Shown piece after piece: positions 1 through 64,000 of a stretch of DNA of 64,000 nucleotides; within the stretch, counting starts at the first letter, position 1; the number at the start of each line of letters is the position of its first letter. Below the pieces are notes generated by a model, which saw nothing but the letters and a program-made list of their open reading frames with translations, searched no databases and was not told the origin of the DNA. The stretch comes from an uncultured Propionibacteriaceae bacterium (GTDB lineage: Bacteria > Actinomycetota > Actinomycetes > Propionibacteriales > Propionibacteriaceae), in the NCBI GenBank assembly GCA_945911015.1, contig CAMDZW010000006.1:62001-126000 (forward strand). The letters run 5' to 3'. Made by a program: the position numbers and the translations under genes.

Positions 1-2
1 TG

Positions 3-539
3 TGGTGGCTTTTGGCGGTGGGCGTGGCGTGCATCCTGGCGGCCTGGTTCTACACCGGAGGCAAGAGACCGTACGGATATCACGGGCTCGGCGAGGTGTT
101 CGTCTTCGTTTTCTTCGGCCTGGTCGCGGTCTGCGGCACGACACTGGTCCAGACCGGTGCCGTTGGCTGGGCCGCGCTGGCTGCAGCGGTCACTGTCGGC
201 GGCCTGGCCTGCGCAATCCTGGTGGCCAACAATCTGCGTGACCTCGCCGGTGACCGGGAGTCGGGCAAGCACACGCTCGCGACCCGGCTGGGAGACCGCG
301 GCACCCGTACCTTCTTCGTGGGGTTGGTGTTGCTGGCCGCCGCCGGCGTCGTAGCCGCTGGGCTGCTGGTGTCGTGGTGGTGCCTGATCGGGCTGGCCTT
401 CCTGGTGGTGCTGGTCCCAGCACTACGGATCGTCCTGGCTGGCGGGGTTGGTCGGGACCTGATCACGGTCCTCAAAGTGACCGGTGTTGCCGAACTGGTG
501 GCTGCGATCGGACTCGCTACAGGCTGTCTTATCGCCTGA
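3..539 (+). CDS. menA: MenA, 1,4-dihydroxy-2-naphthoate polyprenyltransferase (3' part)
   Basis: The frame is open from the left edge, so only about the last 178 residues are present. Enzymes of this UbiA-type membrane family attach the polyprenyl tail to dihydroxynaphthoate in menaquinone synthesis. The visible part has several hydrophobic membrane segments and the second Asp-rich motif, NNLRDLAGDRESGK followed by TLATRLG, which in this family binds the Mg-diphosphate of the prenyl donor. The first Asp motif must lie outside the window. An internal TTG at 12 is not the real start. The assignment to MenA rather than another UbiA member rests on the NNLRDxxxDxxxGKxTLAxR pattern. Confidence 0.88.
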   Translation, partial: WWLLAVGVACILAAWFYTGGKRPYGYHGLGEVFVFVFFGLVAVCGTTLVQTGAVGWAALAAAVTVGGLACAILVANNLRDLAGDRESGKHTLATRLGDRGTRTFFVGLVLLAAAGVVAAGLLVSWWCLIGLAFLVVLVPALRIVLAGGVGRDLITVLKVTGVAELVAAIGLATGCLIA

Positions 540-560
540 TCCGGCTCGGAACGAACCGAC

Positions 561-566
561 TAGACT
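561..566 (+). promoter_or_regulatory. -10 box TAGACT of a leaderless transcript
   Basis: TAGACT sits 6 nt before the ATG at 573, and no Shine-Dalgarno sequence is present. This TANNNT-plus-short-gap arrangement is the usual signature of leaderless actinobacterial genes, with transcription starting at or next to the ATG. Confidence 0.5.
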
Positions 567-572
567 GGACAG

Positions 573-821
573 ATGCTCCGCTATCTTCCGCTGATCATCG
601 TCGGGCTGTTGATGATCTACTGCGTGGTCGAGGTCGCCCAGGCGCCCCCGCGCGCGATCCGCGCCATGCCGAAGTGGATGTGGGCCGTGGCGGTCATCTG
701 CGCCCCGTTGATCGGGTCAGTCTGCTGGCTGATCTGGGGGCGCCCTACCCAGGAGAGCCTCAACCCGCCCTCCCGGCCCGAGGCGCCCGACGACGATCCG
801 GACTTCCTGCGTCGCCTCTGA
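573..821 (+). CDS. Small PLDc_N-type membrane protein
   Basis: An 82-residue protein with two hydrophobic helices (about residues 4-22 and 37-57) and a charged, proline-rich tail. The pattern of a first helix, a short basic loop with Pro, and a second helix ending in WLIWGRP matches the phospholipase D N-terminal membrane domain (PLDc_N), which often occurs as a stand-alone small protein in Actinobacteria next to menaquinone genes. No catalytic HKD motif is present, so it is not a phospholipase. The ATG start is supported by the -10 box 6 nt upstream. Its role is unknown. Confidence 0.75.
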   Translation: MLRYLPLIIVGLLMIYCVVEVAQAPPRAIRAMPKWMWAVAVICAPLIGSVCWLIWGRPTQESLNPPSRPEAPDDDPDFLRRL

Positions 822-827
822 TTGGCC

Positions 828-1768
828 TCACCACCGGGCCATGACTGCGTACGGTCGATGGTGCAGGTGGCCGGGCGCCATCTTCCAACCAGTGAGCGCC
901 GCGACGGCTTGGATCTGGGCGCAGCTGCGGACCAGGCCGCGATCTGCTCCGGTGGTCCCGCAGATTTGGTCCACGCGTCGACGCAGTGCGCGGTCCGGAC
1001 CGCCAGTTGCTGCCGCGTCGTCCCAACGGTTGCGCAGCAGGGGCACCGGTTCCCACTCGATGATCCCGTTCAGCGCACCGGGATCGATCCCCACCCAGGC
1101 CGGATCGTCCGTGGCGAGGGTGTGCAACACGTTGAGGAAGTGGCAATCAGCATGCAGGGTGCGCCGCCGGCCTGGATCAGCCGCGACTACCCGCAGCTCG
1201 GCGAGTCGGCCACGGGCTCGGTCGACCAGTGCCTGATCCAGAGATCCGTTGTCCTGCAGGGATCCCTCCATTTCGTTCAGCACATCGACCAGATCACGCA
1301 AGCCGTCAGAAGGTGGCACTGGTGCAAGTCCGGCGAGCAACTCGGCAATCACAGTCACAGCCTCGTCAGCATCGGCATGATCCTCCAACGACTGTTGAGG
1401 ATCGAGTCGGGGCAACACGATCGCGCGGTCGTCGACGTCGACCGCCACAGCGGTGATCATCCGGACCGGGACCCCGGCGACCGTGCGACCCCACTCAGCA
1501 CTGCGAGCGAATGCTGCCAAGGCTCGCGGCTCCCCTCGGTCCAACTGACCGGCGGCGACACCTTCAACACCGCCGCAGAACCGTCACGGAGCCGCACCGG
1601 CCAGACGATCCCGGTCCACCCCCGCATCGCCACTCCATCCGGGCGGAGCTGCCACCGCTGTGCCCAGCGGGCCGCAGTCATCGAAAGCTGCGGATACCAC
1701 TGGTCGACCCCAGGCCACTGCCGCACATGGTCGTGAAAGCTGGCCGGAACCGGCCATGGCCCAGTCAT
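828..1768 (-). pseudogene. Aminoglycoside/hydroxyurea phosphotransferase, APH(6)-like, frameshifted
   Basis: Two overlapping frames together make one APH(6)/streptomycin 6-kinase-like protein of about 313 residues, the normal family length. The first frame starts at the ATG at 1768 (AAGG about 9 nt upstream) and carries the N-lobe, including VWPVRLRDGSAAVLKVSPP with the ATP-binding Lys. The second frame continues with RGEPRALAAF and IVLPRLDPQQSL, then the catalytic loop LHADCHFLNVL and the metal-binding segment WVGIDPGALNG, ending at 828. The switch lies around 1515-1540 and needs one added base to restore the frame. The brace motif reads HADCHFLN where HGDLHxxN is usual, which may indicate relaxed constraint. 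It is either a decayed gene or a sequencing error. Confidence 0.7.
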
Positions 1769-1821
1769 GACAGCAGCCTTGCCCAGCGCCACCTCCAGAT
1801 CAACGGCTTTTCCTCTTGCGG

Positions 1822-3792
1822 TCAGGCGCGGAAGGGGAACCAGGCCAGATCGTAGCCGTACATGCCCCAGGTTCCGTCCCGCTCCGGGTCGAAGGCGAAA
1901 CGCGGGTTGTTGTACCAACCGTTGACGATGTCGGAGTGAAGAGGACGGATCTCGTCGGCGACAGTGACATGGCTGATCTCGAGCTTCCAGTGCACCCAGG
2001 TCATCAGGCGTCGACCAGTGACCGCCATGCCGCCGTAGCCACCGAGCTGGCCGACCAGCGTGACCTCACCGGTTTCGGGATCGTAGCTGGACAGGTCGCC
2101 ATTGGGCCGCCGCGTCATCAGATAGAGCTTGCCGCCCCGCCAGGCGATCCGCTCATAGGAGGCCACGTCATCGCGGGGAGCCGCCCGCCACAACAACTCG
2201 CGGGTCGTCAGGTCGATCGCAGCGATCTGCGCCGGACCGTCCACCACCGGATCGGCACCTTCGCCATAGGTGTCACCGGCCACATAGGCGATGTCGCCGA
2301 CCACGTGGAGCCCACGGACCGACTGGTCCGGTAGATAGTCGGTGCGGATCTCGACGCTGTGGTCGCTCAGATCGACGAAGCTCACTGCTCCCTGGTTGCC
2401 GCCGATGTGGGGACCGGAGACGACCACCAGCTGGTTGCGCGACTGGTCCCATTCCATCAGTGATGGGCGATACTGCCCTTCCAGGACAGCGACATCGGTG
2501 TGCTCGATGGTCTCCGGATCGAACCGGGTGATGGTGCAGCCCGGGTAGACCGCACCGTAGACGACACCGTCGCCGACCTCCTGGAGCGCCTTGATCTCGC
2601 CGAAGTTGTCGACCCGCACCGAGGTCCCAGCTGCCAGGTCATGGACCTCGGTCGCACCATGACCAGCCACCCAGATCGTGCCGCTGCTGTGCCGGATGAG
2701 GTCCTGGGCGCGGTCAGGGTAACCCGCGTCGTCGACGATGTCGTGGATCACCGGTTCCTCACCCAGAGCCATCGTCCAGAACCGGCCGCTGTCCCCGGTG
2801 CCACACAGCACACTGGGCTGGTACTCGGCGAGGAAGTTGTTCTGGCCGTCATCTTCGAGTGCTTGACCGACCTTGACGAGTTCCTCGGCGTCGCAGCGGT
2901 AGATGTTGCCCGAGGTCCGGGCGATCGCATACACCGTGCTGTCCGAGGCGACGCACATGAAGTCGATGTAGCGGTCCTTCTCGTCCAACAGCGGTCGGGC
3001 GACCTGTTGGGAACCGTCGGACGGGTCGAAGGAGACGACGAACTTGCCAGTGCCGACGTACAGCACACCCTCGCTGATCACCATCTTGATCGGGATCGTG
3101 CGGTCCTCGCCGAGGAAGTCGGTGACGTCGCGACCGTCGGTGCCGGTCGCATCCAGGACCCATTCCCGGATCCCCCCGGGGGCATTTGCACCGCCGTAGA
3201 CATGCTCGGCATCGACGGCGAGGGAGTTCGCGTACATCGACTCGGACACCATCCCGTAGGTCTGGACCTCGGTGCTGGTCAGGTGAACCCGGCGGACTGT
3301 GCAGTCCGGATAGGAGCTCAGGTAGAGCCACTCTCCCGACACCGCCATGTCGTACCACCAGGCGCCGGCCGGTCCGACCTCGGCCCAGGCCTCGAAGCTG
3401 TGGGTCTGCGGGTCCAGCCGAAAGATGGAGCCGTTGCCGGCCATGCCGACATAGGCGTGGGTCCCGTCGCTGGCCATCATCAGCCCGCCTGCGCCGGACG
3501 CCGAGCCGGGCACGTCAACATCGCCGACCCAGGTCACCTCGCCGCTGTCCAGATCGGCCTCGACGATCCGAAGGTGTTCGTTGTCGACGAGGAACCGGGT
3601 GGTCTGGTAGATCTTCGAACCGACTCGGGTGGCTCCGCGCATCGCCGCGGTCAGGATGGCCGGGCCGTACGTGGTGGGTTCGACCACGGGTCGGGCCGCC
3701 GATGCCAGTTGTGGCACGGCGGCAAGCCCGAGCGCCGCTCCGCCGGCGGCGAGCTGCAGAATGTGGCGACGGGTGGGATGAAGAGAGGACAT
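1822..3792 (-). CDS. Tat-exported beta-propeller protein
   Basis: A 656-residue protein. The chosen ATG at 3792 has GAGGTGG about 8 nt upstream and places a twin-arginine signal at the N-terminus (TRRHILQLAAGGAALGLAA, cleavage near ASA-AR around residue 33). The mature part is made of repeated blades with FRLDPQT, SFDPSDG, TRFDPET and SSYDPETGEV, typical of WD/PQQ/YVTN-like propellers of six to eight blades. No catalytic residues are recognisable. It is likely an extracytoplasmic binding or polysaccharide-related protein. The broken phosphotransferase follows on the same strand 53 bp downstream. The enzymatic role is unknown. Confidence 0.75.
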   Translation of the reverse strand: MSSLHPTRRHILQLAAGGAALGLAAVPQLASAARPVVEPTTYGPAILTAAMRGATRVGSKIYQTTRFLVDNEHLRIVEADLDSGEVTWVGDVDVPGSASGAGGLMMASDGTHAYVGMAGNGSIFRLDPQTHSFEAWAEVGPAGAWWYDMAVSGEWLYLSSYPDCTVRRVHLTSTEVQTYGMVSESMYANSLAVDAEHVYGGANAPGGIREWVLDATGTDGRDVTDFLGEDRTIPIKMVISEGVLYVGTGKFVVSFDPSDGSQQVARPLLDEKDRYIDFMCVASDSTVYAIARTSGNIYRCDAEELVKVGQALEDDGQNNFLAEYQPSVLCGTGDSGRFWTMALGEEPVIHDIVDDAGYPDRAQDLIRHSSGTIWVAGHGATEVHDLAAGTSVRVDNFGEIKALQEVGDGVVYGAVYPGCTITRFDPETIEHTDVAVLEGQYRPSLMEWDQSRNQLVVVSGPHIGGNQGAVSFVDLSDHSVEIRTDYLPDQSVRGLHVVGDIAYVAGDTYGEGADPVVDGPAQIAAIDLTTRELLWRAAPRDDVASYERIAWRGGKLYLMTRRPNGDLSSYDPETGEVTLVGQLGGYGGMAVTGRRLMTWVHWKLEISHVTVADEIRPLHSDIVNGWYNNPRFAFDPERDGTWGMYGYDLAWFPFRA

Positions 3793-3945
3793 GGGGGGAA
3801 TCCACCTCAATGTGTTGACGACAGTGACCCCCATCGTCGACCGCACATCCCCTTGGCGCAAGGCAACTCTCTGGCTCCTCCACCATCTGGTCGGGTCCGC
3901 CTCTGGGTGCGCCGCCGAGAGCAGGGCCGCGCCGAGCAGAAGAAC

Positions 3946-3976
3946 GGGGCCGACCCGCGGTGTGCGGATCGGCCCC
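3946..3976 (-). terminator. Rho-independent terminator of the flotillin operon
   Basis: The arms GGGGCCGACCCGC (3946-3958) and GCGGATCGGCCCC (3964-3976) form a 13-bp stem with one mismatch and a 5-nt loop, just after the flotillin stop codon on the minus strand. The bases that follow on that strand are pyrimidine-rich (TTCTTCT). Confidence 0.7.
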
Positions 3977-4002
3977 AGCGACGAGCTCAGGTCAGGAGCG
4001 TG

Positions 4003-5535
4003 TCAACGAACATCACCTTCGACAGGAGCCTCAGGGGAGTCGGTGTCGGCCTCGGTGGAACTGGTGTACTTCTGGACCAGGCCCTGCAGATCGACACCGG
4101 TGGTGTTCTTCAGCAGCTCCATCGTCTGGACGACGTTGTTGGTGACCTGCTTGGGAATCTCACCGGCACCGTCGGTGGAGACGACGGTCAGCTTGTCGAT
4201 ACCGGCCATCGGGGCGGCCACCTTCTCGGCCACCTGAGGCAGGACCTCGATCAGCATCTGCAGGACGGCAGCCTCGTTGTACTTGGCGAAGGCAGCAGCT
4301 CGCTTCTCCATGGCTTCGGCTTCGGCCTCACCCTTGGCCAGGATGGCGGCTGCTTCGGCCTCGCCCTCGGCCCGTACGGCTTCGGCCTCGGCGACACGGC
4401 GTGCCTTCTCGGCCTCACCACGACGAGCACCCTCGATCGCCTCGGCCTCGGCCAGGGCGGTACGGCGGGACTTGTCGCCTTCACCGGTGAGGCGGGACTT
4501 CTCGGCATCGGCCTGCGCAGCGGCGATCGCGGCCTGCCGACGGGCGTCGGCTTCCTTGATCTCGGCGTTGCGGGCACCTTCGGCCTCGGTCTCGACCCGG
4601 TACCGTTCGGCATCAGCCGGCTTGCGGACTTCGGTGTCGAGCTGGCGGTCCTTCAGGGCTGCCTGGCGGACGGCCACCTTCTCCTGCTCGGCAAGGATCG
4701 CCTGGTCCCGATCGGCCTGGGCCAACGGTCCGGCTGCGGCGGCGCGGGCTTGGGCCCCGTCGGTCTCGGACTTGATCTCGGCACGCTTCAGGGCGAGTTC
4801 GCGGTCGGAGATCGCGATTTCCTGCTCAGCGGCGATCCGGGCCTGCTCGGCAGCCTGCCGGGCGGCGGCCTCGGCCACGGCCGCGGTCTGCCCCACCCGG
4901 GCCGATTCCGGACGGCCGAGGTCGGACAGGTAGGACCCGTCGTCGGTGATGTCCTGGATCTGGAAGGTGTCCAGCACCAGGCCCTGGCCGGTCAACGAGG
5001 CCTCCGACTCATCGGCGACCCGCTGCGCGAAGGCGGCCCGGTCGCGGATGATCTGCTCGACCGACAGCGAACCGACGATGGAACGCAGCGAACCGGCGAG
5101 TGTCTCCTGAGTGAAGGTTTCGACCTCATCCTGCTGGGTCAGGAATCGTTGGGCGGCGGCCCGGATCGAGTCCTCGTTGCCGCCGACCTTGACGATGGCG
5201 ACACCATCAAGGTTCAGCTTCACGCCCTGGCCGGACACCGCTCCGCGGATCTGGACCATGATGCGGCGGCTGGACAGGTCAAGGATGTGCAGACTCTGGA
5301 CGAACGGGACCACGAAGACCCGGCCACCCATGACGACCTTCTGGCCGGACAGGTCGCGGGACATGACCCCGGTTTCGGGGTTGCGGACGGACTTGCTGCC
5401 GCTACCCCCGGTGACGATGAAGGCCTCGTTGGGGCCGGCCACCTTGATCCTGGATGTGATCAGCGCGATCACCAGGAGCAGGACGACCACAATGGCCACC
5501 ACCAAGGCCACGGGACTGGCCATGAAGTCAGGCAT
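4003..5535 (-). CDS. Flotillin-like SPFH membrane scaffold protein
   Basis: A 510-residue protein with an N-terminal membrane segment (about residues 7-28), an SPFH/band-7 domain (about 30-200, including GPNEAFIVTGG and the segment LSVEQIIRDR), and a long Ala/Glu/Lys-rich coiled coil (about 210-440) with repeated EAEA motifs typical of flotillins. It ends in an acidic tail. Bacterial flotillins organise membrane microdomains and influence membrane fluidity and protein complex assembly. AGGAAAGGA lies about 10 nt before the ATG at 5535. The NfeD-like gene precedes it by 39 bp, which is the usual pairing, so the two are probably one operon ending at the hairpin at 3946-3976. Confidence 0.92.
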   Translation of the reverse strand: MPDFMASPVALVVAIVVVLLLVIALITSRIKVAGPNEAFIVTGGSGSKSVRNPETGVMSRDLSGQKVVMGGRVFVVPFVQSLHILDLSSRRIMVQIRGAVSGQGVKLNLDGVAIVKVGGNEDSIRAAAQRFLTQQDEVETFTQETLAGSLRSIVGSLSVEQIIRDRAAFAQRVADESEASLTGQGLVLDTFQIQDITDDGSYLSDLGRPESARVGQTAAVAEAAARQAAEQARIAAEQEIAISDRELALKRAEIKSETDGAQARAAAAGPLAQADRDQAILAEQEKVAVRQAALKDRQLDTEVRKPADAERYRVETEAEGARNAEIKEADARRQAAIAAAQADAEKSRLTGEGDKSRRTALAEAEAIEGARRGEAEKARRVAEAEAVRAEGEAEAAAILAKGEAEAEAMEKRAAAFAKYNEAAVLQMLIEVLPQVAEKVAAPMAGIDKLTVVSTDGAGEIPKQVTNNVVQTMELLKNTTGVDLQGLVQKYTSSTEADTDSPEAPVEGDVR

Positions 5536-5574
5536 TACTTGTGTTCCTTTCCTCTGGAGGAATCGAGGGACTGG

Positions 5575-6069
5575 TCAGTCCCTCGGCTTCACCTCGACCG
5601 CAGTGGCGGAGAGGACGTTGCTGATCTCGACCGGGGTACCGGCCTTCAGCGGCACGGAAGCACGTGCGTTGAGTTTGGTGATGTGACCGTTGGCCACGAC
5701 AGAGACCTCGCCATAGCCGTCAGCCGGGATGTCGCTGATGACGGTGCCGGCCAGGCCGACGAACCCGGAGCTGGTGACGTTGGACTCCTCACCACCGGTG
5801 CGCAGCTTCAGGGTCACCCAGCCAACGGCGACACCGACGACCAGGCCGGCGACCAGGCCGACCCCGATCGCCAGACCCAGCGGCTCAGGTTTGATGGTGA
5901 GGGTCAGCGCTCCGACGAATCCGAAGACCCCCAGGAAACCGCCGAGTGCGGCACCGGAGAACAGGTCGCCGCCGATTCCGTCGAAGATTCCGTCGAAGAG
6001 GTCGCCCAGAATCAGGGAGGCGAGCAGGAACAGCACGCCGAACGATCCGATGATCAAGAAGACGGTCAT
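5575..6069 (-). CDS. NfeD-like membrane protein, flotillin partner
   Basis: A 164-residue protein with three or four hydrophobic segments (about residues 2-22, 38-58 and 65-88) followed by a soluble beta-rich domain from about 95. The C-terminal part (GFVGLAGTVISDIPADGYGE, then HITKLNARAS and PLKAGTPVEISNV) looks like the OB-fold of NfeD proteins, which are commonly encoded directly upstream of flotillins. Its position 39 bp before the flotillin gene supports this. NfeD proteins are thought to help assemble flotillin complexes. The serine protease domain of long NfeD forms is absent. Confidence 0.8.
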   Translation of the reverse strand: MTVFLIIGSFGVLFLLASLILGDLFDGIFDGIGGDLFSGAALGGFLGVFGFVGALTLTIKPEPLGLAIGVGLVAGLVVGVAVGWVTLKLRTGGEESNVTSSGFVGLAGTVISDIPADGYGEVSVVANGHITKLNARASVPLKAGTPVEISNVLSATAVEVKPRD

Positions 6070-6159
6070 CCAGGCACCAATCCAACATGTCGGCTGCGGC
6101 TATTGGCCCCAGCCGCAACCCCGGTGCGCCCGACGACCAGTGGTGAGTCTACCGGTTGA

Positions 6160-7560
6160 TCAGCTCTCGGTGAGCCGTCGTCCACGCCATTCCGGCAGGC
6201 AGATCGCGGCTACGCATGCCACCGCGAAGGCGGCAGAGATGACGATGAACACCGTCGGCAGACCCCCGTGGACAGCAAGTACCGGCACCACCAGCGGGGC
6301 GATGATTGAAGCCAGTCGACCGAAGGCGGCTGCCGCGCCGGCCCCGGTCCCCCGGATCGTGGTCGGATAGATCTCCGGCGTCACCGCATAGAGCGCACCC
6401 CAAGCACCGAGGTTGAAGAAGGACAACAGACAACCGGTCACCAGCACCATCGTCTCCGAACCGGCCAGGCCGAACCCGATCGCCGACAGCGCCGAGCCGA
6501 GCAAGAAGGTCGCCAGCGTCGCCCGCCGTCCCCACTTCTCGATCAGGAAGGCCGACACGGCATAGCCCGGGATCTGCGCCAAGGTGATGATCAAAGTGAA
6601 ACCGAAGGACCGCACCATCGGGAATCCGGCATTGACCAGCAAGGTCGGCATCCAGATGAACGCCCCGTAGTAGGCAAAGTTCACCCCGAACCACGTCAAC
6701 CACAGGGCCGCGGTCCGGGCGGCATGCGGTGCGGCCCACAGTGCCCTGAACCCGGTAGTACCCCCGCCGGGGGCCTGGTCCGGCTCGACGGTCTCCGCAG
6801 TTTCCCCCACCACGTCGGTACGGAAGAGTCGCGGTTCCTTCGTGGTCGCGGCCGATGACTCCTCGAAGGCGACGACGATCCGTTCGGCCTCCTCATGGCG
6901 GCCCTTGCTCTCCAGGAACCGTACGGACTCGGGCAGGCCGCGCCGGATGACGATGGCGTACAGCGCCGGGATGGCGCCGAGGGCGAAGGCCCACCGCCAG
7001 CCGCTGTCGAGGGCAGGCACCAGGAAGAAGGCGATGACAGCAGCCAACACCCAGCCGAGGGCCCAGAACGCCTCCAGCAGAACGATGATCCGACCACGGA
7101 TCGGTGCCGGCGAGAACTCACTGACCAACGTCGACGCGACCGGCAGTTCGGCCCCCAGACCGATCCCGACCACCAGCCGCAGACCGGACAGCACGATCAC
7201 TGCGGTCCACACACTCAGCCCGCCGCCAGGCGCCGGGGTGAGGGCTGACAGGCCGGTCGCGATCCCGTACACGACCAGGGTGAGGGCAAAGACCGTACGG
7301 CGCCCGATCCGGTCAGCCAAGGCGCCGCCGACACTGGCACCGAGGGCCATGCCGAGAAAACCGGCCGAGGCGATGATCGAGCCCTGGGTGGAGTCGAGCT
7401 GCCACTGCCCGATGAGCGCCGTGAGGATGAACGACACCAGACCGACATCCATCGCGTCGAGCGCCCAGCCGACACCGGAACCGACCAGCAGTTTCTGATG
7501 CCGTCGGGAGAACTTGGCCCGGTCGAGCCGTTGCAGCCGTGTGGGCGCGGTGACGGTCAT
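6160..7560 (-). CDS. MFS transporter, NiaP/aromatic acid:H+ symporter-like
   Basis: A 466-residue carrier with twelve predicted membrane segments. Signature motifs include LDAMDVGL in helix 1, GALADRIGRRT in the loop between helices 2 and 3, LPVASTLVSEFSPAPIRGR in the loop between helices 4 and 5, and PEIYPTTIRGTG near helix 11. This set is shared by sugar-porter-like carriers for small organic acids, including the nicotinate carrier NiaP. An acidic insertion of about 50 residues lies in the central cytoplasmic loop. The substrate cannot be fixed from sequence. The gene is divergent from the exported protein at 7673. Confidence 0.82.
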   Translation of the reverse strand: MTVTAPTRLQRLDRAKFSRRHQKLLVGSGVGWALDAMDVGLVSFILTALIGQWQLDSTQGSIIASAGFLGMALGASVGGALADRIGRRTVFALTLVVYGIATGLSALTPAPGGGLSVWTAVIVLSGLRLVVGIGLGAELPVASTLVSEFSPAPIRGRIIVLLEAFWALGWVLAAVIAFFLVPALDSGWRWAFALGAIPALYAIVIRRGLPESVRFLESKGRHEEAERIVVAFEESSAATTKEPRLFRTDVVGETAETVEPDQAPGGGTTGFRALWAAPHAARTAALWLTWFGVNFAYYGAFIWMPTLLVNAGFPMVRSFGFTLIITLAQIPGYAVSAFLIEKWGRRATLATFLLGSALSAIGFGLAGSETMVLVTGCLLSFFNLGAWGALYAVTPEIYPTTIRGTGAGAAAAFGRLASIIAPLVVPVLAVHGGLPTVFIVISAAFAVACVAAICLPEWRGRRLTES

Positions 7561-7660
7561 GCGCGGGAGACTACTCCGCTGCGGGAGTGCCCTTGCCCAC
7601 CGTACGGCCCATGGTCATCGCGGCCGGACGGGAACGATCCCAACGCCGATGCTGAAACGC

Positions 7661-7666
7661 TACGCT
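7661..7666 (+). promoter_or_regulatory. -10 box TACGCT of a leaderless transcript
   Basis: TACGCT lies 6 nt before the ATG at 7673. It supports that start over the in-frame ATG at 7649, which has no ribosome binding site. Confidence 0.4.
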
Positions 7667-7672
7667 CGGACC

Positions 7673-8704
7673 ATGCGAGCAATGGTGTGGGTGTTCAGCG
7701 CAGTACTGGTGGTGGGACTGTTCGGCTCCCTGGCTCCGGTGGCACCGGCCGAGGCGGCCGGGCCGATGACGACCACCGCACTCAGCTCGGCCAAGAACAT
7801 CCCACACGGTGACAAGGTCACCGTGTTGGAACGGAGCTTCGACCTGCAGACCGGGGAGTCCCGCCATCTACGGGCCCGGATCGACACCACCAGCACGACC
7901 GACAAGGTGGTCGCACTCACCCTGTCGATCACCTGCTTCGACGCCTCCGGCGCAGAGGTCGACAAGGGCCGCGCGACGGCCCGCAACCATGAGGGCAAGA
8001 ACGCCTCCTACAAGATCCCGGGTCGACTCCCGATCTATGCGGACGCCTTGCTGACCGCTCCCGCGGCCGGCACCTACACCTGTGCCATGCAGGCCTGGAC
8101 CGCCTCCAATGCGACCAGTGACTACCACCTGACCGCCGTTGCCGGTGACACCTGGCTGCAGAGCAGCGACACCGACCAGGTCGGCGCCTACCAGTGGACC
8201 AATCCGGCCTGTGACAGCCAAGGCACTCTGGCGAGCTGTACCTATCTGGGTGCGGGCAACGACCGTGAATGGCTGTTCTACTCCGACGGCACCCCGCGGC
8301 ACGTGTGGACCGCCCGTTCCGATGCGACCGCGGTCGATGTCGCCGCCTCCTACACCCTGACCACCTGCCCCCAGGGGACGGCGTCCTGCCAGAACAATGC
8401 GATTGCGCCGTACCAGAAACCGCGGGGGATCGTCACCATCGTCGATGCGACATTGCAGCTGATCCAGCTCGATGCGACCGGTCACACCTGCCACACCACC
8501 ACCGTGACGACCACGGGCAGGATCACCGATGGTGCGCACCACTATGCCTACACACAGTCGCTGAGCACGGTCCCGATCCGCTCCGACTGCGGCAGTCGCG
8601 ACTTCCTGGTACGGGTGCAACTCGACCACGTCTCCGGGCAGCCGATCAAGATTGACGGGCAACAGAGCGTGGCGCTGTCGACGGCGATCATCAAGAACCG
8701 CTGA
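7673..8704 (+). CDS. Exported protein of unknown function
   Basis: A 343-residue protein when started at the ATG at 7673, which has a TACGCT -10 box 6 nt upstream. Residues 1-31 form a Sec signal peptide (hydrophobic core VWVFSAVLVVGLFGSLAPV, cleavage near AEA-AG). The mature protein is Thr/Asp/Ser-rich with several short beta-like stretches. It has paired cysteines (in ITCFDASG, YTCAMQAW, ACDSQGTLASCTY, TTCPQGTASCQN), suggesting disulfide-bonded extracytoplasmic domains. No family was recognised and no catalytic motif is visible. It is transcribed away from the MFS carrier and toward the end of the large operon. Confidence 0.7.
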   Translation: MRAMVWVFSAVLVVGLFGSLAPVAPAEAAGPMTTTALSSAKNIPHGDKVTVLERSFDLQTGESRHLRARIDTTSTTDKVVALTLSITCFDASGAEVDKGRATARNHEGKNASYKIPGRLPIYADALLTAPAAGTYTCAMQAWTASNATSDYHLTAVAGDTWLQSSDTDQVGAYQWTNPACDSQGTLASCTYLGAGNDREWLFYSDGTPRHVWTARSDATAVDVAASYTLTTCPQGTASCQNNAIAPYQKPRGIVTIVDATLQLIQLDATGHTCHTTTVTTTGRITDGAHHYAYTQSLSTVPIRSDCGSRDFLVRVQLDHVSGQPIKIDGQQSVALSTAIIKNR

Positions 8705-8747
8705 CATTTCACACACCGTGGAACCCTTCCACAGGACGTGAGCTGGG

Positions 8748-9905
8748 TCAGATCACTCCATGCGCGTCGAGGACCCACCGCACCGGGTCCAGGCACCGGA
8801 AGGACGCGATCCCCCGTTTGTGGATCCGTTCTCCCTCGGCGGCCTCGCCGAGCGCCGACACCGCAAAGAATCGGTACGGCAGGCTGTTGCCGGTGTGGGG
8901 TCGGGTGACCGTGCTGATCAGCCCTTGGGCGCCGAGTCTGGTCAGCAGCGACTGCACCTCGAAATGGAGCAGGTTTCCGTCGACGGCGTCATAGTGCGGC
9001 GCGTACATCCCTGGATCGCGCATGAACCCGGCGCCGGTGTTGGACATGATCTTCGACCACGGCCCGCCGTGGACCCGGCGCAGCATCTGCATGGTGTCGA
9101 ACTTCGACAAGATGATCGCGATCTTCGGTTGGCCCGAGCCGATCAGGCGCATCAGGTTCTCCAGCACGACCTGCGGGTCGCCGCCCTCGTGGAGCTGGGT
9201 GGAGACCAGATCGGGAAGCTGCCCGGCGATGCTGGGCACCTGGGTCGGGTCGAACATCGAGAAGATCGCATCGGCATGGGAGAAGAACGACAGGTGCTGC
9301 GCATTGGCGACGGACCGTTCGAGATCCTCGCCGGCGACATCGCGCAGGACCAGGAAGCGTCGCTTGCCCCCGAACACGCCGAGCGACAGCACGAGCGGCT
9401 CGCGTTGGTACGAGTCACTCAGGGTCGCCACCGGGGTCGGCTGGATGATGCCCCGTTTCTCGTACAGCGCCTTCTCGTACACGTTCTGGTAGGTCGCGCG
9501 GCCCCGTTCGGTGGCGAAGATCAGCGACCCGCCCATCTTCTCGACCAGCCGTTCGAGCTGCTTGATCATCACGCCGAGGAAGACACTCTTGCCTGTCGCG
9601 CGGGCCCCGGCCATCGCGACACAGACCGCCTCACCGTCGCGCCAACCGGGCGGCAGCTCGTAGTGACAGGTGGCACAGACCGGCCGCATGGGCTGGCGGC
9701 ACTCGGGGCAGGCCAGGTTGACCGGCGGATTCCAGTCCGGTTGGTCCGGCGGCCGGTTCAGCTTCACGATCCGTCGCGAATGGGTCTGCACACCGGTGAA
9801 CCGAGTGGCGACCAGGTCCGGCTTCAACTCACAGGACTGGTTGACACACCGCCAGGCGTGCAGGTCCGGGGTGATCTGGTGGAAACAGTGGGGACACTTC
9901 GTCAC
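8748..9905 (-). CDS. Zinc-ribbon plus P-loop GTPase-like protein (double-GTPase type)
   Basis: A 385-residue protein. Two zinc ribbons come first: C4/C7/C20/C25 and C66/C69/C77/C80. A P-loop NTPase domain follows with Walker A GARATGKS (100-107), a G3-like DVAGE (189-193) and a G4-like SKFD (267-270). The canonical Thr/Asn of the [NT]KxD motif is replaced by Ser. The pattern resembles the bacterial GTPases that accompany GAP1 proteins in predicted conflict systems (families named double-GTPase). It is the last gene of the eight-gene operon, and its start overlaps the vWA gene stop by 4 nt (ATGA). It is probably the signalling switch of the system. Confidence 0.72.
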   Translation of the reverse strand: MTKCPHCFHQITPDLHAWRCVNQSCELKPDLVATRFTGVQTHSRRIVKLNRPPDQPDWNPPVNLACPECRQPMRPVCATCHYELPPGWRDGEAVCVAMAGARATGKSVFLGVMIKQLERLVEKMGGSLIFATERGRATYQNVYEKALYEKRGIIQPTPVATLSDSYQREPLVLSLGVFGGKRRFLVLRDVAGEDLERSVANAQHLSFFSHADAIFSMFDPTQVPSIAGQLPDLVSTQLHEGGDPQVVLENLMRLIGSGQPKIAIILSKFDTMQMLRRVHGGPWSKIMSNTGAGFMRDPGMYAPHYDAVDGNLLHFEVQSLLTRLGAQGLISTVTRPHTGNSLPYRFFAVSALGEAAEGERIHKRGIASFRCLDPVRWVLDAHGVI

Positions 9906-10930
9906 GCCTGGACTCCCTGTTGACTACGGAAGGACGCCACCAGCGAGGTCACGATCTGCCGTACGGCTTCGCGATCCGATCCGAAGGTGGCGGGCTGACC
10001 TGCGGCCTCCGGCAACCCGATCACGGTCGTCGACAGCCCCTGACCGATGCCCACCTCAGCGACCGAGTGCGGCACCAGACAGATCAGCTCCACCCCGGCG
10101 GCGCCGCTCAGGCTGGCGGCATCAGCGGGAACACCGTCGGTGACGATCCAGCGACGGACCCGGTCGGACTGCGGCCCCACACCGGGCACGTCAAGCACGG
10201 CGCCAGCACGGAATCCGGTGGCCAGGGCCACGTCGGTGCACTGTTCGGTGACGGCGCTGGCGAACCGCTCCGGCGGGGCCGGTGTCAGCCAACGTGGTGT
10301 GTCGGTGACCAGGGCGGCACGCAGGTGGCCGTCCTCGGAGCGGCCGATGACCCGGTGGATACCGGCAATGATGTCGAGCACCTGGGCGACAGTCCCGTCG
10401 GTGTGCAGGCCACGCATCGAGGCGGACAGATCGACCGCGACGACGGATGTGATCGCCTCACCCGGTGGCAGCTGGTCGGTGCCGAGCAACTCCCGGGCAG
10501 CATCACGGGCCCGTTCGGCGACCGGCGGGAGCGGGGCCTCTGCCGCTGGCGGACCGAGCACGGTGACCCGGATGCGGTCCCCCTCCGGCTCGAGGACCAG
10601 GATGTCGCGGTGTCGCAGACCGGACACGTCGACCCCGGACAGCACGCCACGGTCGGGGTCGAGATCTTGACGGGACTCGTAGCCGACCATGAGGTCCAGC
10701 ACCGAGCCGGGACCGAACCGATCGCCGCCCCCGGGGACCGCACGGATCGTGATCGCCTCGCTCACCTTGGGCACGACCATCAGGCCGGCCGTCGGGCTGA
10801 TCACCTGGACCGGCCCGGATGAGGCACTGGCCTCCAGCCGTACGGCGTGGGCGCCGGACTGCAACCGGATCGACACTGGATGGTTCGGCAATGTGATCGA
10901 CTTGCCGCCCTCGAGAACGTAGGTGGGCAT
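9902..10930 (-). CDS. Cytoplasmic vWA-domain protein
   Basis: A 342-residue protein without signal peptide or membrane segment. The N-terminal part (about 1-130) is beta-rich and of unknown fold. A von Willebrand A domain follows from about 160, with a full MIDAS signature: VAVDLSASM (D167-x-S-x-S171), a Thr/Asp-containing ALVTDTP and WIVTDGVP. An intact MIDAS predicts metal-dependent binding of a partner protein. GAGGAG lies before the ATG at 10930. It follows the GAP1-like gene by 72 bp and overlaps the GTPase gene by 4 nt, so it is probably translated together with it. Small vWA proteins are typical partners of NTPases in bacterial multi-protein assemblies. Confidence 0.8.
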   Translation of the reverse strand: MPTYVLEGGKSITLPNHPVSIRLQSGAHAVRLEASASSGPVQVISPTAGLMVVPKVSEAITIRAVPGGGDRFGPGSVLDLMVGYESRQDLDPDRGVLSGVDVSGLRHRDILVLEPEGDRIRVTVLGPPAAEAPLPPVAERARDAARELLGTDQLPPGEAITSVVAVDLSASMRGLHTDGTVAQVLDIIAGIHRVIGRSEDGHLRAALVTDTPRWLTPAPPERFASAVTEQCTDVALATGFRAGAVLDVPGVGPQSDRVRRWIVTDGVPADAASLSGAAGVELICLVPHSVAEVGIGQGLSTTVIGLPEAAGQPATFGSDREAVRQIVTSLVASFRSQQGVQA

Positions 10931-11002
10931 GTGCTCAACTCCTCTCGACCGGGTGTCCAGTCGCCATGGGGCTCATTCTTGCGTGCACGCCTGACAATCG
11001 GG

Positions 11003-14000
11003 TCACTGACCACCTCGGAACAGTCCGCGACGGCGCTCTTCGGCACCGATCAGCTCATTCACCCAGTCGCCGATCAGGCTGTCGACTGCCTTCGTATCCT
11101 GCCCGGGCCGGTCCACGCCCTCCCGGATCCAGCCGGCGAGCTCCTTGCGGTCGGGATGTTCACCCAACGCTCGGTGCAGGGCTTCGGCCAGGACAGGTTT
11201 GCCCTCGGGCCCGATCATCTGGTCCAGCCACTGGACCCGTGCCGCTCCCCCGGTCAGTTCGATCCCGAAGCGTGGGTCGGCGGCAGCAATCCGGCCGGCC
11301 ACTTCGGACAGCTCGAGCTGGGCCAGGTGAGTGGCGACATCGGCGACGAAGTCGGCATCGACCACCAGACGCTGTCCGGCGAACAGTCCCTTCAGACCTT
11401 CGAGCCTGAACTCGGTGTCGGGATCAGCCACCAGCGTGGCGTCGACAGCGGCCAGCACCACGGCCAGTTGGACGTTGCGGGCGGCATCGGAGGCGAACGG
11501 CACCATCGGCACGAAATGCTGGGCCACCGCCGCACCGTGGATCGCGGCGTGGACCATGGTCGCGCGGTGGTCGAGCCGCGACCAGCCCTGCGGCAGAATG
11601 CGCAGCGCAGCGAGCGCGGCCTGTGGCGGACCACCGGCCTGACCGGGCTGCCAGCTGTGGGCGAACCAGGTGCAGACCTGCCCGAACAGGCTGGTCATCT
11701 CCTCGGTCGCCTTCAGGGTGGCCAACCAGGCATTCGGCGGCATGCTCGACTCGAACATCCCCTGCAGGGTGGACAGCGGCTCGACCGGCCACACGACCTG
11801 CTCGAACAGCTCGGCCTGGAGGCCGGTTGCGCCTTCGGCCAAGGCGATCCACCCTGCCATCGGCAGCTCGGACTCATCACCTGCGCGCCATCGGTTGATG
11901 GCGAGCTCGCCACGGAGGCGCCGTTCACCGGTGAGTTCAGCATCAGCAGGAAGCTCAGCCGGCCCAGCCGACAGCAGCCAGGCCAGGAAGTCCGGCGGAA
12001 GGCGGTGGCCGGGGTCGTGCTGGGTCCAGGTCGGGTCCCGTTGCAGGGAGGCCACGACCATGCGGCGGGTGGTTGGTCGGAGTGGTCCGACCGCCTCAGC
12101 CATTCCGGCCGGGTCAGCGCCGAGCTGGCGCAAGATGACCTGATCGGTCAGCGTTTGGAGGGCCTGCGCGGTCTCCTGGTCCTCGGCGCCGATCTGGTCA
12201 AGCAGACCGGACATGCGCAGGGCCGCGACGGAGACCGTACGGGGATCGAACTCGGCCATGTCGTGCAGGTCGCGCGCCATCGTACGAGCCTTGTCGAGCA
12301 GGGCCGGGTCAGCCTCGGCTCCGTCCGGCACCGGCACGCCCTCGGCGCGGGTCAGCCATTCGACATCGGCGACGGCGCGGTGCAGGTAGAGCTGGTTGAC
12401 GATCGGTCGATTCCTGCCATCACAGGCCTGCCAGGCGTCGGCCGTGGTCGAGCCGAGATGTCCCTGGATGATGGCGCTGACTCGTTCCTTGGTTCCCGGA
12501 TCATCCAGCAGGCTTGCCGGGGCGCCGGTGGCCAGGATGGCGGCGGCCTCGTTGAGGACGTCAGAGTTTCCTTCTTCGGTGACCGCCAGTGCCAGCGACC
12601 ACAGCGGATCGGCTGCGGCATCAGTGGCAGTCGAGGCGAGCCGATCGGCGGCGCGCAGGGTCTCGACCGCCCGAGCCGGATCGGCAAACACCCCGGTCAC
12701 CAGACCGCACCACGGGGTCACCGCAATGGCGTCGCCACTGGCCGTACGGTGAGTGCCTCCGGTGTCGCCGAGCTCGACGACCTCGGTCTCGGACATCACC
12801 ACGCACCCCCAGGTCGCGCGGTCACGGGTGACTGCTTCCTGGTCAGTGGCCGGGACGCAGGCGATCTTCACGCCCCTCCCGAACGCCGAGGCGAGCCCGG
12901 TGGGCCGTTCCAGGGTGGAGAAGAACAGTTCGCGGCTCTGCACCGGCGTCATCACGCGGCTCAGCGCGGCCAGCCACTGGGCGGCCCGATCGACACTCTC
13001 GACGAGTAGCACGATCGGTTGACCACCGTCCATGGCGGCGGCGCAGGCATCGAGCAGGACCGTGAACGTGGGCAGCCGCCAGTGCTCGGGATCGGTCAGG
13101 AAGTCGACCACCGGCTGGGTGGTCAGGCCATGGGTGGGCTGCGGAAGTTGTTCGGGCAGGTCGGTCTCGCGGACCTCGTCGGCACCGTACGGGGTGCGCC
13201 ATCCCGAGCTCCGCCACAGTTGGATCGGGCGACCGATGTGGTCGTCTCCACCGGCCCGCCGGTCTCGGTCCATCAGCACATGGGCAAAGACATTGCCGGG
13301 TCGTCCGGAGGCGTCGCTGCCGGCTGGTGCGGTGTGCCACAGGGCAGCTGCGGTCTCCCCCAGCGGTGCGAACAGCAGACGCCGAGGAAAGGCAGCGAGG
13401 TCGGCCGCGGTCGGGAACTTCGGTAGCTCCACGCCACTGTCGAACTGGGTCTGGACCGCATCCCGCAGCCGGGCGATTTCGTTCTCGTCGAGATCGCCGA
13501 GGGTTTCCTTGACACTCCACCCGCCCTGCTGCCCGGGCCGGTCATAGGAGGTGTAGCTCAGTTGGGCGTACCGGCTCAGGCCCTCGCCGGGAGGGCGAAC
13601 CCCTGACGGGCCCGAAGGTGCAGCTGACTGGGGAGGCGGCGCTGCTGCTTGGGCAGCCTGCTGTGCGCCCCAGCCGAATCCGTCGACCTCGACCCCGTAC
13701 GACTGTGGGTCAGCCCCGTACTGATCGGACCCGTACTGATCCGAACCGTACTCACTGTTTCCGTACTGGTCCGTCACGAACTGGTCGGGTGAATACTGGT
13801 CGACTCCGTACTGGGGGTCCAAACCATAGGCCGGGGTCGCGGCAGCGAAGGCCTCGGCATCCTGAGCCGGGGCCTCTCCCCCATACGGCTGGGTCCCGTA
13901 CGGCTGGGTCCCGTACGGCTGGGTCCCGTATTGCTGGGTGTCGTACGGCTGAGTGTCGTAGGACTGGGCGTCGTACGGCTGAGGTTCGGCGCCGTGGCTG

Positions 14001-14323
14001 GCTGGATCAGAGAGGCCGGCCAGGTCAGGGGGCAGCTGGTAGCCGGCCGGGCTCGATGCCTGCTGATGGTCGGGCGACTGGCTGTACGGGGCAGGGCCTG
14101 CGGGTCCGGAGCCTACGGGTCCGGGCGGCGGGGTCTGGTAGTCCGGCGCACCCGGGATCGGGGCGATCGGCTCGTGGCTGGCCTGCTCGAAGACACCCCC
14201 GCTCGGCGCCGGGTAGGCATCGTAGGGCAACTCACCCGGTGCCGGCTGGTTCGGATCGGAACTCGGGGATCCCGGCTCAGCGGGGTCAGGTTGGGACTCA
14301 GGATGCTGCTGGACCATGATCAC
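11003..14323 (-). CDS. GAP1-like GTPase-associated protein with repetitive N-terminus
   Basis: A 1106-residue protein. Residues 1 to about 250 are low complexity, rich in Pro, Gln, Tyr and Gly, with tandem YGTQP and YGSDQ repeats. The folded part begins around RYAQLSYTSYDRPGQQGGW and contains SGRPGNVFAHVLM. Both elements match the N-terminal domain of GTPase-associated protein 1 (a lead YTS...G.GGW strand and a GRxGNxFAHxL motif). The remaining 650 or so residues are mostly helical, with scattered aromatic residues, and probably correspond to the middle and C-terminal regions of GAP1. Its GTG start overlaps the stop of the preceding gene (GTGA); an ATG two codons on is also possible. No catalytic residues are recognised. 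The family call comes from motif memory. Confidence 0.68.
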   Translation of the reverse strand: MIMVQQHPESQPDPAEPGSPSSDPNQPAPGELPYDAYPAPSGGVFEQASHEPIAPIPGAPDYQTPPPGPVGSGPAGPAPYSQSPDHQQASSPAGYQLPPDLAGLSDPASHGAEPQPYDAQSYDTQPYDTQQYGTQPYGTQPYGTQPYGGEAPAQDAEAFAAATPAYGLDPQYGVDQYSPDQFVTDQYGNSEYGSDQYGSDQYGADPQSYGVEVDGFGWGAQQAAQAAAPPPQSAAPSGPSGVRPPGEGLSRYAQLSYTSYDRPGQQGGWSVKETLGDLDENEIARLRDAVQTQFDSGVELPKFPTAADLAAFPRRLLFAPLGETAAALWHTAPAGSDASGRPGNVFAHVLMDRDRRAGGDDHIGRPIQLWRSSGWRTPYGADEVRETDLPEQLPQPTHGLTTQPVVDFLTDPEHWRLPTFTVLLDACAAAMDGGQPIVLLVESVDRAAQWLAALSRVMTPVQSRELFFSTLERPTGLASAFGRGVKIACVPATDQEAVTRDRATWGCVVMSETEVVELGDTGGTHRTASGDAIAVTPWCGLVTGVFADPARAVETLRAADRLASTATDAAADPLWSLALAVTEEGNSDVLNEAAAILATGAPASLLDDPGTKERVSAIIQGHLGSTTADAWQACDGRNRPIVNQLYLHRAVADVEWLTRAEGVPVPDGAEADPALLDKARTMARDLHDMAEFDPRTVSVAALRMSGLLDQIGAEDQETAQALQTLTDQVILRQLGADPAGMAEAVGPLRPTTRRMVVASLQRDPTWTQHDPGHRLPPDFLAWLLSAGPAELPADAELTGERRLRGELAINRWRAGDESELPMAGWIALAEGATGLQAELFEQVVWPVEPLSTLQGMFESSMPPNAWLATLKATEEMTSLFGQVCTWFAHSWQPGQAGGPPQAALAALRILPQGWSRLDHRATMVHAAIHGAAVAQHFVPMVPFASDAARNVQLAVVLAAVDATLVADPDTEFRLEGLKGLFAGQRLVVDADFVADVATHLAQLELSEVAGRIAAADPRFGIELTGGAARVQWLDQMIGPEGKPVLAEALHRALGEHPDRKELAGWIREGVDRPGQDTKAVDSLIGDWVNELIGAEERRRGLFRGGQ
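13716..13980 (-). repeat. Tandem 15-nt repeats in the GAP1-like gene
   Basis: Imperfect 15-nt units encode YGTQP (clearest at 13882-13930, several copies almost identical at the base level) and a related YGSDQ series lies at 13716-13760. Exact repeats of this length can expand or contract by slippage, so copy number may differ between strains. Confidence 0.75.
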
Positions 14324-16647
14324 GCCCGCACAATGAGCTGGGCGACGTCTGGATCAAGCAGCGCCACGGTCTGCAACCGTTCGGGTTCCAGATCGATGAA
14401 CAGCCGAAGGAACCCTGGGCCGGGCGGCATCGCCTCCCAGATCTGGGTGGACCAGTCGGTGGACAGGCTTTCTGGGACGAACCGGCGGGTCGGTTGCATC
14501 GCCATGCCGTTGTTGAGCACGACGTCAACCGGTGTGCCATCGGTGACCTCGAGAGGGAACCGGTCCGGGTTGTGCACTGCCACGAAGGGTGGCCCGGGGG
14601 TCAGGTCCCGTTCGGCCCTGATCCTGATCTGCAGGGTCATGCCACCGCGTTGCAACAATCCGCCGCGGCGGTGCTCGACGGTGTAGGCCAGGCGAAGCAG
14701 ACCCGGGTACTCGATGGAGACCGGTGCGCTCTCGATCCGTTCGCCGGCGCTGTAGGAGACGCCGACCATGTGGAGTGAGCAGCCCAAACTGGGCAGCGGA
14801 GAGGCGAAGTGGATGCCGCCGAGTCGTTCATAGTCCTTGGCAGAGATGTCCACCCGGTGGCGCCGGTCGGTGATGTCGTCAGCAGTCTGGCCCTTGCCGC
14901 CCATCATGACCGAGACCTCGGCCGCCCCCTGGGGCCAGCCAAACTTCAGCACCTGGGTGTGGGTACGCTCCACCACGACCGGATCGCTGACCTGCGGTGT
15001 CCGGACGGCCGGGATGTGACGTCCCACCTGGACCTTGCCGTCGAGCACCGTGACCGGAGTGAAGTAGGTCCGCACCCAGCCACGGGGCCACGGCACATTG
15101 CGCATCGCAGCTCGGTCGCCGTCCCACACGATCGGGTGGACCTGCCGGTTGTCATCGGCCAACCCCATCCGTGGCAAGGCATCCTCAGGCTGGGCCTCGG
15201 CATCGCTGCCGGCGACCGGGGGCCGCTCGGTGCGGAAGATGATCACATGTCCGGCCGCTGGTTTGGTCCAGGTCAGGTCGAACTCGGCGCCATGGGCCGA
15301 ATCGTCCAGAGTGATCTCGAGGTCGTTGACCGGCTCGAGCACAGCCGAGACCAGCAGTTGCTTGGTGACCGGGGCCGACAGACGGACGAGCCCCTCGTAC
15401 TCCGCCTCACAGAAGAACTGATAGACGTAACGACGGCCTCGATCGGCCTCGTTGTCGACGAAGCCACCGAGATTGTCCTGATCGGCAAGGATCCGGTACG
15501 ACGGGTCGGACAACCCCGACTGGGCACGTTCGATGGGCACGCGGAAGATCTGGACCCGTTTGATGCCCGGGAAGACCGACCACTGCCCGATCACCCGGCC
15601 CTCGTCCTCCCGCAGGTCGACCGAATCGAGGGTGGCCACGATCGGGACCTGGGCGTGCAGGATCGGCTGGTTGGCCCGCGCCTCGTCCGCGGTCGCGCCG
15701 GAGTTGCGCCACACCTGGAGGTGGCGGATCGCGGATCGGAAGGCACGGTCGTCAACACAGGAGGTCTCGGTCGTGATCGCCACGAAGTCGGCGTTCTGGG
15801 GGTCGTACGGCGAGTAGTCATCACCCGACACCACCCGGTAGACGACATGCTCGGCTGGGTCCTCGGGAGCCGGCCAGCGCAGCCGCAGACCACCACCGGG
15901 GGCGGACGCAGCCTGGATCCGGCCGACCTCGCCACCCATCTCGGAGAAGTCGAGGGGAGCAAATCTGTCCCACTCGGCCGCGAGCCGCGCCTGGCGCTGC
16001 TCCTCGGTCTCCTTCGGAGGTTCTGCCGGAGCCACGGGCTGCTGACCCGCAGGTTGCGGGCGCGCCTGGGGAGCACCGGACTGGGGAACACCGGACGGGG
16101 GAGCACCTGACTGGGGAGCTGGAGCGCCCGGATGCGGGGTGCCGGTGACCCCGCCGCCGGGGCGGGCCGGGACCTCGGGCTGAGGGGCGAGTGCGGACGG
16201 AGCACTCATCGGAGCCGAGCCTGCCGATCGCTGGTGCGGCGGCGGCTGCGGAGCTGACTGCTGAGCGGTTGGGGCCTGCCCGGGCGCCCCGACCGGCGGC
16301 GCCGCACGACGCGGCATCTGCTGACGTGGGGCCTGCTGCTGGGGTGCGCTCTGTTGTGGAGGTGCGGTCTGCTGCTGGGTCGGACCGGTGACCACGCGGC
16401 CGGTCACCTCCTCGGCGGCGGGGGGACGCTGCACCATCGCACGGGCGATCTGACCGGAGAAGCCCTTCAGTGACTGCGGCAGGACCTCAGCAATCGCTGA
16501 CGGGATGCGGCGGCCCGACCGTGCCACCATCGTCAGATGGATGTCACGAATCGTGTCGGCACCCGGCTGCCCCTGGGCTGCAGCACGGTCGCGCCATGCC
16601 TTCAGCCGCTGCAGCACACCTTCGGTATCTGGTGACCCCGCGCTCAC
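14320..16647 (-). CDS. Beta-sandwich (FN3-like) protein of the GTPase operon
   Basis: A 775-residue protein. Residues 1-70 look helical, followed by a Pro/Gln/Ala-rich linker to about residue 220. From about 240 there are repeated beta-rich modules that resemble fibronectin type III sandwiches, for example GLRLRWPAPEDPAEHVVYRV, DLTWTKPAAGHVIIFR and VLKFGWPQGAAEVSVMMGG. No membrane segment or signal peptide is present, so these modules are predicted to be cytoplasmic, which is unusual for FN3 domains. GGAAGGGAG precedes the GTG start at 16647. The gene lies between the 893-aa membrane protein gene and the GAP1-like gene. A scaffold or ligand-binding role is plausible, but no function is recognised. 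Confidence 0.7.
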   Translation of the reverse strand: MSAGSPDTEGVLQRLKAWRDRAAAQGQPGADTIRDIHLTMVARSGRRIPSAIAEVLPQSLKGFSGQIARAMVQRPPAAEEVTGRVVTGPTQQQTAPPQQSAPQQQAPRQQMPRRAAPPVGAPGQAPTAQQSAPQPPPHQRSAGSAPMSAPSALAPQPEVPARPGGGVTGTPHPGAPAPQSGAPPSGVPQSGAPQARPQPAGQQPVAPAEPPKETEEQRQARLAAEWDRFAPLDFSEMGGEVGRIQAASAPGGGLRLRWPAPEDPAEHVVYRVVSGDDYSPYDPQNADFVAITTETSCVDDRAFRSAIRHLQVWRNSGATADEARANQPILHAQVPIVATLDSVDLREDEGRVIGQWSVFPGIKRVQIFRVPIERAQSGLSDPSYRILADQDNLGGFVDNEADRGRRYVYQFFCEAEYEGLVRLSAPVTKQLLVSAVLEPVNDLEITLDDSAHGAEFDLTWTKPAAGHVIIFRTERPPVAGSDAEAQPEDALPRMGLADDNRQVHPIVWDGDRAAMRNVPWPRGWVRTYFTPVTVLDGKVQVGRHIPAVRTPQVSDPVVVERTHTQVLKFGWPQGAAEVSVMMGGKGQTADDITDRRHRVDISAKDYERLGGIHFASPLPSLGCSLHMVGVSYSAGERIESAPVSIEYPGLLRLAYTVEHRRGGLLQRGGMTLQIRIRAERDLTPGPPFVAVHNPDRFPLEVTDGTPVDVVLNNGMAMQPTRRFVPESLSTDWSTQIWEAMPPGPGFLRLFIDLEPERLQTVALLDPDVAQLIVRA

Positions 16648-16711
16648 TGCGCTCCCTTCCTCAACTCACCCGCTGCACGGTCGCCGGTCGACGCCGGTGT
16701 GCCACCGGGGC

Positions 16712-19393
16712 TCAGAACGTCCACGTGGCGGCATCCTCACTGCCGAGCTTGGCCTGCGGCGACGTCGTCGTGGGCGAGGTCTGGTCGAGCACGGCCAATT
16801 CATAGTCAGGGAATCCGTCGCCGAGCTGGACCAGCACGGTGGTCCGTGCCAGCCCCGTGCCCGAGGAACGACTCCACTGCTGGGTGACCGCCGTACGCGA
16901 CCCCATCCGGGCCCCGACCGACAGCACGGCGCCGTCGAAGGACTGCGGTCCGACCTGACCGCCCTGGCTGGCCCGATCAACATTGGCCATGAACTCGTCC
17001 ATCGGCTGGACGGCGGTTCCGGCGGCGCCACTGCCGCCACGGACCTGGGTGACCAAGGATTCCTTCAGTTCGGCCTGCTGGCTGTCGAAGGTGGACAGTA
17101 CGTACTGCCAGATCTGGTCGCCGGAGGTGCTGCCGGTGCCGTGGCTCTCCAAGGCATCGGCCCAGCGCGACAACACCGACTGCGGGCCGGGTGAGGCCAG
17201 GAACAGTCGTTCTGGACGTTCGCTGAACTCGTACGCCTCCGGTCCGACACGGGCGCCGGCCTCCTTGAGCAGTTGCTCCCACGGCACATTGAGCCAGCCG
17301 ATCCGGTACAGATCGCGACGGATCGTGACGACCGCGCGCGAGACCTGCTCAGGCTGCACATCGGCGACAGCGAACCGCGTCGACATCGGCAGGCCGTCGC
17401 TGATCGGGTCCGGATCCGGGGTGACCGCGGGTGTCGGCCCGAAGGGCTGGGCGATCGCGGCGCCGGCAATCCGACTCCACACCAGGTAGTGGCTGTAGAG
17501 ATCGGTGAGCCGTTTCAGATCAGAACTGGCATGGCGAAGGTTCTCTCGATTGACCTCCGCCTGGGAAGCGGCGATCCGGCGTCGGTGGAGCTCGCCGAAA
17601 AGGGCACGTTGGCCGGTGAAGAACATGGCCCCGGTGACGATCGCCCAGAGCACGAACAGTCCGACCCCGATCCAGATGACCGAGCTCAGTGCCAGCCAGT
17701 CCTTGACCCCGGCCACGATGTCGACGGCCAGGAACACCAGAAATGCTCCGAGCACGATCCTCATCGCCAGGGCAAGACCCCGCTGTTTGGCCGCGATCTC
17801 ACCGCTCAGATCGGTGACCTCGGCGGCAGACTGGATGTTCTGCAGCAGGCTACGGACCTCGGCCGTGGTCGATTGGATCTGGCGGACCACGGTGGTGCCG
17901 ACCTGGACCGGATATGAGCGGGAGAACCGCTGCTGCCACCCCTGGATCTCGGCATCGATCCGGTCGGCCTCGACCGCGACATGCTGGTTGCGTGAGGCCT
18001 CCGCCAGTTTCGCGCGCGCCATCTGGGCGCCGAGGATGTCGCTGGGGTGCAGCTTCGACGTACCGACATGGTCCTGCAGGTGGGTCGGGATCTCCAGGTT
18101 GTCCTGTGGCCCCGGCGCACAGTCGGATGCATCGCGCAGCACCGCCCGGTCCGGACCGATCTGGATCGGCGGCATCTGGTGGGCATGGTCACCGCCGTCG
18201 GCCAGGGTCAGCGCACCGGCGACATAGTCCTTCATGACCACGGACAGGTCGGCGGGCGCTGTCTGCTGGTGCTGGCCCTGGTTGAGTGCTTCGGACATCT
18301 GGCTCGAGGCGAGAGCGAGGTCTTCCCAACCGGCCGGATTGCCGTCGGCGCGGACGCCACCGACCACGACCGCATACGACGAGGGCGCCGCACCGAAGAC
18401 CATCTCGTGAGTGACCTTTGCGGTGGCCGAGCTGACCGCGTGGACCACGCCGTTGTACCAACGGGTCGGTGAACCCTTGAGCGAGTTCCACAAGAAGCCG
18501 AGGAACATGGTGAAGGCCTGACCGCCGCCGATCTCCTCGGCGGTGTCGGCCGGCACACTCGCACGTGGTCCGCGAAGGATCGAGCGGTGTTTTTGCCACA
18601 GCGCCCCCGCCATGGCGGAGGTGGCGGCCGGGACATCGTCGGCATAGACCGACATGGCGCTCTGCTGGCGCGGCGCGGGAAGTCCGTCCTGGGTGCTCAA
18701 CACTCCGGCCCGGACCTGCTGCTCCACCTCCGAGGCGGTGAATCCACGAGTGAACGTACGGGCCAGCCGTACCGTGTGGCCGGGCGGCGGGCTGACGTCG
18801 TCGAGCGGCGCGTCAGCGACGCCGGCCCACAGACCGGACAGTCCGGCGATCGCCGTAGCGGCCGGCCCGGCCACGTGCAGCGGATCGTCGTCATCGGTGA
18901 AGACACGACGCCCCAGACCCGGCCCACGGCTGTCCTCCGGGCTGAGCAGGATGTTGTGCCAGCCCTCGCGAGCGACTTCGGCCCGCGGGGCAGCATCGGG
19001 TCGAGCCACGAGCAACCGGATCAGATCGACCTTGGCCTGGGCATTGGACAGGACCAGCTGCGCCACCTGCGACTCGATCGCTGCCGACACCGCAGTGGTG
19101 GCCGGGTCGTCAGCACCGCCGAACAGCGGCACCAGGGAACAGATCCGGATCCGGGCGTAACGGGCACCGGACAGCGCATACTGCACGGCCGTGCCGTGCG
19201 GCCGCCCCTCGGCGATCCCGATGGCAGGCACCCGGTGCGGCTCGACCGTCGAGCTGTCGATCCACAAGAACGGCTGTACCAGACCCACCGACGACCAGTC
19301 GGTCAGCGCATCCCGTACGGCATTCATCGCGCCGGGCGGGGCGAGCAGGATCGTCAGGGACGAGGGCGCCGAGGCGGCAGCGGGCGTGGTCAT
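16712..19393 (-). CDS. Large membrane protein of the GTPase operon, unknown function
   Basis: An 893-residue protein when started at the ATG at 19393, 4 bp after the tubulin-like gene. Open reading continues upstream into that gene, but the shorter start fits the operon spacing. Residues 1 to about 540 form a large soluble region beginning with SLTILLAPPGAMNAVRDAL. Two hydrophobic helices follow (about 543-562 and 567-590, including VLGAFLVFLAVDIVAGV and WIGVGLFVLWAIVTGAMFF). The C-terminal 300 residues are soluble and mixed alpha/beta. Both large regions should lie on the same side of the membrane, presumably the cytoplasm. No known domain was recognised. It could be the membrane anchor for the cytoplasmic tubulin-like and GTPase components. 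Confidence 0.72.
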   Translation of the reverse strand: MTTPAAASAPSSLTILLAPPGAMNAVRDALTDWSSVGLVQPFLWIDSSTVEPHRVPAIGIAEGRPHGTAVQYALSGARYARIRICSLVPLFGGADDPATTAVSAAIESQVAQLVLSNAQAKVDLIRLLVARPDAAPRAEVAREGWHNILLSPEDSRGPGLGRRVFTDDDDPLHVAGPAATAIAGLSGLWAGVADAPLDDVSPPPGHTVRLARTFTRGFTASEVEQQVRAGVLSTQDGLPAPRQQSAMSVYADDVPAATSAMAGALWQKHRSILRGPRASVPADTAEEIGGGQAFTMFLGFLWNSLKGSPTRWYNGVVHAVSSATAKVTHEMVFGAAPSSYAVVVGGVRADGNPAGWEDLALASSQMSEALNQGQHQQTAPADLSVVMKDYVAGALTLADGGDHAHQMPPIQIGPDRAVLRDASDCAPGPQDNLEIPTHLQDHVGTSKLHPSDILGAQMARAKLAEASRNQHVAVEADRIDAEIQGWQQRFSRSYPVQVGTTVVRQIQSTTAEVRSLLQNIQSAAEVTDLSGEIAAKQRGLALAMRIVLGAFLVFLAVDIVAGVKDWLALSSVIWIGVGLFVLWAIVTGAMFFTGQRALFGELHRRRIAASQAEVNRENLRHASSDLKRLTDLYSHYLVWSRIAGAAIAQPFGPTPAVTPDPDPISDGLPMSTRFAVADVQPEQVSRAVVTIRRDLYRIGWLNVPWEQLLKEAGARVGPEAYEFSERPERLFLASPGPQSVLSRWADALESHGTGSTSGDQIWQYVLSTFDSQQAELKESLVTQVRGGSGAAGTAVQPMDEFMANVDRASQGGQVGPQSFDGAVLSVGARMGSRTAVTQQWSRSSGTGLARTTVLVQLGDGFPDYELAVLDQTSPTTTSPQAKLGSEDAATWTF

Positions 19394-19397
19394 CGGT

Positions 19398-22300
19398 TCA
19401 GAACACCCCACCGTCAGGCATCTGGATGGCGGTCGACTGCGGTGCCCCGCCCAGGTTCTGCACCGGGGCGGCGGCCTGCTGCGAACGTTGCAAGGCGCGG
19501 TCGACGGCCGGGACCAGCTCGCGCACCATGTGATGGATGTCGGCTGCCAGGTCGCGGAAGATCGGCACCTGCGAGGCCTGGTCACGGCTGGTGATCTCGG
19601 AGAAGCTGCCTCCGCCGGGGGCACCGTCCTGTCCTCGGGCCATGAAGTGGGTGCCGGCCAGGTCCCCGACCTGCGACAGCCATTGTTTGGTGGCCTCGGC
19701 CCGTTCCTCCGCTGTGGTGGCGTTGGCAATGGTCGGCACCCGGGAAGGCAGATTCGACGCCGTACGGCCGTCGCGCAGCCAATCGGCCAACCGCTTCTCA
19801 CCCTCCTTCTCCAGGATCCCGGAGGAGGTCCCCAGCGGGTTGGAGTCGTAGATCTCGCGAAGCAGGATGTAGGGCCGCAGGCTCTGCAACACAGGGGTCT
19901 CGTGGACCCGAGTCTGGGCCAACATGATCGACTCCAGCACCGCCGGCAGCCAGTCGTAGGTGGCACGGAAGGCGCCCGGCGGAGTCAGCAGCGGGTTCGG
20001 GAAGGCAGCCCAGTTGCCGTTCTCGCGGTCCCAGATCTCCACCGGACGGTCGTACGGGGAATCCGGCAGCCGCAGCTCGCCGAGGACCTGGCCGAGGAAC
20101 CATCCCGCGACCATGGCTCGCCGTTCGGTGTCGCCCATCGGCAGGCTTGCGGTGAGCGGACGGGCACGACGGTAGGTCCAGAATCCGGCACGCCCGGCTG
20201 GCGGGGTCGAACTCCACTGGACCCCGACAGGCTTGAGCACGGACTCGAAGCACAGCGGCGAGTACAACGGGTAGGACCCGAAGACATCGATACGGCGGGG
20301 ATCGCCCTGGTCGGAGAGCGCCTTGGTCAGGTTCGACATCGATGATTCGTCGATCCGCGGGTTGGACTCGAGCACTCGCTTCAGATCGGCCACGATCGGC
20401 AGATCGGCAAAGGGGATGGTCGAGAACTTGTAGCGGTACTCGACATCGCGGCCGTGGAGAGCCTGGACCGCCTTGTCGTTGACACTGATCAGCGGCATCG
20501 CCAACGACAGCGTCTCGGAGAACTTCGCACCGAGGTCACGGACTCGCTGGGCCTTCTCGGACTCCGGCGCGTCCACACCGGAGACGAAGTCACGCAACGA
20601 GAGTGAGACGAACCGGTCGAAGGACTCGCCGCGGCGGGCGACGAACATCCGCGCCCGGGTGAGGATTTCCGGGGGGCGGACGTGAACGTCGTAGCGGGCC
20701 TGCGACGGCACGATCGAGTCACCGGACAACGGGTCGAAGGCGAACGACCGCGGACGCCAGTCGCTGGTCCGTTCCATCAGCCCGCCCGGGGCCTGCTCGC
20801 CACCGGTGGTCTGCCACTGACCGGACACGACCGAGCTGATGACGGCTTCGCGGGCGCCGTAGAGGTTGTTCGGCCCGTCCGGGATGGCTCGCTGCACATC
20901 AGCGACGAACTGGTCCATGAACTGACGCGAGGTGGTCAGCAGGATCTCGTTGTTCGCCTCGTCGAAGCGACTGGGGACCTGGGCGTCGTGGTCGCTGGGC
21001 CAGGCACCGTACTGGGCGGTGGCCAGCTGTGCCAGGCCGTCATGTCGGACATCGGCGCCACGCACCCCTTCCAGGAGCCGCTGGGTGTCCTTGAGGCTGT
21101 CGGTCAGCTGCGGCAGGACCTCACTGAGCAGTCCCTGGAGCACCTGGGCGACCAGCCCGGACGCGTGGGCATAGATCTGGGTACGGACCTGCCCACGGAT
21201 CCCGGAGACGATCATCTCGTGGATCTGGGCGCCGTTGCTGACCACGCCCTTGGTGCCGGCCATGGTCTGCTGGACCTGCGGTGGGAGGGCGACGATGTCG
21301 GACGGGGTGTGCTGGGCCAGGGATTCCGCCCCCGGGATGACATATTCCTTGAGGTGGGTGGCCAACCGACCGAGCATGCCGGCCGCATAGGGCAGGCCGA
21401 GCCGGGTCAGACTCTCGCTGGTGACGGTCTCGATCCGGCTGAGGACCTCATCCTTCCACCGGAAAACCCATTCGTAGGCGGCCGCATTGGCTGCCTCGGT
21501 GAGCGGGTGGCGGCGGGCGTTGAGCTGGTGCTGCAACATCACCATCCACTGCGAGGCCTGCTGGCCGTCGGGGTTGGGGATGTATCCGGCCACTTCGGTG
21601 TCGGTGACATGGCGGGCCGCCCCCTCGGCCGCCTGACGGGGCAGCGCCGAACCGGTCATCCAGTTGCCGAGCTCCATCTCCGGATTCGGGCCGGCCACCG
21701 GCAGCTGGAGCTGGTTGCACAGTGCGTTCCACTGCGAGTTGAGCAGGCTGTCGAGCTGTTCGAGGCTGGAGGCCGGGTTGCCCGGCTGGAGGTGACCGTC
21801 GAGGAGGCGGTCGACCGAGCTGCGGGCCAGCCGCTGTGCGGCGTACTCGGCATAACGGTCGCGCCCCATGCTGAGCGAGGCAAATCCGAACGAACCCCAG
21901 GGCAACGGATCAGCGTTGGCGGCCCAGCCGAAGTACTTCGGGTCGGGGCTGACCGAGCCAGTGTTGCCGAGGTCGAACTGCTGGAACTGGGCGGTGGCGA
22001 CCGAGGAAGCCATCATGCCGGCCAAGCCGCGGGCCAGGCCACGGTAGACGTCGTCGGGGCGACCGCCACCGAAGGTGGTCTGCTGGGCACCCATCTTGCG
22101 GCCGACCGGGAACACCCGGGCGAAGGGCACCTCCGCACCGACTCCGTCGCGGTGACCGAGGGCGGCCAAGATGTCGACATCGTGTTCCCGGGCTGCACCC
22201 GACTGGGAGGCGACGATCTCGCCGAGCATCGCCAGAGCATTGGCACGGACACCGGTCCGCGCGGATTCAGGGAGTGAGTCGAAGATGTCGGCACTCACCA

Positions 22301-22925
22301 TGAAGACCGCCATCAGGCGCGGGTCGACGCCGGCCAGACTCATCAGACGGCACACATCGAGGGCCATGGATGCGCCGGCACCACCGGCCATCGAGGAGAC
22401 GACCAGGACCAAGGGCGGCTCATTGGGCTCGAATCGAGTGCCCGCCGCCCGCGCAAGCTCAGCCATCTCGGTCGTGGTCTCGACCCGAAACAGGTCGTCG
22501 TAGGCCTGCTGGATGGTCTGGCGGACATCGCTGGCGCGGACCAGGGTGATGGCTCGCCCGACGGCCCGGTACTGACCGGCACCAACCGAGATCGGAGTCG
22601 GCACCGACTGCGGCGATCGCGGCGCCCAGGTGGCGATCTCCTCCAGGCCACGTGCCCCGGCCAGCTTCTGGCTGAGGGCGTGGTCGAGGTCGCCATAACT
22701 GCCCGACTGCGGGCCGAGACCGAGGTAGCGACCGCCCTGGGCCTGGACATTGCCCAGTCCGTTGGGACCCTCTTCCTCGCCTGACGGGACGTCAAGGTGG
22801 ACGAACTGCCAACCTCTCGGCAGGGTCTTGCCCCACACCGCCAGATCGGAACTGAGCTGATCCATCATGTAGGCCAGCGTGGCTCCACCGGAACCACCGC
22901 AGCCCACGACCAGAAAGCGCCTCAC
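19398..22925 (-). CDS. Tubulin-like GTPase family protein (Tubulin_2 type)
   Basis: An 1175-residue protein with an N-terminal tubulin/FtsZ-like nucleotide-binding fold. The first strand and loop read FLVVGCGGSGGATLAYMM (residues 4-21), and the glycine box reads SSMAGGAGAS (177-186) in place of the GGGTGSG of FtsZ. These features fit the large bacterial tubulin-like proteins found in predicted conflict operons, which are much longer than FtsZ because of a C-terminal extension. The glycine box contains Met and two Ala, so polymerisation and GTP hydrolysis may differ from FtsZ. The start is GTG with AGGAGA upstream. It follows the exported vWA gene by 82 bp. Confidence 0.78.
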   Translation of the reverse strand: MRRFLVVGCGGSGGATLAYMMDQLSSDLAVWGKTLPRGWQFVHLDVPSGEEEGPNGLGNVQAQGGRYLGLGPQSGSYGDLDHALSQKLAGARGLEEIATWAPRSPQSVPTPISVGAGQYRAVGRAITLVRASDVRQTIQQAYDDLFRVETTTEMAELARAAGTRFEPNEPPLVLVVSSMAGGAGASMALDVCRLMSLAGVDPRLMAVFMVSADIFDSLPESARTGVRANALAMLGEIVASQSGAAREHDVDILAALGHRDGVGAEVPFARVFPVGRKMGAQQTTFGGGRPDDVYRGLARGLAGMMASSVATAQFQQFDLGNTGSVSPDPKYFGWAANADPLPWGSFGFASLSMGRDRYAEYAAQRLARSSVDRLLDGHLQPGNPASSLEQLDSLLNSQWNALCNQLQLPVAGPNPEMELGNWMTGSALPRQAAEGAARHVTDTEVAGYIPNPDGQQASQWMVMLQHQLNARRHPLTEAANAAAYEWVFRWKDEVLSRIETVTSESLTRLGLPYAAGMLGRLATHLKEYVIPGAESLAQHTPSDIVALPPQVQQTMAGTKGVVSNGAQIHEMIVSGIRGQVRTQIYAHASGLVAQVLQGLLSEVLPQLTDSLKDTQRLLEGVRGADVRHDGLAQLATAQYGAWPSDHDAQVPSRFDEANNEILLTTSRQFMDQFVADVQRAIPDGPNNLYGAREAVISSVVSGQWQTTGGEQAPGGLMERTSDWRPRSFAFDPLSGDSIVPSQARYDVHVRPPEILTRARMFVARRGESFDRFVSLSLRDFVSGVDAPESEKAQRVRDLGAKFSETLSLAMPLISVNDKAVQALHGRDVEYRYKFSTIPFADLPIVADLKRVLESNPRIDESSMSNLTKALSDQGDPRRIDVFGSYPLYSPLCFESVLKPVGVQWSSTPPAGRAGFWTYRRARPLTASLPMGDTERRAMVAGWFLGQVLGELRLPDSPYDRPVEIWDRENGNWAAFPNPLLTPPGAFRATYDWLPAVLESIMLAQTRVHETPVLQSLRPYILLREIYDSNPLGTSSGILEKEGEKRLADWLRDGRTASNLPSRVPTIANATTAEERAEATKQWLSQVGDLAGTHFMARGQDGAPGGGSFSEITSRDQASQVPIFRDLAADIHHMVRELVPAVDRALQRSQQAAAPVQNLGGAPQSTAIQMPDGGVF

Positions 22926-23007
22926 AGTTCAGTCTCCTCAGTCGTCATGCCGGTGTTGCGTCTCATCATCTGCAGCGTACGGGGCCCAAGCTCATCGTGA
23001 GCCAAGG

Positions 23008-26000
23008 TCACCTGCCCGAATTGTCTCCGAACTCGAACGGATTGCGGATCTGTGTCCCAGCCGGCGGCGCCTCGGGTCGGAACTGCTCGGCAGCGGACGG
23101 GCCGCTGGACGGCGGCTGAGCGGACGATTCCGCCTGCTGACCCTCAACCGGAGGCTGGCCCTGCCCCGGAGGCTGCTCCTGAACCGGAGGCTGACCCCAC
23201 GGAGGTTGTGGAGCCGAGGGGGCCTGCTGCGGTTGCTCCCATGGCGCGGCCTGAGGCGCCTGCTGGCCCCAGGGCGCCTGGGGTGCCGGTTGTGGCGCCT
23301 CCGCAGCCGACTGCTGTGGATCCGCCGACGGCGGGCCGGACGGCTGGACGTGCGGCTGGGCGGGCGGAGTCGGCTGGGGTGCAGCCTGCTGCGCCTGTTG
23401 TGCGTACGGATTCGGCCCATCCCCACCGAACGGGTTCGCCCCGAATGGGTTGGACTCGTGGGGACTGGCGCTGACCGAGCTGGTCGGAGCACCGGCTGAC
23501 AGGGCGCTGGCAGGTGTGGCCGGGCCGCTGGCTGGTGTGGCCGGGCCGCTGGCTGGGGCATTCGACGGTGTACCCGTCACGCCCGCCGGTGCGGGTCCGG
23601 GTGAGGGGGCACCTGCGGGAGCGGGCCCGCCGAAGGGTCCCCCGGCGGACGGTTCACCGAACGGATTGGGGCCGGCCGGGCCGCCCATGTCGGGCCCGAA
23701 GTCGAACGGCGCCGGGCCACCGGGCTGCGGCCCACCGGGGCCACCCTCGGGCCCGCCGAAGGGTGAGCCGCCGTCCCCGCCGGACGATGCGCCGACCTGC
23801 ATGCGCATGGCGTCGAGCACGTCGGGCACGCGGGCATTGATGTCGTCGACCAGCTTTTCGCGCAGCTCGTCGGGGGCGTCTGCCCCGACCAGCAACAGCA
23901 CCGAGGCGCTGGTCGCCGGCCCGTTCGGATCATGGAGCAGCACCCAGTGGTTGTGCACATTGAGTGGCAGCCGGGCGTACGACTCCTTGCCGCGGGGGCG
24001 GGTGTCCGACGACGACGCACCGATCCGGCCGGGTGTCTCCACCCGGACGTGGCCCTCGCCGAAGGGAGAGCCGCCCATCTTGGCGGTGAGAGTCGCCGAT
24101 GCCGCCTGTGCCGTACGAGATCCGTTGGCGGCCAGCGGCACCATGCCGGAGGTCAGATCGCGATCCTTCAGCTCGAACCGGCCACCGTCGCGGATGACCT
24201 GTCCGGCCTCGACCTGGACCGGGAACTCCTGGCCGAGTAGCGCCCGGCCCGGAATCTTCGCGGTCAGGAACTTCAACAGGTACAGCAGACCGAGCGGGAT
24301 GCCCGGGCCGAGCAGAGCCGCCACGATCAGTGTCAGGGTGAAGTTGACCGGGTTGAGTGGCTTGGCGAAGTTGGCGGTCGCCGAGGCAGTTGCGTCCTGG
24401 ACCCGGTCCAGCTCTCCGATCGGGGCGATCCGGACGGTGAACTCGGTGTTCAGCGTGCCGTTGTCGACGCCATCGGTGGTCAACTGCACCGGCAGTGTCG
24501 CGCTCTGCCCCTCAGGCACCTCGAGGCAAGTTTCGGCAGAGTTGTGGGTGGAGGTGATCGCGATGTTGCCCAGGTTCTCGGGCCCGGCGAGCATGTTCGG
24601 TGACCCGTTGCCCTCGACCCAGACGCAACCGGGACCCGTGACCGTGAGCTCGCCGGACACACCGTCCGCTCGCCCTTCGAGCGAGCCAAAGTTCACCTGG
24701 CCGCTGATCGTCGGATAGCCGGGCGGCGGGACGATCTGCACCGGGATCCGCACTGACTGCGGCTCGAGTTCGGTGCCCGGCACGGTCTTGCCGTCGGCAT
24801 CGGTCGCATCCTTGGTCGTGATGCTCAGCGACAGGACCAGAGTTCCCTTGCCCGGGGCGACATTGGTCAGGTCGAGGTCAATCGGTGCCGCGATTGCCGG
24901 CCCGTCCAGGCCCTGGGCGACAGGGATCTCCTGGCCGTCCGGCGTGCGCAGGGTGGCGTTCAGGTCGACCTTGCCGAGCAGCTTGGTCGGGTCGATGCTG
25001 TCACCGTCGGCGTTGACCAGACCGAGCTGGATCTGGTTCATCTCTCCCGAGCGGATCTGGGCCTGGTCTGCCTCGGGCCAGGTCGGGAAGACGTCGCCGG
25101 AGATCGCGATCGAGGTGCGGGACTTGCCATTGGGTGACTGACCGGTCGGGTCGACGAAGACCACCGACCACGGGCCGGCCCAGGCTTCGGAGCCAGCGGC
25201 GGCGGACATGTCGATGACGACTGAGTGCTCCGACTGCCACGAGTGCTCGAGTTTCACGCCACCGGACTCATTGGTGGTGGTGTCGCCGATCGTGCCGCGG
25301 TCGAGCTTGATCTCCTCCCCCTGAGGGGTGACCAGGTAGACCTCGGCCTTGGCGACATCAGAGCTGCCGAGGATGTGGACCGACTGGACCGAGTCGTCCA
25401 GCACGAAGGTGTGACGCTCCTCAGGGCAGACATCGCCCTGACAGACGCCACCCTCGGTGTCCTTGCGTTCCTGGTTCGGCGTGGCGAACCGGTCGAACTC
25501 GAACAGCAATTCATCGATGTCAGCGGCCTCGGTGAAGCTGCCGGGCGGATCGGTGATCTTGCCACATTTCTGACCGCCGGCATCCCCGCCGAGCGAGATC
25601 GATTTCAACAGGGTGTAGTCGGGTTTCTCCTCACCACGCAGGCCGACCCCGAACACGGTGATGCCGGAGGATCGCAGCTGATCGGCCAGACCGCCGTCGC
25701 GGCAGATCTGCCGCTCGGCCTCGGCCTCGGCCGTCTTCTCAGCAGCATCAGTGGTGATCTTGGTGTCGGGCAGGTACGGCTTGGTGTCGCCGTACTTCTC
25801 CACCAGCTCAGGCGTGCGGCGAGCGTCGAGGTCGAGGCTGCCGTCGGTGATCCACACCAGCGCCTGGCAACGGTCGCCGTCCGGGTTGTGCTCAGCCAGA
25901 GCCCGACGGGAACCCTCGAGGGCCATCCAGTAGTCGGTCTCCCAGCCGTAGGGGCGCTTGTCGAGATCGGCGAAGCTATCGACGGTCTCGAGTGTCTTCT

Positions 26001-26358
26001 TCAGACCGGAGTCGTCGAGCGCAGTCCAGTCCTGGGCCTGCACGTAGTGGTGGGAGAAACCGGCGACGCTGACGTCGAGGGTCACATTGGCGCGCTTGGC
26101 AAAGGAGTTCAACTGGGTGAGCAGATATTTCGCCGAGGTGACGCGGTTGTTGTCAGGGTCGTTCTCATTCAGACTGGCGGTCTCGTCGATGACGAGCAGG
26201 ATGTCGCCGGCCTTCTCGGCGACCAGGCAGCCGCCATAGACGTCGACGGCAGAGTCGGCCGCGTGGGCGGGTGTCACGCCGGGCAGGCCGAGCGCGGCCA
26301 ACAACCCGACCAGCAGTGCCCAGATCCCCAGTCGACCAGGTCGCGATCGGTTCTTCAT
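23008..26358 (-). CDS. Exported, membrane-anchored vWA protein
   Basis: A 1116-residue protein. The ATG at 26358 gives a Sec signal peptide (residues 1-33, hydrophobic core GIWALLVGLLAALGLPGV, cleavage near AHA-AD). A vWA domain follows with a MIDAS-like VIDETAS (from D58) and WITDGSLD. Cys-containing segments suggest disulfides. Beta-rich modules continue to about residue 660. A single membrane helix lies around 665-695 (FTLTLIVAALLGPGIPLGLL). The cytoplasmic part holds a small domain, then a Pro/Gln/Gly-rich tail from about 900. The topology puts the vWA outside and the tail inside. It is the second gene of the operon, 8 bp after the small membrane protein gene. Confidence 0.8.
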   Translation of the reverse strand: MKNRSRPGRLGIWALLVGLLAALGLPGVTPAHAADSAVDVYGGCLVAEKAGDILLVIDETASLNENDPDNNRVTSAKYLLTQLNSFAKRANVTLDVSVAGFSHHYVQAQDWTALDDSGLKKTLETVDSFADLDKRPYGWETDYWMALEGSRRALAEHNPDGDRCQALVWITDGSLDLDARRTPELVEKYGDTKPYLPDTKITTDAAEKTAEAEAERQICRDGGLADQLRSSGITVFGVGLRGEEKPDYTLLKSISLGGDAGGQKCGKITDPPGSFTEAADIDELLFEFDRFATPNQERKDTEGGVCQGDVCPEERHTFVLDDSVQSVHILGSSDVAKAEVYLVTPQGEEIKLDRGTIGDTTTNESGGVKLEHSWQSEHSVVIDMSAAAGSEAWAGPWSVVFVDPTGQSPNGKSRTSIAISGDVFPTWPEADQAQIRSGEMNQIQLGLVNADGDSIDPTKLLGKVDLNATLRTPDGQEIPVAQGLDGPAIAAPIDLDLTNVAPGKGTLVLSLSITTKDATDADGKTVPGTELEPQSVRIPVQIVPPPGYPTISGQVNFGSLEGRADGVSGELTVTGPGCVWVEGNGSPNMLAGPENLGNIAITSTHNSAETCLEVPEGQSATLPVQLTTDGVDNGTLNTEFTVRIAPIGELDRVQDATASATANFAKPLNPVNFTLTLIVAALLGPGIPLGLLYLLKFLTAKIPGRALLGQEFPVQVEAGQVIRDGGRFELKDRDLTSGMVPLAANGSRTAQAASATLTAKMGGSPFGEGHVRVETPGRIGASSSDTRPRGKESYARLPLNVHNHWVLLHDPNGPATSASVLLLVGADAPDELREKLVDDINARVPDVLDAMRMQVGASSGGDGGSPFGGPEGGPGGPQPGGPAPFDFGPDMGGPAGPNPFGEPSAGGPFGGPAPAGAPSPGPAPAGVTGTPSNAPASGPATPASGPATPASALSAGAPTSSVSASPHESNPFGANPFGGDGPNPYAQQAQQAAPQPTPPAQPHVQPSGPPSADPQQSAAEAPQPAPQAPWGQQAPQAAPWEQPQQAPSAPQPPWGQPPVQEQPPGQGQPPVEGQQAESSAQPPSSGPSAAEQFRPEAPPAGTQIRNPFEFGDNSGR

Positions 26359-26366
26359 GCTCGTCC

Positions 26367-26960
26367 TCACAGGTGTCCCACCCAATCCGCAATCCGCCAG
26401 GCAGCGACGATCGCGCCAGCAAAGCACAACACCAGCGCCACGACATACATCGGCTTCACCCAGCCCTGGGCCAGGTAGACCGCTCCGGTGCGGGCCTTCA
26501 GGTCGGTGGTGGTGAAGAAGGCCAGTGCCCCGATCCCGATCGGGCCGGCCACCACCCAGGCGGCGATGGCCACCGGTGGCATACCGCCCAGCAGCAGTGC
26601 GACGACGATGCTGACCACGGCCAGCCCGACCGCCAGGAACAACCACTGCACTGGTGGACGTGAGGTCTCCAGGACGGCGACCGGTCCCGATTCGCCGAAG
26701 GCGGCCGGTACACCGGGCATCGCCGGGGTGTTGGCCTCGAGCGAGCTCTGACCGAAGGGGTCAGCTCCGGGCGCGAACGGCGCTGCTGGACCCTGGTCGA
26801 CCGACGCCACCGTGGCCGGGGTCTGCGCGCTCGCCGCGAATGGGGCGTTGCCGCCCTGACCGAAGCCAGGTTGGGCAGACCCGAAGCCGCCTGGTGCAGG
26901 CTGAGGGGCGGAATTCTGCGACTGCTGGTCGCTGAAATCCCATGGATTCTGGTCCGACAT
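26367..26960 (-). CDS. Small membrane protein, first gene of the GTPase operon
   Basis: A 197-residue protein. The first 95 or so residues are Gln/Pro/Gly/Ala-rich, like the tails of the exported vWA and GAP1-like proteins. Three hydrophobic helices follow (VQWLFLAVGLAVVSIVVALL, MPPVAIAAWVVAGPIGIGAL, and MYVVALVLCFAGAIVAAW). No known family was recognised. It opens the operon, about 30 nt downstream of a TATACT -10 box. The shared low-complexity composition suggests it could co-assemble with those two proteins. Confidence 0.7.
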   Translation of the reverse strand: MSDQNPWDFSDQQSQNSAPQPAPGGFGSAQPGFGQGGNAPFAASAQTPATVASVDQGPAAPFAPGADPFGQSSLEANTPAMPGVPAAFGESGPVAVLETSRPPVQWLFLAVGLAVVSIVVALLLGGMPPVAIAAWVVAGPIGIGALAFFTTTDLKARTGAVYLAQGWVKPMYVVALVLCFAGAIVAAWRIADWVGHL

Positions 26961-26996
26961 CTACCTGCTCCGGGCTCGGGGATGACTCGCTGGGTC

Positions 26997-27002
26997 AGTA
27001 TA
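26997..27002 (-). promoter_or_regulatory. -10 box TATACT of the eight-gene operon
   Basis: On the minus strand TATACT stands about 37 nt before the ATG at 26960, in the 86-bp gap to the rhomboid gene. No clear -35 hexamer is visible. This is the best promoter candidate for the 18-kb operon. Confidence 0.45.
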
Positions 27003-27046
27003 GGAGCCGGTCGGACCTCCTCCGCCCACGCACGTGTGAGCTTCGT

Positions 27047-27658
27047 TCACCACCGGCCCACCGCTTTCGGTTCGGTCACGGCACGGCGGTCCCGCCGACC
27101 ACACCACACCGCGACAGCTGCTCCGGCGACAGCTCCGAAAAGGTGCCCCTCCCAGGAGACACCGGCCTCGCCGGGAAGCACTCCCGACACGATACTGCCG
27201 TAGACGATGAAGACGATGACCGCGACGATGACAGCAGTGGCCCGTCGAGCGACGAGCCCGTACACCACGAGGAAGGCGGCGTAGCCGTACACCAGTCCAC
27301 TCGCCCCGAGGTGGATGGTGAGCGGGGCACCGAACAGCCACACGCCGAACCCACCGATCACCGCCACTGCTGCGGTGACCAGCCAGAACCGTCGGGTCAG
27401 CCAGGCCAGGAGCAGTCCCAACACGATGAAGGTGGAGGTGTTGGCGATCAGATGGGCGAAACCGTCGTGCAGGAACGGTGCCGTCACCAGACCGAGCAGC
27501 CCGTCGACGTCGCGAGGCCGGATCCCGTACTCATCGAGGGCTCCGCCGAGCAGAGTGTCGACCCCCTCACTGGCCCACATCAACGCGACCATGACCAGCG
27601 GCGGGAGACTGCGCACCAACGTCTCGCGGCGCAGTTCAGGGCTGGCTGTCATCGACAT
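27047..27658 (-). CDS. Rhomboid family intramembrane serine protease
   Basis: A 203-residue protein with about six membrane helices. The catalytic serine motif is LGASGLVYG, and the catalytic His lies in SWEGHLFGA of the last helix. The HxxxN element of the second helix (HLIANTS) is also present. Rhomboids cut single-pass membrane proteins within or next to the bilayer. The exported vWA protein in the neighbouring operon has a single membrane helix and is a conceivable substrate, but this is only proximity. The start at 27658 is chosen over the upstream ATG at 27682; an ATG at 27652 is also possible. Confidence 0.87.
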   Translation of the reverse strand: MSMTASPELRRETLVRSLPPLVMVALMWASEGVDTLLGGALDEYGIRPRDVDGLLGLVTAPFLHDGFAHLIANTSTFIVLGLLLAWLTRRFWLVTAAVAVIGGFGVWLFGAPLTIHLGASGLVYGYAAFLVVYGLVARRATAVIVAVIVFIVYGSIVSGVLPGEAGVSWEGHLFGAVAGAAVAVWCGRRDRRAVTEPKAVGRW

Positions 27659-27706
27659 GTCGAACAGCCTAGGCGTCCCCACCGACAGTGCAGCCGGGCG
27701 CAGGGC

Positions 27707-29635
27707 TCAGGACAGCAATTCCTTGATGTACGGTCCGGCCGATCCAGATCCTGACGCACCGTCGGTGACCATCATCGCGATCGACAGGTCGTCGTTGTAG
27801 GCGATCATCCAGGCGTGCGTCTTCGGCGGGTCGTCGGTGCCGTACTCGGCGGTGCCGGTCTTGGCGCCGTCGACAAGCCCGTTGAGACTGCGGCCGGATC
27901 CCGCAGTGACGACCGCATGCATCAAGGTGCGGAGATCGCGTGCCTCCTGCTTGGTGAGCGACTTGCCCTTCTGCTTCGGCTTGGTGGCCTCGACCAGGAA
28001 CGGGACGGTGGTGCGGCCTGCACTGACCGAGGCGGCAACGCCGGCCATCGCCAGGGGCGAGGCCTGGACGGTCCCCTGTCCGAAGCTTGCCTCGGCCAGC
28101 CCGACAATGTTCTTCGGATCTGGAATGTCGCCGTAGAAGACCGGGAAGCCGGCATCGTGGTCGACTCCCATGCCGAGGCTGGCCGCTGCCTCGCGCAGCG
28201 CCTTGGCCGAGAGCCGGTCCCGTTCATTGACGAAGGCCGTGTTGCACGACAGGGCGACCGCCTCGAGCAGTCGCATCCTCCCCACCCGATCGGCCGGGAA
28301 ATCCGAGTAGTTCTTGATCACGCGACCGTCGACAACGGTGGTCGCTGGACAGTCGACATAGCTGCTGGGCTTCATCCCGGTGCGCAACAGGGCCAGTGCC
28401 GTGACGACCTTGAAGGTGGAGCCCGGGGCATAGCGGCCCGTGTTGGCCAGTGTCTGCCCCTTGGCACTGTCGCTGACGGCGAGCACCCGGATCGCTCCGG
28501 TCGACGGATCGACCACAGCCATCGCGGCCGGAGACTTGGACTTGGCGATGATCTTCTCGGCGCGGGCCTGGAGTTTGATGTCGAGGCTGAGCTCCAGGTC
28601 CTTGCCCTTGGTCGGTTCGATCTTGACCAGTTCCTTGCGTTCCCCACTCGGTGTGGGGGTCGGCGCCGGCGAACCGCTGGGCTCGTCGGACGGTTCCGCC
28701 TCGATCACCACCGGCAACCGAGGCACCAGGGTGACGATCGCGCCGGGCTGGCCGCTGAGCTGTTCGTCATAGCGTTGTTGCAGACCACTGAGGCCGACCA
28801 TGTCGCCGGCCTGGATACGTCCGTCAGACTTGTCGATGAGCTCTGCGGTGGCTTCACCGGCAGTGCCGAGGAGTTCGCTGGCGACACCGGGATGGGTCGC
28901 CAGGACCCGTTCGGCATCGAGGATCACGGCTCCTTCAATGTCGGCAAACTTCGGATCGATCTCGGTCCTGGCCTCACGGACCACCGAACCTTCGACGAAG
29001 GCCTGATCGCCGGCATCGGCGACCCGCTTGACGAAACGGTCGACGTCGATGTCCAGGAATTGGGCCAGTCTCGTGGCGGACTTGGCCCACTTGTCCTTGT
29101 CGACCTTGGTCTTGTCCAGGCCGAGCCGCAACACCGGCATGGTCTCCATCAGCACGGTACCGCCCTTGCCGAGGATTCGACCTCGGGTGGCTGCGGTGCG
29201 GGTGTGCACCAGGCGGGACTCCGAGGTCAGCTCGGGATGGAACAGGTTCGGCTCCCATTGCAACACCCAATGATCGTCCTTCACGCGGAAGTGTGCGACC
29301 GCGTCATAGCTCCACTCCCCGCTCGGGAAGGTCCAGGAGTACTGGAGAGGCACCGTCGCGAGTTGATCCCCGTACGAGACTTCCCCGGCCGTGACGACGG
29401 GCAGGAAGCCGTCCATCCCCCTGAGGATGTCGGCGAGGTCGGCCTGGGCAAGCTCGTCGCTCGTGGTCTCCACCTGGGAAAGATCACCGTCACCCAGACC
29501 GGCCAGCAGTGTCTCGACCCGGGGATCGAGCGGGTCACCGGGGAGTTGGCGTTCCGGGGCGGGTGTGGAACAGGCCGACAGCAGCACCGCCACAACGATC
29601 GCGGTGCACAGCGTGAACTGACGGAATCGAGACAT
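27707..29635 (-). CDS. Class B penicillin-binding protein with NTF2-like N-terminus
   Basis: A 642-residue lipoprotein. The signal ends in a lipobox (VVAVLLSACS). An NTF2-like MecA_N-type domain follows (about 35-155), then a dimerisation region. The transpeptidase domain occupies about 370-640, with the SxxK motif in APGSTFKV, the SxN motif in SCNTAF and the KTG motif in GAKTGTAEYG. It is a D,D-transpeptidase for peptidoglycan cross-linking outside the cell. The MecA_N-like architecture is shared with low-affinity penicillin-binding proteins, so a contribution to beta-lactam tolerance is possible. The gene is divergent from the PadR regulator across a palindrome. Confidence 0.9.
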   Translation of the reverse strand: MSRFRQFTLCTAIVVAVLLSACSTPAPERQLPGDPLDPRVETLLAGLGDGDLSQVETTSDELAQADLADILRGMDGFLPVVTAGEVSYGDQLATVPLQYSWTFPSGEWSYDAVAHFRVKDDHWVLQWEPNLFHPELTSESRLVHTRTAATRGRILGKGGTVLMETMPVLRLGLDKTKVDKDKWAKSATRLAQFLDIDVDRFVKRVADAGDQAFVEGSVVREARTEIDPKFADIEGAVILDAERVLATHPGVASELLGTAGEATAELIDKSDGRIQAGDMVGLSGLQQRYDEQLSGQPGAIVTLVPRLPVVIEAEPSDEPSGSPAPTPTPSGERKELVKIEPTKGKDLELSLDIKLQARAEKIIAKSKSPAAMAVVDPSTGAIRVLAVSDSAKGQTLANTGRYAPGSTFKVVTALALLRTGMKPSSYVDCPATTVVDGRVIKNYSDFPADRVGRMRLLEAVALSCNTAFVNERDRLSAKALREAAASLGMGVDHDAGFPVFYGDIPDPKNIVGLAEASFGQGTVQASPLAMAGVAASVSAGRTTVPFLVEATKPKQKGKSLTKQEARDLRTLMHAVVTAGSGRSLNGLVDGAKTGTAEYGTDDPPKTHAWMIAYNDDLSIAMMVTDGASGSGSAGPYIKELLS

Positions 29636-29709
29636 CACGTCGCAGTCTTCCACTGCGGCCCGCCTGCGCGCCGCAGTCCACGCCGACACCTCCGCGATCC
29701 ACACTTGCC

Positions 29710-29733
29710 TGTATCACGATATATCGTGATACA
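29710..29733. promoter_or_regulatory. Perfect 24-bp palindrome, PadR operator candidate
   Basis: TGTATCACGATA is followed directly by its reverse complement TATCGTGATACA, with no mismatch. ATC..GAT-rich palindromes of this type are typical PadR binding sites. It fills the space between a TTGCCT -35-like hexamer (29705-29710) and a TACAGT -10-like box (29730-29735) of the PadR gene, so binding would block initiation. It may also affect the divergent penicillin-binding protein gene. Confidence 0.8.
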
Positions 29734-29760
29734 GTCTGTCGCGAAAGGAAGGTGACAGAC

Positions 29761-30435
29761 ATGAGTCACAACACACCCCCACTGTTCAGTGGTTATGACG
29801 AACGAGAGTTCGGCAGGCCCGATGGCCGACGCCGCGGCGGACGCCCATCGGATCGACGCGGTCCGGGCGGACACGGACCCCGGGGCGGACACGGACCCCG
29901 GGGCAGACAGGGACGCCGGGACGGACAGGGACCCCAAGGCGGGCCCTTCGGACATCACGGAGGACCCCGCGGACATCGCGGACCGGGCCGCGGTCGTGCC
30001 CAACGCGGTGACGTACGAGCAGCAGTCCTGCTTTTGCTGGGCGAGGAGCCGATGCACGGCTACCAGTTGATGCGCACCATCGCCGAGCGCACCTCGGACG
30101 GCTGGCGACCCAGCGCTGGTGCGATCTACCCGACTCTGGCGCAGCTGGAGGACGAGGGGCTGGTCGTCACCACCCAGGAAGGGGGCCGCCGACTGGCCAC
30201 CCTCACCCAGTCCGGCCGAGACTTCCTCGCCACCGAGGCAGCCTCACTGGGCGATCCGTTCGCCGCCTTCACCGCCAGCGACGGCCCCGACCTGCGGGCC
30301 GCACTGCGCGACCTGCAGAGCGCAGCACGACAGCTGGCCATGATCGGCACCGAAGCGCAACTGGCTGAGGCCACGGCAATTCTGGCCGCCGCCAAGCGCG
30401 ACCTCTATTTGCTGCTGGCCGGCGAGAAGGACTGA
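29761..30435 (+). CDS. PadR family transcriptional regulator
   Basis: A 224-residue protein. The ATG at 29761 has GGAAGG 8 nt upstream; the GTG at 29752 overlaps that site and is rejected. Residues 1 to about 85 are a disordered Gly/Arg/His-rich region. The winged-helix domain then reads RGDVRAAVLLLLGEEPMHGY and SAGAIYPTLAQLEDEGLV, the diagnostic PadR pattern, followed by a helical dimerisation region. PadR proteins are repressors that often respond to small molecules or cell-wall stress. The perfect palindrome at 29710 indicates autorepression. The His/Gly-rich tail could bind metal. Confidence 0.92.
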   Translation: MSHNTPPLFSGYDEREFGRPDGRRRGGRPSDRRGPGGHGPRGGHGPRGRQGRRDGQGPQGGPFGHHGGPRGHRGPGRGRAQRGDVRAAVLLLLGEEPMHGYQLMRTIAERTSDGWRPSAGAIYPTLAQLEDEGLVVTTQEGGRRLATLTQSGRDFLATEAASLGDPFAAFTASDGPDLRAALRDLQSAARQLAMIGTEAQLAEATAILAAAKRDLYLLLAGEKD

Positions 30436-30440
30436 ATCGG

Positions 30441-31160
30441 TCAGAAGACCCGGAGCGTGACGGCGTGGTCGACACCGGCCGCCTCCCCGCCGCCACGAAG
30501 GGCGGCCGGGATGAACTCACTCGGTTCGGGATGGCCCACCACATGAGCCAGATAGGCCTTGTGGCAGTACAACGATGCAACGCTCTTGGCCACATCGTCC
30601 TCGCTCACCGGCACCGCGTGAGTGGGCTGGGGATGACCGGCCAGCAGGATCGCCGAGGTGCTCCACTTCTCAAGGCCCTCGTCGGCCAGCTCCCGTTGCA
30701 CCCAGGCATTGTCGGCGTCTCGCACGGCATCGACCACAGCCAGGCCGGCCACCCGATGGTCGGCCTGGTTCAGCGTCCCATAGGCCTCGAGATCGAAGTT
30801 CGCCGTGAGCACTGCATCGGGTCGGAAGGCGCGGATCACTCGGGCAATGTCGCGGCGCAGCTCGATGCTGTAGACCAACATGCCGTCCGGGTACCCGAGG
30901 ATCGTCAGGTCGCTGACACCGACCGTACGGCAGGCCTCCAGCTGTTCGCGCTTGCGCAGCGGACCGATCTCCTCAGGCGGGCCATCCATGCCGGCCTCGC
31001 CGCCGGTGATCAGCACATAGGCCACCTCGATGCCGCGGGCGACCCAATGGGCCACCGCAGCCGACGCGCCGTACTCCATGTCGTCGGGGTGGGCGACGAC
31101 GCAGAGCACGCGCTGCCAGGTGGTGTCATCCAGGATCGGCAGTTTCTCGGTCTCGGACAT
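30441..31160 (-). CDS. PIG-L family deacetylase
   Basis: A 239-residue zinc hydrolase of the LmbE/PIG-L family. The metal motif AHPDDMEYG is near the N-terminus and NQADHRVAG supplies the later ligand. Family members remove acetyl groups from N-acetylglucosamine-containing substrates such as mycothiol precursors. The sequence is not diagnostic of MshB or Mca, so the substrate is open. The ATG at 31160 is supported by GAGGGGAG 7 nt upstream. It follows the luciferase-like gene by 52 bp on the same strand and converges on padR with only 5 bp between the stops. Confidence 0.85.
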   Translation of the reverse strand: MSETEKLPILDDTTWQRVLCVVAHPDDMEYGASAAVAHWVARGIEVAYVLITGGEAGMDGPPEEIGPLRKREQLEACRTVGVSDLTILGYPDGMLVYSIELRRDIARVIRAFRPDAVLTANFDLEAYGTLNQADHRVAGLAVVDAVRDADNAWVQRELADEGLEKWSTSAILLAGHPQPTHAVPVSEDDVAKSVASLYCHKAYLAHVVGHPEPSEFIPAALRGGGEAAGVDHAVTLRVF

Positions 31161-31212
31161 GGTGGGACTCCCCTCGATCGGTGGTCTCATCCTTGCAGCG
31201 GATGATGGCTTG

Positions 31213-32271
31213 TCAAGCAGGGCTGGTTTCTGCCAGTTCCTCGGCAAGTTCTGCGATGGTCCGTTCTCGGGATGGGACCCGGTCGAGGGGATCACTGTCG
31301 TGAGCACCACCAATCGGATGGACCATCACCTCGTCGACATCGAACTCGGCGGCCAACTCACGTATCTGACCAGCCACCTCAGCAGCCGTGCCGAGCAGCC
31401 ACGGCGCCTGGAGGACCTGCTGACCCGGCTCAGGAAACGGGACCGGGACTGCCGCGGCCTGATCCACGGTGAGCAACGGCTTGCGTTCGGTCGAGCCCGC
31501 ACGCAGGGCCGCCATCATGTGCAGATGGGGCAGGGCGAGTTCACGTGCCTGCTCGACCGAATCAGCCGTCACTGCGTTCACAGACAGGAAAGTACGGGGC
31601 TCTCCCTCACCGACATAGCTGCTGCGGTAGAGGTCGAGAGCGGCAGCTGTCCCCGTACCGGCGAAGTGGTGGGCGAAGACGTACGGGAGCCCGAGAGTGC
31701 CTGCGAGTCGGGCTGAGTAGTCCGACGAACCGAGCAGCCAGACCGATGGTTCGCTGGCAGCATTCGGTGTGGCCGTGACGACGAAATCCCTGTCCTGCAG
31801 GCGAATCACAGCACCCTCGGTCGAGGCAAAGGCCATGACCTGTTGGACGAAGTCGTCGAACTGGGCAACCGGATCCCCCTCGGGACCTCCTCCGGAGCGC
31901 AGTGCCCAGGAGGTCACCGGATCGGTGCCGGGAGCTCGCCCAATGCCGAGATCGATGCGCCCGGGAAACGCTGCCTCGAGCAAGGCGAACTGTTCGGCCA
32001 CCGCTAGCGGGGCATGGTTGGGCAACATCACCCCACCGGAGCCGACCCGGATGCGTTGCGTCGCCCCAGCCAACATCGAGATGATCACCGGTGGCGAGGT
32101 CGAGGCGACACCGGGGGCATTGTGGTGCTCGGCCACCCAGTAGCGCGTGCAGCCACCCCGATCAGCGACCTGCGCAAGCCTGGTCGTAGCAGCCAGTGCC
32201 TGCCCGGTGGTCTGACCGGTTCTCACCGGGACCAGATCAAGGACGGACAGGGCCAGTTGCGCTTTGCTCAT
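31213..32271 (-). CDS. LLM class flavin-dependent oxidoreductase (luciferase-like)
   Basis: A 352-residue protein of the bacterial luciferase superfamily, with the MsnO8-type beginning [16 protein letters not shown], then [29 protein letters not shown] and [16 protein letters not shown]. These enzymes use reduced FMN (or F420 in some Actinobacteria) for monooxygenase reactions. The substrate is unknown. The ATG at 32271 is chosen because it aligns with the family N-terminus. An upstream in-frame ATG at 32382 would add 37 atypical residues. Confidence 0.88.
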
Positions 32272-32433
32272 GTCCTCACCAACCAGCGACGACTTCGCAT
32301 CATTCCCCCGACCGGACGCAATCGGGGCCGACTCGAGACGGCCGAGCGCCCCGAACACATCCGTTCCATACGCCTTCGGCACGGAATGGATGTGCTTGAC
32401 CCCGGTGGTGCGCGGTAGGCTGACCGGGCGCCA

Positions 32434-32506
32434 GGGCCTCTAGCTCAATGGTTAGAGCTGCGGACTTTTAATCCGTAGGTTGTGGGTTCGAATCCCACGG
32501 GGCCCA
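32434..32506 (+). tRNA. tRNA-Lys (UUU anticodon)
   Basis: A 73-nt cloverleaf. The acceptor arm GGGCCTC pairs with GGGGCCC (one G-U), the D arm is GCTC...GAGC, the anticodon loop CTTTTAA gives TTT, and the T arm is GTGGG-TTCGAAT-CCCAC. The discriminator is A and CCA is not encoded. It lies between the luciferase-like gene and the MarR gene. Confidence 0.95.
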
Positions 32507-32664
32507 CTCATGTGATGCCTCAGGACCCAGTCCCGCAGCGCTGGCAGCTCGGCGGCGCCGGCCAGCCAGTTGGCCGCGCAACCAGAGGCAGCGCCACAAT
32601 GCCCCCTGGAGCACGTCGCACGCGAACCGGAAGTCGACAGCCGCGAAACCGCCGAGCAAACAGA

Positions 32665-33120
32665 CTACGGACGATCGGGTTCCTCGACCATGGCGCTGAG
32701 GTAGCGGGCAACCGTCTCCAGCTCGGCGACCGTGAACGCCTCGTGCGCCCGCTTCACCCGCGCAGTGACCTCCGCGTACGGATCCTCATTCTCACCCGTG
32801 CCCATCACCGCGAAGGCCTCTGGCACGGCGTGCAGCACGACGCGACGACGATCATCGGGATCGGCGCTGCGCCGAACGAACCCGCGGCTCTCGAGCCGGT
32901 CGATGACGCGGGTCGTGGAACTGGTGGGCAACTCGGTCCGCTGGCTGAGTTCACCCGCAGTGAGTGGAGTCGCTGCGCGGACGATCACACCGAATGCCTG
33001 CAGGTCGACGACGTTCAACCCGAGCGAGCGAGCGATCCGCTCGTTGGTCAGCACTGCGTCGCCGATGAACACTTGCGTGAGCTCGAGCAGCCGCCGCGTG
33101 ACCTCGTCCTTGCTTGACAT
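32665..33120 (-). CDS. MarR family transcriptional regulator
   Basis: A 151-residue winged-helix repressor. The DNA-binding region reads LTAGELSQRTELPTSSTTRV, then RLESRGFVRRSADPDDRR, the classical MarR wing. The ATG at 33120 has GGAGG upstream. It is divergent from an MFS efflux gene with a 93-bp intergenic region holding an imperfect palindrome, the standard layout for ligand-induced efflux control. Confidence 0.9.
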   Translation of the reverse strand: MSSKDEVTRRLLELTQVFIGDAVLTNERIARSLGLNVVDLQAFGVIVRAATPLTAGELSQRTELPTSSTTRVIDRLESRGFVRRSADPDDRRRVVLHAVPEAFAVMGTGENEDPYAEVTARVKRAHEAFTVAELETVARYLSAMVEEPDRP

Positions 33121-33147
33121 ACGGACCTCACCTCCTATTCTCTCCAG

Positions 33148-33164
33148 TGCGGGACTATCCCACA
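33148..33164. promoter_or_regulatory. MarR operator candidate
   Basis: TGCGGGACTATCCCACA is a near-perfect inverted repeat (GGGA-3-TCCC core, outer TG/CA) in the divergent MarR/MFS intergenic region. It is the likely binding site of the adjacent MarR protein. Confidence 0.55.
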
Positions 33165-33213
33165 ACGGAGATACTTCACTCCGGAAACACCAGTCTAGGA
33201 AGAGTCGACGCTC

Positions 33214-34716
33214 ATGACCACGACCCCCCGCCGGCGTCTCGCCATCGGCATCCTTTTGTTCGCATCATTCATGGATCTCCTCGACGTCACGATCGTTCAG
33301 GTCGCACTGCCCGCCATCCGCGAAGGAATCGGCGCCTCGGACGCTGAACTCGAGTGGATCGTCTCCGGCTACATCCTTGCGTTCGCGGTCGCTCTCATCA
33401 CCGGAGGCAGACTCGGCGACATCTTCGGCCGACGACGCCTGTTCCTGATCGGCATCGCCGGCTTCACGATCACGTCGGGACTGGCCGCCTCGTCCTGGTC
33501 GGGTGAGGCGCTCGTCGCCTTCCGCGCGGTACAGGGAGTGTTCGCCGCTCTCATGGTCCCCCAACTACTCGCCACCGTGCAGGCCGTCTATGCGCCACGC
33601 GAACGCGCACCCGTCTTCGGACTCATCGGAGCAGTCTCTGGTCTTGCCTCCGTCATCGGCCCCGTGCTCGGCGGCTGGCTCGTGGATGCTGACTTCTGGG
33701 GACTCGGGTGGCGAGCGATCTTCCTCATCAATGTTCCCGTCGGGATCGTGATCTTCGCCCTCAGCACACGCTTCGTCCCGCAGACCCGATCCGACCGGCC
33801 ATTGCGTACCGACTTCATCGGAGTCGCGCTGCTGACTGCGGCACTGCTATGTCTCATGGTCCCGTTGATTGAGGGACGTCCGCTCGGGTGGCCGACCTGG
33901 CTGTGGCTGCTCGTGGGAGCCGGTGTTCTGCTCGTCGTCATCTTCGCTGCACACTCCCGTCGCCGTCAGCACATCGACGGCTCCGCACTGCTGCCGCTGC
34001 AGCTCTTCGGCAATCGTGGCTTCAGCGCAGGGCTGATCACGCAGGCGATGTTCCAGGGTGCGATGAACGCCTTCACTCTGCCGCTCCTGCTGTACCTGCA
34101 GCTCTCTCTCGGATTCGATGCGCTCACCGCTGGACTCAACCTGCTCGCGTTCAGCCTCGGTGCGATGCTTGGAACCGGAGTCGCCGTACCGCTCACCGGA
34201 CGGTTCGGCAAGGCGCTGATTGCCGTGGGCTGCGTACTCATGGCGGCTGGAATCTGGTGGACGTACGGCATGCTCGTGTCGACCGGCGCCGACTTCACTG
34301 GTTGGGCAGCCGTCGGCGGGATGCTCACGGCGGGGCTCGGCCTGGCGCTCATCATCATCCCGCTCATCGACGTCGCACTCGCCACCGTCCCCGCGGCAGA
34401 TGCTGGTGCCGCATCCGGCACCTACAGCACCTTCCAGCAGCTGGGCGCCGCCGCTGGCATCGCCGTCTCGACGACGATCTTCTTCACCCAGATCGCCGAC
34501 GACTGGAGCCGCCAGAGTGTATTGGACGCACTCGGCGCCTCAGTGACGGTCGCCTTGATCGGGTTGGGCGTCGCCGCGACAGCGAGCCTGTTCCTCCCCG
34601 GCGTGGAGGCCGTGCGTGCGCACCTCAAGGAGGAGAGCCGCTTCGCCGACACGGCCGCGCAAGAACCGGAAGGGGACGCAGCGAGCGAGGTCTCGACTCC
34701 CCCTTTCGCTCAGTGA
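33214..34716 (+). CDS. MFS multidrug efflux transporter, DHA2 (14-helix) family
   Basis: A 500-residue proton-driven exporter with about fourteen membrane segments. Motif A is GGRLGDIFGRRR. The helix 1 motif MDLLDVTIVQVALPAI is the DHA2/EmrB-QacA signature, and the motif C region reads GAVSGLASVIGPVLGG. AGGAAG precedes the ATG. It is divergent from and probably repressed by the MarR protein. The drug or solvent exported cannot be predicted. Confidence 0.9.
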   Translation: MTTTPRRRLAIGILLFASFMDLLDVTIVQVALPAIREGIGASDAELEWIVSGYILAFAVALITGGRLGDIFGRRRLFLIGIAGFTITSGLAASSWSGEALVAFRAVQGVFAALMVPQLLATVQAVYAPRERAPVFGLIGAVSGLASVIGPVLGGWLVDADFWGLGWRAIFLINVPVGIVIFALSTRFVPQTRSDRPLRTDFIGVALLTAALLCLMVPLIEGRPLGWPTWLWLLVGAGVLLVVIFAAHSRRRQHIDGSALLPLQLFGNRGFSAGLITQAMFQGAMNAFTLPLLLYLQLSLGFDALTAGLNLLAFSLGAMLGTGVAVPLTGRFGKALIAVGCVLMAAGIWWTYGMLVSTGADFTGWAAVGGMLTAGLGLALIIIPLIDVALATVPAADAGAASGTYSTFQQLGAAAGIAVSTTIFFTQIADDWSRQSVLDALGASVTVALIGLGVAATASLFLPGVEAVRAHLKEESRFADTAAQEPEGDAASEVSTPPFAQ

Positions 34717-34968
34717 GCGAGAAGTCACCACCCCTTGACACGCCGGTCGATCAGGCGCTCTCACAACGCCGGCAACCTCCACGAACTGCTGGACGCCAAC
34801 TCCTCACAAGGTGCCCAGCCCTGACAGTCACCGACGCCCTGAAGTCGCCGACAGTGCGATTGCACGTGTGACGGTCGCCACTTCGGAATGGCTGTCGCAG
34901 CGACCCCGATCGTGAATGTCTGTCGCAAGACGGATGTGCCACCCGGGTGGAGCAGCAAGGATGGGGCC

Positions 34969-36234
34969 ATGACCAGGACGACCGCTTTCGGGAGGACCGC
35001 ACCCCGGACGAGCGCACCCCGGGTGGCGGCACAGCGCAGCGAGCGCCTTGCCGCGGCCGTGGTCACAGGCCTGGCACTGCTCGTCGGCGGGTTCTTCCTG
35101 TGGACGTCGCTCGCTTCCTCGGAGGCCGGGGGCAGCACGTCGGCTGCGCGGCCGGTGACTTTCGTGGTCGCCAATGCCGCGGCCGGTGGCCTGCTGTGGT
35201 GGCACCGACGGTTCCCGGTGCGGGTGTTCGTCGCGATCCTGGCGGTGTACGTCGTCAGCACCCTGGCAACCGGCATGCTCGTGAGCGGCGGGTTGCGACT
35301 GCCGTTGTGGTTCGGCGTCTTCGCCCTGGCCGCCTACGCTCCTTTGAGGCGGGCCTGCGTCGCGATCATCGCGGGGTGGGTCGCGGACACGACAGTGCAG
35401 GTGTGGCTCACCATCGCGCTCGGCCACCCCCTCACGGTCGGGGAGGTCGTGCTGGCCTTCATCGCAGACGTGGGCTTCTTCTTCATCGCCTGCAGCGCGC
35501 TCGGACTCGGATTCCGATCCCAGTACCAACGAGCCCGTGAGGCAACCGAGCATGCCCGCCTGTTGAAGGACCATGCGCGCGCCCTCCATGCTGAGGCAGT
35601 CGCAACCGAGCGCAATCGCCTCGCCCGGGACCTGCATGATCTCGCTGCGCACGAGTTGATGGATGCGCTCCTGGCAGTCCGGGCATTGCAGGTCGACCAC
35701 CACGATCCAGAGCTGGCCGAGATCGAACAGAAGACCAGCCGCGCGCTGGACAACATGCGCACCGTCGTACGCACACTGCGTGAGGACCAGAGCCGATCGG
35801 CGCCGGATCGGCTGGGGCTGGCCAAGGCTGTGGCGCAGCTGGTCGACGATCTTCGTGACGAGCGGGGCATGACCATTGACACCACGATCAGTCCGGACCT
35901 CGAGGTCGACGATGCCGTTGCTTCAACCGTGCTCAGCGTCCTGACCGAGACCGTACTCAACGCCGCACGACACGCTCCGGGGATGCCGGTGATCGTCACT
36001 GTGGACTCAACCGAGGGCGAGGTACGGCTCAGGATTGCCAATCCTGTCGGCCACACCGATTCAGACTCGAACGAAGGTACGGGATACGGCCTCGTCGGCG
36101 CCGAGGAACGTTGTCGACTGCTCAACGGCACCTTCGATGCCGGACCCACACCCGACGGCACCTGGGTCGCACGACTCCAACTCCCCCGTGCCGCGCCGAC
36201 CGATGATGCACCGGATGCGAGGGGGGCGCGATGA
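34969..36234 (+). CDS. Sensor histidine kinase, NarL-partner type
   Basis: A 421-residue kinase. The start at 34969 has AAGG 9 nt upstream and is preferred to the GTG/ATG region at 34888. About five or six membrane helices span residues 25-180 with little extracytoplasmic sequence, typical of intramembrane-sensing kinases. The HisKA_3 box is ERNRLARDLHDLAAHEL, with the phosphorylated His at 223. The ATPase domain contains TETVLNAARHA (N box) and GTGYGLVGAEER (G box). It overlaps its response regulator by 4 nt (ATGA). The genes downstream encode an ABC transporter, so the system probably senses and pumps an antimicrobial compound. Confidence 0.9.
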   Translation: MTRTTAFGRTAPRTSAPRVAAQRSERLAAAVVTGLALLVGGFFLWTSLASSEAGGSTSAARPVTFVVANAAAGGLLWWHRRFPVRVFVAILAVYVVSTLATGMLVSGGLRLPLWFGVFALAAYAPLRRACVAIIAGWVADTTVQVWLTIALGHPLTVGEVVLAFIADVGFFFIACSALGLGFRSQYQRAREATEHARLLKDHARALHAEAVATERNRLARDLHDLAAHELMDALLAVRALQVDHHDPELAEIEQKTSRALDNMRTVVRTLREDQSRSAPDRLGLAKAVAQLVDDLRDERGMTIDTTISPDLEVDDAVASTVLSVLTETVLNAARHAPGMPVIVTVDSTEGEVRLRIANPVGHTDSDSNEGTGYGLVGAEERCRLLNGTFDAGPTPDGTWVARLQLPRAAPTDDAPDARGAR

Positions 36235-36887
36235 TCCGCATCCTGATCGCCGATGACCAGGCCACCGTGAGGCGTTCCCTGACCAGGCTTCTCGAACGGG
36301 ACGGCGACATCCGGGTGGTCGCCGAGGCATCGGATGGCCGGGAGGCCGTTCAGCAGGCCCGACAGACCAGACCGGACGTGGTGCTCATGGACGTACGCAT
36401 GCCCGGCGGCGACGGTTTGACCGCGACCGCCGAGCTCGCCCGGACCGAGAGCGGAGAGCCGATTCCAGTGGTGGTGATGACGACATTCGATCTGGACGAG
36501 TACGTGTTCGGGGCGTTGGAGAACGGGGCGACCGGATTCCTCCTCAAGGACAGCGCGCCTGCGGAGCTCGCCGCGGCCGTACGCGCTGCTGCGGCTGGCG
36601 ACGGTCTGGTGTCGCCGGGGGTGACGCGGCGCGTGATCGCCGAGTTCGCTCGCCGTCGTTCGGCGCCTGAACCGGCCGGCCCATTGCCTGAGCTGACCAA
36701 CCGGGAACGAGAGGTGCTCGCTGCGATGGCTGCCGGTTCGAGCAACGCAGAGATCGCCGCCGAGTTGTTCGTCGGGGTCGGCACCGTGAAGACCCATGTC
36801 TCGCGGATCATCGGCAAGCTCGGCGTCCGTGACCGGGTCCAGGCGGTCGTCTGGACCCACCAGCACCCGCACTGGAACGAGCCATGA
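36231..36887 (+). CDS. LuxR/NarL-family response regulator
   Basis: A 218-residue regulator. The receiver domain has the acidic pair in ADDQ, the phosphorylated Asp54 in VVLMDVRMPGGDG, and the conserved Lys in FLLKDSAPAEL. The C-terminal LuxR helix-turn-helix reads LTNREREVLAAMAAGSSNAE with GVGTVKTHVSRI. The start codon overlaps the kinase stop, so both are co-translated. Confidence 0.95.
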   Translation: MIRILIADDQATVRRSLTRLLERDGDIRVVAEASDGREAVQQARQTRPDVVLMDVRMPGGDGLTATAELARTESGEPIPVVVMTTFDLDEYVFGALENGATGFLLKDSAPAELAAAVRAAAAGDGLVSPGVTRRVIAEFARRRSAPEPAGPLPELTNREREVLAAMAAGSSNAEIAAELFVGVGTVKTHVSRIIGKLGVRDRVQAVVWTHQHPHWNEP

Positions 36888-36988
36888 TCACGCACTCACC
36901 GATCCTCTCCCCAGTCCTGCCCGCGGCGGCGACTCGCTCCGCTCGATGACCATCACTGACCAGCCGAAGAAGGAAAGAGTTCCCCACT

Positions 36989-37777
36989 GTGACCGATCCG
37001 CAGCCCGCGCAGAGCGCCATCAACACGACCCCAGCCATCGACACGGCACTGGCCATCGACGCTCGTGATGTCGTCGAATCCTTCACAGTCGACGGACAGG
37101 ACCTGCCCATCCTCCATGGGGTGTCGGTGCAGGTGCAGCCGAACGAAGTGGTCGCCATCATGGGGCCGTCCGGATCGGGGAAGTCCACCCTGTTGTACTG
37201 CCTGGCAGGACTCGAGCAACCGTCCAACGGTCAGGTGGTGTTGAACGGCACCGAGCTCGGCGGCCAGTCGCGGTCGACCCTGGCGAAGATGCGCCGCAGC
37301 GAGATCGGCTTCGTCTTCCAGTCCTACAACCTCATCCCCACACTGACCGCGTACGAGAACGTGGCCCTGCCCCATCTGCTGGCCGGGCGGAAACCACCGC
37401 ACACCACGATCGTTGCGACGATGGAGCACGTCGGACTGGCCCACCGCCTCGACGCGCAACCCCCGTCGATGTCGGGCGGCGAACAGCAGCGCACCGCTTT
37501 GGCACGCGTTCTCGCACAGGAGCCACAGATCGTGTTCGCTGACGAGCCGACCGGTGCTCTCGACAGCCGGTCCGGCGAGCTGGTGCTGGACAGTCTGGTC
37601 GACATGGCGCGTCAGCCCGGGCGGGCCGTCCTGCTGGTCACCCACGATCCGGCGGTGGCCGCACGCTGCGACCGCGTCCTGTTCCTCACCGACGGACGGC
37701 TGGCCGGCGAACTCCACCCCCGTAGCGTGACCGAGGTTGCCGACACCCTTGCACGGCTGACCACGAAGGAGGACTGA
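36989..37777 (+). CDS. ABC transporter ATP-binding protein (MacB/BceA-like)
   Basis: A 262-residue ATPase with Walker A GPSGSGKST, signature MSGGEQQRTALARVL, and Walker B with the following DEPTGALDS, the form found in LolD/MacB/BceA ATPases. The Q-loop is in FVFQSYNLIPTLTAYENV. The start is GTG at 36989, with AAGGAAAG a little further upstream than ideal. The permease gene begins 3 bp after its stop. It probably energises a mechanotransmission-type exporter controlled by the two-component system. Confidence 0.93.
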   Translation: MTDPQPAQSAINTTPAIDTALAIDARDVVESFTVDGQDLPILHGVSVQVQPNEVVAIMGPSGSGKSTLLYCLAGLEQPSNGQVVLNGTELGGQSRSTLAKMRRSEIGFVFQSYNLIPTLTAYENVALPHLLAGRKPPHTTIVATMEHVGLAHRLDAQPPSMSGGEQQRTALARVLAQEPQIVFADEPTGALDSRSGELVLDSLVDMARQPGRAVLLVTHDPAVAARCDRVLFLTDGRLAGELHPRSVTEVADTLARLTTKED

Positions 37778-37780
37778 ACC

Positions 37781-39196
37781 GTGCGTCAGTTGCAGATGGC
37801 CGAGCTCCGCGGCTCGTGGGCAACCTGGCTCGGCGTCAGCCTGGCCTTCATCACGACCAACTTCGCCCTCGTGCTGTCCTCGCTCACCCTCGTCGCGGGA
37901 GCACGGGCGATGCAAACCGAACGCCTGGATCCATTGGACTCATCCGCCTATGTCTTCATCCCGGCGCAGAACCTGGTCTTCTGCGCCGCAGTGGGCATGG
38001 TCGTGATCGGCACGGCAACCAACCTCGCGCTCAGTGCCCGCCGTGGCGCGCTGGCCAGACTCGCACTGAACGGGGCCACGCCGGCGCAGATTGTCGGCAC
38101 GGTCGTGACTCAGCTGACCCTGGTCAGTCTGGCCAGCTCACTGATCGGCTCGCTGTTGGCCCTGCTCGCGGTGCGACCTGCCTTGGGCTTCCTGGCGTAT
38201 GAACGGGCCGAAGCTGGCACGCCGATGCCCACCCCTGAACCGGTCCATGCGGTCTGGCCCGTCCTACTCACCACCCTCGGCGCCATCGCGGTTGCCGTGC
38301 TCGGTGGTCTCCGCCAGACCCTCCATGCCAGCCGCGTCGCGCCGGTGGAGGCTCTGCGCGAACACAGCAGCGACGGGCAGCTGACCAGGATGACCGTCGG
38401 CCGCATCATCGCCGCCTCCGCGGTCGGGCTCGTACTGATCGCCGGCTACGGGGCGATCGCCGCGCTCACGAGCGAGCCCAGCTCGGAGACGGTCAGCAAT
38501 CTGACTCTGCTCAGCATGGCCATCCTGGTCCTGCTGGCCGTGCTGATCGCGCTCCTGGCACCGGTGGTGATCGGCCCACTCACCCGAGTCTGGGTACGTC
38601 TGCTGCCGCTTCCCTTCGCGAGTTGGCAACTCGCCCGCCGCACGGCCAGCTCTCGCGCCCGCCGCCTGACCCGATCGGTGGTCCCGGTCATGATGGCCAT
38701 CGGCTTGTTGCTGGGGATGCTGGGCATCTGGGAATCGCTCGAGTCGACCATGATCGCCAACGGCTTCGACATCGAGATCTCGGCCACCGGCCCCGCCAGC
38801 CTGTTGGGATTCCTGGGACTGCCGCTGTTGATCGCACTGGCCGGAGGGGTCGGTTCGCTGCTCATGATGTCGCGCCAACGCGACGCCGAGCTGGCCTTGT
38901 TCGGCGTTGTCGGCGCCACTCCTCGACAAAGGATCATCGTCCCGGCGTTGGAGGCCGCCATCATCACCGCCACCGCGACCTTCCTCGGTCTGGTCATGGC
39001 CGTCGGTGCCGTTGCCGTCCTTGCGATCGGGCTTCCCGCTGCCGGCATGTCCTTCGCCTTCGTACCGCCGGCCGCCATGTTTGCGGCTTCGGTGGCTGCC
39101 ACGCTCGCCATCACCGTGGGCGCGACCGTTGTGCCAACCCTCCGCGGACTGCGTGAAGTCGAACCGACCCTCATCGGCCAGCTGATCGCGGACTGA
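37781..39196 (+). CDS. FtsX-like ABC transporter permease
   Basis: A 471-residue protein with eight or more membrane helices arranged as two FtsX-type halves. The second half ends with the typical cluster ALFGVVGATPRQRIIVPALE and a final helix pair. The start is GTG at 37781 with GAAGGAGG at good spacing. Long periplasmic domains, as in MacB or LolC, are absent, so it resembles the compact actinobacterial permeases of antimicrobial-peptide resistance modules. Confidence 0.88.
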   Translation: MRQLQMAELRGSWATWLGVSLAFITTNFALVLSSLTLVAGARAMQTERLDPLDSSAYVFIPAQNLVFCAAVGMVVIGTATNLALSARRGALARLALNGATPAQIVGTVVTQLTLVSLASSLIGSLLALLAVRPALGFLAYERAEAGTPMPTPEPVHAVWPVLLTTLGAIAVAVLGGLRQTLHASRVAPVEALREHSSDGQLTRMTVGRIIAASAVGLVLIAGYGAIAALTSEPSSETVSNLTLLSMAILVLLAVLIALLAPVVIGPLTRVWVRLLPLPFASWQLARRTASSRARRLTRSVVPVMMAIGLLLGMLGIWESLESTMIANGFDIEISATGPASLLGFLGLPLLIALAGGVGSLLMMSRQRDAELALFGVVGATPRQRIIVPALEAAIITATATFLGLVMAVGAVAVLAIGLPAAGMSFAFVPPAAMFAASVAATLAITVGATVVPTLRGLREVEPTLIGQLIAD

Positions 39197-39311
39197 CCGA
39201 CCGGGCTTTCCGGGCCCGTCCCGGACGCGCTCCGAACTCACAGGGCTGTTCAGCAGCGCTGGCAACCATTACGATCCTCGCGGACAACTCGAACAGCGAT
39301 TGGGGTGGCAG

Positions 39312-40655
39312 ATGGTCCGCATCTGGGAACTGCACGCGGCGGCGCGACGACTCGGACCCGATGACGTCGTGGGGCCGAGACAACGTCTCACCTGGCCCAG
39401 GACCATCGGGATCGGCGCCCAACACGTGGTGGCGATGTTCGGTGCGACCTTCCTGGTGCCGATCCTGACCGGATTCCCGCCGAGCACCACGCTGCTCTTC
39501 TCCGGTGTCGGCACCTTGCTGTTCCTGGTGATCACCCAGGGCAAGGTGCCGAGCTATTTGGGCTCGTCCTTTGCCTTCATCGCCCCGATCACGGCGGCGA
39601 TGACCAGTCAGTCGATGGGCTCGGCCCTGTTTGGCATTGTGGCAATCGGTCTGATGTTGGTGATCGTCGGCATCGTCGTCCAGCTGGCGGGCACCCGGTG
39701 GTTGGACCTGGCCATGCCGCCGGTGGTGGCCGGCACCATCGTGGCGTTGATCGGCTTCAACCTGGCACCGGCAGCGGCGAACAACTACACCCAGGCTCCG
39801 GTGACGGCGACGATCACCGTACTGGCCGTCATCGTCACTGCGGTGCTCTTCCACGGACTCATCGGACGCCTGTCCATCTTCGTGGGGGTGATCGTCGGCT
39901 ATGTCGCGGCGGCCATCCGTGGCGAGATTGACTTCAGCCCGGTCACCGACGCCGCCTGGATCGGTTTGCCCACGTTCACCGCACCAACCAATCCCTTCAC
40001 CAATCCGCAGGTGTGGGCAGTCCTGCCGGCGTTCCTCCCGGTCATCCTCGCGCTCATCGCCGAGAACGTCGGCCACATCCGCGGTGTCGCGCAGATGGTC
40101 GGCGATCCCGAGATCAACAAGCACACCGGCAAGGCATTGATCGCCGACGGCGTCGCCACGATGATCGCCGGCGGCGGTGGCGGCTCGGGCACCACCACCT
40201 ACGGCGAGAACATCGGCGTCATGGCCGCGACGCGGGTCTATTCGAGTGCGGCCTATCTGGTCGCCGGTGTGACCGCAGTCCTGCTCGGTCTGTCACCCAA
40301 GATCGGCGCAGTCATCAACACCATCCCGGTCGGGGTGCTCGGCGGTGTGACTGTGGCCCTCTACGGCCTGATCGGGATCATCGGCATCAAGATCTGGCTG
40401 GAGAACAAGGTCGACTTCTCCAAGCCGGCCAACCAGTTCACCGCGGCGATCGCGCTGATCATCGGCATCGCAGACCTGACCCTCACCTGGGGCGAGGTTT
40501 CCTTCGGCGGCATCGCACTGGGCACGATCGCGGCCTTGGTGGTCTACCACCTGATGGCGTTGCTGACTCGGTTGCGGGGCGGCACCCCGAGCCGCGCCAC
40601 CACGGTCCCGGTCGCCTCCGAACCACCGTCCACCAACGTCGACGACCTGCGCTGA
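39312..40655 (+). CDS. Uracil/xanthine permease (NCS2 family)
   Basis: A 447-residue nucleobase:cation symporter with about fourteen helices. Diagnostic parts are the early GIGAQHVVAMFGATFLVPIL, the substrate loop LIAENVGHIRGVAQMVG (the family Glu and Asn-rich helix 8 region), and GSGTTTYGENIGVMAATRVY near helix 10. The TTYGENIG form favours the uracil branch over xanthine or urate. The start at 39312 is chosen over a TTG at 39300. It stands alone and converges with the small export protein gene. Confidence 0.9.
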   Translation: MVRIWELHAAARRLGPDDVVGPRQRLTWPRTIGIGAQHVVAMFGATFLVPILTGFPPSTTLLFSGVGTLLFLVITQGKVPSYLGSSFAFIAPITAAMTSQSMGSALFGIVAIGLMLVIVGIVVQLAGTRWLDLAMPPVVAGTIVALIGFNLAPAAANNYTQAPVTATITVLAVIVTAVLFHGLIGRLSIFVGVIVGYVAAAIRGEIDFSPVTDAAWIGLPTFTAPTNPFTNPQVWAVLPAFLPVILALIAENVGHIRGVAQMVGDPEINKHTGKALIADGVATMIAGGGGGSGTTTYGENIGVMAATRVYSSAAYLVAGVTAVLLGLSPKIGAVINTIPVGVLGGVTVALYGLIGIIGIKIWLENKVDFSKPANQFTAAIALIIGIADLTLTWGEVSFGGIALGTIAALVVYHLMALLTRLRGGTPSRATTVPVASEPPSTNVDDLR

Positions 40656-40661
40656 CTGGCC

Positions 40662-41144
40662 TCAGCGCACCCCGGCGAAGAGATTGACCCCAGCCGTCGC
40701 AAGCGCACCACAGACCACACCCCACACGATGATGGAGATCGTCTGCCAGACCAACACCGACCGGCGTGGCGCCCCGAAGGAGATGATCGCCGCTGAGGTG
40801 ATCTGGGTCGGCAGGATGAGCTGTCCGAGCATGCTCACCCCTGGCACTCCGAACCGGTCGAATCGGGTCTTCAGCTTGGCTCTCCGGGGACTGAGCTCAG
40901 GGAGTTGACGGTCACGGGTGACGCGCCGACGAATCCCGGATGCGACCAGCACGACGGCCCAGGTCGAGATGAGGTTGCCGGCGACCGCCGCGGGCACCGC
41001 GACCCACACGGGCAGCCCGACCACGACGCCGATGATTGCGCCCAGATAGGACTCGACGAACGGGATCGCACCGAGCAGGATCACCGCCAACCATTGCAGT
41101 CCGGCAGGTAATGAGGTGGCGAACTCCTGCAGTGCTTCGTACAT
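40662..41144 (-). CDS. Small multidrug export-like membrane protein
   Basis: A 160-residue protein with four or five helices. The segment VILLGAIPFVESYLGAIIGV fits the small multidrug export protein family (Sm_multidrug_ex), distantly related to DedA/SNARE-associated proteins. The ATG at 41144 has GGAAGG 8 nt upstream. Longer in-frame starts run into the regulatory region. It is divergent from the TetR regulator and shares its operator region, so it is probably the target of that regulator. Transport function is only inferred from the family name. Confidence 0.75.
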   Translation of the reverse strand: MYEALQEFATSLPAGLQWLAVILLGAIPFVESYLGAIIGVVVGLPVWVAVPAAVAGNLISTWAVVLVASGIRRRVTRDRQLPELSPRRAKLKTRFDRFGVPGVSMLGQLILPTQITSAAIISFGAPRRSVLVWQTISIIVWGVVCGALATAGVNLFAGVR

Positions 41145-41161
41145 CAGCGAGACCTTCCCGT

Positions 41162-41217
41162 ACAGTGTGCCAATCGGCGTGGAAATGAGACTAGCACACT
41201 GTACTAGCACAGTGTGC
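41162..41217. promoter_or_regulatory. TetR operator: three ACAGTGTGC half-sites
   Basis: A direct copy of ACAGTGTGC lies at 41162-41170. A perfect inverted pair, GCACACTGT (41194-41202) and ACAGTGTGC (41209-41217), is separated by 6 nt. The region lies between the divergent small export gene and tetR. The pair is the likely main TetR site, and the third copy may be an auxiliary half-site. Confidence 0.75.
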
Positions 41218-41229
41218 CAAAGGAGGGGC

Positions 41230-41811
41230 ATGACAGATCGACGCACCCAGATCATCGACGCCGCCCGGGAGCTGATGAGCGAGTCGGGCACCACCGCCAT
41301 CAGCGTCCGCGCAGTAGCAGGCCGGGCCGGGATCGGCGCGAGCACATTGCGACACTACTTCCCCACCCAGCAGGAGCTCTACGATGCAACTCTCGGCTCG
41401 ATCCTGGACCGACAGCTGTCCGATCACCGCATCCGTGACAGCAGCGTCAGTCCGCGTGAGCGCCTGACCGAATGCCTGCGCCAGTTCCTCATCTCGCCGG
41501 CCGAGGACGAGATCAACCGACAACAGTGGCTGGCCCTCATGGCCGCCATGGTCGATCCGACAGGCGATCCGGACCGGCGTCGCACCTGGGAAAGTCTGGT
41601 CAACTCGGCCCGACGACGCGTCACCGACTGGGCACACATCCTGCATTCCGAGGGGCACCTGATCCACGACATCGACCGCACGGTTGGCTATCTGCTGGCA
41701 CTGATCGATGGCATTGCCCTCGGCCTGGCCGTCACTGGTGCCGAACGCATCACCGCCGAGCAGGCCGAGCAGATCCTGCGCGACGGCCTCGCCGCCGTCA
41801 TTGCTGACTGA
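41230..41811 (+). CDS. TetR family transcriptional regulator
   Basis: A 193-residue repressor. The N-terminal helix-turn-helix reads TQIIDAARELMSESGTTAIS with VAGRAGIGASTLRHYFPTQQ, standard for TetR. The C-terminal ligand-binding domain is helical with no identified ligand. AGGAGGGG precedes the ATG at 41230. The adjacent half-sites indicate autoregulation and control of the divergent membrane protein. Confidence 0.93.
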   Translation: MTDRRTQIIDAARELMSESGTTAISVRAVAGRAGIGASTLRHYFPTQQELYDATLGSILDRQLSDHRIRDSSVSPRERLTECLRQFLISPAEDEINRQQWLALMAAMVDPTGDPDRRRTWESLVNSARRRVTDWAHILHSEGHLIHDIDRTVGYLLALIDGIALGLAVTGAERITAEQAEQILRDGLAAVIAD

Positions 41812-41831
41812 GGCGTGGCAGGCTGGCATCC

Positions 41832-42461
41832 GTGGAACTGTGGATGGTGGTACCGCTGGCGGTCCTGGTGCTGGGGATCGCAGTGACGCTTTTCGGCGCC
41901 CTGTGGGACCGCAGGAAGCGGCATCGCGCACTGGCAGAGCTCACCAGCCCGCCGGATCGCGAGATCCCTGGCCATGCACCGGCGGCGAAACCTCACTACC
42001 TGCTGGGCGAGCTCGCCCACCGCCGCACCACCCCACTGCCGCCGCACGAGCCCACTCGCGCCGAACACGAGGGAACCGTACTTCCCTACGGCTTCGCCTC
42101 ACCCGAGTTCCGCACCGACAGCACCCATGCCGTACGCGATGACGCACGTGTGTTGGTCTGCCGCAGCATCACATCGATGACTGACCTGCTGCCCCTGTTC
42201 GACGGCAACACACTGGTGATCCTCACCGAAGAGATCAGCGACGAGGTGCTGGCCACCCTCGCGGTCAATGTCGTGCAGGACAAGCTCGCCCTGGTCGTGG
42301 TGGTCACCGGTGACCCGCTCACCGACGACGAGCTCGCCGAACTCGGGACAACAGTGGTCGACGCCACCGATCTTCAGGCCGGTTACGTACCGGCGACGAG
42401 TTTCGGCCATGCCACCCAGTGGGTCAGCACCGCCGACCGCAGCTGGGCACTGAGCCACTAG
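41832..42461 (+). CDS. Membrane-anchored protein with a GroEL apical-domain-like region
   Basis: A 209-residue protein starting at a GTG. An N-terminal membrane helix (about residues 5-24) is followed by a basic linker. Residues about 86-180 resemble the apical domain of GroEL: YGFASPEFRTD compares with the GYxSPYFxTD of GroEL, TDLLPLF with the LLPLLE strand, and NTLVILTEEISDEVLATLAV with the [20 protein letters not shown] region. The equatorial and intermediate domains and the ATP site are absent, so it cannot be a chaperonin. A peptide-binding or holdase role near the membrane is conceivable. It follows tetR by 20 bp and precedes two DUF202 genes. Confidence 0.65.
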   Translation: MELWMVVPLAVLVLGIAVTLFGALWDRRKRHRALAELTSPPDREIPGHAPAAKPHYLLGELAHRRTTPLPPHEPTRAEHEGTVLPYGFASPEFRTDSTHAVRDDARVLVCRSITSMTDLLPLFDGNTLVILTEEISDEVLATLAVNVVQDKLALVVVVTGDPLTDDELAELGTTVVDATDLQAGYVPATSFGHATQWVSTADRSWALSH

Positions 42462-42471
42462 GATCGCTGCT

Positions 42472-42834
42472 GTGTCGGACAAGCGATGGCCACGATCGGT
42501 GTACGGCGTCGGGACCGAGCCCGACGCCCGATTCAGCTTTGCCAATGAGCGAACCTTTCTGGCCTGGATCCGTACGGGCCTGGGTTTCGTCACCGCATCG
42601 GTCGCCATTGTCGCCCTGACCACCTTGAAGCCCGATCTGAACGTCGAGGCTCACATCGCCGCCCTGGTGCTGGCGATCACCGGAGTGGGCTGCGGGGTCC
42701 ATGCCTTTGTCGGATGGGCCCGCAATGAGCGACGACTGAGGCAGTCGAAGCCACTCCCGTCGTCGCCGCTGATGGTCCTCCTGGTCCTGGTCCTGGTCGT
42801 GGTGGCGACGATCACCGTGATCCTGGTGCTGTGA
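42472..42834 (+). CDS. DUF202 (YidH-like) membrane protein
   Basis: A 120-residue protein with three helices. The DUF202 signature FANERTFLAWIRTGLGFVTA is complete. The GTG start at 42472 has a TAGGAT box 7 nt upstream, so an internal leaderless transcript is possible besides read-through. It overlaps the next DUF202 gene by 4 nt. The function of the family is unknown. Confidence 0.85.
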   Translation: MSDKRWPRSVYGVGTEPDARFSFANERTFLAWIRTGLGFVTASVAIVALTTLKPDLNVEAHIAALVLAITGVGCGVHAFVGWARNERRLRQSKPLPSSPLMVLLVLVLVVVATITVILVL

Positions 42835-43187
42835 GCGAACAGGAGCGACCCTGGGAGCATCGGGTCTGGGACATCGGCCTCCAGCCCGAGCGGACCACGC
42901 TGGCCTGGCAACGCACCGCCCTGTCGGCCACGGCCTGTTCACTGGTGGCGGCACGCCTGATCGCTGAGTCGCGACCAATCCTGGGCATCGTGATGGCCGT
43001 GTTGGCGATCGGCTGCGGCGTGGGGATCGCCCTGGCCGCCCGGCGACGGCACCAGCGGGCCCTGCGCGCCATCCACAGCAACATTCCGGTGCCGGACGCG
43101 CGAGGGCCATTCTGGATGACCGCACTCATCGTTATTGCTGGCGGCGGGGTCACGGTGGCGGTTGTCTTGTCCCTCGTGCTCAACTGA
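42831..43187 (+). CDS. DUF202 membrane protein, second copy
   Basis: A 118-residue protein with a DUF202 core (LQPERTTLAWQRTALSATAC) and three helices. Its GTG start overlaps the preceding stop (GTGA). Paired YidH/YidG-like DUF202 genes are common in bacteria, and the two probably form a hetero-oligomer. Confidence 0.85.
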   Translation: MSEQERPWEHRVWDIGLQPERTTLAWQRTALSATACSLVAARLIAESRPILGIVMAVLAIGCGVGIALAARRRHQRALRAIHSNIPVPDARGPFWMTALIVIAGGGVTVAVVLSLVLN

Positions 43188-43188
43188 G

Positions 43189-43223
43189 CACTCTCGACCA
43201 TGGGTCGACCCTTGTTGAGAGTG
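43189..43223 (+). terminator. Weak hairpin after the DUF202 pair
   Basis: CACTCTC (43189-43195) pairs with GAGAGTG (43217-43223) around a long loop that can itself pair (GACC with GGTC). There is no T-tract, so termination efficiency is uncertain. Confidence 0.35.
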
Positions 43224-43261
43224 ACCGGTTTCAGCGGGTCGGCCAGGCTCGATCGCCGGGA

Positions 43262-43615
43262 TCAGGCATAGCCGAGCTGATGCAGCCGCTCGTCATCGAT
43301 GCCGAAGTGATGGGCGATCTCGTGTACGACGGTGATGTGGATCTCCTCGATGAGTTCATCGATGTCGCGACAGTGTCGCAACAGCGGCCCACGGAAGATC
43401 AGGATCCGGTCCGGAAGCGCACCTCCGTACCACGAATCTCTTTCTGTCAAAGGGATCCCTTCGTACAGACCGAAGAGTTCAGGCTCCCCCTCCGGCGGCT
43501 CGTCCTCGACCAGAACGACGCAGTTGTGGACCAGCCCAGCGAGCTCATCGGGCACCGAGTCGAGGGCCTGGTCGACCTGTCGATCGAAGTCCTCGTCGGT
43601 CATCTCAACCACCAT
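43262..43615 (-). CDS. Zincin-like metallopeptidase family protein
   Basis: A 117-residue protein with the metal motif HEIAHHFGIDDERLHQLGY, characteristic of the small zincin-1 family of Actinobacteria. The N-terminal part (FDRQVDQALDSVPDEL) matches the family start. An intact HExxH suggests a functional zinc site, but no substrate is known. The ATG at 43615 was chosen because an AGGAT lies upstream; an ATG at 43603 is also possible. Confidence 0.85.
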   Translation of the reverse strand: MVVEMTDEDFDRQVDQALDSVPDELAGLVHNCVVLVEDEPPEGEPELFGLYEGIPLTERDSWYGGALPDRILIFRGPLLRHCRDIDELIEEIHITVVHEIAHHFGIDDERLHQLGYA

Positions 43616-43721
43616 GCACCACATCCTACGAGCTCTTTCGGAGATTAGTGACATTTACGTAATTTCATGATTGTCATTCACCTTTCGAAGCTTCTCTGAT
43701 CACAAACCTTTGACCGACACC

Positions 43722-43751
43722 TTGCCGTGATCATTGGGACAGGTTTAAAGT
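43722..43751 (+). promoter_or_regulatory. Promoter of the SH3/peptidase gene
   Basis: TTGCCG (43722-43727) and TAAAGT (43746-43751) are separated by 18 bp and resemble a housekeeping promoter. Transcription would start near 43758, leaving a leader of about 215 nt before the GTG at 43975. Confidence 0.5.
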
Positions 43752-43778
43752 CCTGAAACGTCTGGGGCAGTTGTTTCT

Positions 43779-43819
43779 GACGGGACTGGTGTGCTGAGGG
43801 AAACAGCACCGCGTCCGTC
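43779..43819 (+). promoter_or_regulatory. Structured 5' leader hairpin
   Basis: GACGGGAC (43779-43786) pairs with GTCCGTC (43813-43819), and an inner stem TGCT/AGCA closes a purine-rich loop GAGGGAAAC. The element lies in the long leader of an exported cell-wall protein gene. It does not show the conserved blocks of the c-di-AMP riboswitch often found before such genes. Confidence 0.45.
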
Positions 43820-43974
43820 ACGACGGGAACGAAGAGCTGCCGCCGCCCGGCTGGGAATCCGTGCGGACCGGATCGACAAGCGAATACGGACAACCACAGG
43901 ACCCGATCCTCGACCCGGGCCGGTGGAGTGATGATCGCGACGGCAGGGGAAGGCCGTCGGGAAGGACAAGTGCT

Positions 43975-45354
43975 GTGACGAAGCGTGCTGCGAGACCTGT
44001 GCGCCGCCTGGTCGGCGCAATGGCTGCTGCCACCCTGGTCGCCGGTATTGCCGCGACGGCCGTGATGCCATCAGCGAGTGCTGATGGCGACAAACTGACG
44101 ACCTGGACTGCGGTCAACATCCGATCGGGGCCGAGCACCGACGCGGCCATCCTGGGAGGGCTCTATCCCGGACAGCTGATCACCCCCGACGGGCCCGCCA
44201 AGAATGGTTGGACTCCGGTCAAGTGGAATGGCAAGCGTGCCTGGGTGTCCAGCCAGTATGTGCGGGTCGCCGGGTCTGGAAAGGCCTCCTCCGATGTGGC
44301 CGACTCGACTGCCTCGTCGGGCAAACCCGGCTCGATGGCCACCACCACCAATCTCAACGTACGCACCGGTCCGAGCACCTCGTATCGTGTGCTGACCGTG
44401 TTCGCCCCCGGCACGAAGGTGTCGACCACCGGTGCGGTCAAGAACGGCTTCACCGAGATCACCTACAAGGGCAACTCGGCCTGGGTGTCCACCCAGTACC
44501 TGACCTCGAGCGGCTCCGGCGGCGGGTCGTCCTCCGACTTGCCGAAGGTCACCGGCACTCGTGTCGCGACCACTGCCCTGATGATCCGGACGAACTCAAC
44601 CTCGAACTTCCAGAGCTTGGGCGACGTGCCGGCCGGCACCAAGCTGTCGATCACCGGTGTCACCAAGAACGGCGTGGCACAGATCGTCTACAACGGCGCC
44701 GTGCGATGGGTGAATGCGCTCTATCTGGCCAAGCCGACCTCGGGCCCCGGCCCGTCGGACCTGCCGAAGGTCACCGGCACTCGCTATGCCACCACTGCCC
44801 TGATGATCCGTACGACGTCGGGCTCGGACTACAAGAATCTGGGTGACGTCCCGGTCGGCACCAAGCTGTCGATCACCGGTGTCACCAAGAACGGCGTGGC
44901 ACAGATCGTCTACAAGGGCGCGGTTCGTTGGGTGAATGCGCTCTACCTGAGCACCAACCCGCCCGGCGTCGGCAGCGACATCACCGGTATCCCCGGCACC
45001 GGCCTGTCCGGGCTGACCAAGCGGTCGAAGGAACTGCTGGTGAAGGTGGCCCACCGTTACCCCCAGATCAACTGGTACAACGGTGTCCGCCCGGACTCGA
45101 TCCCGGACCACCCCTCCGGTCGAGCCGTCGACATCATGCTCGACAACTACAAGTCCCAAGCCAGCAAGGACCTCGGCTGGAACATCGCGTACTGGCTGCA
45201 GAACAACGCCAAGAGCTTTGGCATCGAGTACATCATCTTCGACCAGAAGATCTGGAGTGTCGCTCGCTCCGGCGAGGGCTGGCGCACCATGGAGGATCGC
45301 GGCTCCGACGTGCAGAACCACAAGAACCACGTACACGTGACCGTCAATCCCTGA
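43975..45354 (+). CDS. Exported SH3-domain protein with DD-peptidase-like C-terminus
   Basis: A 459-residue protein. The GTG at 43975 has GGAAGGA 9 nt upstream and starts a signal peptide (core MAAATLVAGIAATAVM, cleavage near ASA-DG). Four bacterial SH3 repeats follow; the last two are almost identical in DNA. The C-terminal 125 residues carry DHPSGRAVDIM and NHKNHVHVTV, the ligand pattern (H, D, H) of the M15/VanY-like fold found in actinobacterial exported proteins. SH3b modules bind cell-wall peptide or glycan, so the protein is a likely peptidoglycan-remodelling enzyme or wall-binding protein. Catalytic activity is inferred. Confidence 0.83.
   Translation: MTKRAARPVRRLVGAMAAATLVAGIAATAVMPSASADGDKLTTWTAVNIRSGPSTDAAILGGLYPGQLITPDGPAKNGWTPVKWNGKRAWVSSQYVRVAGSGKASSDVADSTASSGKPGSMATTTNLNVRTGPSTSYRVLTVFAPGTKVSTTGAVKNGFTEITYKGNSAWVSTQYLTSSGSGGGSSSDLPKVTGTRVATTALMIRTNSTSNFQSLGDVPAGTKLSITGVTKNGVAQIVYNGAVRWVNALYLAKPTSGPGPSDLPKVTGTRYATTALMIRTTSGSDYKNLGDVPVGTKLSITGVTKNGVAQIVYKGAVRWVNALYLSTNPPGVGSDITGIPGTGLSGLTKRSKELLVKVAHRYPQINWYNGVRPDSIPDHPSGRAVDIMLDNYKSQASKDLGWNIAYWLQNNAKSFGIEYIIFDQKIWSVARSGEGWRTMEDRGSDVQNHKNHVHVTVNP
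44536..44952 (+). repeat. Recent tandem duplication of an SH3 module
   Basis: Bases 44536-44730 and 44758-44952 are nearly identical with a 222-nt offset (74 codons). Both encode DLPKVTGTR and GTKLSITGVTKNGVAQIVY. The first two SH3 modules of the same protein are clearly more diverged. Confidence 0.85.
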
Positions 45355-45377
45355 CACCGTCTTCCCTGACACCGGCT

Positions 45378-45420
45378 TCTCGTGCCGGCGCCCTGGCCTC
45401 GAGTCGGCGCCGGCACGAGA
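45378..45420. terminator. Perfect 15-bp hairpin after the SH3/peptidase gene
   Basis: TCTCGTGCCGGCGCC (45378-45392) is followed after 13 nt by its exact reverse complement (45406-45420). It starts 24 bp after the stop codon. No T-tract follows, but the stem is very stable. Confidence 0.65.
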
Positions 45421-45482
45421 TCACTTCTGAGACAATCCGATTCGCGGCGACCCCGGTCGTCCGGGTAAGGTGTCAGAGTCAG

Positions 45483-45558
45483 GTCCCCATCGTCTAGCGG
45501 CCTAGGACACCGCCCTTTCAAGGCGGCAGCGCGGGTTCGAATCCCGTTGGGGATGCCA
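45483..45558 (+). tRNA. tRNA-Glu (UUC anticodon)
   Basis: The acceptor GTCCCCA pairs with TGGGGAT, the anticodon stem CCGCC/GGCGG holds the loop CTTTCAA (anticodon TTC), and the T arm is GCGGG-TTCGAAT-CCCGT with one G-U. The discriminator is G and CCA is encoded (45556-45558). Confidence 0.96.
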
Positions 45559-45574
45559 CGAGTACGGGAGCATC

Positions 45575-45607
45575 GCCCCCAGTCAGAGCAGGTTTCTGGT
45601 TGGGGGC
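45575..45607 (+). terminator. Terminator after tRNA-Glu
   Basis: GCCCCCA (45575-45581) pairs with TGGGGGC (45601-45607), with additional AGC/GCT pairing outside, 17 nt after the tRNA. A short pyrimidine run (TGCTTC) follows. Confidence 0.55.
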
Positions 45608-45745
45608 TGCTTCATGTCTGAGGCTCGAGAGACTGTGGGTGCCCGCGCCGCCGTCAATGAGTTCTCGCGGGACGTCGGCCTGGGTCGTGTCGATCATAGG
45701 TGGTGTTGGCGGGGTCGCCTGGACCCTGATCCAGGAGGAGAGTTC

Positions 45746-46448
45746 TCAAAGAGTCAGGTCGACGACGAGCAGTTCCCCTGGGCAGTTGCCCGTGGAGGCG
45801 ATCGTGTCCCCATCGGGCGACACTGCAAAGGTCGCCGCCAATGCGCGCCTTCCCGGGGATGAGCCTGCGACGTCTGCCGACACCACGTAACACCGAGTCT
45901 CCAGTGCACGGCCATGCAGCGCGTCGGCCGTTGGCTGTTCCCATTCGACGGCATGTGCGGTGTTCATGTCGTTGTTGAGCGGACAGAGCAGGATGCGAGC
46001 TCCGGCGTTGGCCAGGCTGGCGGTGAGTTCCGGGTGTCGGGCGTCTGCGCAGATGATGATGCCGACGGGGATGTTTCCCAGCTCGAACAGCAGAGAGGTG
46101 GTGCCTGGGGTGATGCCCGGCTCACGGGGAAAGACCTTGCGGGCGACATGCAAGGCGGTTCCTCCACGCAGCACCGCCGCTGAACTGAACAGCCCCGCAG
46201 TTGTGTGCTCTGTGAACCCGAGAACGACCGTCAGCGATTCCGGCAGCGACCTCGCCCAAGCATCTTCGAGCTGCTTGAGCGATGTTGCCCGGTCGACGGC
46301 CCCGGGCATCGTGTGGGGTAGACCACCCACGGCGAACTCAGGAGTGAGCAGGAGGTCTACGTCGCGCCTGACGCACTCCGAGACCACCGCCTCAAGGTCT
46401 GAGTAGTCAGTCAGACCGCCCACCGAAGTCTGGAGGCTGGCTATGCAC
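45746..46448 (-). CDS. Carbon-nitrogen hydrolase (nitrilase superfamily), start disrupted
   Basis: The body shows the nitrilase catalytic triad: Glu in LLLTPEFAVGG, Lys in ARKVFPREPG and Cys in VGIIICADARHPE. About 230 residues are readable, near the length of short amidase-type members. The first beta-strand reads IASLQTSVGG but has no in-frame start codon directly before it. The GTG at 46448 has a TACCCT box 7 nt upstream, as leaderless genes here do, but it is one base out of frame. Removing one base would give GTG-ATA-GCC, a normal family N-terminus. The next in-frame GTG is at 46423 and would delete the first strand. It is either a frameshifted gene or a sequencing error. Confidence 0.65.
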
Positions 46449-46704
46449 GCTGCACAGGGTACCGCGGCTTTCGCTCGGCCACCCCGTACTTTCTGTGGAG
46501 GTAGATCAGGCCGAGGAACCCGGTCGCTCCGACGTGCGACACGCGGAGGGACCCGTGACAGCGAGGGCCAATCCTGGACTGGAGGTGTGGCGGTCTGCTC
46601 GCGGGTCTGGAGTCGCTGAGCCACGCCTCGGTGACCAGCGTCTGTATCGGGCGCTGAGACCGACCAGTATTGGGGGCGCTGGGGATGCGCCCATGGGAAG
46701 AGGG

Positions 46705-47808
46705 TCAGGCGCGTCGCATCTGGGCCGCGAGCGGACAGTCGAACGGGTCGCGCGCCGCGAGCCCCACGCGGTTGAGATATTGGATGACGATTCCGTACGA
46801 ACGCCACAGGCTGGTCTCGGTGTACGGGATGTTGTGGCTGGAGCAGTAGTCGCGCACGATCTCGCGGGCCTTGGCCAGGTGCGGTCGCGGCATGCTGGGG
46901 AACAGGTGATGTTCGATCTGGTGGTTCAAGCCGCCCATCAGGGCCGTCATCCACCATCCACCGGAGATGTTGCGCGAGGTCCGGACTTGCTTGCTGAAGA
47001 AGTCGAGCTTGGCATCCTTGGCGATCACCGGCATCCCCTTGTGGTTGGGAGCAAACGAGGCGCCCATGTAGACCCCGAAGACGGCGAGTTGCACTCCCAT
47101 GAAAGCGAAGGCCATGCCGAGCGGCAGGAACCAGAACACCGCACCGGGCACGATCGCGAAACGGACGACCAGGATCCCCAGCTCAGTCCAACGATGCTTC
47201 ACCTTGCGGGTGGTCAACAGGTGCTTGAAGCCGTGGAAGTGGAGGTTGAGTCCCTCCAGGGTGAGCAACGGGAAGAACAGCCAGCCCTGTCGGCGGGTGA
47301 TCAATCTGCGCAGACCACGTGCGGTCGCGGCATCCTCGGCCAGGAAGGAGATGGTGTCGATCGCGAGGTCGGGATCCTTGGCGACCCGGTTGGGATTGCC
47401 GTGATGGCGTGAGTGCTTGGAGTCCCACCACGAGTAGCTCATCCCGACCGCTCCGGCGAGGATTCGGGCCAACCGGTCGTTGGCCGGACCGCTGGACAGG
47501 ATCTGGCGGTGTGCCGCTTCGTGGGCCACGAAGGCAATCTGGGTGAACACGATGCCCAACGCGCCGGCCACCAGCAGCTGGAGCCAGCTGTGCCCCAGCA
47601 GTACGAAGGCGGTGACGCATCCACCGAATGCCAGGGCCAGGCCGCCGCCGACGAGCAGGTAGAACCAAGGGGTACGGCGCAGCAGACCGGTCTCGCGAGC
47701 GACCTGCGAGACCTGCAGATAGGCCTTGGCCATGGGTGGGAAGCTGCGGGCATCGGCATAGGGCTCGGCAACGGGTGGGGCCGCACGGGGCCCAACGGCA
47801 AGAGTCAT
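46705..47808 (-). CDS. Membrane fatty acid (acyl-lipid) desaturase
   Basis: A 367-residue di-iron desaturase with the three histidine boxes HEAAH, HSRHHGNPN and NHQIEHHLFPSMPR, plus four hydrophobic segments. The QxxHH third box places it with acyl-lipid/acyl-CoA front-end-like desaturases of Actinobacteria that introduce double bonds to adjust membrane fluidity. AGGAGA precedes the ATG at 47808. It stands alone, with 429 bp upstream to tRNA-Asp, so it probably has its own promoter. Confidence 0.92.
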   Translation of the reverse strand: MTLAVGPRAAPPVAEPYADARSFPPMAKAYLQVSQVARETGLLRRTPWFYLLVGGGLALAFGGCVTAFVLLGHSWLQLLVAGALGIVFTQIAFVAHEAAHRQILSSGPANDRLARILAGAVGMSYSWWDSKHSRHHGNPNRVAKDPDLAIDTISFLAEDAATARGLRRLITRRQGWLFFPLLTLEGLNLHFHGFKHLLTTRKVKHRWTELGILVVRFAIVPGAVFWFLPLGMAFAFMGVQLAVFGVYMGASFAPNHKGMPVIAKDAKLDFFSKQVRTSRNISGGWWMTALMGGLNHQIEHHLFPSMPRPHLAKAREIVRDYCSSHNIPYTETSLWRSYGIVIQYLNRVGLAARDPFDCPLAAQMRRA

Positions 47809-47896
47809 GGTGTTTCTCCTGATCGGCTGACGGTGCCAGCCGTACGGCATGGAACGTCGGTGGGGTGGAATCTCACGACCGCCCGCGCTCGCGCGA

Positions 47897-47908
47897 CCAC
47901 GCGCGTGG
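47897..47908. promoter_or_regulatory. 12-bp palindrome upstream of the desaturase
   Basis: CCACGCGCGTGG is a perfect palindrome about 90 bp before the desaturase ATG. It could be an operator. The rest of the 429-bp gap (47809-48237) shows no gene, only a possible minus-strand TATCTA -10-like box near 47950. Confidence 0.3.
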
Positions 47909-48237
47909 CAAGGGGGCCAGCCGGCCAATTCCTGAATGATGGGTACGTAGATACTTCGTTTCTCGGTTGCAGGCGACACCACGATGCGGGCTGGGTGGGA
48001 GAGCCGCTTGTCGTTCCCCGTGACGGCCAAGTCACAGCGTAACCAGAAACCCTCGGCCGGTGGGATCACCAGCTCTGTCTCGAGGTTAGCACGGTCCACC
48101 TCAACACCCCGGCGACCACCCCTCCAGCAACCGACCGAGAGCCCACTGAGACGCCCCGATCAGCGTTCGGGACCCGATTTGCCCAGTCGTCAGTGGAGTG
48201 GGTATTGTTCTCCGAGTTGGCAGGGATGCCACAACCA

Positions 48238-48311
48238 GGCCCCGTAGCGCAGTTGGTTAGCGCGCCGCCCTGTCACGGCGGAGGTCGCGGGTTCGAGTCC
48301 CGTCGGGGTCG
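48238..48311 (+). tRNA. tRNA-Asp (GUC anticodon)
   Basis: A 74-nt cloverleaf. The acceptor GGCCCCG pairs with CGGGGTC (one G-U), the anticodon stem CCGCC/GGCGG holds the loop CTGTCAC (anticodon GTC), and the T arm is GCGGG-TTCGAGT-CCCGT. CCA is not encoded. Confidence 0.96.
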
Positions 48312-48313
48312 CG

Positions 48314-48343
48314 AAAGTGGTGATGTTTCTACATCACCACTTT
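48314..48343 (+). terminator. Perfect 13-bp hairpin between tRNA-Asp and tRNA-Phe
   Basis: AAAGTGGTGATGT (48314-48326), loop TTCT, then the exact complement ACATCACCACTTT (48331-48343). It starts 2 nt after the tRNA-Asp. A second short hairpin (GGCGT/ACGCC, 48344-48359) abuts tRNA-Phe. They may terminate transcription or guide tRNA 3' processing. Confidence 0.6.
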
Positions 48344-48360
48344 GGCGTTCTATGACGCCT

Positions 48361-48437
48361 GGCCAGGTAGCTCAGTTGGTACGAGCGTCCGCCTGAAAAG
48401 TGGAAGGTCGCCGGTTCGACCCCGGCCCTGGCCACCA
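48361..48437 (+). tRNA. tRNA-Phe (GAA anticodon)
   Basis: The acceptor GGCCAGG pairs with CCTGGCC, the D arm is GCTC...GAGC, the anticodon loop CTGAAAA gives GAA, and the T arm is GCCGG-TTCGACC-CCGGC. The discriminator is A and CCA is encoded (48435-48437). Confidence 0.96.
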
Positions 48438-48458
48438 CAATGTTCGACCGCGACACTG

Positions 48459-48494
48459 CCCCAGAATTCTTGCCATCAAGAGTTCTGGGGTTTT
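48459..48494 (+). terminator. Rho-independent terminator after tRNA-Phe
   Basis: CCCCAGAA (48459-48466) pairs with TTCTGGGG (48483-48490), with further inner TCTT/AAGA pairing, followed by TTTT. It overlaps the 3' end of the minus-strand gene at 48476. Confidence 0.8.
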
Positions 48495-49033
48495 GTCGTG
48501 GAGTGCCCGCCGTCATCATCCCAACGAGCTGATGACCGCTCACCCGCCGCCCGGTCAGCCCAAGCGCTTGAGGCGGCGAGCACCTGATCGCGAGCAGCAA
48601 AGCTCACCGAGCTGGCCGCGAGGGCAACTGCGGCAGCGCGCTGGTGTTCCTGATCGGCGCTGTGGCGATGTTGCTCAGCCGCCGAGTCCCGCCGCGACTG
48701 GGTGTCGTCACTGATCCACGCGAGGCGTTGGCCGACCAGTGCTGCCAGACCGTCGCGAAGTTCTTCCAGGTTCGTGTTTGCGATCCTCAACCTGCGGTCG
48801 GCGATGCTCAGAGCCATCGCCGGGTAGCCCTGCTGCCTGAAGAAGTCTCGAGTGTCGTCGCTGGTGATCTGGCTGATCTCGTCAGTCTCGGGACGTCGGG
48901 TGAACACGGCGTCCACCGGGTAGCGGCCGGGAGCGTTGTCGGTGAGCAGTGTCGTGGGCAGCGAACTGACCAGAACTGATTCGAGTCCCAGTGGTTCGGC
49001 CCTGCTGGCGGTGGTCTGCTGTTGGGTCATCAT
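48476..49033 (-). CDS. Hypothetical protein, unknown family
   Basis: About 185 residues when started at the ATG at 49033; the alternatives are an ATG at 49030 and a GTG at 49045. AAAGGAT lies upstream. The sequence has ordinary coding composition: a probably folded region (FFRQQGYPAMALSIADRRLR, then ANTNLEELRDGLAALVGQRL) followed by an Ala/Gln/His/Ser-rich helical tail. No signal peptide, membrane segment or known motif is visible. The stop lies inside the tRNA-Phe terminator, so the two transcripts converge. A 20-bp palindrome lies 39 bp upstream of the start. Confidence 0.5.
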   Translation of the reverse strand: MMTQQQTTASRAEPLGLESVLVSSLPTTLLTDNAPGRYPVDAVFTRRPETDEISQITSDDTRDFFRQQGYPAMALSIADRRLRIANTNLEELRDGLAALVGQRLAWISDDTQSRRDSAAEQHRHSADQEHQRAAAVALAASSVSFAARDQVLAASSAWADRAAGERSSARWDDDGGHSTTKPQNS

Positions 49034-49071
49034 GGCGGGTGACACATCCTTTACGAAGAAGCACTGCTGGA

Positions 49072-49091
49072 TCGGTGACGGCCGTCACCGA
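49072..49091. promoter_or_regulatory. Perfect 20-bp palindrome, operator candidate
   Basis: TCGGTGACGG is followed directly by its reverse complement CCGTCACCGA. It lies just upstream of the minus-strand gene at 48476-49033. The surrounding gap (49034-49572) holds no convincing gene; its other recognisable element is the LacI-type site at 49492. Confidence 0.5.
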
Positions 49092-49491
49092 ATATGACTG
49101 GTGGTCCTGGGACAGGTCGAATGTTGAGCTCAATGCACCTGTGGGTCACCTGCGATGTGACGAACCTGAGGTCCTGCGATTCCGCCCTGACCGTTGAAGC
49201 ACTCCAATGCGGATGTACTCGTGTGGCGAGGTCTGCCTCCAACCTACTCGTACGGTGCAACTGGGCATTGTCGTCAGGAGCGAGTCTGGGTCACTCTGGG
49301 CCGAGGGAGGTCATCGGTCGGCCCGGCTACGAGATGGGACGTCACGCCGTACGAGCCTCTTGGAGGGGACGCGCGAAGCCCCGATCCAGGAGAAGCTGAC
49401 CTGCGAGTTCCGCCTTGACCGAACAGGCGCTGCGCCGCCGGACTGAGGACGACCGCAAAGCGCATCAGGCAAGATGACCTCTGCATTCACT

Positions 49492-49509
49492 GGATTCATC
49501 GGTAAATCT
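49492..49509. promoter_or_regulatory. LacI-type operator, upstream of the plus-strand operon
   Basis: GGATTCATCGGTAAATCT matches the perfect site at 54892-54909 at 15 of 18 positions, including the central ATTCATCGGT. It lies about 65 bp before the GTG at 49573. Confidence 0.7.
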
Positions 49510-49572
49510 GCTGCAGGATGCTGGCAACGCACCCGACCGAGCTCGTGGTCGAGCTGATGAGGAGACCCACCC

Positions 49573-50562
49573 GTGACCACCGTCGACCCGGCACCGTTCT
49601 GGGCCAATCTGCTCCATCTCGGGACCAACATGTGGGGTGATGTCCCCGGCACGGCACCAAACAGCTACTGCGACACCCTCCGATGTGATGACGACATGTG
49701 GCTCAGGGTGACCGCTCGGATGGCTGAGGTTGGCTGCACGATGGTCGTCATCGACGTCGCCGACGGGATCGAGTACGCCTCCCACCCGGACCTGGCGGTC
49801 AAGCAGGCGTGGTCCCAGCCGCGGCTTGCCGAAGAGCTGGACAGGTTGCGTGAGCTCGGCCTCGAACCCATCCCGAAGTTGAATTTCAGCGCCACCCACG
49901 ATGCCTGGCTGGGTGACTGGAGTCGAAGGATCGCCACCGAGCCCTACTACGCACTCTGTCGCGACCTGATCGCCGAGGTCGCCAGCCTGTTCGACCAGCC
50001 GCGCTTCTTCCATCTCGGCATGGATGAGGAAGATGCCCAGTCCCAGGCCGGGGCCCAGCTGGCAGTCACCCGACAGCACGATCTGTGGTGGCACGATCTG
50101 TCGGTCCTGACCGATGCCGCCACCCAGGCCGGCGCTCGTCCCTGGGTGTGGTCCGACTACGCCTGGAGCCATCCTGACGAGTTCTACCGACGCATGCCTC
50201 GCGACGTGCTGCAGAGCAACTGGTTCTACCGCAATGCCTTCAGCGGAGCTGACGAAACACGCCGCCCGGCCAGACTCACGCGTCCGATGGATCGCTACGT
50301 CAGCTATCTCGATCTCGACGACCACGGCTATGACCAGGTCCCGACAGGGAGCAACTGGCTCTACCGCGACAACCTGGCCCGTACCTGCGAGTTCATCCGT
50401 GAGCGCGTCACTTCTGAACGGGTGTTGGGTTTCCTCCAGACAAGCTGGCGGGCACTCCTACCCGAGTACGAGTACCAACATGGTGAGGCCATCGACGGGA
50501 TCGCCGACGCCATGGCCCGCTGGGGCGCCACTGACTCACTCGACCCCGACCAGGGCGAGTGA
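49573..50562 (+). CDS. TIM-barrel glycoside-hydrolase-like protein
   Basis: A 329-residue protein, presumably cytoplasmic because no signal peptide is present. The layout of short strands (TMVVIDVADGIEY, LEPIPKLNFS, RFFHLGMDEEDAQ, RPWVWSDYAW, VLGFLQTSWRALLPEY) fits a TIM barrel. The pair HLGMDEED resembles the His-x-Gly-x-Asp-Glu catalytic motif of GH20 hexosaminidases, with Asp-Glu as the candidate acid. Whole-family similarity is too low to name it. GGAGA precedes the GTG start. It is the first gene of a LacI-regulated operon, 20 bp before a pyruvyltransferase-like gene. Confidence 0.65.
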   Translation: MTTVDPAPFWANLLHLGTNMWGDVPGTAPNSYCDTLRCDDDMWLRVTARMAEVGCTMVVIDVADGIEYASHPDLAVKQAWSQPRLAEELDRLRELGLEPIPKLNFSATHDAWLGDWSRRIATEPYYALCRDLIAEVASLFDQPRFFHLGMDEEDAQSQAGAQLAVTRQHDLWWHDLSVLTDAATQAGARPWVWSDYAWSHPDEFYRRMPRDVLQSNWFYRNAFSGADETRRPARLTRPMDRYVSYLDLDDHGYDQVPTGSNWLYRDNLARTCEFIRERVTSERVLGFLQTSWRALLPEYEYQHGEAIDGIADAMARWGATDSLDPDQGE

Positions 50563-50582
50563 CTCCAACAGGAAGAGAAGGC

Positions 50583-51836
50583 ATGACCCACATCGGACTG
50601 GTCTCCGGCTGGCAGACCGTCAACATCGGCGACGTTGCCCACACTCCGGGGGCACTCACCGCGCTCCGCCGCGGAGCTCCGGACGCGACGATCACCCTCT
50701 TGGCCAAGTCGATCGACGGCCGGGAACGGGAGATGTTGCAGCGCTACTTCCCTGAGGTCAACCTGATCGAAGAGGATCTCTCCCCCGACGTCGCCCCGAA
50801 CCGGGCCCTGGAGCAGTTCCTGAGCGAGGTCGATGTCCTCGCCCATGGCTCCGGCCCGGGACTGGTGGCTCGAGTACAGCTGGCGGAGTGGTCCCGCTTG
50901 ACCGGCAAACCGTATGGCTTCTTCGGCGTCACCAACGACCCCCTGCGCCCGCACTCCGCACCATTGGACGTGTCGGCCCGGATGATCGACACCCTCACTC
51001 GCCCGATGCTGGGCGAGGCCGAGCACACGCTGTTGGCCGAGTCCAGCTTCTTCTACACCCGGGACAGCCTGACGCTCAGATTCCTTCAACAACAGGGAAT
51101 CACTGCTGACCCGCTCGCCTTCGGCCCGGATGCGACCGTGATGTGCGACTTCTACGACGACTCCCACGCCGATGCCTTGATCGAGGAGTACGGCCTCACC
51201 CCCGGGCAGTATCTGTGTGTGGTGCCGCGGCTGCGGATCACCCCGTACTACCGGATCAAGGATGTCCCGCTCGACGCGAATGCCATGCGCAACGACGCCT
51301 ACAACGCCATCCACACCACATCGGACATGCAGATCCTGGTCGACACCATGATCTGGTGGGTGCGCACCACCGGCCTTCCGGTGCTGGTCGTCCCGGAGAT
51401 GAGTTATGCGATGGACCTCGCGGCCGAGGAGATCGGGCCACGACTGCCGGCCGACGTCGCGCCCCAGGTCCACATCCTGCCGCGCTTCTGGCCACTCGAA
51501 GAGGCCGTCGTTACCTACCGTCACGCCGCTGCAGTCGTCAGCATGGAGTGTCATGCCCCGCTGATGGCGCTGGCCGAGGGAGTCCCGGCCCTCTATGTCC
51601 GCCAGCCCTCGGACACCATCAAGGGCGAGATGTATCACGACCTCGACCTGTCCGACCACATCATCGAGGTGGAGAGCCCACAGCCAGCCGAGGATGTACG
51701 CACCCAGCTCGCCGCGATCCTCGACGATCCCACAGCCGTACGCGAACACATCGCTCAGGTCCGCCAGAAGTCGCACGATCAGCTGCACGAGATGGCGGCG
51801 GTCACCGAACGAGCAGGCAACACCGACTCCAGCTGA
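50583..51836 (+). CDS. Polysaccharide pyruvyltransferase-like protein, copy 1
   Basis: A 417-residue protein of the polysaccharide pyruvyl transferase fold (GT-B-like, two Rossmann halves). The N-terminal motif is GLVSGWQTVNIGDVAHTPGA, followed by LAHGSGPGLVAR, FFYTRDSLTLRFL, FGPDATV and the C-terminal SMECHAPLMALAEGVPALYV, which corresponds to the conserved RxHxxxxA region of the family with Arg replaced by Glu-Cys. It ends with IKGEMYHDLDLSDHIIEV. It has the same length as the protein at 53574-54827 and clearly shares its sequence. Classical members add pyruvate ketals to exopolysaccharide, but the catabolic-looking context makes the real reaction uncertain. Confidence 0.75.
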   Translation: MTHIGLVSGWQTVNIGDVAHTPGALTALRRGAPDATITLLAKSIDGREREMLQRYFPEVNLIEEDLSPDVAPNRALEQFLSEVDVLAHGSGPGLVARVQLAEWSRLTGKPYGFFGVTNDPLRPHSAPLDVSARMIDTLTRPMLGEAEHTLLAESSFFYTRDSLTLRFLQQQGITADPLAFGPDATVMCDFYDDSHADALIEEYGLTPGQYLCVVPRLRITPYYRIKDVPLDANAMRNDAYNAIHTTSDMQILVDTMIWWVRTTGLPVLVVPEMSYAMDLAAEEIGPRLPADVAPQVHILPRFWPLEEAVVTYRHAAAVVSMECHAPLMALAEGVPALYVRQPSDTIKGEMYHDLDLSDHIIEVESPQPAEDVRTQLAAILDDPTAVREHIAQVRQKSHDQLHEMAAVTERAGNTDSS

Positions 51837-51918
51837 TCGCGGGTGGATGCTGGCCTGCACGCCCCCCGTCCGTCAACCGGCGCAAGCCCACCCAGCCAGC
51901 AGGGTGGCCTGCTTGCGG

Positions 51919-53547
51919 TCAGTTCTCCGCGGCGAACGCCTGCTCGTACTCGGCGCGGATTTCGTCGCCGCCATCGGACCGCCAGGTGTCCACGGCCTCG
52001 GCCCAGGCCGAGACGGGCGCTCGGTCGAGCATGATCGCCTGCCGGACGTCAGTCAAGGCACGCTCAAGCTGGTTCTCCTTGGATGCTGCAGCCTCGGAGT
52101 AGAGCCCGAGCGTCGGATCCGGTGCCTGGATCGGCAGCACAGCCTCCTGATAGTCGAACCGCGCCTGCGTCACCACCTGTTGTCCGGGATCGTAGATCGC
52201 CTGCGGAGCGTCGACGAGGTTGACGAACGGCACCAGGCGCATCTGTTGTCCGCTCTGGTTCAGGATCGGGTCGGTGCCGTCGAGGTCGTAGGTCGACCCC
52301 TCGATACCGTACTTGCGGAGCAGGTACTCCTGCGAGCCGAACGGCGCGGCCAGCCAGTCCAAAGCAGTGAGCAGCGTCTTGATCCGCTCTGGCTCTGCTT
52401 TCTTCAACGCGGTGAGGGCCATCACCACATTTCCCTTGGTGGACACGGGCGTAGTGCTGGCGTCGTAGCCGAACTGGATGATCGACCCGAGACGGAATCC
52501 TGGAACTGACGCCCCCCACATCGGGTACTTGCTCCACCCACCCCACCCACCGAACACCATCGGGGTGACTCCTTGGGTGAACCAGTCGTTGCGTTGGTTG
52601 TTGGTGGCGCCGATGCTGTCAGGGTGGAACACCCCGGCCTTCCACAGCTGCTGGACATTGTTGAGCGCCGCCTCGTACTCCGGATTCTCGATGGCATGGA
52701 GAAATTTGCCGCCGGACTCAGTCCACTTCGTACTCGACCCCAACGCTCCGACGATCACATTGTGTACGGCTTCTGGATCGCCACTACCCCATCGCGACGA
52801 TTTTGTGTCGACCATGCCGAGCAGCAGTTCCTTGAACTCCTCGTACGTGGTCGGCTGCATCGGCAGACCCAAGGGTTCGACAATGTCCTCGCGGATCAGT
52901 TGCGCCTGCCCCATCGGGATCGACATCTTCGGCACAGCCCACAACTTCCCACCAATGGCAGCCTTCTGCCACGACTGGGTCGCGATCGCCGCCAAGTGGG
53001 GATAGTCGGCGATCGCATCGCCGGCCAGATATTCAGTGAGATCAGTGAACTGGGCCTGCAGCAGATCAGGGAGCCGTTGCACCGTGCCATAGATCGACAC
53101 CAGATCGGGCAGATCACCACCGGCTTGGGCGGTGGCGAAGCGCTGACCGTACTCGGCCGTCGGCACGAAGACCATGTTGAGCTCGGAGCCCAGTCCTTCC
53201 TGAACACCCTGCCAAAGAGGATTGTCCTTGGCCGACGGCGGGGCGGGATCGAAGGTGAAGGTCAGCACATCGATCTTCTCACCGGACAGGGGCGGGGAGT
53301 CGAAGGCAGCTTTCGGGTCCTCCGGGTAGGCGAAGAAGCCCTGTCCGCCGCCTTCGTTGGTGCTGACCAAATCGGGCTCGACCAAGGTCGAAGGGATGAA
53401 GTTCGGCAGAACCGAGTCCGCGACGCGTTGGGCACCGCCACCGCCGTCGCCTCCTCCGGCAGTGGTGCTGCACCCGGCAGCAGCGGCCCCGACGGCCAGC
53501 GCCGAAGCCCCGGCCAACAACGACCTCCGTGGGATGTGATGCGTCAT
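51919..53547 (-). CDS. Extracellular solute-binding lipoprotein
   Basis: A 542-residue binding protein. The signal has twin arginines (IPRRSLLAGASALAVGAAAA) and a lipobox GCS, so it is a Tat-exported lipoprotein. A Gly-rich linker leads into a large type 1-like binding protein for oligosaccharides (for example VPKMSIPMGQAQLIREDIVE and WTESGGKFLHAIENPEYEAA). This size is typical of the long oligosaccharide-binding proteins in Actinobacteria. No permease or ATPase genes lie next to it, so it must use a transporter encoded elsewhere. It follows the pyruvyltransferase-like gene by 26 bp. Confidence 0.85.
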   Translation of the reverse strand: MTHHIPRRSLLAGASALAVGAAAAGCSTTAGGGDGGGGAQRVADSVLPNFIPSTLVEPDLVSTNEGGGQGFFAYPEDPKAAFDSPPLSGEKIDVLTFTFDPAPPSAKDNPLWQGVQEGLGSELNMVFVPTAEYGQRFATAQAGGDLPDLVSIYGTVQRLPDLLQAQFTDLTEYLAGDAIADYPHLAAIATQSWQKAAIGGKLWAVPKMSIPMGQAQLIREDIVEPLGLPMQPTTYEEFKELLLGMVDTKSSRWGSGDPEAVHNVIVGALGSSTKWTESGGKFLHAIENPEYEAALNNVQQLWKAGVFHPDSIGATNNQRNDWFTQGVTPMVFGGWGGWSKYPMWGASVPGFRLGSIIQFGYDASTTPVSTKGNVVMALTALKKAEPERIKTLLTALDWLAAPFGSQEYLLRKYGIEGSTYDLDGTDPILNQSGQQMRLVPFVNLVDAPQAIYDPGQQVVTQARFDYQEAVLPIQAPDPTLGLYSEAAASKENQLERALTDVRQAIMLDRAPVSAWAEAVDTWRSDGGDEIRAEYEQAFAAEN

Positions 53548-53573
53548 TGCACTGTCTCCTTCTGTGGTGGGAT

Positions 53574-54827
53574 CTAGCGGTTGTGGCGGTCAATGGCGTC
53601 AGTGACGTCATCGGCCATGGTGTCGAGCAGTGGTGCAGCGGTGCGTCGTGCGGCGGCGACGCGTTCCCGCTCGCCATCGGGGTCATCAAGCATCTGGGTG
53701 ATCATCGCCTCGGCACGGTCAGCCGCATCGTCGTAGTCCATCTCGAGCAGCCGATCCCCCATCCCGAGGTCGTGATACATCTGGCCCTTGATGGTGTCGG
53801 TGGGCTGACGGAAGTAGGCCGTCGGTACGCCCTCGGCGATCGCCATCAGCGGTGAATGGCATTCGGTGCTGATGACGCCCGCACTGTGGCGATACACCGC
53901 ACATGCTTCCTGCAACTCCCAGTAGCGGGGCAGGATCTTCACCTGGTCAGCGATGCCGGGATCAAAGGTACCGTCGAGGTATCGCTGGGCGACCTCCACC
54001 TCGTACCGCATTTCGGGGACGATCAGGACCGGTTTGCCGGTGCGGCGGGCCCAGACATTGACCACCCTGCGCAGGACGTCGAAGTCCGACTCGAGGAAGC
54101 CCGCGCTGTACGCCTCCTTGCGCCAATCATCGACTCCGGGCGCGAAGTTCCGCAGCTGGTAGTAGGGCGTGCGGCGGATCCGGGGCACGACACAGAGGTA
54201 CTCCCCCGCAACCAGACCGTACTGCTGAGTGACTGCCGCGGCCTCATCATCGTCATAGATGTCGACCACGACCGTGGCGTCCGGTCCGAACCGCAGCGCA
54301 TCAACCCCGATTCCCTGTCCCTGCAGGAATTTCAGCGACAGGGTGTCGCGGCAGTGCATGAAGGCGGCGCCGGAGAAGATCTCGCGCTGCTCCGGGGACA
54401 GCATGTCACCGGCGATCGCGTCGATCATGACCGCGCTGGGTTCCAGACGTGCCACGTACGGCGTCAACGGGTCGACGGTGATACCGAATATCCCGTACGG
54501 CTTGCCTGTACGGCGCTGCCACTCAGTCAGCGCCGAGGTGGCCACCAGGCCGGGCCCGGAGGCATGGACCAAGATGTCTGCACTGTCGAGGAAGGCCTGC
54601 AAGGTCTGCGTGGCCGGCACCCCGTCGGCCAGGGTGTCGGTGATGAGCTCGACCTGAGGGAAGTACCTGGTCAACATCGCCAACTCCCGCTCGGCGAGGT
54701 TCTGCACCAGAAGGCTGAGGCGCGCATGCGGATGTCGTCGCTGCAGCGCGATCAGAGTCCCTGGCACATGGGCGACATCGCCGATGTTGTCGGCCTGCCA
54801 TCCCCCCACCACACCGATGTGCGTCAT
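53574..54827 (-). CDS. Polysaccharide pyruvyltransferase-like protein, copy 2
   Basis: A 417-residue paralogue of the protein at 50583-51836, with the same landmarks: GVVGGWQADNIGDVAHVPGT, LVHASGPGLVA, CRDTLSLKFLQGQGIGVDAL, FGPDATV, STECHSPLMAIAEGVPTAYF and IKGQMYHDLGMGDRLLEMD. The ATG at 54827 is preferred to that at 54833 because it aligns with copy 1 and lies 9 nt after AGGA. It is the first gene of a minus-strand operon with the solute-binding lipoprotein, and the LacI-type operator lies about 65 bp upstream. Confidence 0.75.
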   Translation of the reverse strand: MTHIGVVGGWQADNIGDVAHVPGTLIALQRRHPHARLSLLVQNLAERELAMLTRYFPQVELITDTLADGVPATQTLQAFLDSADILVHASGPGLVATSALTEWQRRTGKPYGIFGITVDPLTPYVARLEPSAVMIDAIAGDMLSPEQREIFSGAAFMHCRDTLSLKFLQGQGIGVDALRFGPDATVVVDIYDDDEAAAVTQQYGLVAGEYLCVVPRIRRTPYYQLRNFAPGVDDWRKEAYSAGFLESDFDVLRRVVNVWARRTGKPVLIVPEMRYEVEVAQRYLDGTFDPGIADQVKILPRYWELQEACAVYRHSAGVISTECHSPLMAIAEGVPTAYFRQPTDTIKGQMYHDLGMGDRLLEMDYDDAADRAEAMITQMLDDPDGERERVAAARRTAAPLLDTMADDVTDAIDRHNR

Positions 54828-54891
54828 GGTCATGGGTCCTGTCTGCCCTGCATGGGCGTCGTCCTCGCGTTGACGGACAACATCCTGCACG

Positions 54892-54909
54892 TGATTCATC
54901 GGTGAATCA
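54892..54909. promoter_or_regulatory. LacI-type operator, upstream of the minus-strand operon
   Basis: TGATTCA-TCGG-TGAATCA is a perfect inverted repeat in the 119-bp gap between the LacI gene and pyruvyltransferase copy 2. A near-identical site lies at 49492-49509. Confidence 0.75.
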
Positions 54910-54946
54910 AGGCCTGGCCGGGAACTCGTTCGTCGGTGGTGATGGG

Positions 54947-55942
54947 TCAGCGTCTCGGCGGTGGCCCCGTTGAGCCCCGGTCAACCAGCACCGGCGCCGG
55001 GCTGTCGACGACCTCGGAGGACACGTCTTCTCCAGAGATCATCCGCTGCAACGTGCGGTAGGCGTGTCGTCCGACCAGCTCCATCGGCATGCGGACGGTG
55101 GTGGGCGCTGGCCGCAGGTGGTCGGCAATCGGCAGGTCATGGAAGACGATGATCGACAGGTCCTCGGGCACCCGGATCCCCAGATCCTGCAGTGCGGCCA
55201 GTGCTCCGGGAGCGGAGATGATGTTGTCGATCACCAGTGCAGTGGGCGGGGAATCACCGGACATGACCGATCGGACGGTGGCTGCGGTCCTATCCAGGTC
55301 GTAGCCCAGAGCAGCAATGGCTTCGCCATGGGGCAACCCCGCCCGTTCGAGCTCGTCCACCAGGCCCTGAGCACGTCCACCATGGCCGCCAACCAGCATG
55401 ATGTCACGATGCCCCAGTGCGATCAGATGCCGGGCGGCCAAGGCGATCCCCGCCCGGTCATCGGCCCACACGCTGATCGGATGATCCGGCCCGGGCGTCT
55501 GCAGGATCACGAAAGGCAGGCCCCGCTTGGTGAACTCCTCGACCCGCTCTGACCCCCACGTCGTCGACCGGACCAGGAAGCCGTCCACCATTCCGCTCCC
55601 GGCCATCCGCGCCATCAAATGGGTCCCCGCCTCAACCCACAACGCATCTGCCAGCAGGAGCACCTCGCCGTTCTCCTCGGCCTCCGCCTGCAGACCGCTG
55701 ATCACCTGTTCGAAGACGGGATTGGCAATCCTCGGCACGACCGCGGCAATCACTCCGGTCCGTGATCGACTCAGCGACTGAGCGGCATGGTTGGCGCGGT
55801 AGCCGGTTTCGGCAATGGCCTGCTCCACCCGCTGGCGGGTCGCCTCACTCATCCGTACGGTGCGGCTTCGCCCGCCCAGGACAGCCGACACAACGGCCGT
55901 CGACACGCCCGCCCGCTGGGCGACGTCCTTGATGGTGACCAT
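54947..55942 (-). CDS. LacI family transcriptional regulator
   Basis: A 331-residue repressor. The N-terminal helix-turn-helix reads VTIKDVAQRAGVSTAVVSAV with the hinge helix near RANHAAQSLS. The C-terminal periplasmic-binding-like domain includes VVPRIANPVFEQVISGL. The ATG at 55942 has a TAGGGT box 6 nt upstream, so it can be transcribed leaderless from within the end of the NADH dehydrogenase region. The likely ligand is a sugar related to the neighbouring binding protein. Confidence 0.93.
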   Translation of the reverse strand: MVTIKDVAQRAGVSTAVVSAVLGGRSRTVRMSEATRQRVEQAIAETGYRANHAAQSLSRSRTGVIAAVVPRIANPVFEQVISGLQAEAEENGEVLLLADALWVEAGTHLMARMAGSGMVDGFLVRSTTWGSERVEEFTKRGLPFVILQTPGPDHPISVWADDRAGIALAARHLIALGHRDIMLVGGHGGRAQGLVDELERAGLPHGEAIAALGYDLDRTAATVRSVMSGDSPPTALVIDNIISAPGALAALQDLGIRVPEDLSIIVFHDLPIADHLRPAPTTVRMPMELVGRHAYRTLQRMISGEDVSSEVVDSPAPVLVDRGSTGPPPRR

Positions 55943-55961
55943 CGTCAAACCCTAGCCGGGT

Positions 55962-57230
55962 TCAGGATTTGCCGTCCCGGATCGCAGGAGTGTCCAGGAC
56001 GTCCCCGACGATGGCTCCCGTCCGGCGGAAGGACAGGTACCGCGCTGCAAGATTGAGCATGGTCGAGATCCGGTTCCGGCCACCGAGCAGATACATCAGG
56101 TGGATGACGATCCACAGCACCCACGCGGGCGGTCCGGTGAATCGAGCACCGAACGGAAACTCGACCACGGCCGACAACTGACCGATCGTGGCCATCGAAC
56201 CGCGGTCGTGGTACTTCATCGCGGTGGTCGGCCGCCCGGCCTCAAGATTGATCATCTGGCGGGCGGCATGCTTGCCCATCTGCATGGCCGGCTGGGCGAG
56301 CTGCGGCAGTGGGTTCTCCGCACCAATCGCAGCATCGCCGGCGGCAAAGATCCGGCCCTGCCCGCGAGCCCGCAGATCTTCCTCGACCAAGACCCTGCCG
56401 CCCCGGCCGATCTCGAGCCCCCATTCCTTGACGACCTGGCGGCCCGACACTCCAGCGGCCCAGATCACCACGTCAGCTTGCAACGACTCACCACTGGTGA
56501 ATTCGACGTGGTCGGGCTCGACCTTGGCAATGGCGGTCTCGAGTCGTACGTCGACCCCTCGCTTCTGCAGCTGCTTCAGCGTGTACTCCTGCAGCTTCTG
56601 GTGGAACGGGGTCAGCAACTGCGGCGCCATCTCGACCAGGACCACGTTGATCTTGCCGGGGTCGAGTTCGGGAAAGGCCTTCGCCAGGGCCACGGACTTC
56701 ATCTCGGCCAGCGTGCCGGCCATCTCGACGCCGGTCGGGCCGCCACCGACGACGACAGTGGTGAAGGATCGCTCCCGCGAATCGGGCTGTCCGGCGATGT
56801 GTTCCAGTCCACCGAAGAGCATGTCCCGGGCCTTCAGCGACTCGCCTCGGGTGTACAGGGTGACCGAGTGTTCCTCGACTCCGGGGATCCCGAAGAAGCT
56901 GGCACCCACTCCACAGCACAACAGCAGGTAGTCATAGGCCACCCGAGCCTGGTCATCACAGATCACCTCACGTGCGTCGGCGTCGATGCCGACCACACGA
57001 GCCTTGCGGAAGCGGCCATTCTTGTGGCGACGGCCGCGCAGGTTCCTCAGCGGGAAGGTGACATCGCCGGGGTTCAGCCCGCCGGTGGCGACCTGGTACA
57101 GCAGCGGCTGGAAGGTGTTGTACGGGTTGGGGTCGATGACCGTGACGTCAAAACCTGCGGCGAGCAGGTGGCTCCTGGCAGCCAGACCTGCGAATCCGGC
57201 GCCGACGATCACCACATGGGGAGTGGTCAT
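55962..57230 (-). CDS. ndh: Type II NADH dehydrogenase (NDH-2)
   Basis: A 422-residue flavoprotein. The N-terminal FAD motif is VVIVGAGFAGLAARSHLLAA, the NAD(H) motif is TVVVGGGPTGVEMAGTLAEM, and the second FAD contact is GRIFAAGDAAI. The helical C-terminus (WVLWIVIHLMYLLGGRNR) fits the membrane anchor of NDH-2. It oxidises NADH and reduces menaquinone without pumping protons, so it feeds electrons to the pool made with MenA. The ATG at 57230 is chosen over a start at 57260. The LacI gene follows by 19 bp. Confidence 0.92.
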   Translation of the reverse strand: MTTPHVVIVGAGFAGLAARSHLLAAGFDVTVIDPNPYNTFQPLLYQVATGGLNPGDVTFPLRNLRGRRHKNGRFRKARVVGIDADAREVICDDQARVAYDYLLLCCGVGASFFGIPGVEEHSVTLYTRGESLKARDMLFGGLEHIAGQPDSRERSFTTVVVGGGPTGVEMAGTLAEMKSVALAKAFPELDPGKINVVLVEMAPQLLTPFHQKLQEYTLKQLQKRGVDVRLETAIAKVEPDHVEFTSGESLQADVVIWAAGVSGRQVVKEWGLEIGRGGRVLVEEDLRARGQGRIFAAGDAAIGAENPLPQLAQPAMQMGKHAARQMINLEAGRPTTAMKYHDRGSMATIGQLSAVVEFPFGARFTGPPAWVLWIVIHLMYLLGGRNRISTMLNLAARYLSFRRTGAIVGDVLDTPAIRDGKS

Positions 57231-57245
57231 GGCTCCATTGTGAAG

Positions 57246-57281
57246 CCCCGACCACACCAATGCGAAATGGTGTGGCCGGGG
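57246..57281 (-). terminator. Terminator of the DUF4870 gene
   Basis: CCCCGACCACACCA (57246-57259) pairs with TGGTGTGGCCGGGG (57268-57281), a 14-bp stem with one mismatch. On the minus strand it lies between the DUF4870 stop and the NADH dehydrogenase start. Confidence 0.7.
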
Positions 57282-57309
57282 CCACGTGTCCGGTGTCGAG
57301 CGGTCAAGC

Positions 57310-58566
57310 TCACTTCACCAGGTTGAGATCAATCGGGTACTTGTACAGCTCACCCTTGTGGGCCTTCACGCCGGCGATCACCGCGAAGACCATGGGCAGC
57401 CAGTACAGCGGTGTCAGCAGGAAGCCGATCCCGACGAAGGCCAGGATGCCGACGACGATGCTCAACGCGAAGCTGTAGCCGACGGCCACGATCATCCAGT
57501 TGAGGCTCCGTCGTGCCTGCTCCTTCACGAAGGCGCTGCGGTCCTTGTACATGAGGTACACAATGAGCGGCGCGATGAAGTGCAGCAGGATCGTGCCGAC
57601 GTGGCTGAGCATGCCCCACAACTTTTCGTCGTCGGGCGTCATCGGCTGCTGACCGGCAACGGTGGGGCCCATGCCCACCTGCGGCTCGGCACCCGGAGGG
57701 GGCTGGCCGACCGTGTACTGCGGCATCTGCATCTGACCCGGCTGAGCGTACGGCTGACCGGGCTGGGCGTACGGCTGGCCGGGCTGGGCGTACTGGCCCG
57801 GCTGCTGTCCAATGTTGGCGCCGTATCCCTGCGGTTCGTTGAAGTTCTGCGGGGCCGACTGTCCCTGGATTGGCTGCTGCGGGTACTGCTGGTGGAACTG
57901 CTCCTGTCCTGGGGGCTGCGCCGGCGGCGGCCCACCGAACTGCGGGGCCGACTCCTGTCCGTACGGGGGCTGCGGCTGCTCGGCGGACGGCTGCTGGTCG
58001 AAACCGGGAGCCGAAGGCTGCCCGTACGGGCCAGGTGCCTGCCCGAACTGCTGCGCGGGAGGCTGCTGGGCCTGCGACTGCTGATCGAAACCAGGAGCCG
58101 AAGGCTGCCCATAGGGGCCGGGTGCCTGATCGGGCTGCTGCGCGGGCTGGTCATAGTGCTGCGCGGGCTGGTCATAGTGCTGCGCGGGCTGGTCATAGTG
58201 CTGCGCGGGCGCCTGATCGAAGCTGGGCGCTGAGGTCTGCTCGGTCGGGAACGGTTGAGCCGGCGCAGCGGACTGGCCGAACGGATCGACTGCCGGCTGC
58301 TCCGGGACCGTCTGGTCGGGGAACGACTGCTCGGGACCGGCCTGCTCGGGAGCGGGTGCTTCCGGCGCGGACTGTCCCGGATCGTTCACCACTCCCCAGC
58401 TCGGTGTGGAGTCAGGTGCGGGTGAACCGTCCGGTGCCGTTCCGGTGGCCGCGTCCAACCCGTCCCAGCCGCGCGGGGCAAGGGTGGTCGACTGATCTGC
58501 TTCGTCGTCAGCCGGCACGCCCCAGACGGGTGCGTCCGCGGGCTGCTGATCGGGGTTTTCGCTCAT
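57310..58566 (-). CDS. DUF4870 membrane protein with long Gln/Pro-rich N-terminus
   Basis: A 418-residue protein. Residues 1 to about 310 are low complexity, rich in Gln, Pro, Ala and Gly, with tandem QHYDQPA units and AQPGQPY units. The C-terminal 105 residues are a DUF4870 domain: DEKLWGMLSHVGTILLHFI, MYKDRSAFVKEQARRSLNWM and three hydrophobic helices. DUF4870 proteins are small membrane proteins of unknown function. A TAGCCT box lies 7 nt before the ATG, supporting a leaderless transcript. The tail composition resembles the GTPase-operon proteins but is not specific. Confidence 0.83.
   Translation of the reverse strand: MSENPDQQPADAPVWGVPADDEADQSTTLAPRGWDGLDAATGTAPDGSPAPDSTPSWGVVNDPGQSAPEAPAPEQAGPEQSFPDQTVPEQPAVDPFGQSAAPAQPFPTEQTSAPSFDQAPAQHYDQPAQHYDQPAQHYDQPAQQPDQAPGPYGQPSAPGFDQQSQAQQPPAQQFGQAPGPYGQPSAPGFDQQPSAEQPQPPYGQESAPQFGGPPPAQPPGQEQFHQQYPQQPIQGQSAPQNFNEPQGYGANIGQQPGQYAQPGQPYAQPGQPYAQPGQMQMPQYTVGQPPPGAEPQVGMGPTVAGQQPMTPDDEKLWGMLSHVGTILLHFIAPLIVYLMYKDRSAFVKEQARRSLNWMIVAVGYSFALSIVVGILAFVGIGFLLTPLYWLPMVFAVIAGVKAHKGELYKYPIDLNLVK
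58138..58209 (-). repeat. 21-bp tandem repeat in the DUF4870 gene
   Basis: The unit CTGCGCGGGCTGGTCATAGTG occurs three times in perfect tandem (58138-58200) plus 9 bases of a fourth, encoding repeated QHYDQPA. Copy number is likely to vary between strains. Confidence 0.9.
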
Positions 58567-58629
58567 GGGCCCAAGGCTAGAGGCACAAAGGCCAACCCGC
58601 CAGCACCTGCCAGCGTGATTCTCAGCCGA

Positions 58630-58830
58630 TCAGCCGAATCGTCGGGCGGGTTGGTCGTCCTCGCCGTCGTTGTAGTCGTCAGCGAGATCCGCGTACGCAT
58701 CGGGGACAGGGTCCTCACGATGGCCTCCTCGGAGCTCACGCTCCAAGGACGCGAAATCTGTTTCAGTGGTCCGGTACTTCAGATCCCGTGCCACCTTGGT
58801 CTGCTTTGCCTTCGCACGGCCGCGCCCCAT
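58630..58830 (-). CDS. DUF3073 small actinobacterial protein
   Basis: A 66-residue protein beginning MGRGRAKAKQTKVARDLKY, the highly conserved DUF3073 signature, with an acidic C-terminus. The family is restricted to Actinobacteria and usually lies downstream of purM, as here (130 bp). A purine-rich GGGGG stretch precedes the ATG. The function is unknown. Confidence 0.93.
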   Translation of the reverse strand: MGRGRAKAKQTKVARDLKYRTTETDFASLERELRGGHREDPVPDAYADLADDYNDGEDDQPARRFG

Positions 58831-58960
58831 TGGGTCCGACCCCCTCGCATCTCAACGCCGGCGGGTTTGCACCGCGGGCTCCGTCTACAGATTGTTCGTG
58901 GGGCACAGGCTACCCAATCGAACCCAGTCAGCCAAAGCGGCCCACCCGGCGGACGTGTTG

Positions 58961-60037
58961 TCAGCGAACCTTGCCGGAGTGTTCACCGACCAGGACGGCA
59001 CGCTCGGTGCCGGCGTTCACCGAACCACAGATCCAGGACGGCACACCGCGCTCGGTGAGCACCCGTACGGCTTGGTCAGCCTGTTCCGGCGCGACGACGG
59101 CGACCATGCCCACGCCCATGTTGAGGGTCGCCTCGAGATCAGCCTGCGAAACCGCACCCACCTGCTGGACCAGGTCGAAGATCGGGGCGGGACGCCAGGT
59201 CGCACGATCCACGGTGGCGGCCAGGTTGCCGGGGATGACCCGGGCCAGGTTGTTGGCCAGACCACCGCCGGTGACGTGACTCATGGCGTGGACCTCGACG
59301 GCATCGATCAGGGCGAGGGCGTCCAGTGCGTAGAGACGGGTCGGTTCCATCAGTTCGTCGCCAAGGCTGCGGCCGAGCTCGGCAACCTCCCGATCGAGCG
59401 CCCACCCCGCTTCCTCGAGCAGGACATGACGGACCAGCGAATAACCGTTGGCATGAAGTCCGGAGGAGGCCATCGCGACCAACACGTCACCATCGGCGAC
59501 CCGGTCGGGGCCGAGGATCTTGTCAGCCTCGACGACCCCGGTGGTCGCGCCGGCGACGTCGTACTCGTCAGGCCCGAGCAGGCCAGGGTGTTCGGCAGTC
59601 TCACCGCCGAGCAAGGAGCAGCCGGTGGCCACACAGGCCTCCGCGATGCCACGGACGATGGCGGCGATCCGCTCCGGCACCACCTTGCCGCAGGCAATGT
59701 AGTCGGTGACGAACAGCGGTTCGGCGCCGCAGACGACCAGGTCGTCGACGAGCATGCCGAGCAGGTCGTAGCCGATCGTGTCGTGGCGGTCCATGGCCTG
59801 GGCGATCGCGACCTTGGTCCCGACCCCGTCGGTCGACGTGGCCAGCACCGGCTGGCGGTAGTCCTTCAACGCGCTGGCATCGAACAGGCCCGCGAAGCCT
59901 CCGATCCCGCCCATGACCTCGGTCCGCTGGGTGCGCACCACCGAGGCCTTCATCAGGTCGACGGCTCGATCGGCGGCCTCGATGTCAACGCCGGCACGGG
60001 CGTAGGCACTGACCTGGTCACGGGGAGTCTCGGGCAT
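58961..60037 (-). CDS. purM: Phosphoribosylformylglycinamidine cyclo-ligase (AIR synthetase)
   Basis: A 358-residue enzyme of the fifth step of purine synthesis, converting FGAM to AIR with ATP. The motifs STDGVGTKVAIA, DLVVCGAEPLFVTDYIACG and LLGGETAEHPG are all intact, and the length is normal. It follows purF by 28 bp and is probably co-transcribed with it. Confidence 0.97.
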   Translation of the reverse strand: MPETPRDQVSAYARAGVDIEAADRAVDLMKASVVRTQRTEVMGGIGGFAGLFDASALKDYRQPVLATSTDGVGTKVAIAQAMDRHDTIGYDLLGMLVDDLVVCGAEPLFVTDYIACGKVVPERIAAIVRGIAEACVATGCSLLGGETAEHPGLLGPDEYDVAGATTGVVEADKILGPDRVADGDVLVAMASSGLHANGYSLVRHVLLEEAGWALDREVAELGRSLGDELMEPTRLYALDALALIDAVEVHAMSHVTGGGLANNLARVIPGNLAATVDRATWRPAPIFDLVQQVGAVSQADLEATLNMGVGMVAVVAPEQADQAVRVLTERGVPSWICGSVNAGTERAVLVGEHSGKVR

Positions 60038-60065
60038 TGGTGTCCTTCAGATGAATCGGGCGAAA

Positions 60066-61643
60066 TCAGGGGCGGCTGAGGGCGTCGGCTGCACCGATGC
60101 CGCCGACCGAGGTGGTGAGTCCGTCGACATCAGTGCGATCACCGGCCACTTCGGTCAGGCCGGATGTGGCCGGGATCTGCACCGGGTAGACCCCATCGAA
60201 ACAGGCAGCGCACAGGTCAGCCGCAGGCAGTTCGGTGGCCTCGATCAAACCGTCCAGGGCAACATAGCCCAGCGAATCGGCGCCGATCGAGCGGCAGATC
60301 TCCTCGACGGCGAGCCCGTTGGCGACCAGCTCGACGCGGGTCGCGAAGTCGATGCCGTAGAAACAGGGCCATTTGACCGGCGGCGACGAGATCCGTACGT
60401 GCACCTCGGCCGCACCGGCCTCGCGCAACATCCGCACCAGGGCACGCTGGGTGTTGCCCCGCACGATGGAGTCGTCGACCACCACCAGCTTCTTGCCCTG
60501 GATGACATCGGGCAGCGGGTTCAGCTTGAGCCGGATGCCGAGCTGACGGATGGTCTGGCTGGGCTGGATGAACGTACGACCGACATAACCGTTCTTGACC
60601 AGGCCGACACCGTAGGTGATGCCTGATTCCTCCGCGTACCCGATGGCGCTGGGCGTCCCGGACTCGGGCACCGGGATGACCAGATCGGCCTCGACCGGAT
60701 GTTCCCGGGCCAGGCGACGGCCGATCTCCATCCGTACCGAATGGACGCGACGGTCGCGGATGGTGGTGTCGGGACGGGCCAAGTAGACGTACTCGAACAG
60801 GCAGCCCTTGGGCTCGGCCTTGGCGAACCGGACCGATTGGATGCCGTCGGCGTTGATCGCGATGAGCTCACCGGGCTCGACCTCACGGACGAAGGAGGCA
60901 CCCACGATGTCGAGGGCCGCGGTCTCACTGGCCACGACCCAGCCACGTTCGAGCCGCCCCAGCACCAGCGGACGGATGCCCTGGGGGTCACGGGCCGCGT
61001 ACACCGTGTTCTCATCCATGTAGACCAGGCAGAAGGCGCCCTTGAGCCGGGGCAGCACCTCCACCGAGGCCTCCCACAGCGAACGGTCGGTGTAGGTGGC
61101 CATCAGCGCGGTCACCAGCGAGGTGTCGTTGGTGGAGTCCTTCAGCGAGGCATGCAGATCGGGGAACTGAGCGTGGTCCTGGGGGTTCGCGCCGGTCAGC
61201 TGGGTCTCGGTCTCTCGCTCGGCGAGCCAGTCGGCGAGTTCCTCGGTGTTGGTCAGGTTGCCGTTGTGCCCCAGGGCAAGACCGCCCTCGGCAGTGGGCC
61301 GGAAGGTCGGTTGGGCGTTGGCCCAGACGCTGGCACCAGTGGTCGAGTAGCGGGTGTGACCGATCGCGAGGTGGCCCTTGAGCGAGCCGAGGGTCGCTTC
61401 GTCGAAGACCTGGGAGACCAGACCCATGTCCTTGAAGACCATGATCCGCGAGCCGTTCGACACCGCCACCCCGGCCGACTCCTGGCCCCGGTGCTGCAGC
61501 GCGTACAGCCCGTAGTAGGTCATCTTGGCGACCTCTTCACCCGGCGCCCACAGACCGAAGACCCCGCAGGCGTCACGGGGACCCTTTTCGAGTTCGTCGG
61601 AGTCGGTCAACACGGTGTCGGGGAGTTCATCCGAGCTTGGCAC
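60066..61643 (-). CDS. purF: Amidophosphoribosyltransferase
   Basis: A 525-residue enzyme that commits PRPP to purine synthesis. A 25-residue propeptide precedes the catalytic Cys26 (ACGVFGLWAPG), the form processed to free the N-terminal cysteine. The glutaminase domain has LYALQHRGQESAG and GHTRYSTTG. The PRPP loop is VVVDDSIVRGNTQ. The C-terminal CAACFDGVYP is also present. The GTG start at 61643 has no ribosome binding site but a TAGTCT box 6 nt upstream, indicating a leaderless transcript. It is divergent from the CPBP protease gene. Confidence 0.97.
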   Translation of the reverse strand: MPSSDELPDTVLTDSDELEKGPRDACGVFGLWAPGEEVAKMTYYGLYALQHRGQESAGVAVSNGSRIMVFKDMGLVSQVFDEATLGSLKGHLAIGHTRYSTTGASVWANAQPTFRPTAEGGLALGHNGNLTNTEELADWLAERETETQLTGANPQDHAQFPDLHASLKDSTNDTSLVTALMATYTDRSLWEASVEVLPRLKGAFCLVYMDENTVYAARDPQGIRPLVLGRLERGWVVASETAALDIVGASFVREVEPGELIAINADGIQSVRFAKAEPKGCLFEYVYLARPDTTIRDRRVHSVRMEIGRRLAREHPVEADLVIPVPESGTPSAIGYAEESGITYGVGLVKNGYVGRTFIQPSQTIRQLGIRLKLNPLPDVIQGKKLVVVDDSIVRGNTQRALVRMLREAGAAEVHVRISSPPVKWPCFYGIDFATRVELVANGLAVEEICRSIGADSLGYVALDGLIEATELPAADLCAACFDGVYPVQIPATSGLTEVAGDRTDVDGLTTSVGGIGAADALSRP

Positions 61644-61649
61644 CGCACC

Positions 61650-61655
61650 AGACTA
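61650..61655 (-). promoter_or_regulatory. -10 box TAGTCT of leaderless purF
   Basis: On the minus strand TAGTCT stands 6 nt before the GTG of purF, with no Shine-Dalgarno sequence. Confidence 0.5.
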
Positions 61656-61712
61656 CCGCGCCGGACCCGAGACAATCGCCTGGATGTGCTGCATGGGGTC
61701 AGTGGGCGGCGA

Positions 61713-61718
61713 TAGCGT
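61713..61718 (+). promoter_or_regulatory. -10 box TAGCGT of the CPBP gene
   Basis: TAGCGT lies 7 nt before the GTG at 61726, matching the leaderless pattern seen elsewhere in the window. It decides between that start and the ATG at 61684. Confidence 0.45.
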
Positions 61719-61725
61719 ACGTTTC

Positions 61726-62685
61726 GTGGACGACTTCAGGATCCGTACGGTGGCTGCCGCCCCCGACGGGCGGACCCGCTTCTGGCCACGATGGGCGCCG
61801 CTGGCTGTGTGGGTGGTGACCTGCGCTGTGCTGTCAGCGGCGCTGGTCCACCTGTCGCCCGTGGTCTACCGCGGTGCGCGGACCGAGCTGGTCCAGCTGT
61901 TCCGGGCGGCGCCGATGTTGGCCGTGTTCGTGGTGTGGGTGGTGTTCAACGACGCCAACCGGCGGCCGTTGCTGCTGCTGGGCCGGCGCCCGAACTGGCG
62001 GTCACTGCTGTTTGTCTGGCTCGGTGTGCTGGTCGGCGGTGTGATCGTGGTGGTGAGTCTCGCCGCGCGAGACACCTATCTCCACACGCGCACCGCCCTG
62101 CCCGAAATCGGTGCTCCCCTGCTCCTCGCCATCGGGGCGGCCATTGCCGTCGCGGTGTGCGAGGAGGTCGCCTGGCGCGGCTGGTTGCAGCCGGAACTGG
62201 AACAATACTGGGGTCCGTTGACCGCCGCCGTGGCCGTCGGTTTCGTCTGGGGACTGTGGTACGCACTGATCCGCCGCCCCACGCTCAGTCACGCCTTGGC
62301 CTTCGCCCTGCTGGCGATCGCGTTGAGCATCGCCATCCGAGCGCTGCTCAAGGCCGTGCCGGGCCAGAACGTGGCCATTGGCGTCGCGGTCCATGCCGCG
62401 ATCAACTTCGGCATGTTCGTGGCACTGCCGGGCCGGGGCGAGGAGCCGGCCACGGCCTGGGCCATGGTCTGCGCCGCTTGGCTCGTGGCGATCGCCCTGT
62501 GGCTGTCGAGCTGGTTCCGCCCGACGCTGCCCGGCCAGGCGCTGCCGGAGCAGACCCTGCCCGGTGAGGCACCGGTCGAGCTGGTCGACGACGAGCTCGG
62601 CGATGACGAGGAGTACGAAGAGGTCGAGATGGTGTGGGACACCGAGCGCGGCGACTGGGTGCCGGCCGACGAGAACATCAGCTGA
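61726..62685 (+). CDS. CPBP family intramembrane metalloprotease
   Basis: A 319-residue protein (GTG at 61726; ATGs at 61684 and 61693 are alternatives) with about seven membrane helices. The CPBP/Abi motif 1 is CEEVAWRGWLQPEL (EExxxRxxL), and the later catalytic His appears in GVAVHAAINFG (HxxxN). The family includes prenyl-protein proteases and bacteriocin self-immunity proteins. The C-terminal 50 residues are unusually acidic (DDELGDDEEYEEVEM) and probably cytoplasmic. It converges with the DUF1992 gene, their ends overlapping by 8 bp. Confidence 0.85.
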   Translation: MDDFRIRTVAAAPDGRTRFWPRWAPLAVWVVTCAVLSAALVHLSPVVYRGARTELVQLFRAAPMLAVFVVWVVFNDANRRPLLLLGRRPNWRSLLFVWLGVLVGGVIVVVSLAARDTYLHTRTALPEIGAPLLLAIGAAIAVAVCEEVAWRGWLQPELEQYWGPLTAAVAVGFVWGLWYALIRRPTLSHALAFALLAIALSIAIRALLKAVPGQNVAIGVAVHAAINFGMFVALPGRGEEPATAWAMVCAAWLVAIALWLSSWFRPTLPGQALPEQTLPGEAPVELVDDELGDDEEYEEVEMVWDTERGDWVPADENIS

Positions 62686-63079
62686 TCCCGTACCGCTGCT
62701 TCCACTCGGTGATCACCTGGTCCACGTCGAGGACATTGACATGCACCACCGGTCCGTCGAGACGACGCCGATGGGAGTCACGGATCCGGTCGTTGAGGGC
62801 TTCGACGATCTCGCGGGCATGGTCCTCACGCCGCACGTCGGACAGGGTGTCGAGAATCTCGGCAGCATCCTTGCGCAGCTGAAGTGAGCCGGGCAGCGGC
62901 ATCGAGACCTTCTCACGCTCTAGGAAGGACTTCAGCCAAGCATTGTCGTCGCGGCGTGCTCCCAGTCCCGGGATCGGTTTGCCCTGACCGGGCAAGTTGT
63001 CGAACTCGCCACGCTCAGTTGCCTCACGGATCATCCGATCGACCGCTGACTCACGTCGTGGAGGTTGAGGAGGGTTCAT
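62678..63079 (-). CDS. DUF1992 (DnaJ-C28-like) protein
   Basis: A 133-residue soluble protein with the family core DRMIREATERGEFDNLPGQG-KPIPGL and a helical C-terminus. It resembles the conserved domain of DNAJC28, but no J domain is present. The function is unknown. A TAGGCT box lies 8 nt before the ATG, suggesting a leaderless transcript. Confidence 0.9.
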   Translation of the reverse strand: MNPPQPPRRESAVDRMIREATERGEFDNLPGQGKPIPGLGARRDDNAWLKSFLEREKVSMPLPGSLQLRKDAAEILDTLSDVRREDHAREIVEALNDRIRDSHRRRLDGPVVHVNVLDVDQVITEWKQRYGIS

Positions 63080-63232
63080 GCCGTCCCAGCCTAGAACCTT
63101 CCGGCCATCAGGGCCATGAAAAGAGCTGACCGAACCCTCTCACGAACCGGATCAGCATCATCCAAAAGGTTGACCTGCAATTCGCCATTGTTCGCGATGT
63201 CGTGAGGCGCGTCGGCTGGTGGAGTTGATGGC

Positions 63233-64000
63233 ATGACAGTTCCTCGCCTCAGCTCCTTCATGTCTGACCGGTTGACCTCACGCCGCGGGGCGTGGATCTC
63301 GCTCGGTCTTGCCCTGCTGGTCATGGTCACCCTGTTCGGTGTGTTCGGGTCCGCACAGGCGCCGGCCACCAATGACCAGGCGCCAGCAGGTTCGGAGTCG
63401 GCTCGGGCCAGCGAACTCATGGCCAGGTTCCCGCATGCGGATCGCCAGTCCGTCCTCGTGGTCGCGTCCCGAGATGACGGCGCGGCCCTCACCTCGAGTC
63501 AGATCGACGACCTCAAGGGTCTCCTGCCGGTGCTCGATGCCCACGCCGACGCCGATTCGTCCGGGCCGATGGTCAGCGACGACCAAAGGGCCGCGGTCCT
63601 GGTCACGCCGATCCAGGTCGGTGAGTCCAACACCGACACTGCTGCGGTGATCAAGGCACTGCGCCAAGATCTTGCCGACCATGTCCCGACGGAGATGACC
63701 CTGCAGGTGACCGGTGGGCCGGCATTCGGCGCGGACGTCGCGGCTGCCTTCGAGGGGGCTGACTTCACGCTGCTACTGGTGACGGTCCTGATCGTCGCGG
63801 TCCTGCTGATCCTCACCTACCGGTCCCCGGTGCTGTGGCTGATCCCGCTGAGCGCGGTCGGGCTCGCGGACGGGCTCGCGGGCCGCCTCACCGCCGCGGC
63901 CGGGGCAGCCTGGGACCTGCAGTTCGATGCCGGCATCATCAGCGTGCTCGTGTTCGGTGCGGGCACCAACTATGCGCTGTTGTTGATCTCTCGGTACCGC
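63233..64000 (+). CDS. MMPL family (RND-type) transporter, 5' part
   Basis: The frame continues past the right edge; 256 residues are visible. The ATG at 63233 has GGAG about 7 nt upstream. One membrane helix near the start (WISLGLALLVMVTLFGVFGS) is followed by a large extracytoplasmic domain to about residue 170. Further helices come next (LLLVTVLIVAVLLILTYRSP) and a characteristic DAGIISVLVFGAGTNYALLL with YALLLISRYR, the helix 4 signature of MMPL/SecD-like RND proteins. In Actinobacteria these carriers export lipids or drugs. Confidence 0.88.
   Translation, partial: MTVPRLSSFMSDRLTSRRGAWISLGLALLVMVTLFGVFGSAQAPATNDQAPAGSESARASELMARFPHADRQSVLVVASRDDGAALTSSQIDDLKGLLPVLDAHADADSSGPMVSDDQRAAVLVTPIQVGESNTDTAAVIKALRQDLADHVPTEMTLQVTGGPAFGADVAAAFEGADFTLLLVTVLIVAVLLILTYRSPVLWLIPLSAVGLADGLAGRLTAAAGAAWDLQFDAGIISVLVFGAGTNYALLLISRYR

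Follow-up and report, generated by a model that had tools for sequence, protein, structure and literature searches.

The window, as we call the whole 64-kb stretch of DNA analysed here, carries on its minus strand an operon of eight genes (26960-8748), belonging to a Propionibacteriaceae genome of 3.7 Mb. The operon is real, far beyond chance, since the same genes are colinear in nearly all complete loci among 46 relatives. Judged by its protein families, it is well supported as belonging to the GAP1-N2 GTPase-centric systems, within their actinobacterial tubulin theme (Kaur 2020, PMC7159879). As to its function, we lean towards a GTPase-gated tubulin-like assembly beneath the membrane, which would answer envelope or invader stress. 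The features of the operon are listed in Table 1.

Table 1. Genes of the operon and candidate promoter element, with their positions in the window.
Feature	Position	Strand	Description
TATACT, possible -10 element	26997-27002	-	36 nt ahead of the SMP start codon (ATG)
SMP, membrane protein, 197 aa	26367..26960	-	Pro/Gln/Gly-rich N-terminus, two hydrophobic segments
vWA1, exported protein, 1116 aa	23008..26358	-	signal peptide, vWA domain, one TM, Pro-rich tail
TUB, tubulin-like (Tubulin_2/FtsZl1), 1175 aa	19398..22925	-	PF13809
MEM, membrane protein, 893 aa	16712..19393	-	no known family
FN3-like protein, 775 aa	14320..16647	-	beta-rich; stands where Kaur 2020 has an FNIII/HRDC component
GAP1, 1106 aa	11003..14323	-	low-complexity N-terminal extension, GAP1-N2, GAP1-M, fast-evolving C-terminus
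vWA2, predicted cytoplasmic, 342 aa	9902..10930	-	N-terminal domain of unknown type and vWA domain
GTPase, DO-GTPase2, 385 aa	8748..9905	-	N-terminal CxxC zinc ribbons and GTPase motifs

The layout of the operon was analyzed first at the level of frames and spacing. All eight minus-strand genes claimed by a sequence-only reading of this DNA were found, and so was the spacing that it had described, i.e. four junctions of 8 bp or less or overlapping and three of 64-82 bp (in order: 8, 82, 4, 64, -4, 72 and -4 bp). Codon-position GC favours the annotated frames over long antisense ORFs, and all eight genes have a coding pattern typical of high-GC genomes. Start codons are choices: MEM was taken from the ATG at 19393, and GAP1 from the GTG at 14323 (an ATG stands two codons further on). 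The same reading had set the operon behind one TATACT box. The hexamer is present, but it is no more than a candidate for a single promoter: chance alone would place about one copy in 64 kb (mean 0.8), and no promoter was found at this site upstream of SMP in a scan with the sigma-70 consensus. A rhomboid gene lies 86 bp upstream of the operon on the same strand, and could be co-transcribed with it. In the window the operon is found behind rhomboid and penicillin-binding-protein genes, and a flotillin gene is located nearby.

Pfam, profile comparisons and motifs support the expected parts, namely a DO-GTPase2, a GAP1-N2/GAP1-M protein, a Tubulin_2 protein and two vWA proteins. The GTPase matches PF19993 (DO-GTPase2) with 28.1 bits for a cut-off of 27 (1.9e-6). 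Its motifs are intact (P-loop GARATGKS, Walker B RDVAGED, and SKFD) and are kept in 17 of 17 sequences of at least 300 aa, RDVAGED with its Walker B Glu being invariant. The zinc ribbons (CPHC...CVNQSC and CPEC...CATC) were assigned by reading the sequence; the Pfam match to DZR is weak (0.0067, under the cut-off). GAP1 contains GAP1-N2 (3e-21) and GAP1-M (1.3e-9), which are found in 28/28 and 25/28 orthologues, respectively. No Pfam match to GAP1-C was obtained in GAP1, where this region is highly diverged, and the C-terminus of the protein is absent from two mycobacterial loci. In the FN3-like protein, neither FNIII nor HRDC was detected by Pfam over 35 orthologues, and no PDB sequence match was obtained. 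Three members had been said to match no family, and indeed no Pfam family corresponds to SMP, MEM and the FN3-like protein. For the operon proteins taken together, the NCBIfam scan gave zero matches above cut-off and no convincing distant relative was found among PDB sequences.

TUB matches PF13809 from position 1 to 355 of the 356 positions of the profile (3.6e-44, 151.9 bits), and its Gly-rich loops GCGGSG and AGGAGAS are invariant among orthologues. The tubulin fold on which the sequence-only reading depended is indeed predicted. In VIA, the AlphaFold model (pLDDT 87) gives Z 24.0 against CetZ (306 of 342 residues; rmsd 3.6; model residues 1-913) and Z 18-22 against TubZ, FtsZ and tubulins; Foldseek also ranks FtsZ and CetZ first, at an E-value of only about 1e-3. 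From the structural alignment with CetZ, TubZ, FtsZ and tubulin, the predicted organization of TUB is a GTPase half (1-376), then a helical insert (about 387-623), with the C-terminal elements of tubulin further on, i.e. a whole tubulin fold interrupted by a helical insert. TUB shares its predicted fold with CetZ, TubZ and FtsZ, from which it differs by its length of 1175 aa, its insert of about 240 aa, its C-terminal additions and its membrane operon. The formation of filaments by TUB is assumed from this modelled fold.

The proposed membrane layout was largely right, as SMP, vWA1 and MEM all carry membrane segments. SMP has two hydrophobic segments in the window copy and 2-4 in orthologues. 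Hydrophobicity indicates in vWA1 a signal peptide and one TM segment near 671-689, and the Pro-rich tail is predicted to be cytoplasmic. The MIDAS of vWA1 is complete and its residues are conserved (D58, T60, S62, T141 and D172); the Pfam match to VWA_2 (4.2e-5, 24.6 bits) falls under the 27-bit cut-off. The second vWA protein, vWA2, has a conserved MIDAS DxSxS at 167-171, and its vWA domain is closest to the TerF type. PF10138 (TerF-type vWA) is found in 6 of the 27 vWA2 orthologues (best 8.9e-4), the window copy being unmatched, and when profiles are compared, the vWA domain matches genuine TerF proteins with 93.6% probability. A TerD-like N-terminus of vWA2 was rejected, the profile comparison to TerD giving 0.1% probability.

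MEM is composed of an alpha/beta N-terminal domain, a long helical central region that holds two TM segments by hydrophobicity (542-560 and 568-586), and an alpha/beta C-terminal part. Its structure model (pLDDT 82) has no Foldseek match below 1e-3. In VIA the two top structures are CetZ, at Z 10.1 (rmsd 12.4) and Z 8.6 (rmsd 5.0), with small GTPases at about Z 7. We treat this likeness as a lead, because unrelated rows reach Z 7-8 as well, and because no conserved glycine-rich nucleotide loops were found in MEM and no profile similarity to TUB, on which ground a sequence relationship between MEM and TUB was rejected. The model leaves the weak lead that MEM may serve in the membrane as a second tubulin-like subunit, free of nucleotide.

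The distribution of the operon was studied in 46 related loci from GTDB species genomes, obtained with a genome scan that used a 985-aa form of TUB. Had the homologues been scattered in relatives, the sequence-only reading would have failed; they are colinear instead, in Propionibacteriaceae, Mycobacterium, Rhodococcus, Gordonia, Williamsia, Nocardia, Corynebacterium, Actinomyces and Microbacteriaceae, the presence of vWA2 in some Corynebacterium and Actinomyces loci being deduced from about 900-980 bp of unassigned space ahead of the GTPase gene. The closest named relative by the TUB gene is Candidatus Avipropionibacterium avicola (Propionibacteriaceae), with 91-92% identity. Among 197 genomes of the family, GAP1-N2 is found in 23 of the 26 with Tubulin_2, compared to 29/197 overall, and the two lie about 7-10 kb apart on shared contigs. 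Occurrence is patchy (Tubulin_2 in 13/197 genomes of the order and 23/346 of the class). The operon is nearly always chromosomal, two Rhodococcus megaplasmids being the only plasmid copies, and no phage record carries the operon tubulin. Phage or plasmid cargo was therefore rejected, PHROGs also giving no match. The TUB tree is broadly family-wise, and a housekeeping site beside prs, rplY and pth (names assigned from sequence) is common to several genera of the family, so that the operon has probably been inherited vertically for a long time, with losses.

TUB and the GTPase are the slowest-evolving members and diverge in step (TUB/GTPase pairwise identities of 0.35/0.40, 0.47/0.48, 0.54/0.52, 0.65/0.65, 0.76/0.75 and 0.89/0.90). 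The fastest are GAP1 and vWA2, and GAP1 is barely alignable past residue 600. Slow divergence in step, set against the fast GAP1 tail, suggests that the GTPase and the tubulin are the working core and that the GAP1 tail is an adapting surface. TUB as a variable effector fits its slow evolution less well.

We then compared the operon with published systems. The sequence-only reading had suggested that the module might include undescribed parts; novelty of the layout is not supported, as it is already in Kaur 2020 (PMC7159879), and Makarova and Koonin 2010 had described it in part (PMC2875224). The operon shares with the systems of Kaur 2020 the zinc-ribbon DO-GTPase, GAP1-N2/M, a single tubulin gene, a membrane-bound extracellular vWA, a beta-rich protein (FNIII in Kaur 2020) and actinobacterial hosts. 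It differs in that FNIII/HRDC is undetectable in the FN3-like protein of the window, and in that the tubulin of Kaur 2020 is a tubulin with a C-terminal helical domain whereas our TUB model is a split complete fold. The text of Kaur 2020 does not mention the TerD link, the TerF-type vWA, MEM or SMP. Kaur 2020 also ties the systems to a multicellular habit, while the hosts found here are often not multicellular; this tie fits poorly with hosts such as Corynebacterium and Propionibacteriaceae. With the FtsZl1/Tubulin_2 operons (PMC2875224) the operon has in common a Tubulin_2 protein together with an exported vWA, a GTPase and membrane proteins. Makarova and Koonin 2010 could not identify T6-H7 and the C-terminal domain of this family by sequence (PMC2875224), whereas the TUB model matches CetZ over 306/342 residues, including parts unseen there. 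The split complete fold of TUB, the co-conservation of TUB and the GTPase and the Ter link go beyond the texts of both papers. We found no published wet-lab work on any component of the operon.

The Ter link appears in the gene neighbourhood of relatives, which lay beyond the reach of the sequence-only reading. TerD genes are present in 23 of 42 named operon-bearing genomes (25 of 46 in the genome search). In 21 of these 23, TerD lies at most 5 kb from the operon, for 0.34 expected; the other two (L026 and L029) have downstream flanks outside the count. When seven genus-level groups are each represented by their most distant member, 6/7 still have TerD within 5 kb. In Salinibacterium and another Microbacteriaceae genome, three TerD genes are located directly behind the GTPase, followed by DUF475/TerC, C-C_Bond_Lyase and a StiP/PRTase_2/TRSP/PELOTA protein (Pfam identification was run on the Salinibacterium copy); by these domains, the genes behind the Microbacteriaceae operon are identified as a Ter biosynthetic operon. 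In two further genera, the sole TerD copy of the genome is directly behind the GTPase in 10/10 genomes. TerD-adjacent cases form three separate groups on the TUB tree. TerD is absent from the window's own genome, unlike Ter systems, and was not found in operon-bearing genomes of Corynebacterium, Mycobacterium sensu stricto and Actinomyces; Ter is therefore not required for the operon. In the Tubulin_2 systems sampled from the families with the largest genomes, TerD does not adjoin. In the texts covered, no earlier report of TerD with a tubulin or GAP1 was found; the main Ter paper (Anantharaman 2012) may have priority.

For Ter systems, nucleoside signals, their binding by TerD and sub-membrane structures excluding phages or xenobiotics have been proposed (PMC7824862). 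As Anantharaman et al. 2012 is presented in PMC7824862, a vWA of probable TerF type is common to these systems and to the operon, and the genes that follow the Microbacteriaceae operon directly (TerD, DUF475/TerC, C-C lyase and PRTase/StiP) are Ter-like. Tubulin, GAP1 and DO-GTPase are not among the Ter parts described in the portion of the literature covered. This adjacency suggests a working partner of the operon. As a tentative idea, which we hold as possible without expecting it, the operon and the Ter response might be one coupled envelope-defence machine, in which TerD or a nucleoside signal made by Ter would act through the TerF-type vWA to the GTPase switch and then to a tubulin-like sub-membrane polymer. 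No known mechanism was found in the literature for the Ter response or for the FtsZl1/GAP1 operons.

In the function towards which we lean, vWA1 would bind a cation-dependent ligand or disturbed cell wall outside the cell, and SMP and MEM would relay its signal through the membrane to cytoplasmic complexes. The DO-GTPase would be a threshold switch, restrained or loaded via GAP1, the FN3-like protein and vWA2. On its firing, TUB with GTP would form a sub-membrane polymer or ring, which would remodel or seal the envelope. Where Ter genes exist, which is not the case in the source genome, the operon would act together with TerD and the Ter pathway of nucleoside metabolites; for this reason envelope, xenobiotic or invader stress is the most likely trigger rather than normal division. 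The Ter frame fits the Ter-linked operons, and would apply to the Ter-less version of the window by homology.

Two published views offer other explanations. Kaur 2020 proposes a conflict role for GAP1-N2 GTPase-centric systems (PMC7159879), and here the operon would be an anti-phage system in which variable GAP1 and FN3 sense an invader and flip the GTPase, and a multimer of the tubulin then confines the infection or brings about cell death. The core is identical to that published class, the spread is patchy (as counted above in the order and the class), no other part evolves nearly as fast as the C-terminus of GAP1, which is lost in the two mycobacterial loci, and phage exclusion has been linked to Ter systems too (PMC7824862). 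However, the tubulin, which would be the effector in this view, is the best-conserved protein of the set, several lineages house the operon at housekeeping loci, and phage records lack it, with two megaplasmids only. PADLOC 2.0 gave zero matches for all eight proteins, and on this ground a catalogued anti-phage system was rejected. A defence island was likewise rejected: nine PADLOC models are found in the flanks of the window and its relatives, with one protein each among 96 flanking proteins. We thus regard the anti-phage system as rather unlikely; patchiness and the fast GAP1 tail still allow a phage trigger.

The view of Makarova and Koonin 2010, who read FtsZl1 operons with vWA and GTPase genes as membrane remodelling (PMC2875224), would make the operon a constitutive envelope-organising machine, in which the GTPase and the tubulin give the membrane its shape during ordinary growth, no stress or invader being involved. 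The slow evolution of TUB and the GTPase agrees with it, as does the position of the window operon near rhomboid, penicillin-binding-protein and flotillin genes. The operon is missing from the majority of relatives, some of the same family among them, and is therefore dispensable for growth, and the recurrent Ter link points toward stress; we consider a constitutive role improbable.

If the fold of TUB is complete but split, as predicted, this would settle the question raised in 2010 of whether FtsZl1 proteins retain the filament-forming parts. The repeated association with Ter operons, together with the vWA of probable TerF type common to both, provides a testable hypothesis for both systems, and cultured hosts (Rhodococcus jostii, Gordonia and Corynebacterium) allow tests by deletion, imaging and in-vitro polymerisation.

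The surroundings of the operon were analyzed in the window and in related actinobacterial genomes, whose operon loci or flanking stretches carry L-numbers. The gene set following the GTPase gene in the Salinibacterium (L083) and Microbacteriaceae VKM Ac-2855 (L084) copies is a Ter biosynthetic operon joined to the tubulin operon. In L094, a protein encoded downstream was judged, by sequence alone, to be a second GAP1-N2-like protein.

Coordinates of features around the operon (those of L-numbered records are local to each)
Feature	Location	Strand	Remarks
Very long antisense open frames	window 10847-13009, 20682-22277, 2500-6159	+	
Flotillin gene (Band_7, Flot)	window 4003-6069	-	downstream of operon
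Rhomboid protease gene	window 27047-27682	-	immediately upstream, same strand, small gap
Penicillin-binding protein gene	window 27707-29704	-	upstream, beside rhomboid gene, same strand, small gap
TerD (three), DUF475/TerC, C-C_Bond_Lyase, StiP/PRTase_2/TRSP/PELOTA genes	L083 3092-9541	as GTPase gene	after GTPase gene
Same gene set	L084	as GTPase gene	behind GTPase gene
Putative additional GAP1-N2-like protein of 809 aa with the sequence QLTYTSFDRPGTAGGGGW	L094, about 7085-9511		downstream, behind TerD gene
SMP-like small membrane protein gene (MTQNDNPWFGG..)	L097 15361-15951; also L099, L102	- (L097)	directly after GTPase gene
Proteins of about 290-480 aa (KDATKW..ALARISTFRPLTDGLAVTNRR)	L027 4993-5862; L092		L092: immediately behind GTPase gene

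The two genes preceding the operon in the window lie on its strand with short gaps, and its transcript may start farther upstream. In L015 the operon comes after what seems to be an identical pair of genes. On the other side, the flotillin gene adjoins a small membrane-protein gene, NfeD-like in appearance. The long antisense frames are a high-GC artefact; those that were tested matched no family.

GAP1 is only ~360 aa long in two Mycobacterium loci (L018 18191-19285 and L035 18194-19270), so its fast-evolving C-terminal part seems dispensable. In Rhodococcus sp. JCM 9791 (L055, 214-13195) the TUB and MEM frames are broken (454 and 546 aa), which reflects either decay of this copy or mistakes in the draft assembly. 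A second Tubulin_2 gene, distant from the operon, is present in a single genome of genus g4 (G315:C1:2276727-2277782).

Genes whose sequences resemble those of Mrp-type antiporters adjoin the operon upstream in Corynebacterium (L040-L043 and L052) and downstream in the Enemella-type genus g10 (L073, L082), a proximity that may be due to chance. Several Rhodococcus carry the SMP-like gene. In Rhodococcus and Williamsia, members of the KDATKW family sit beside the operon, of which the family is possibly a further partner; the protein in L027 matches nothing in Pfam.
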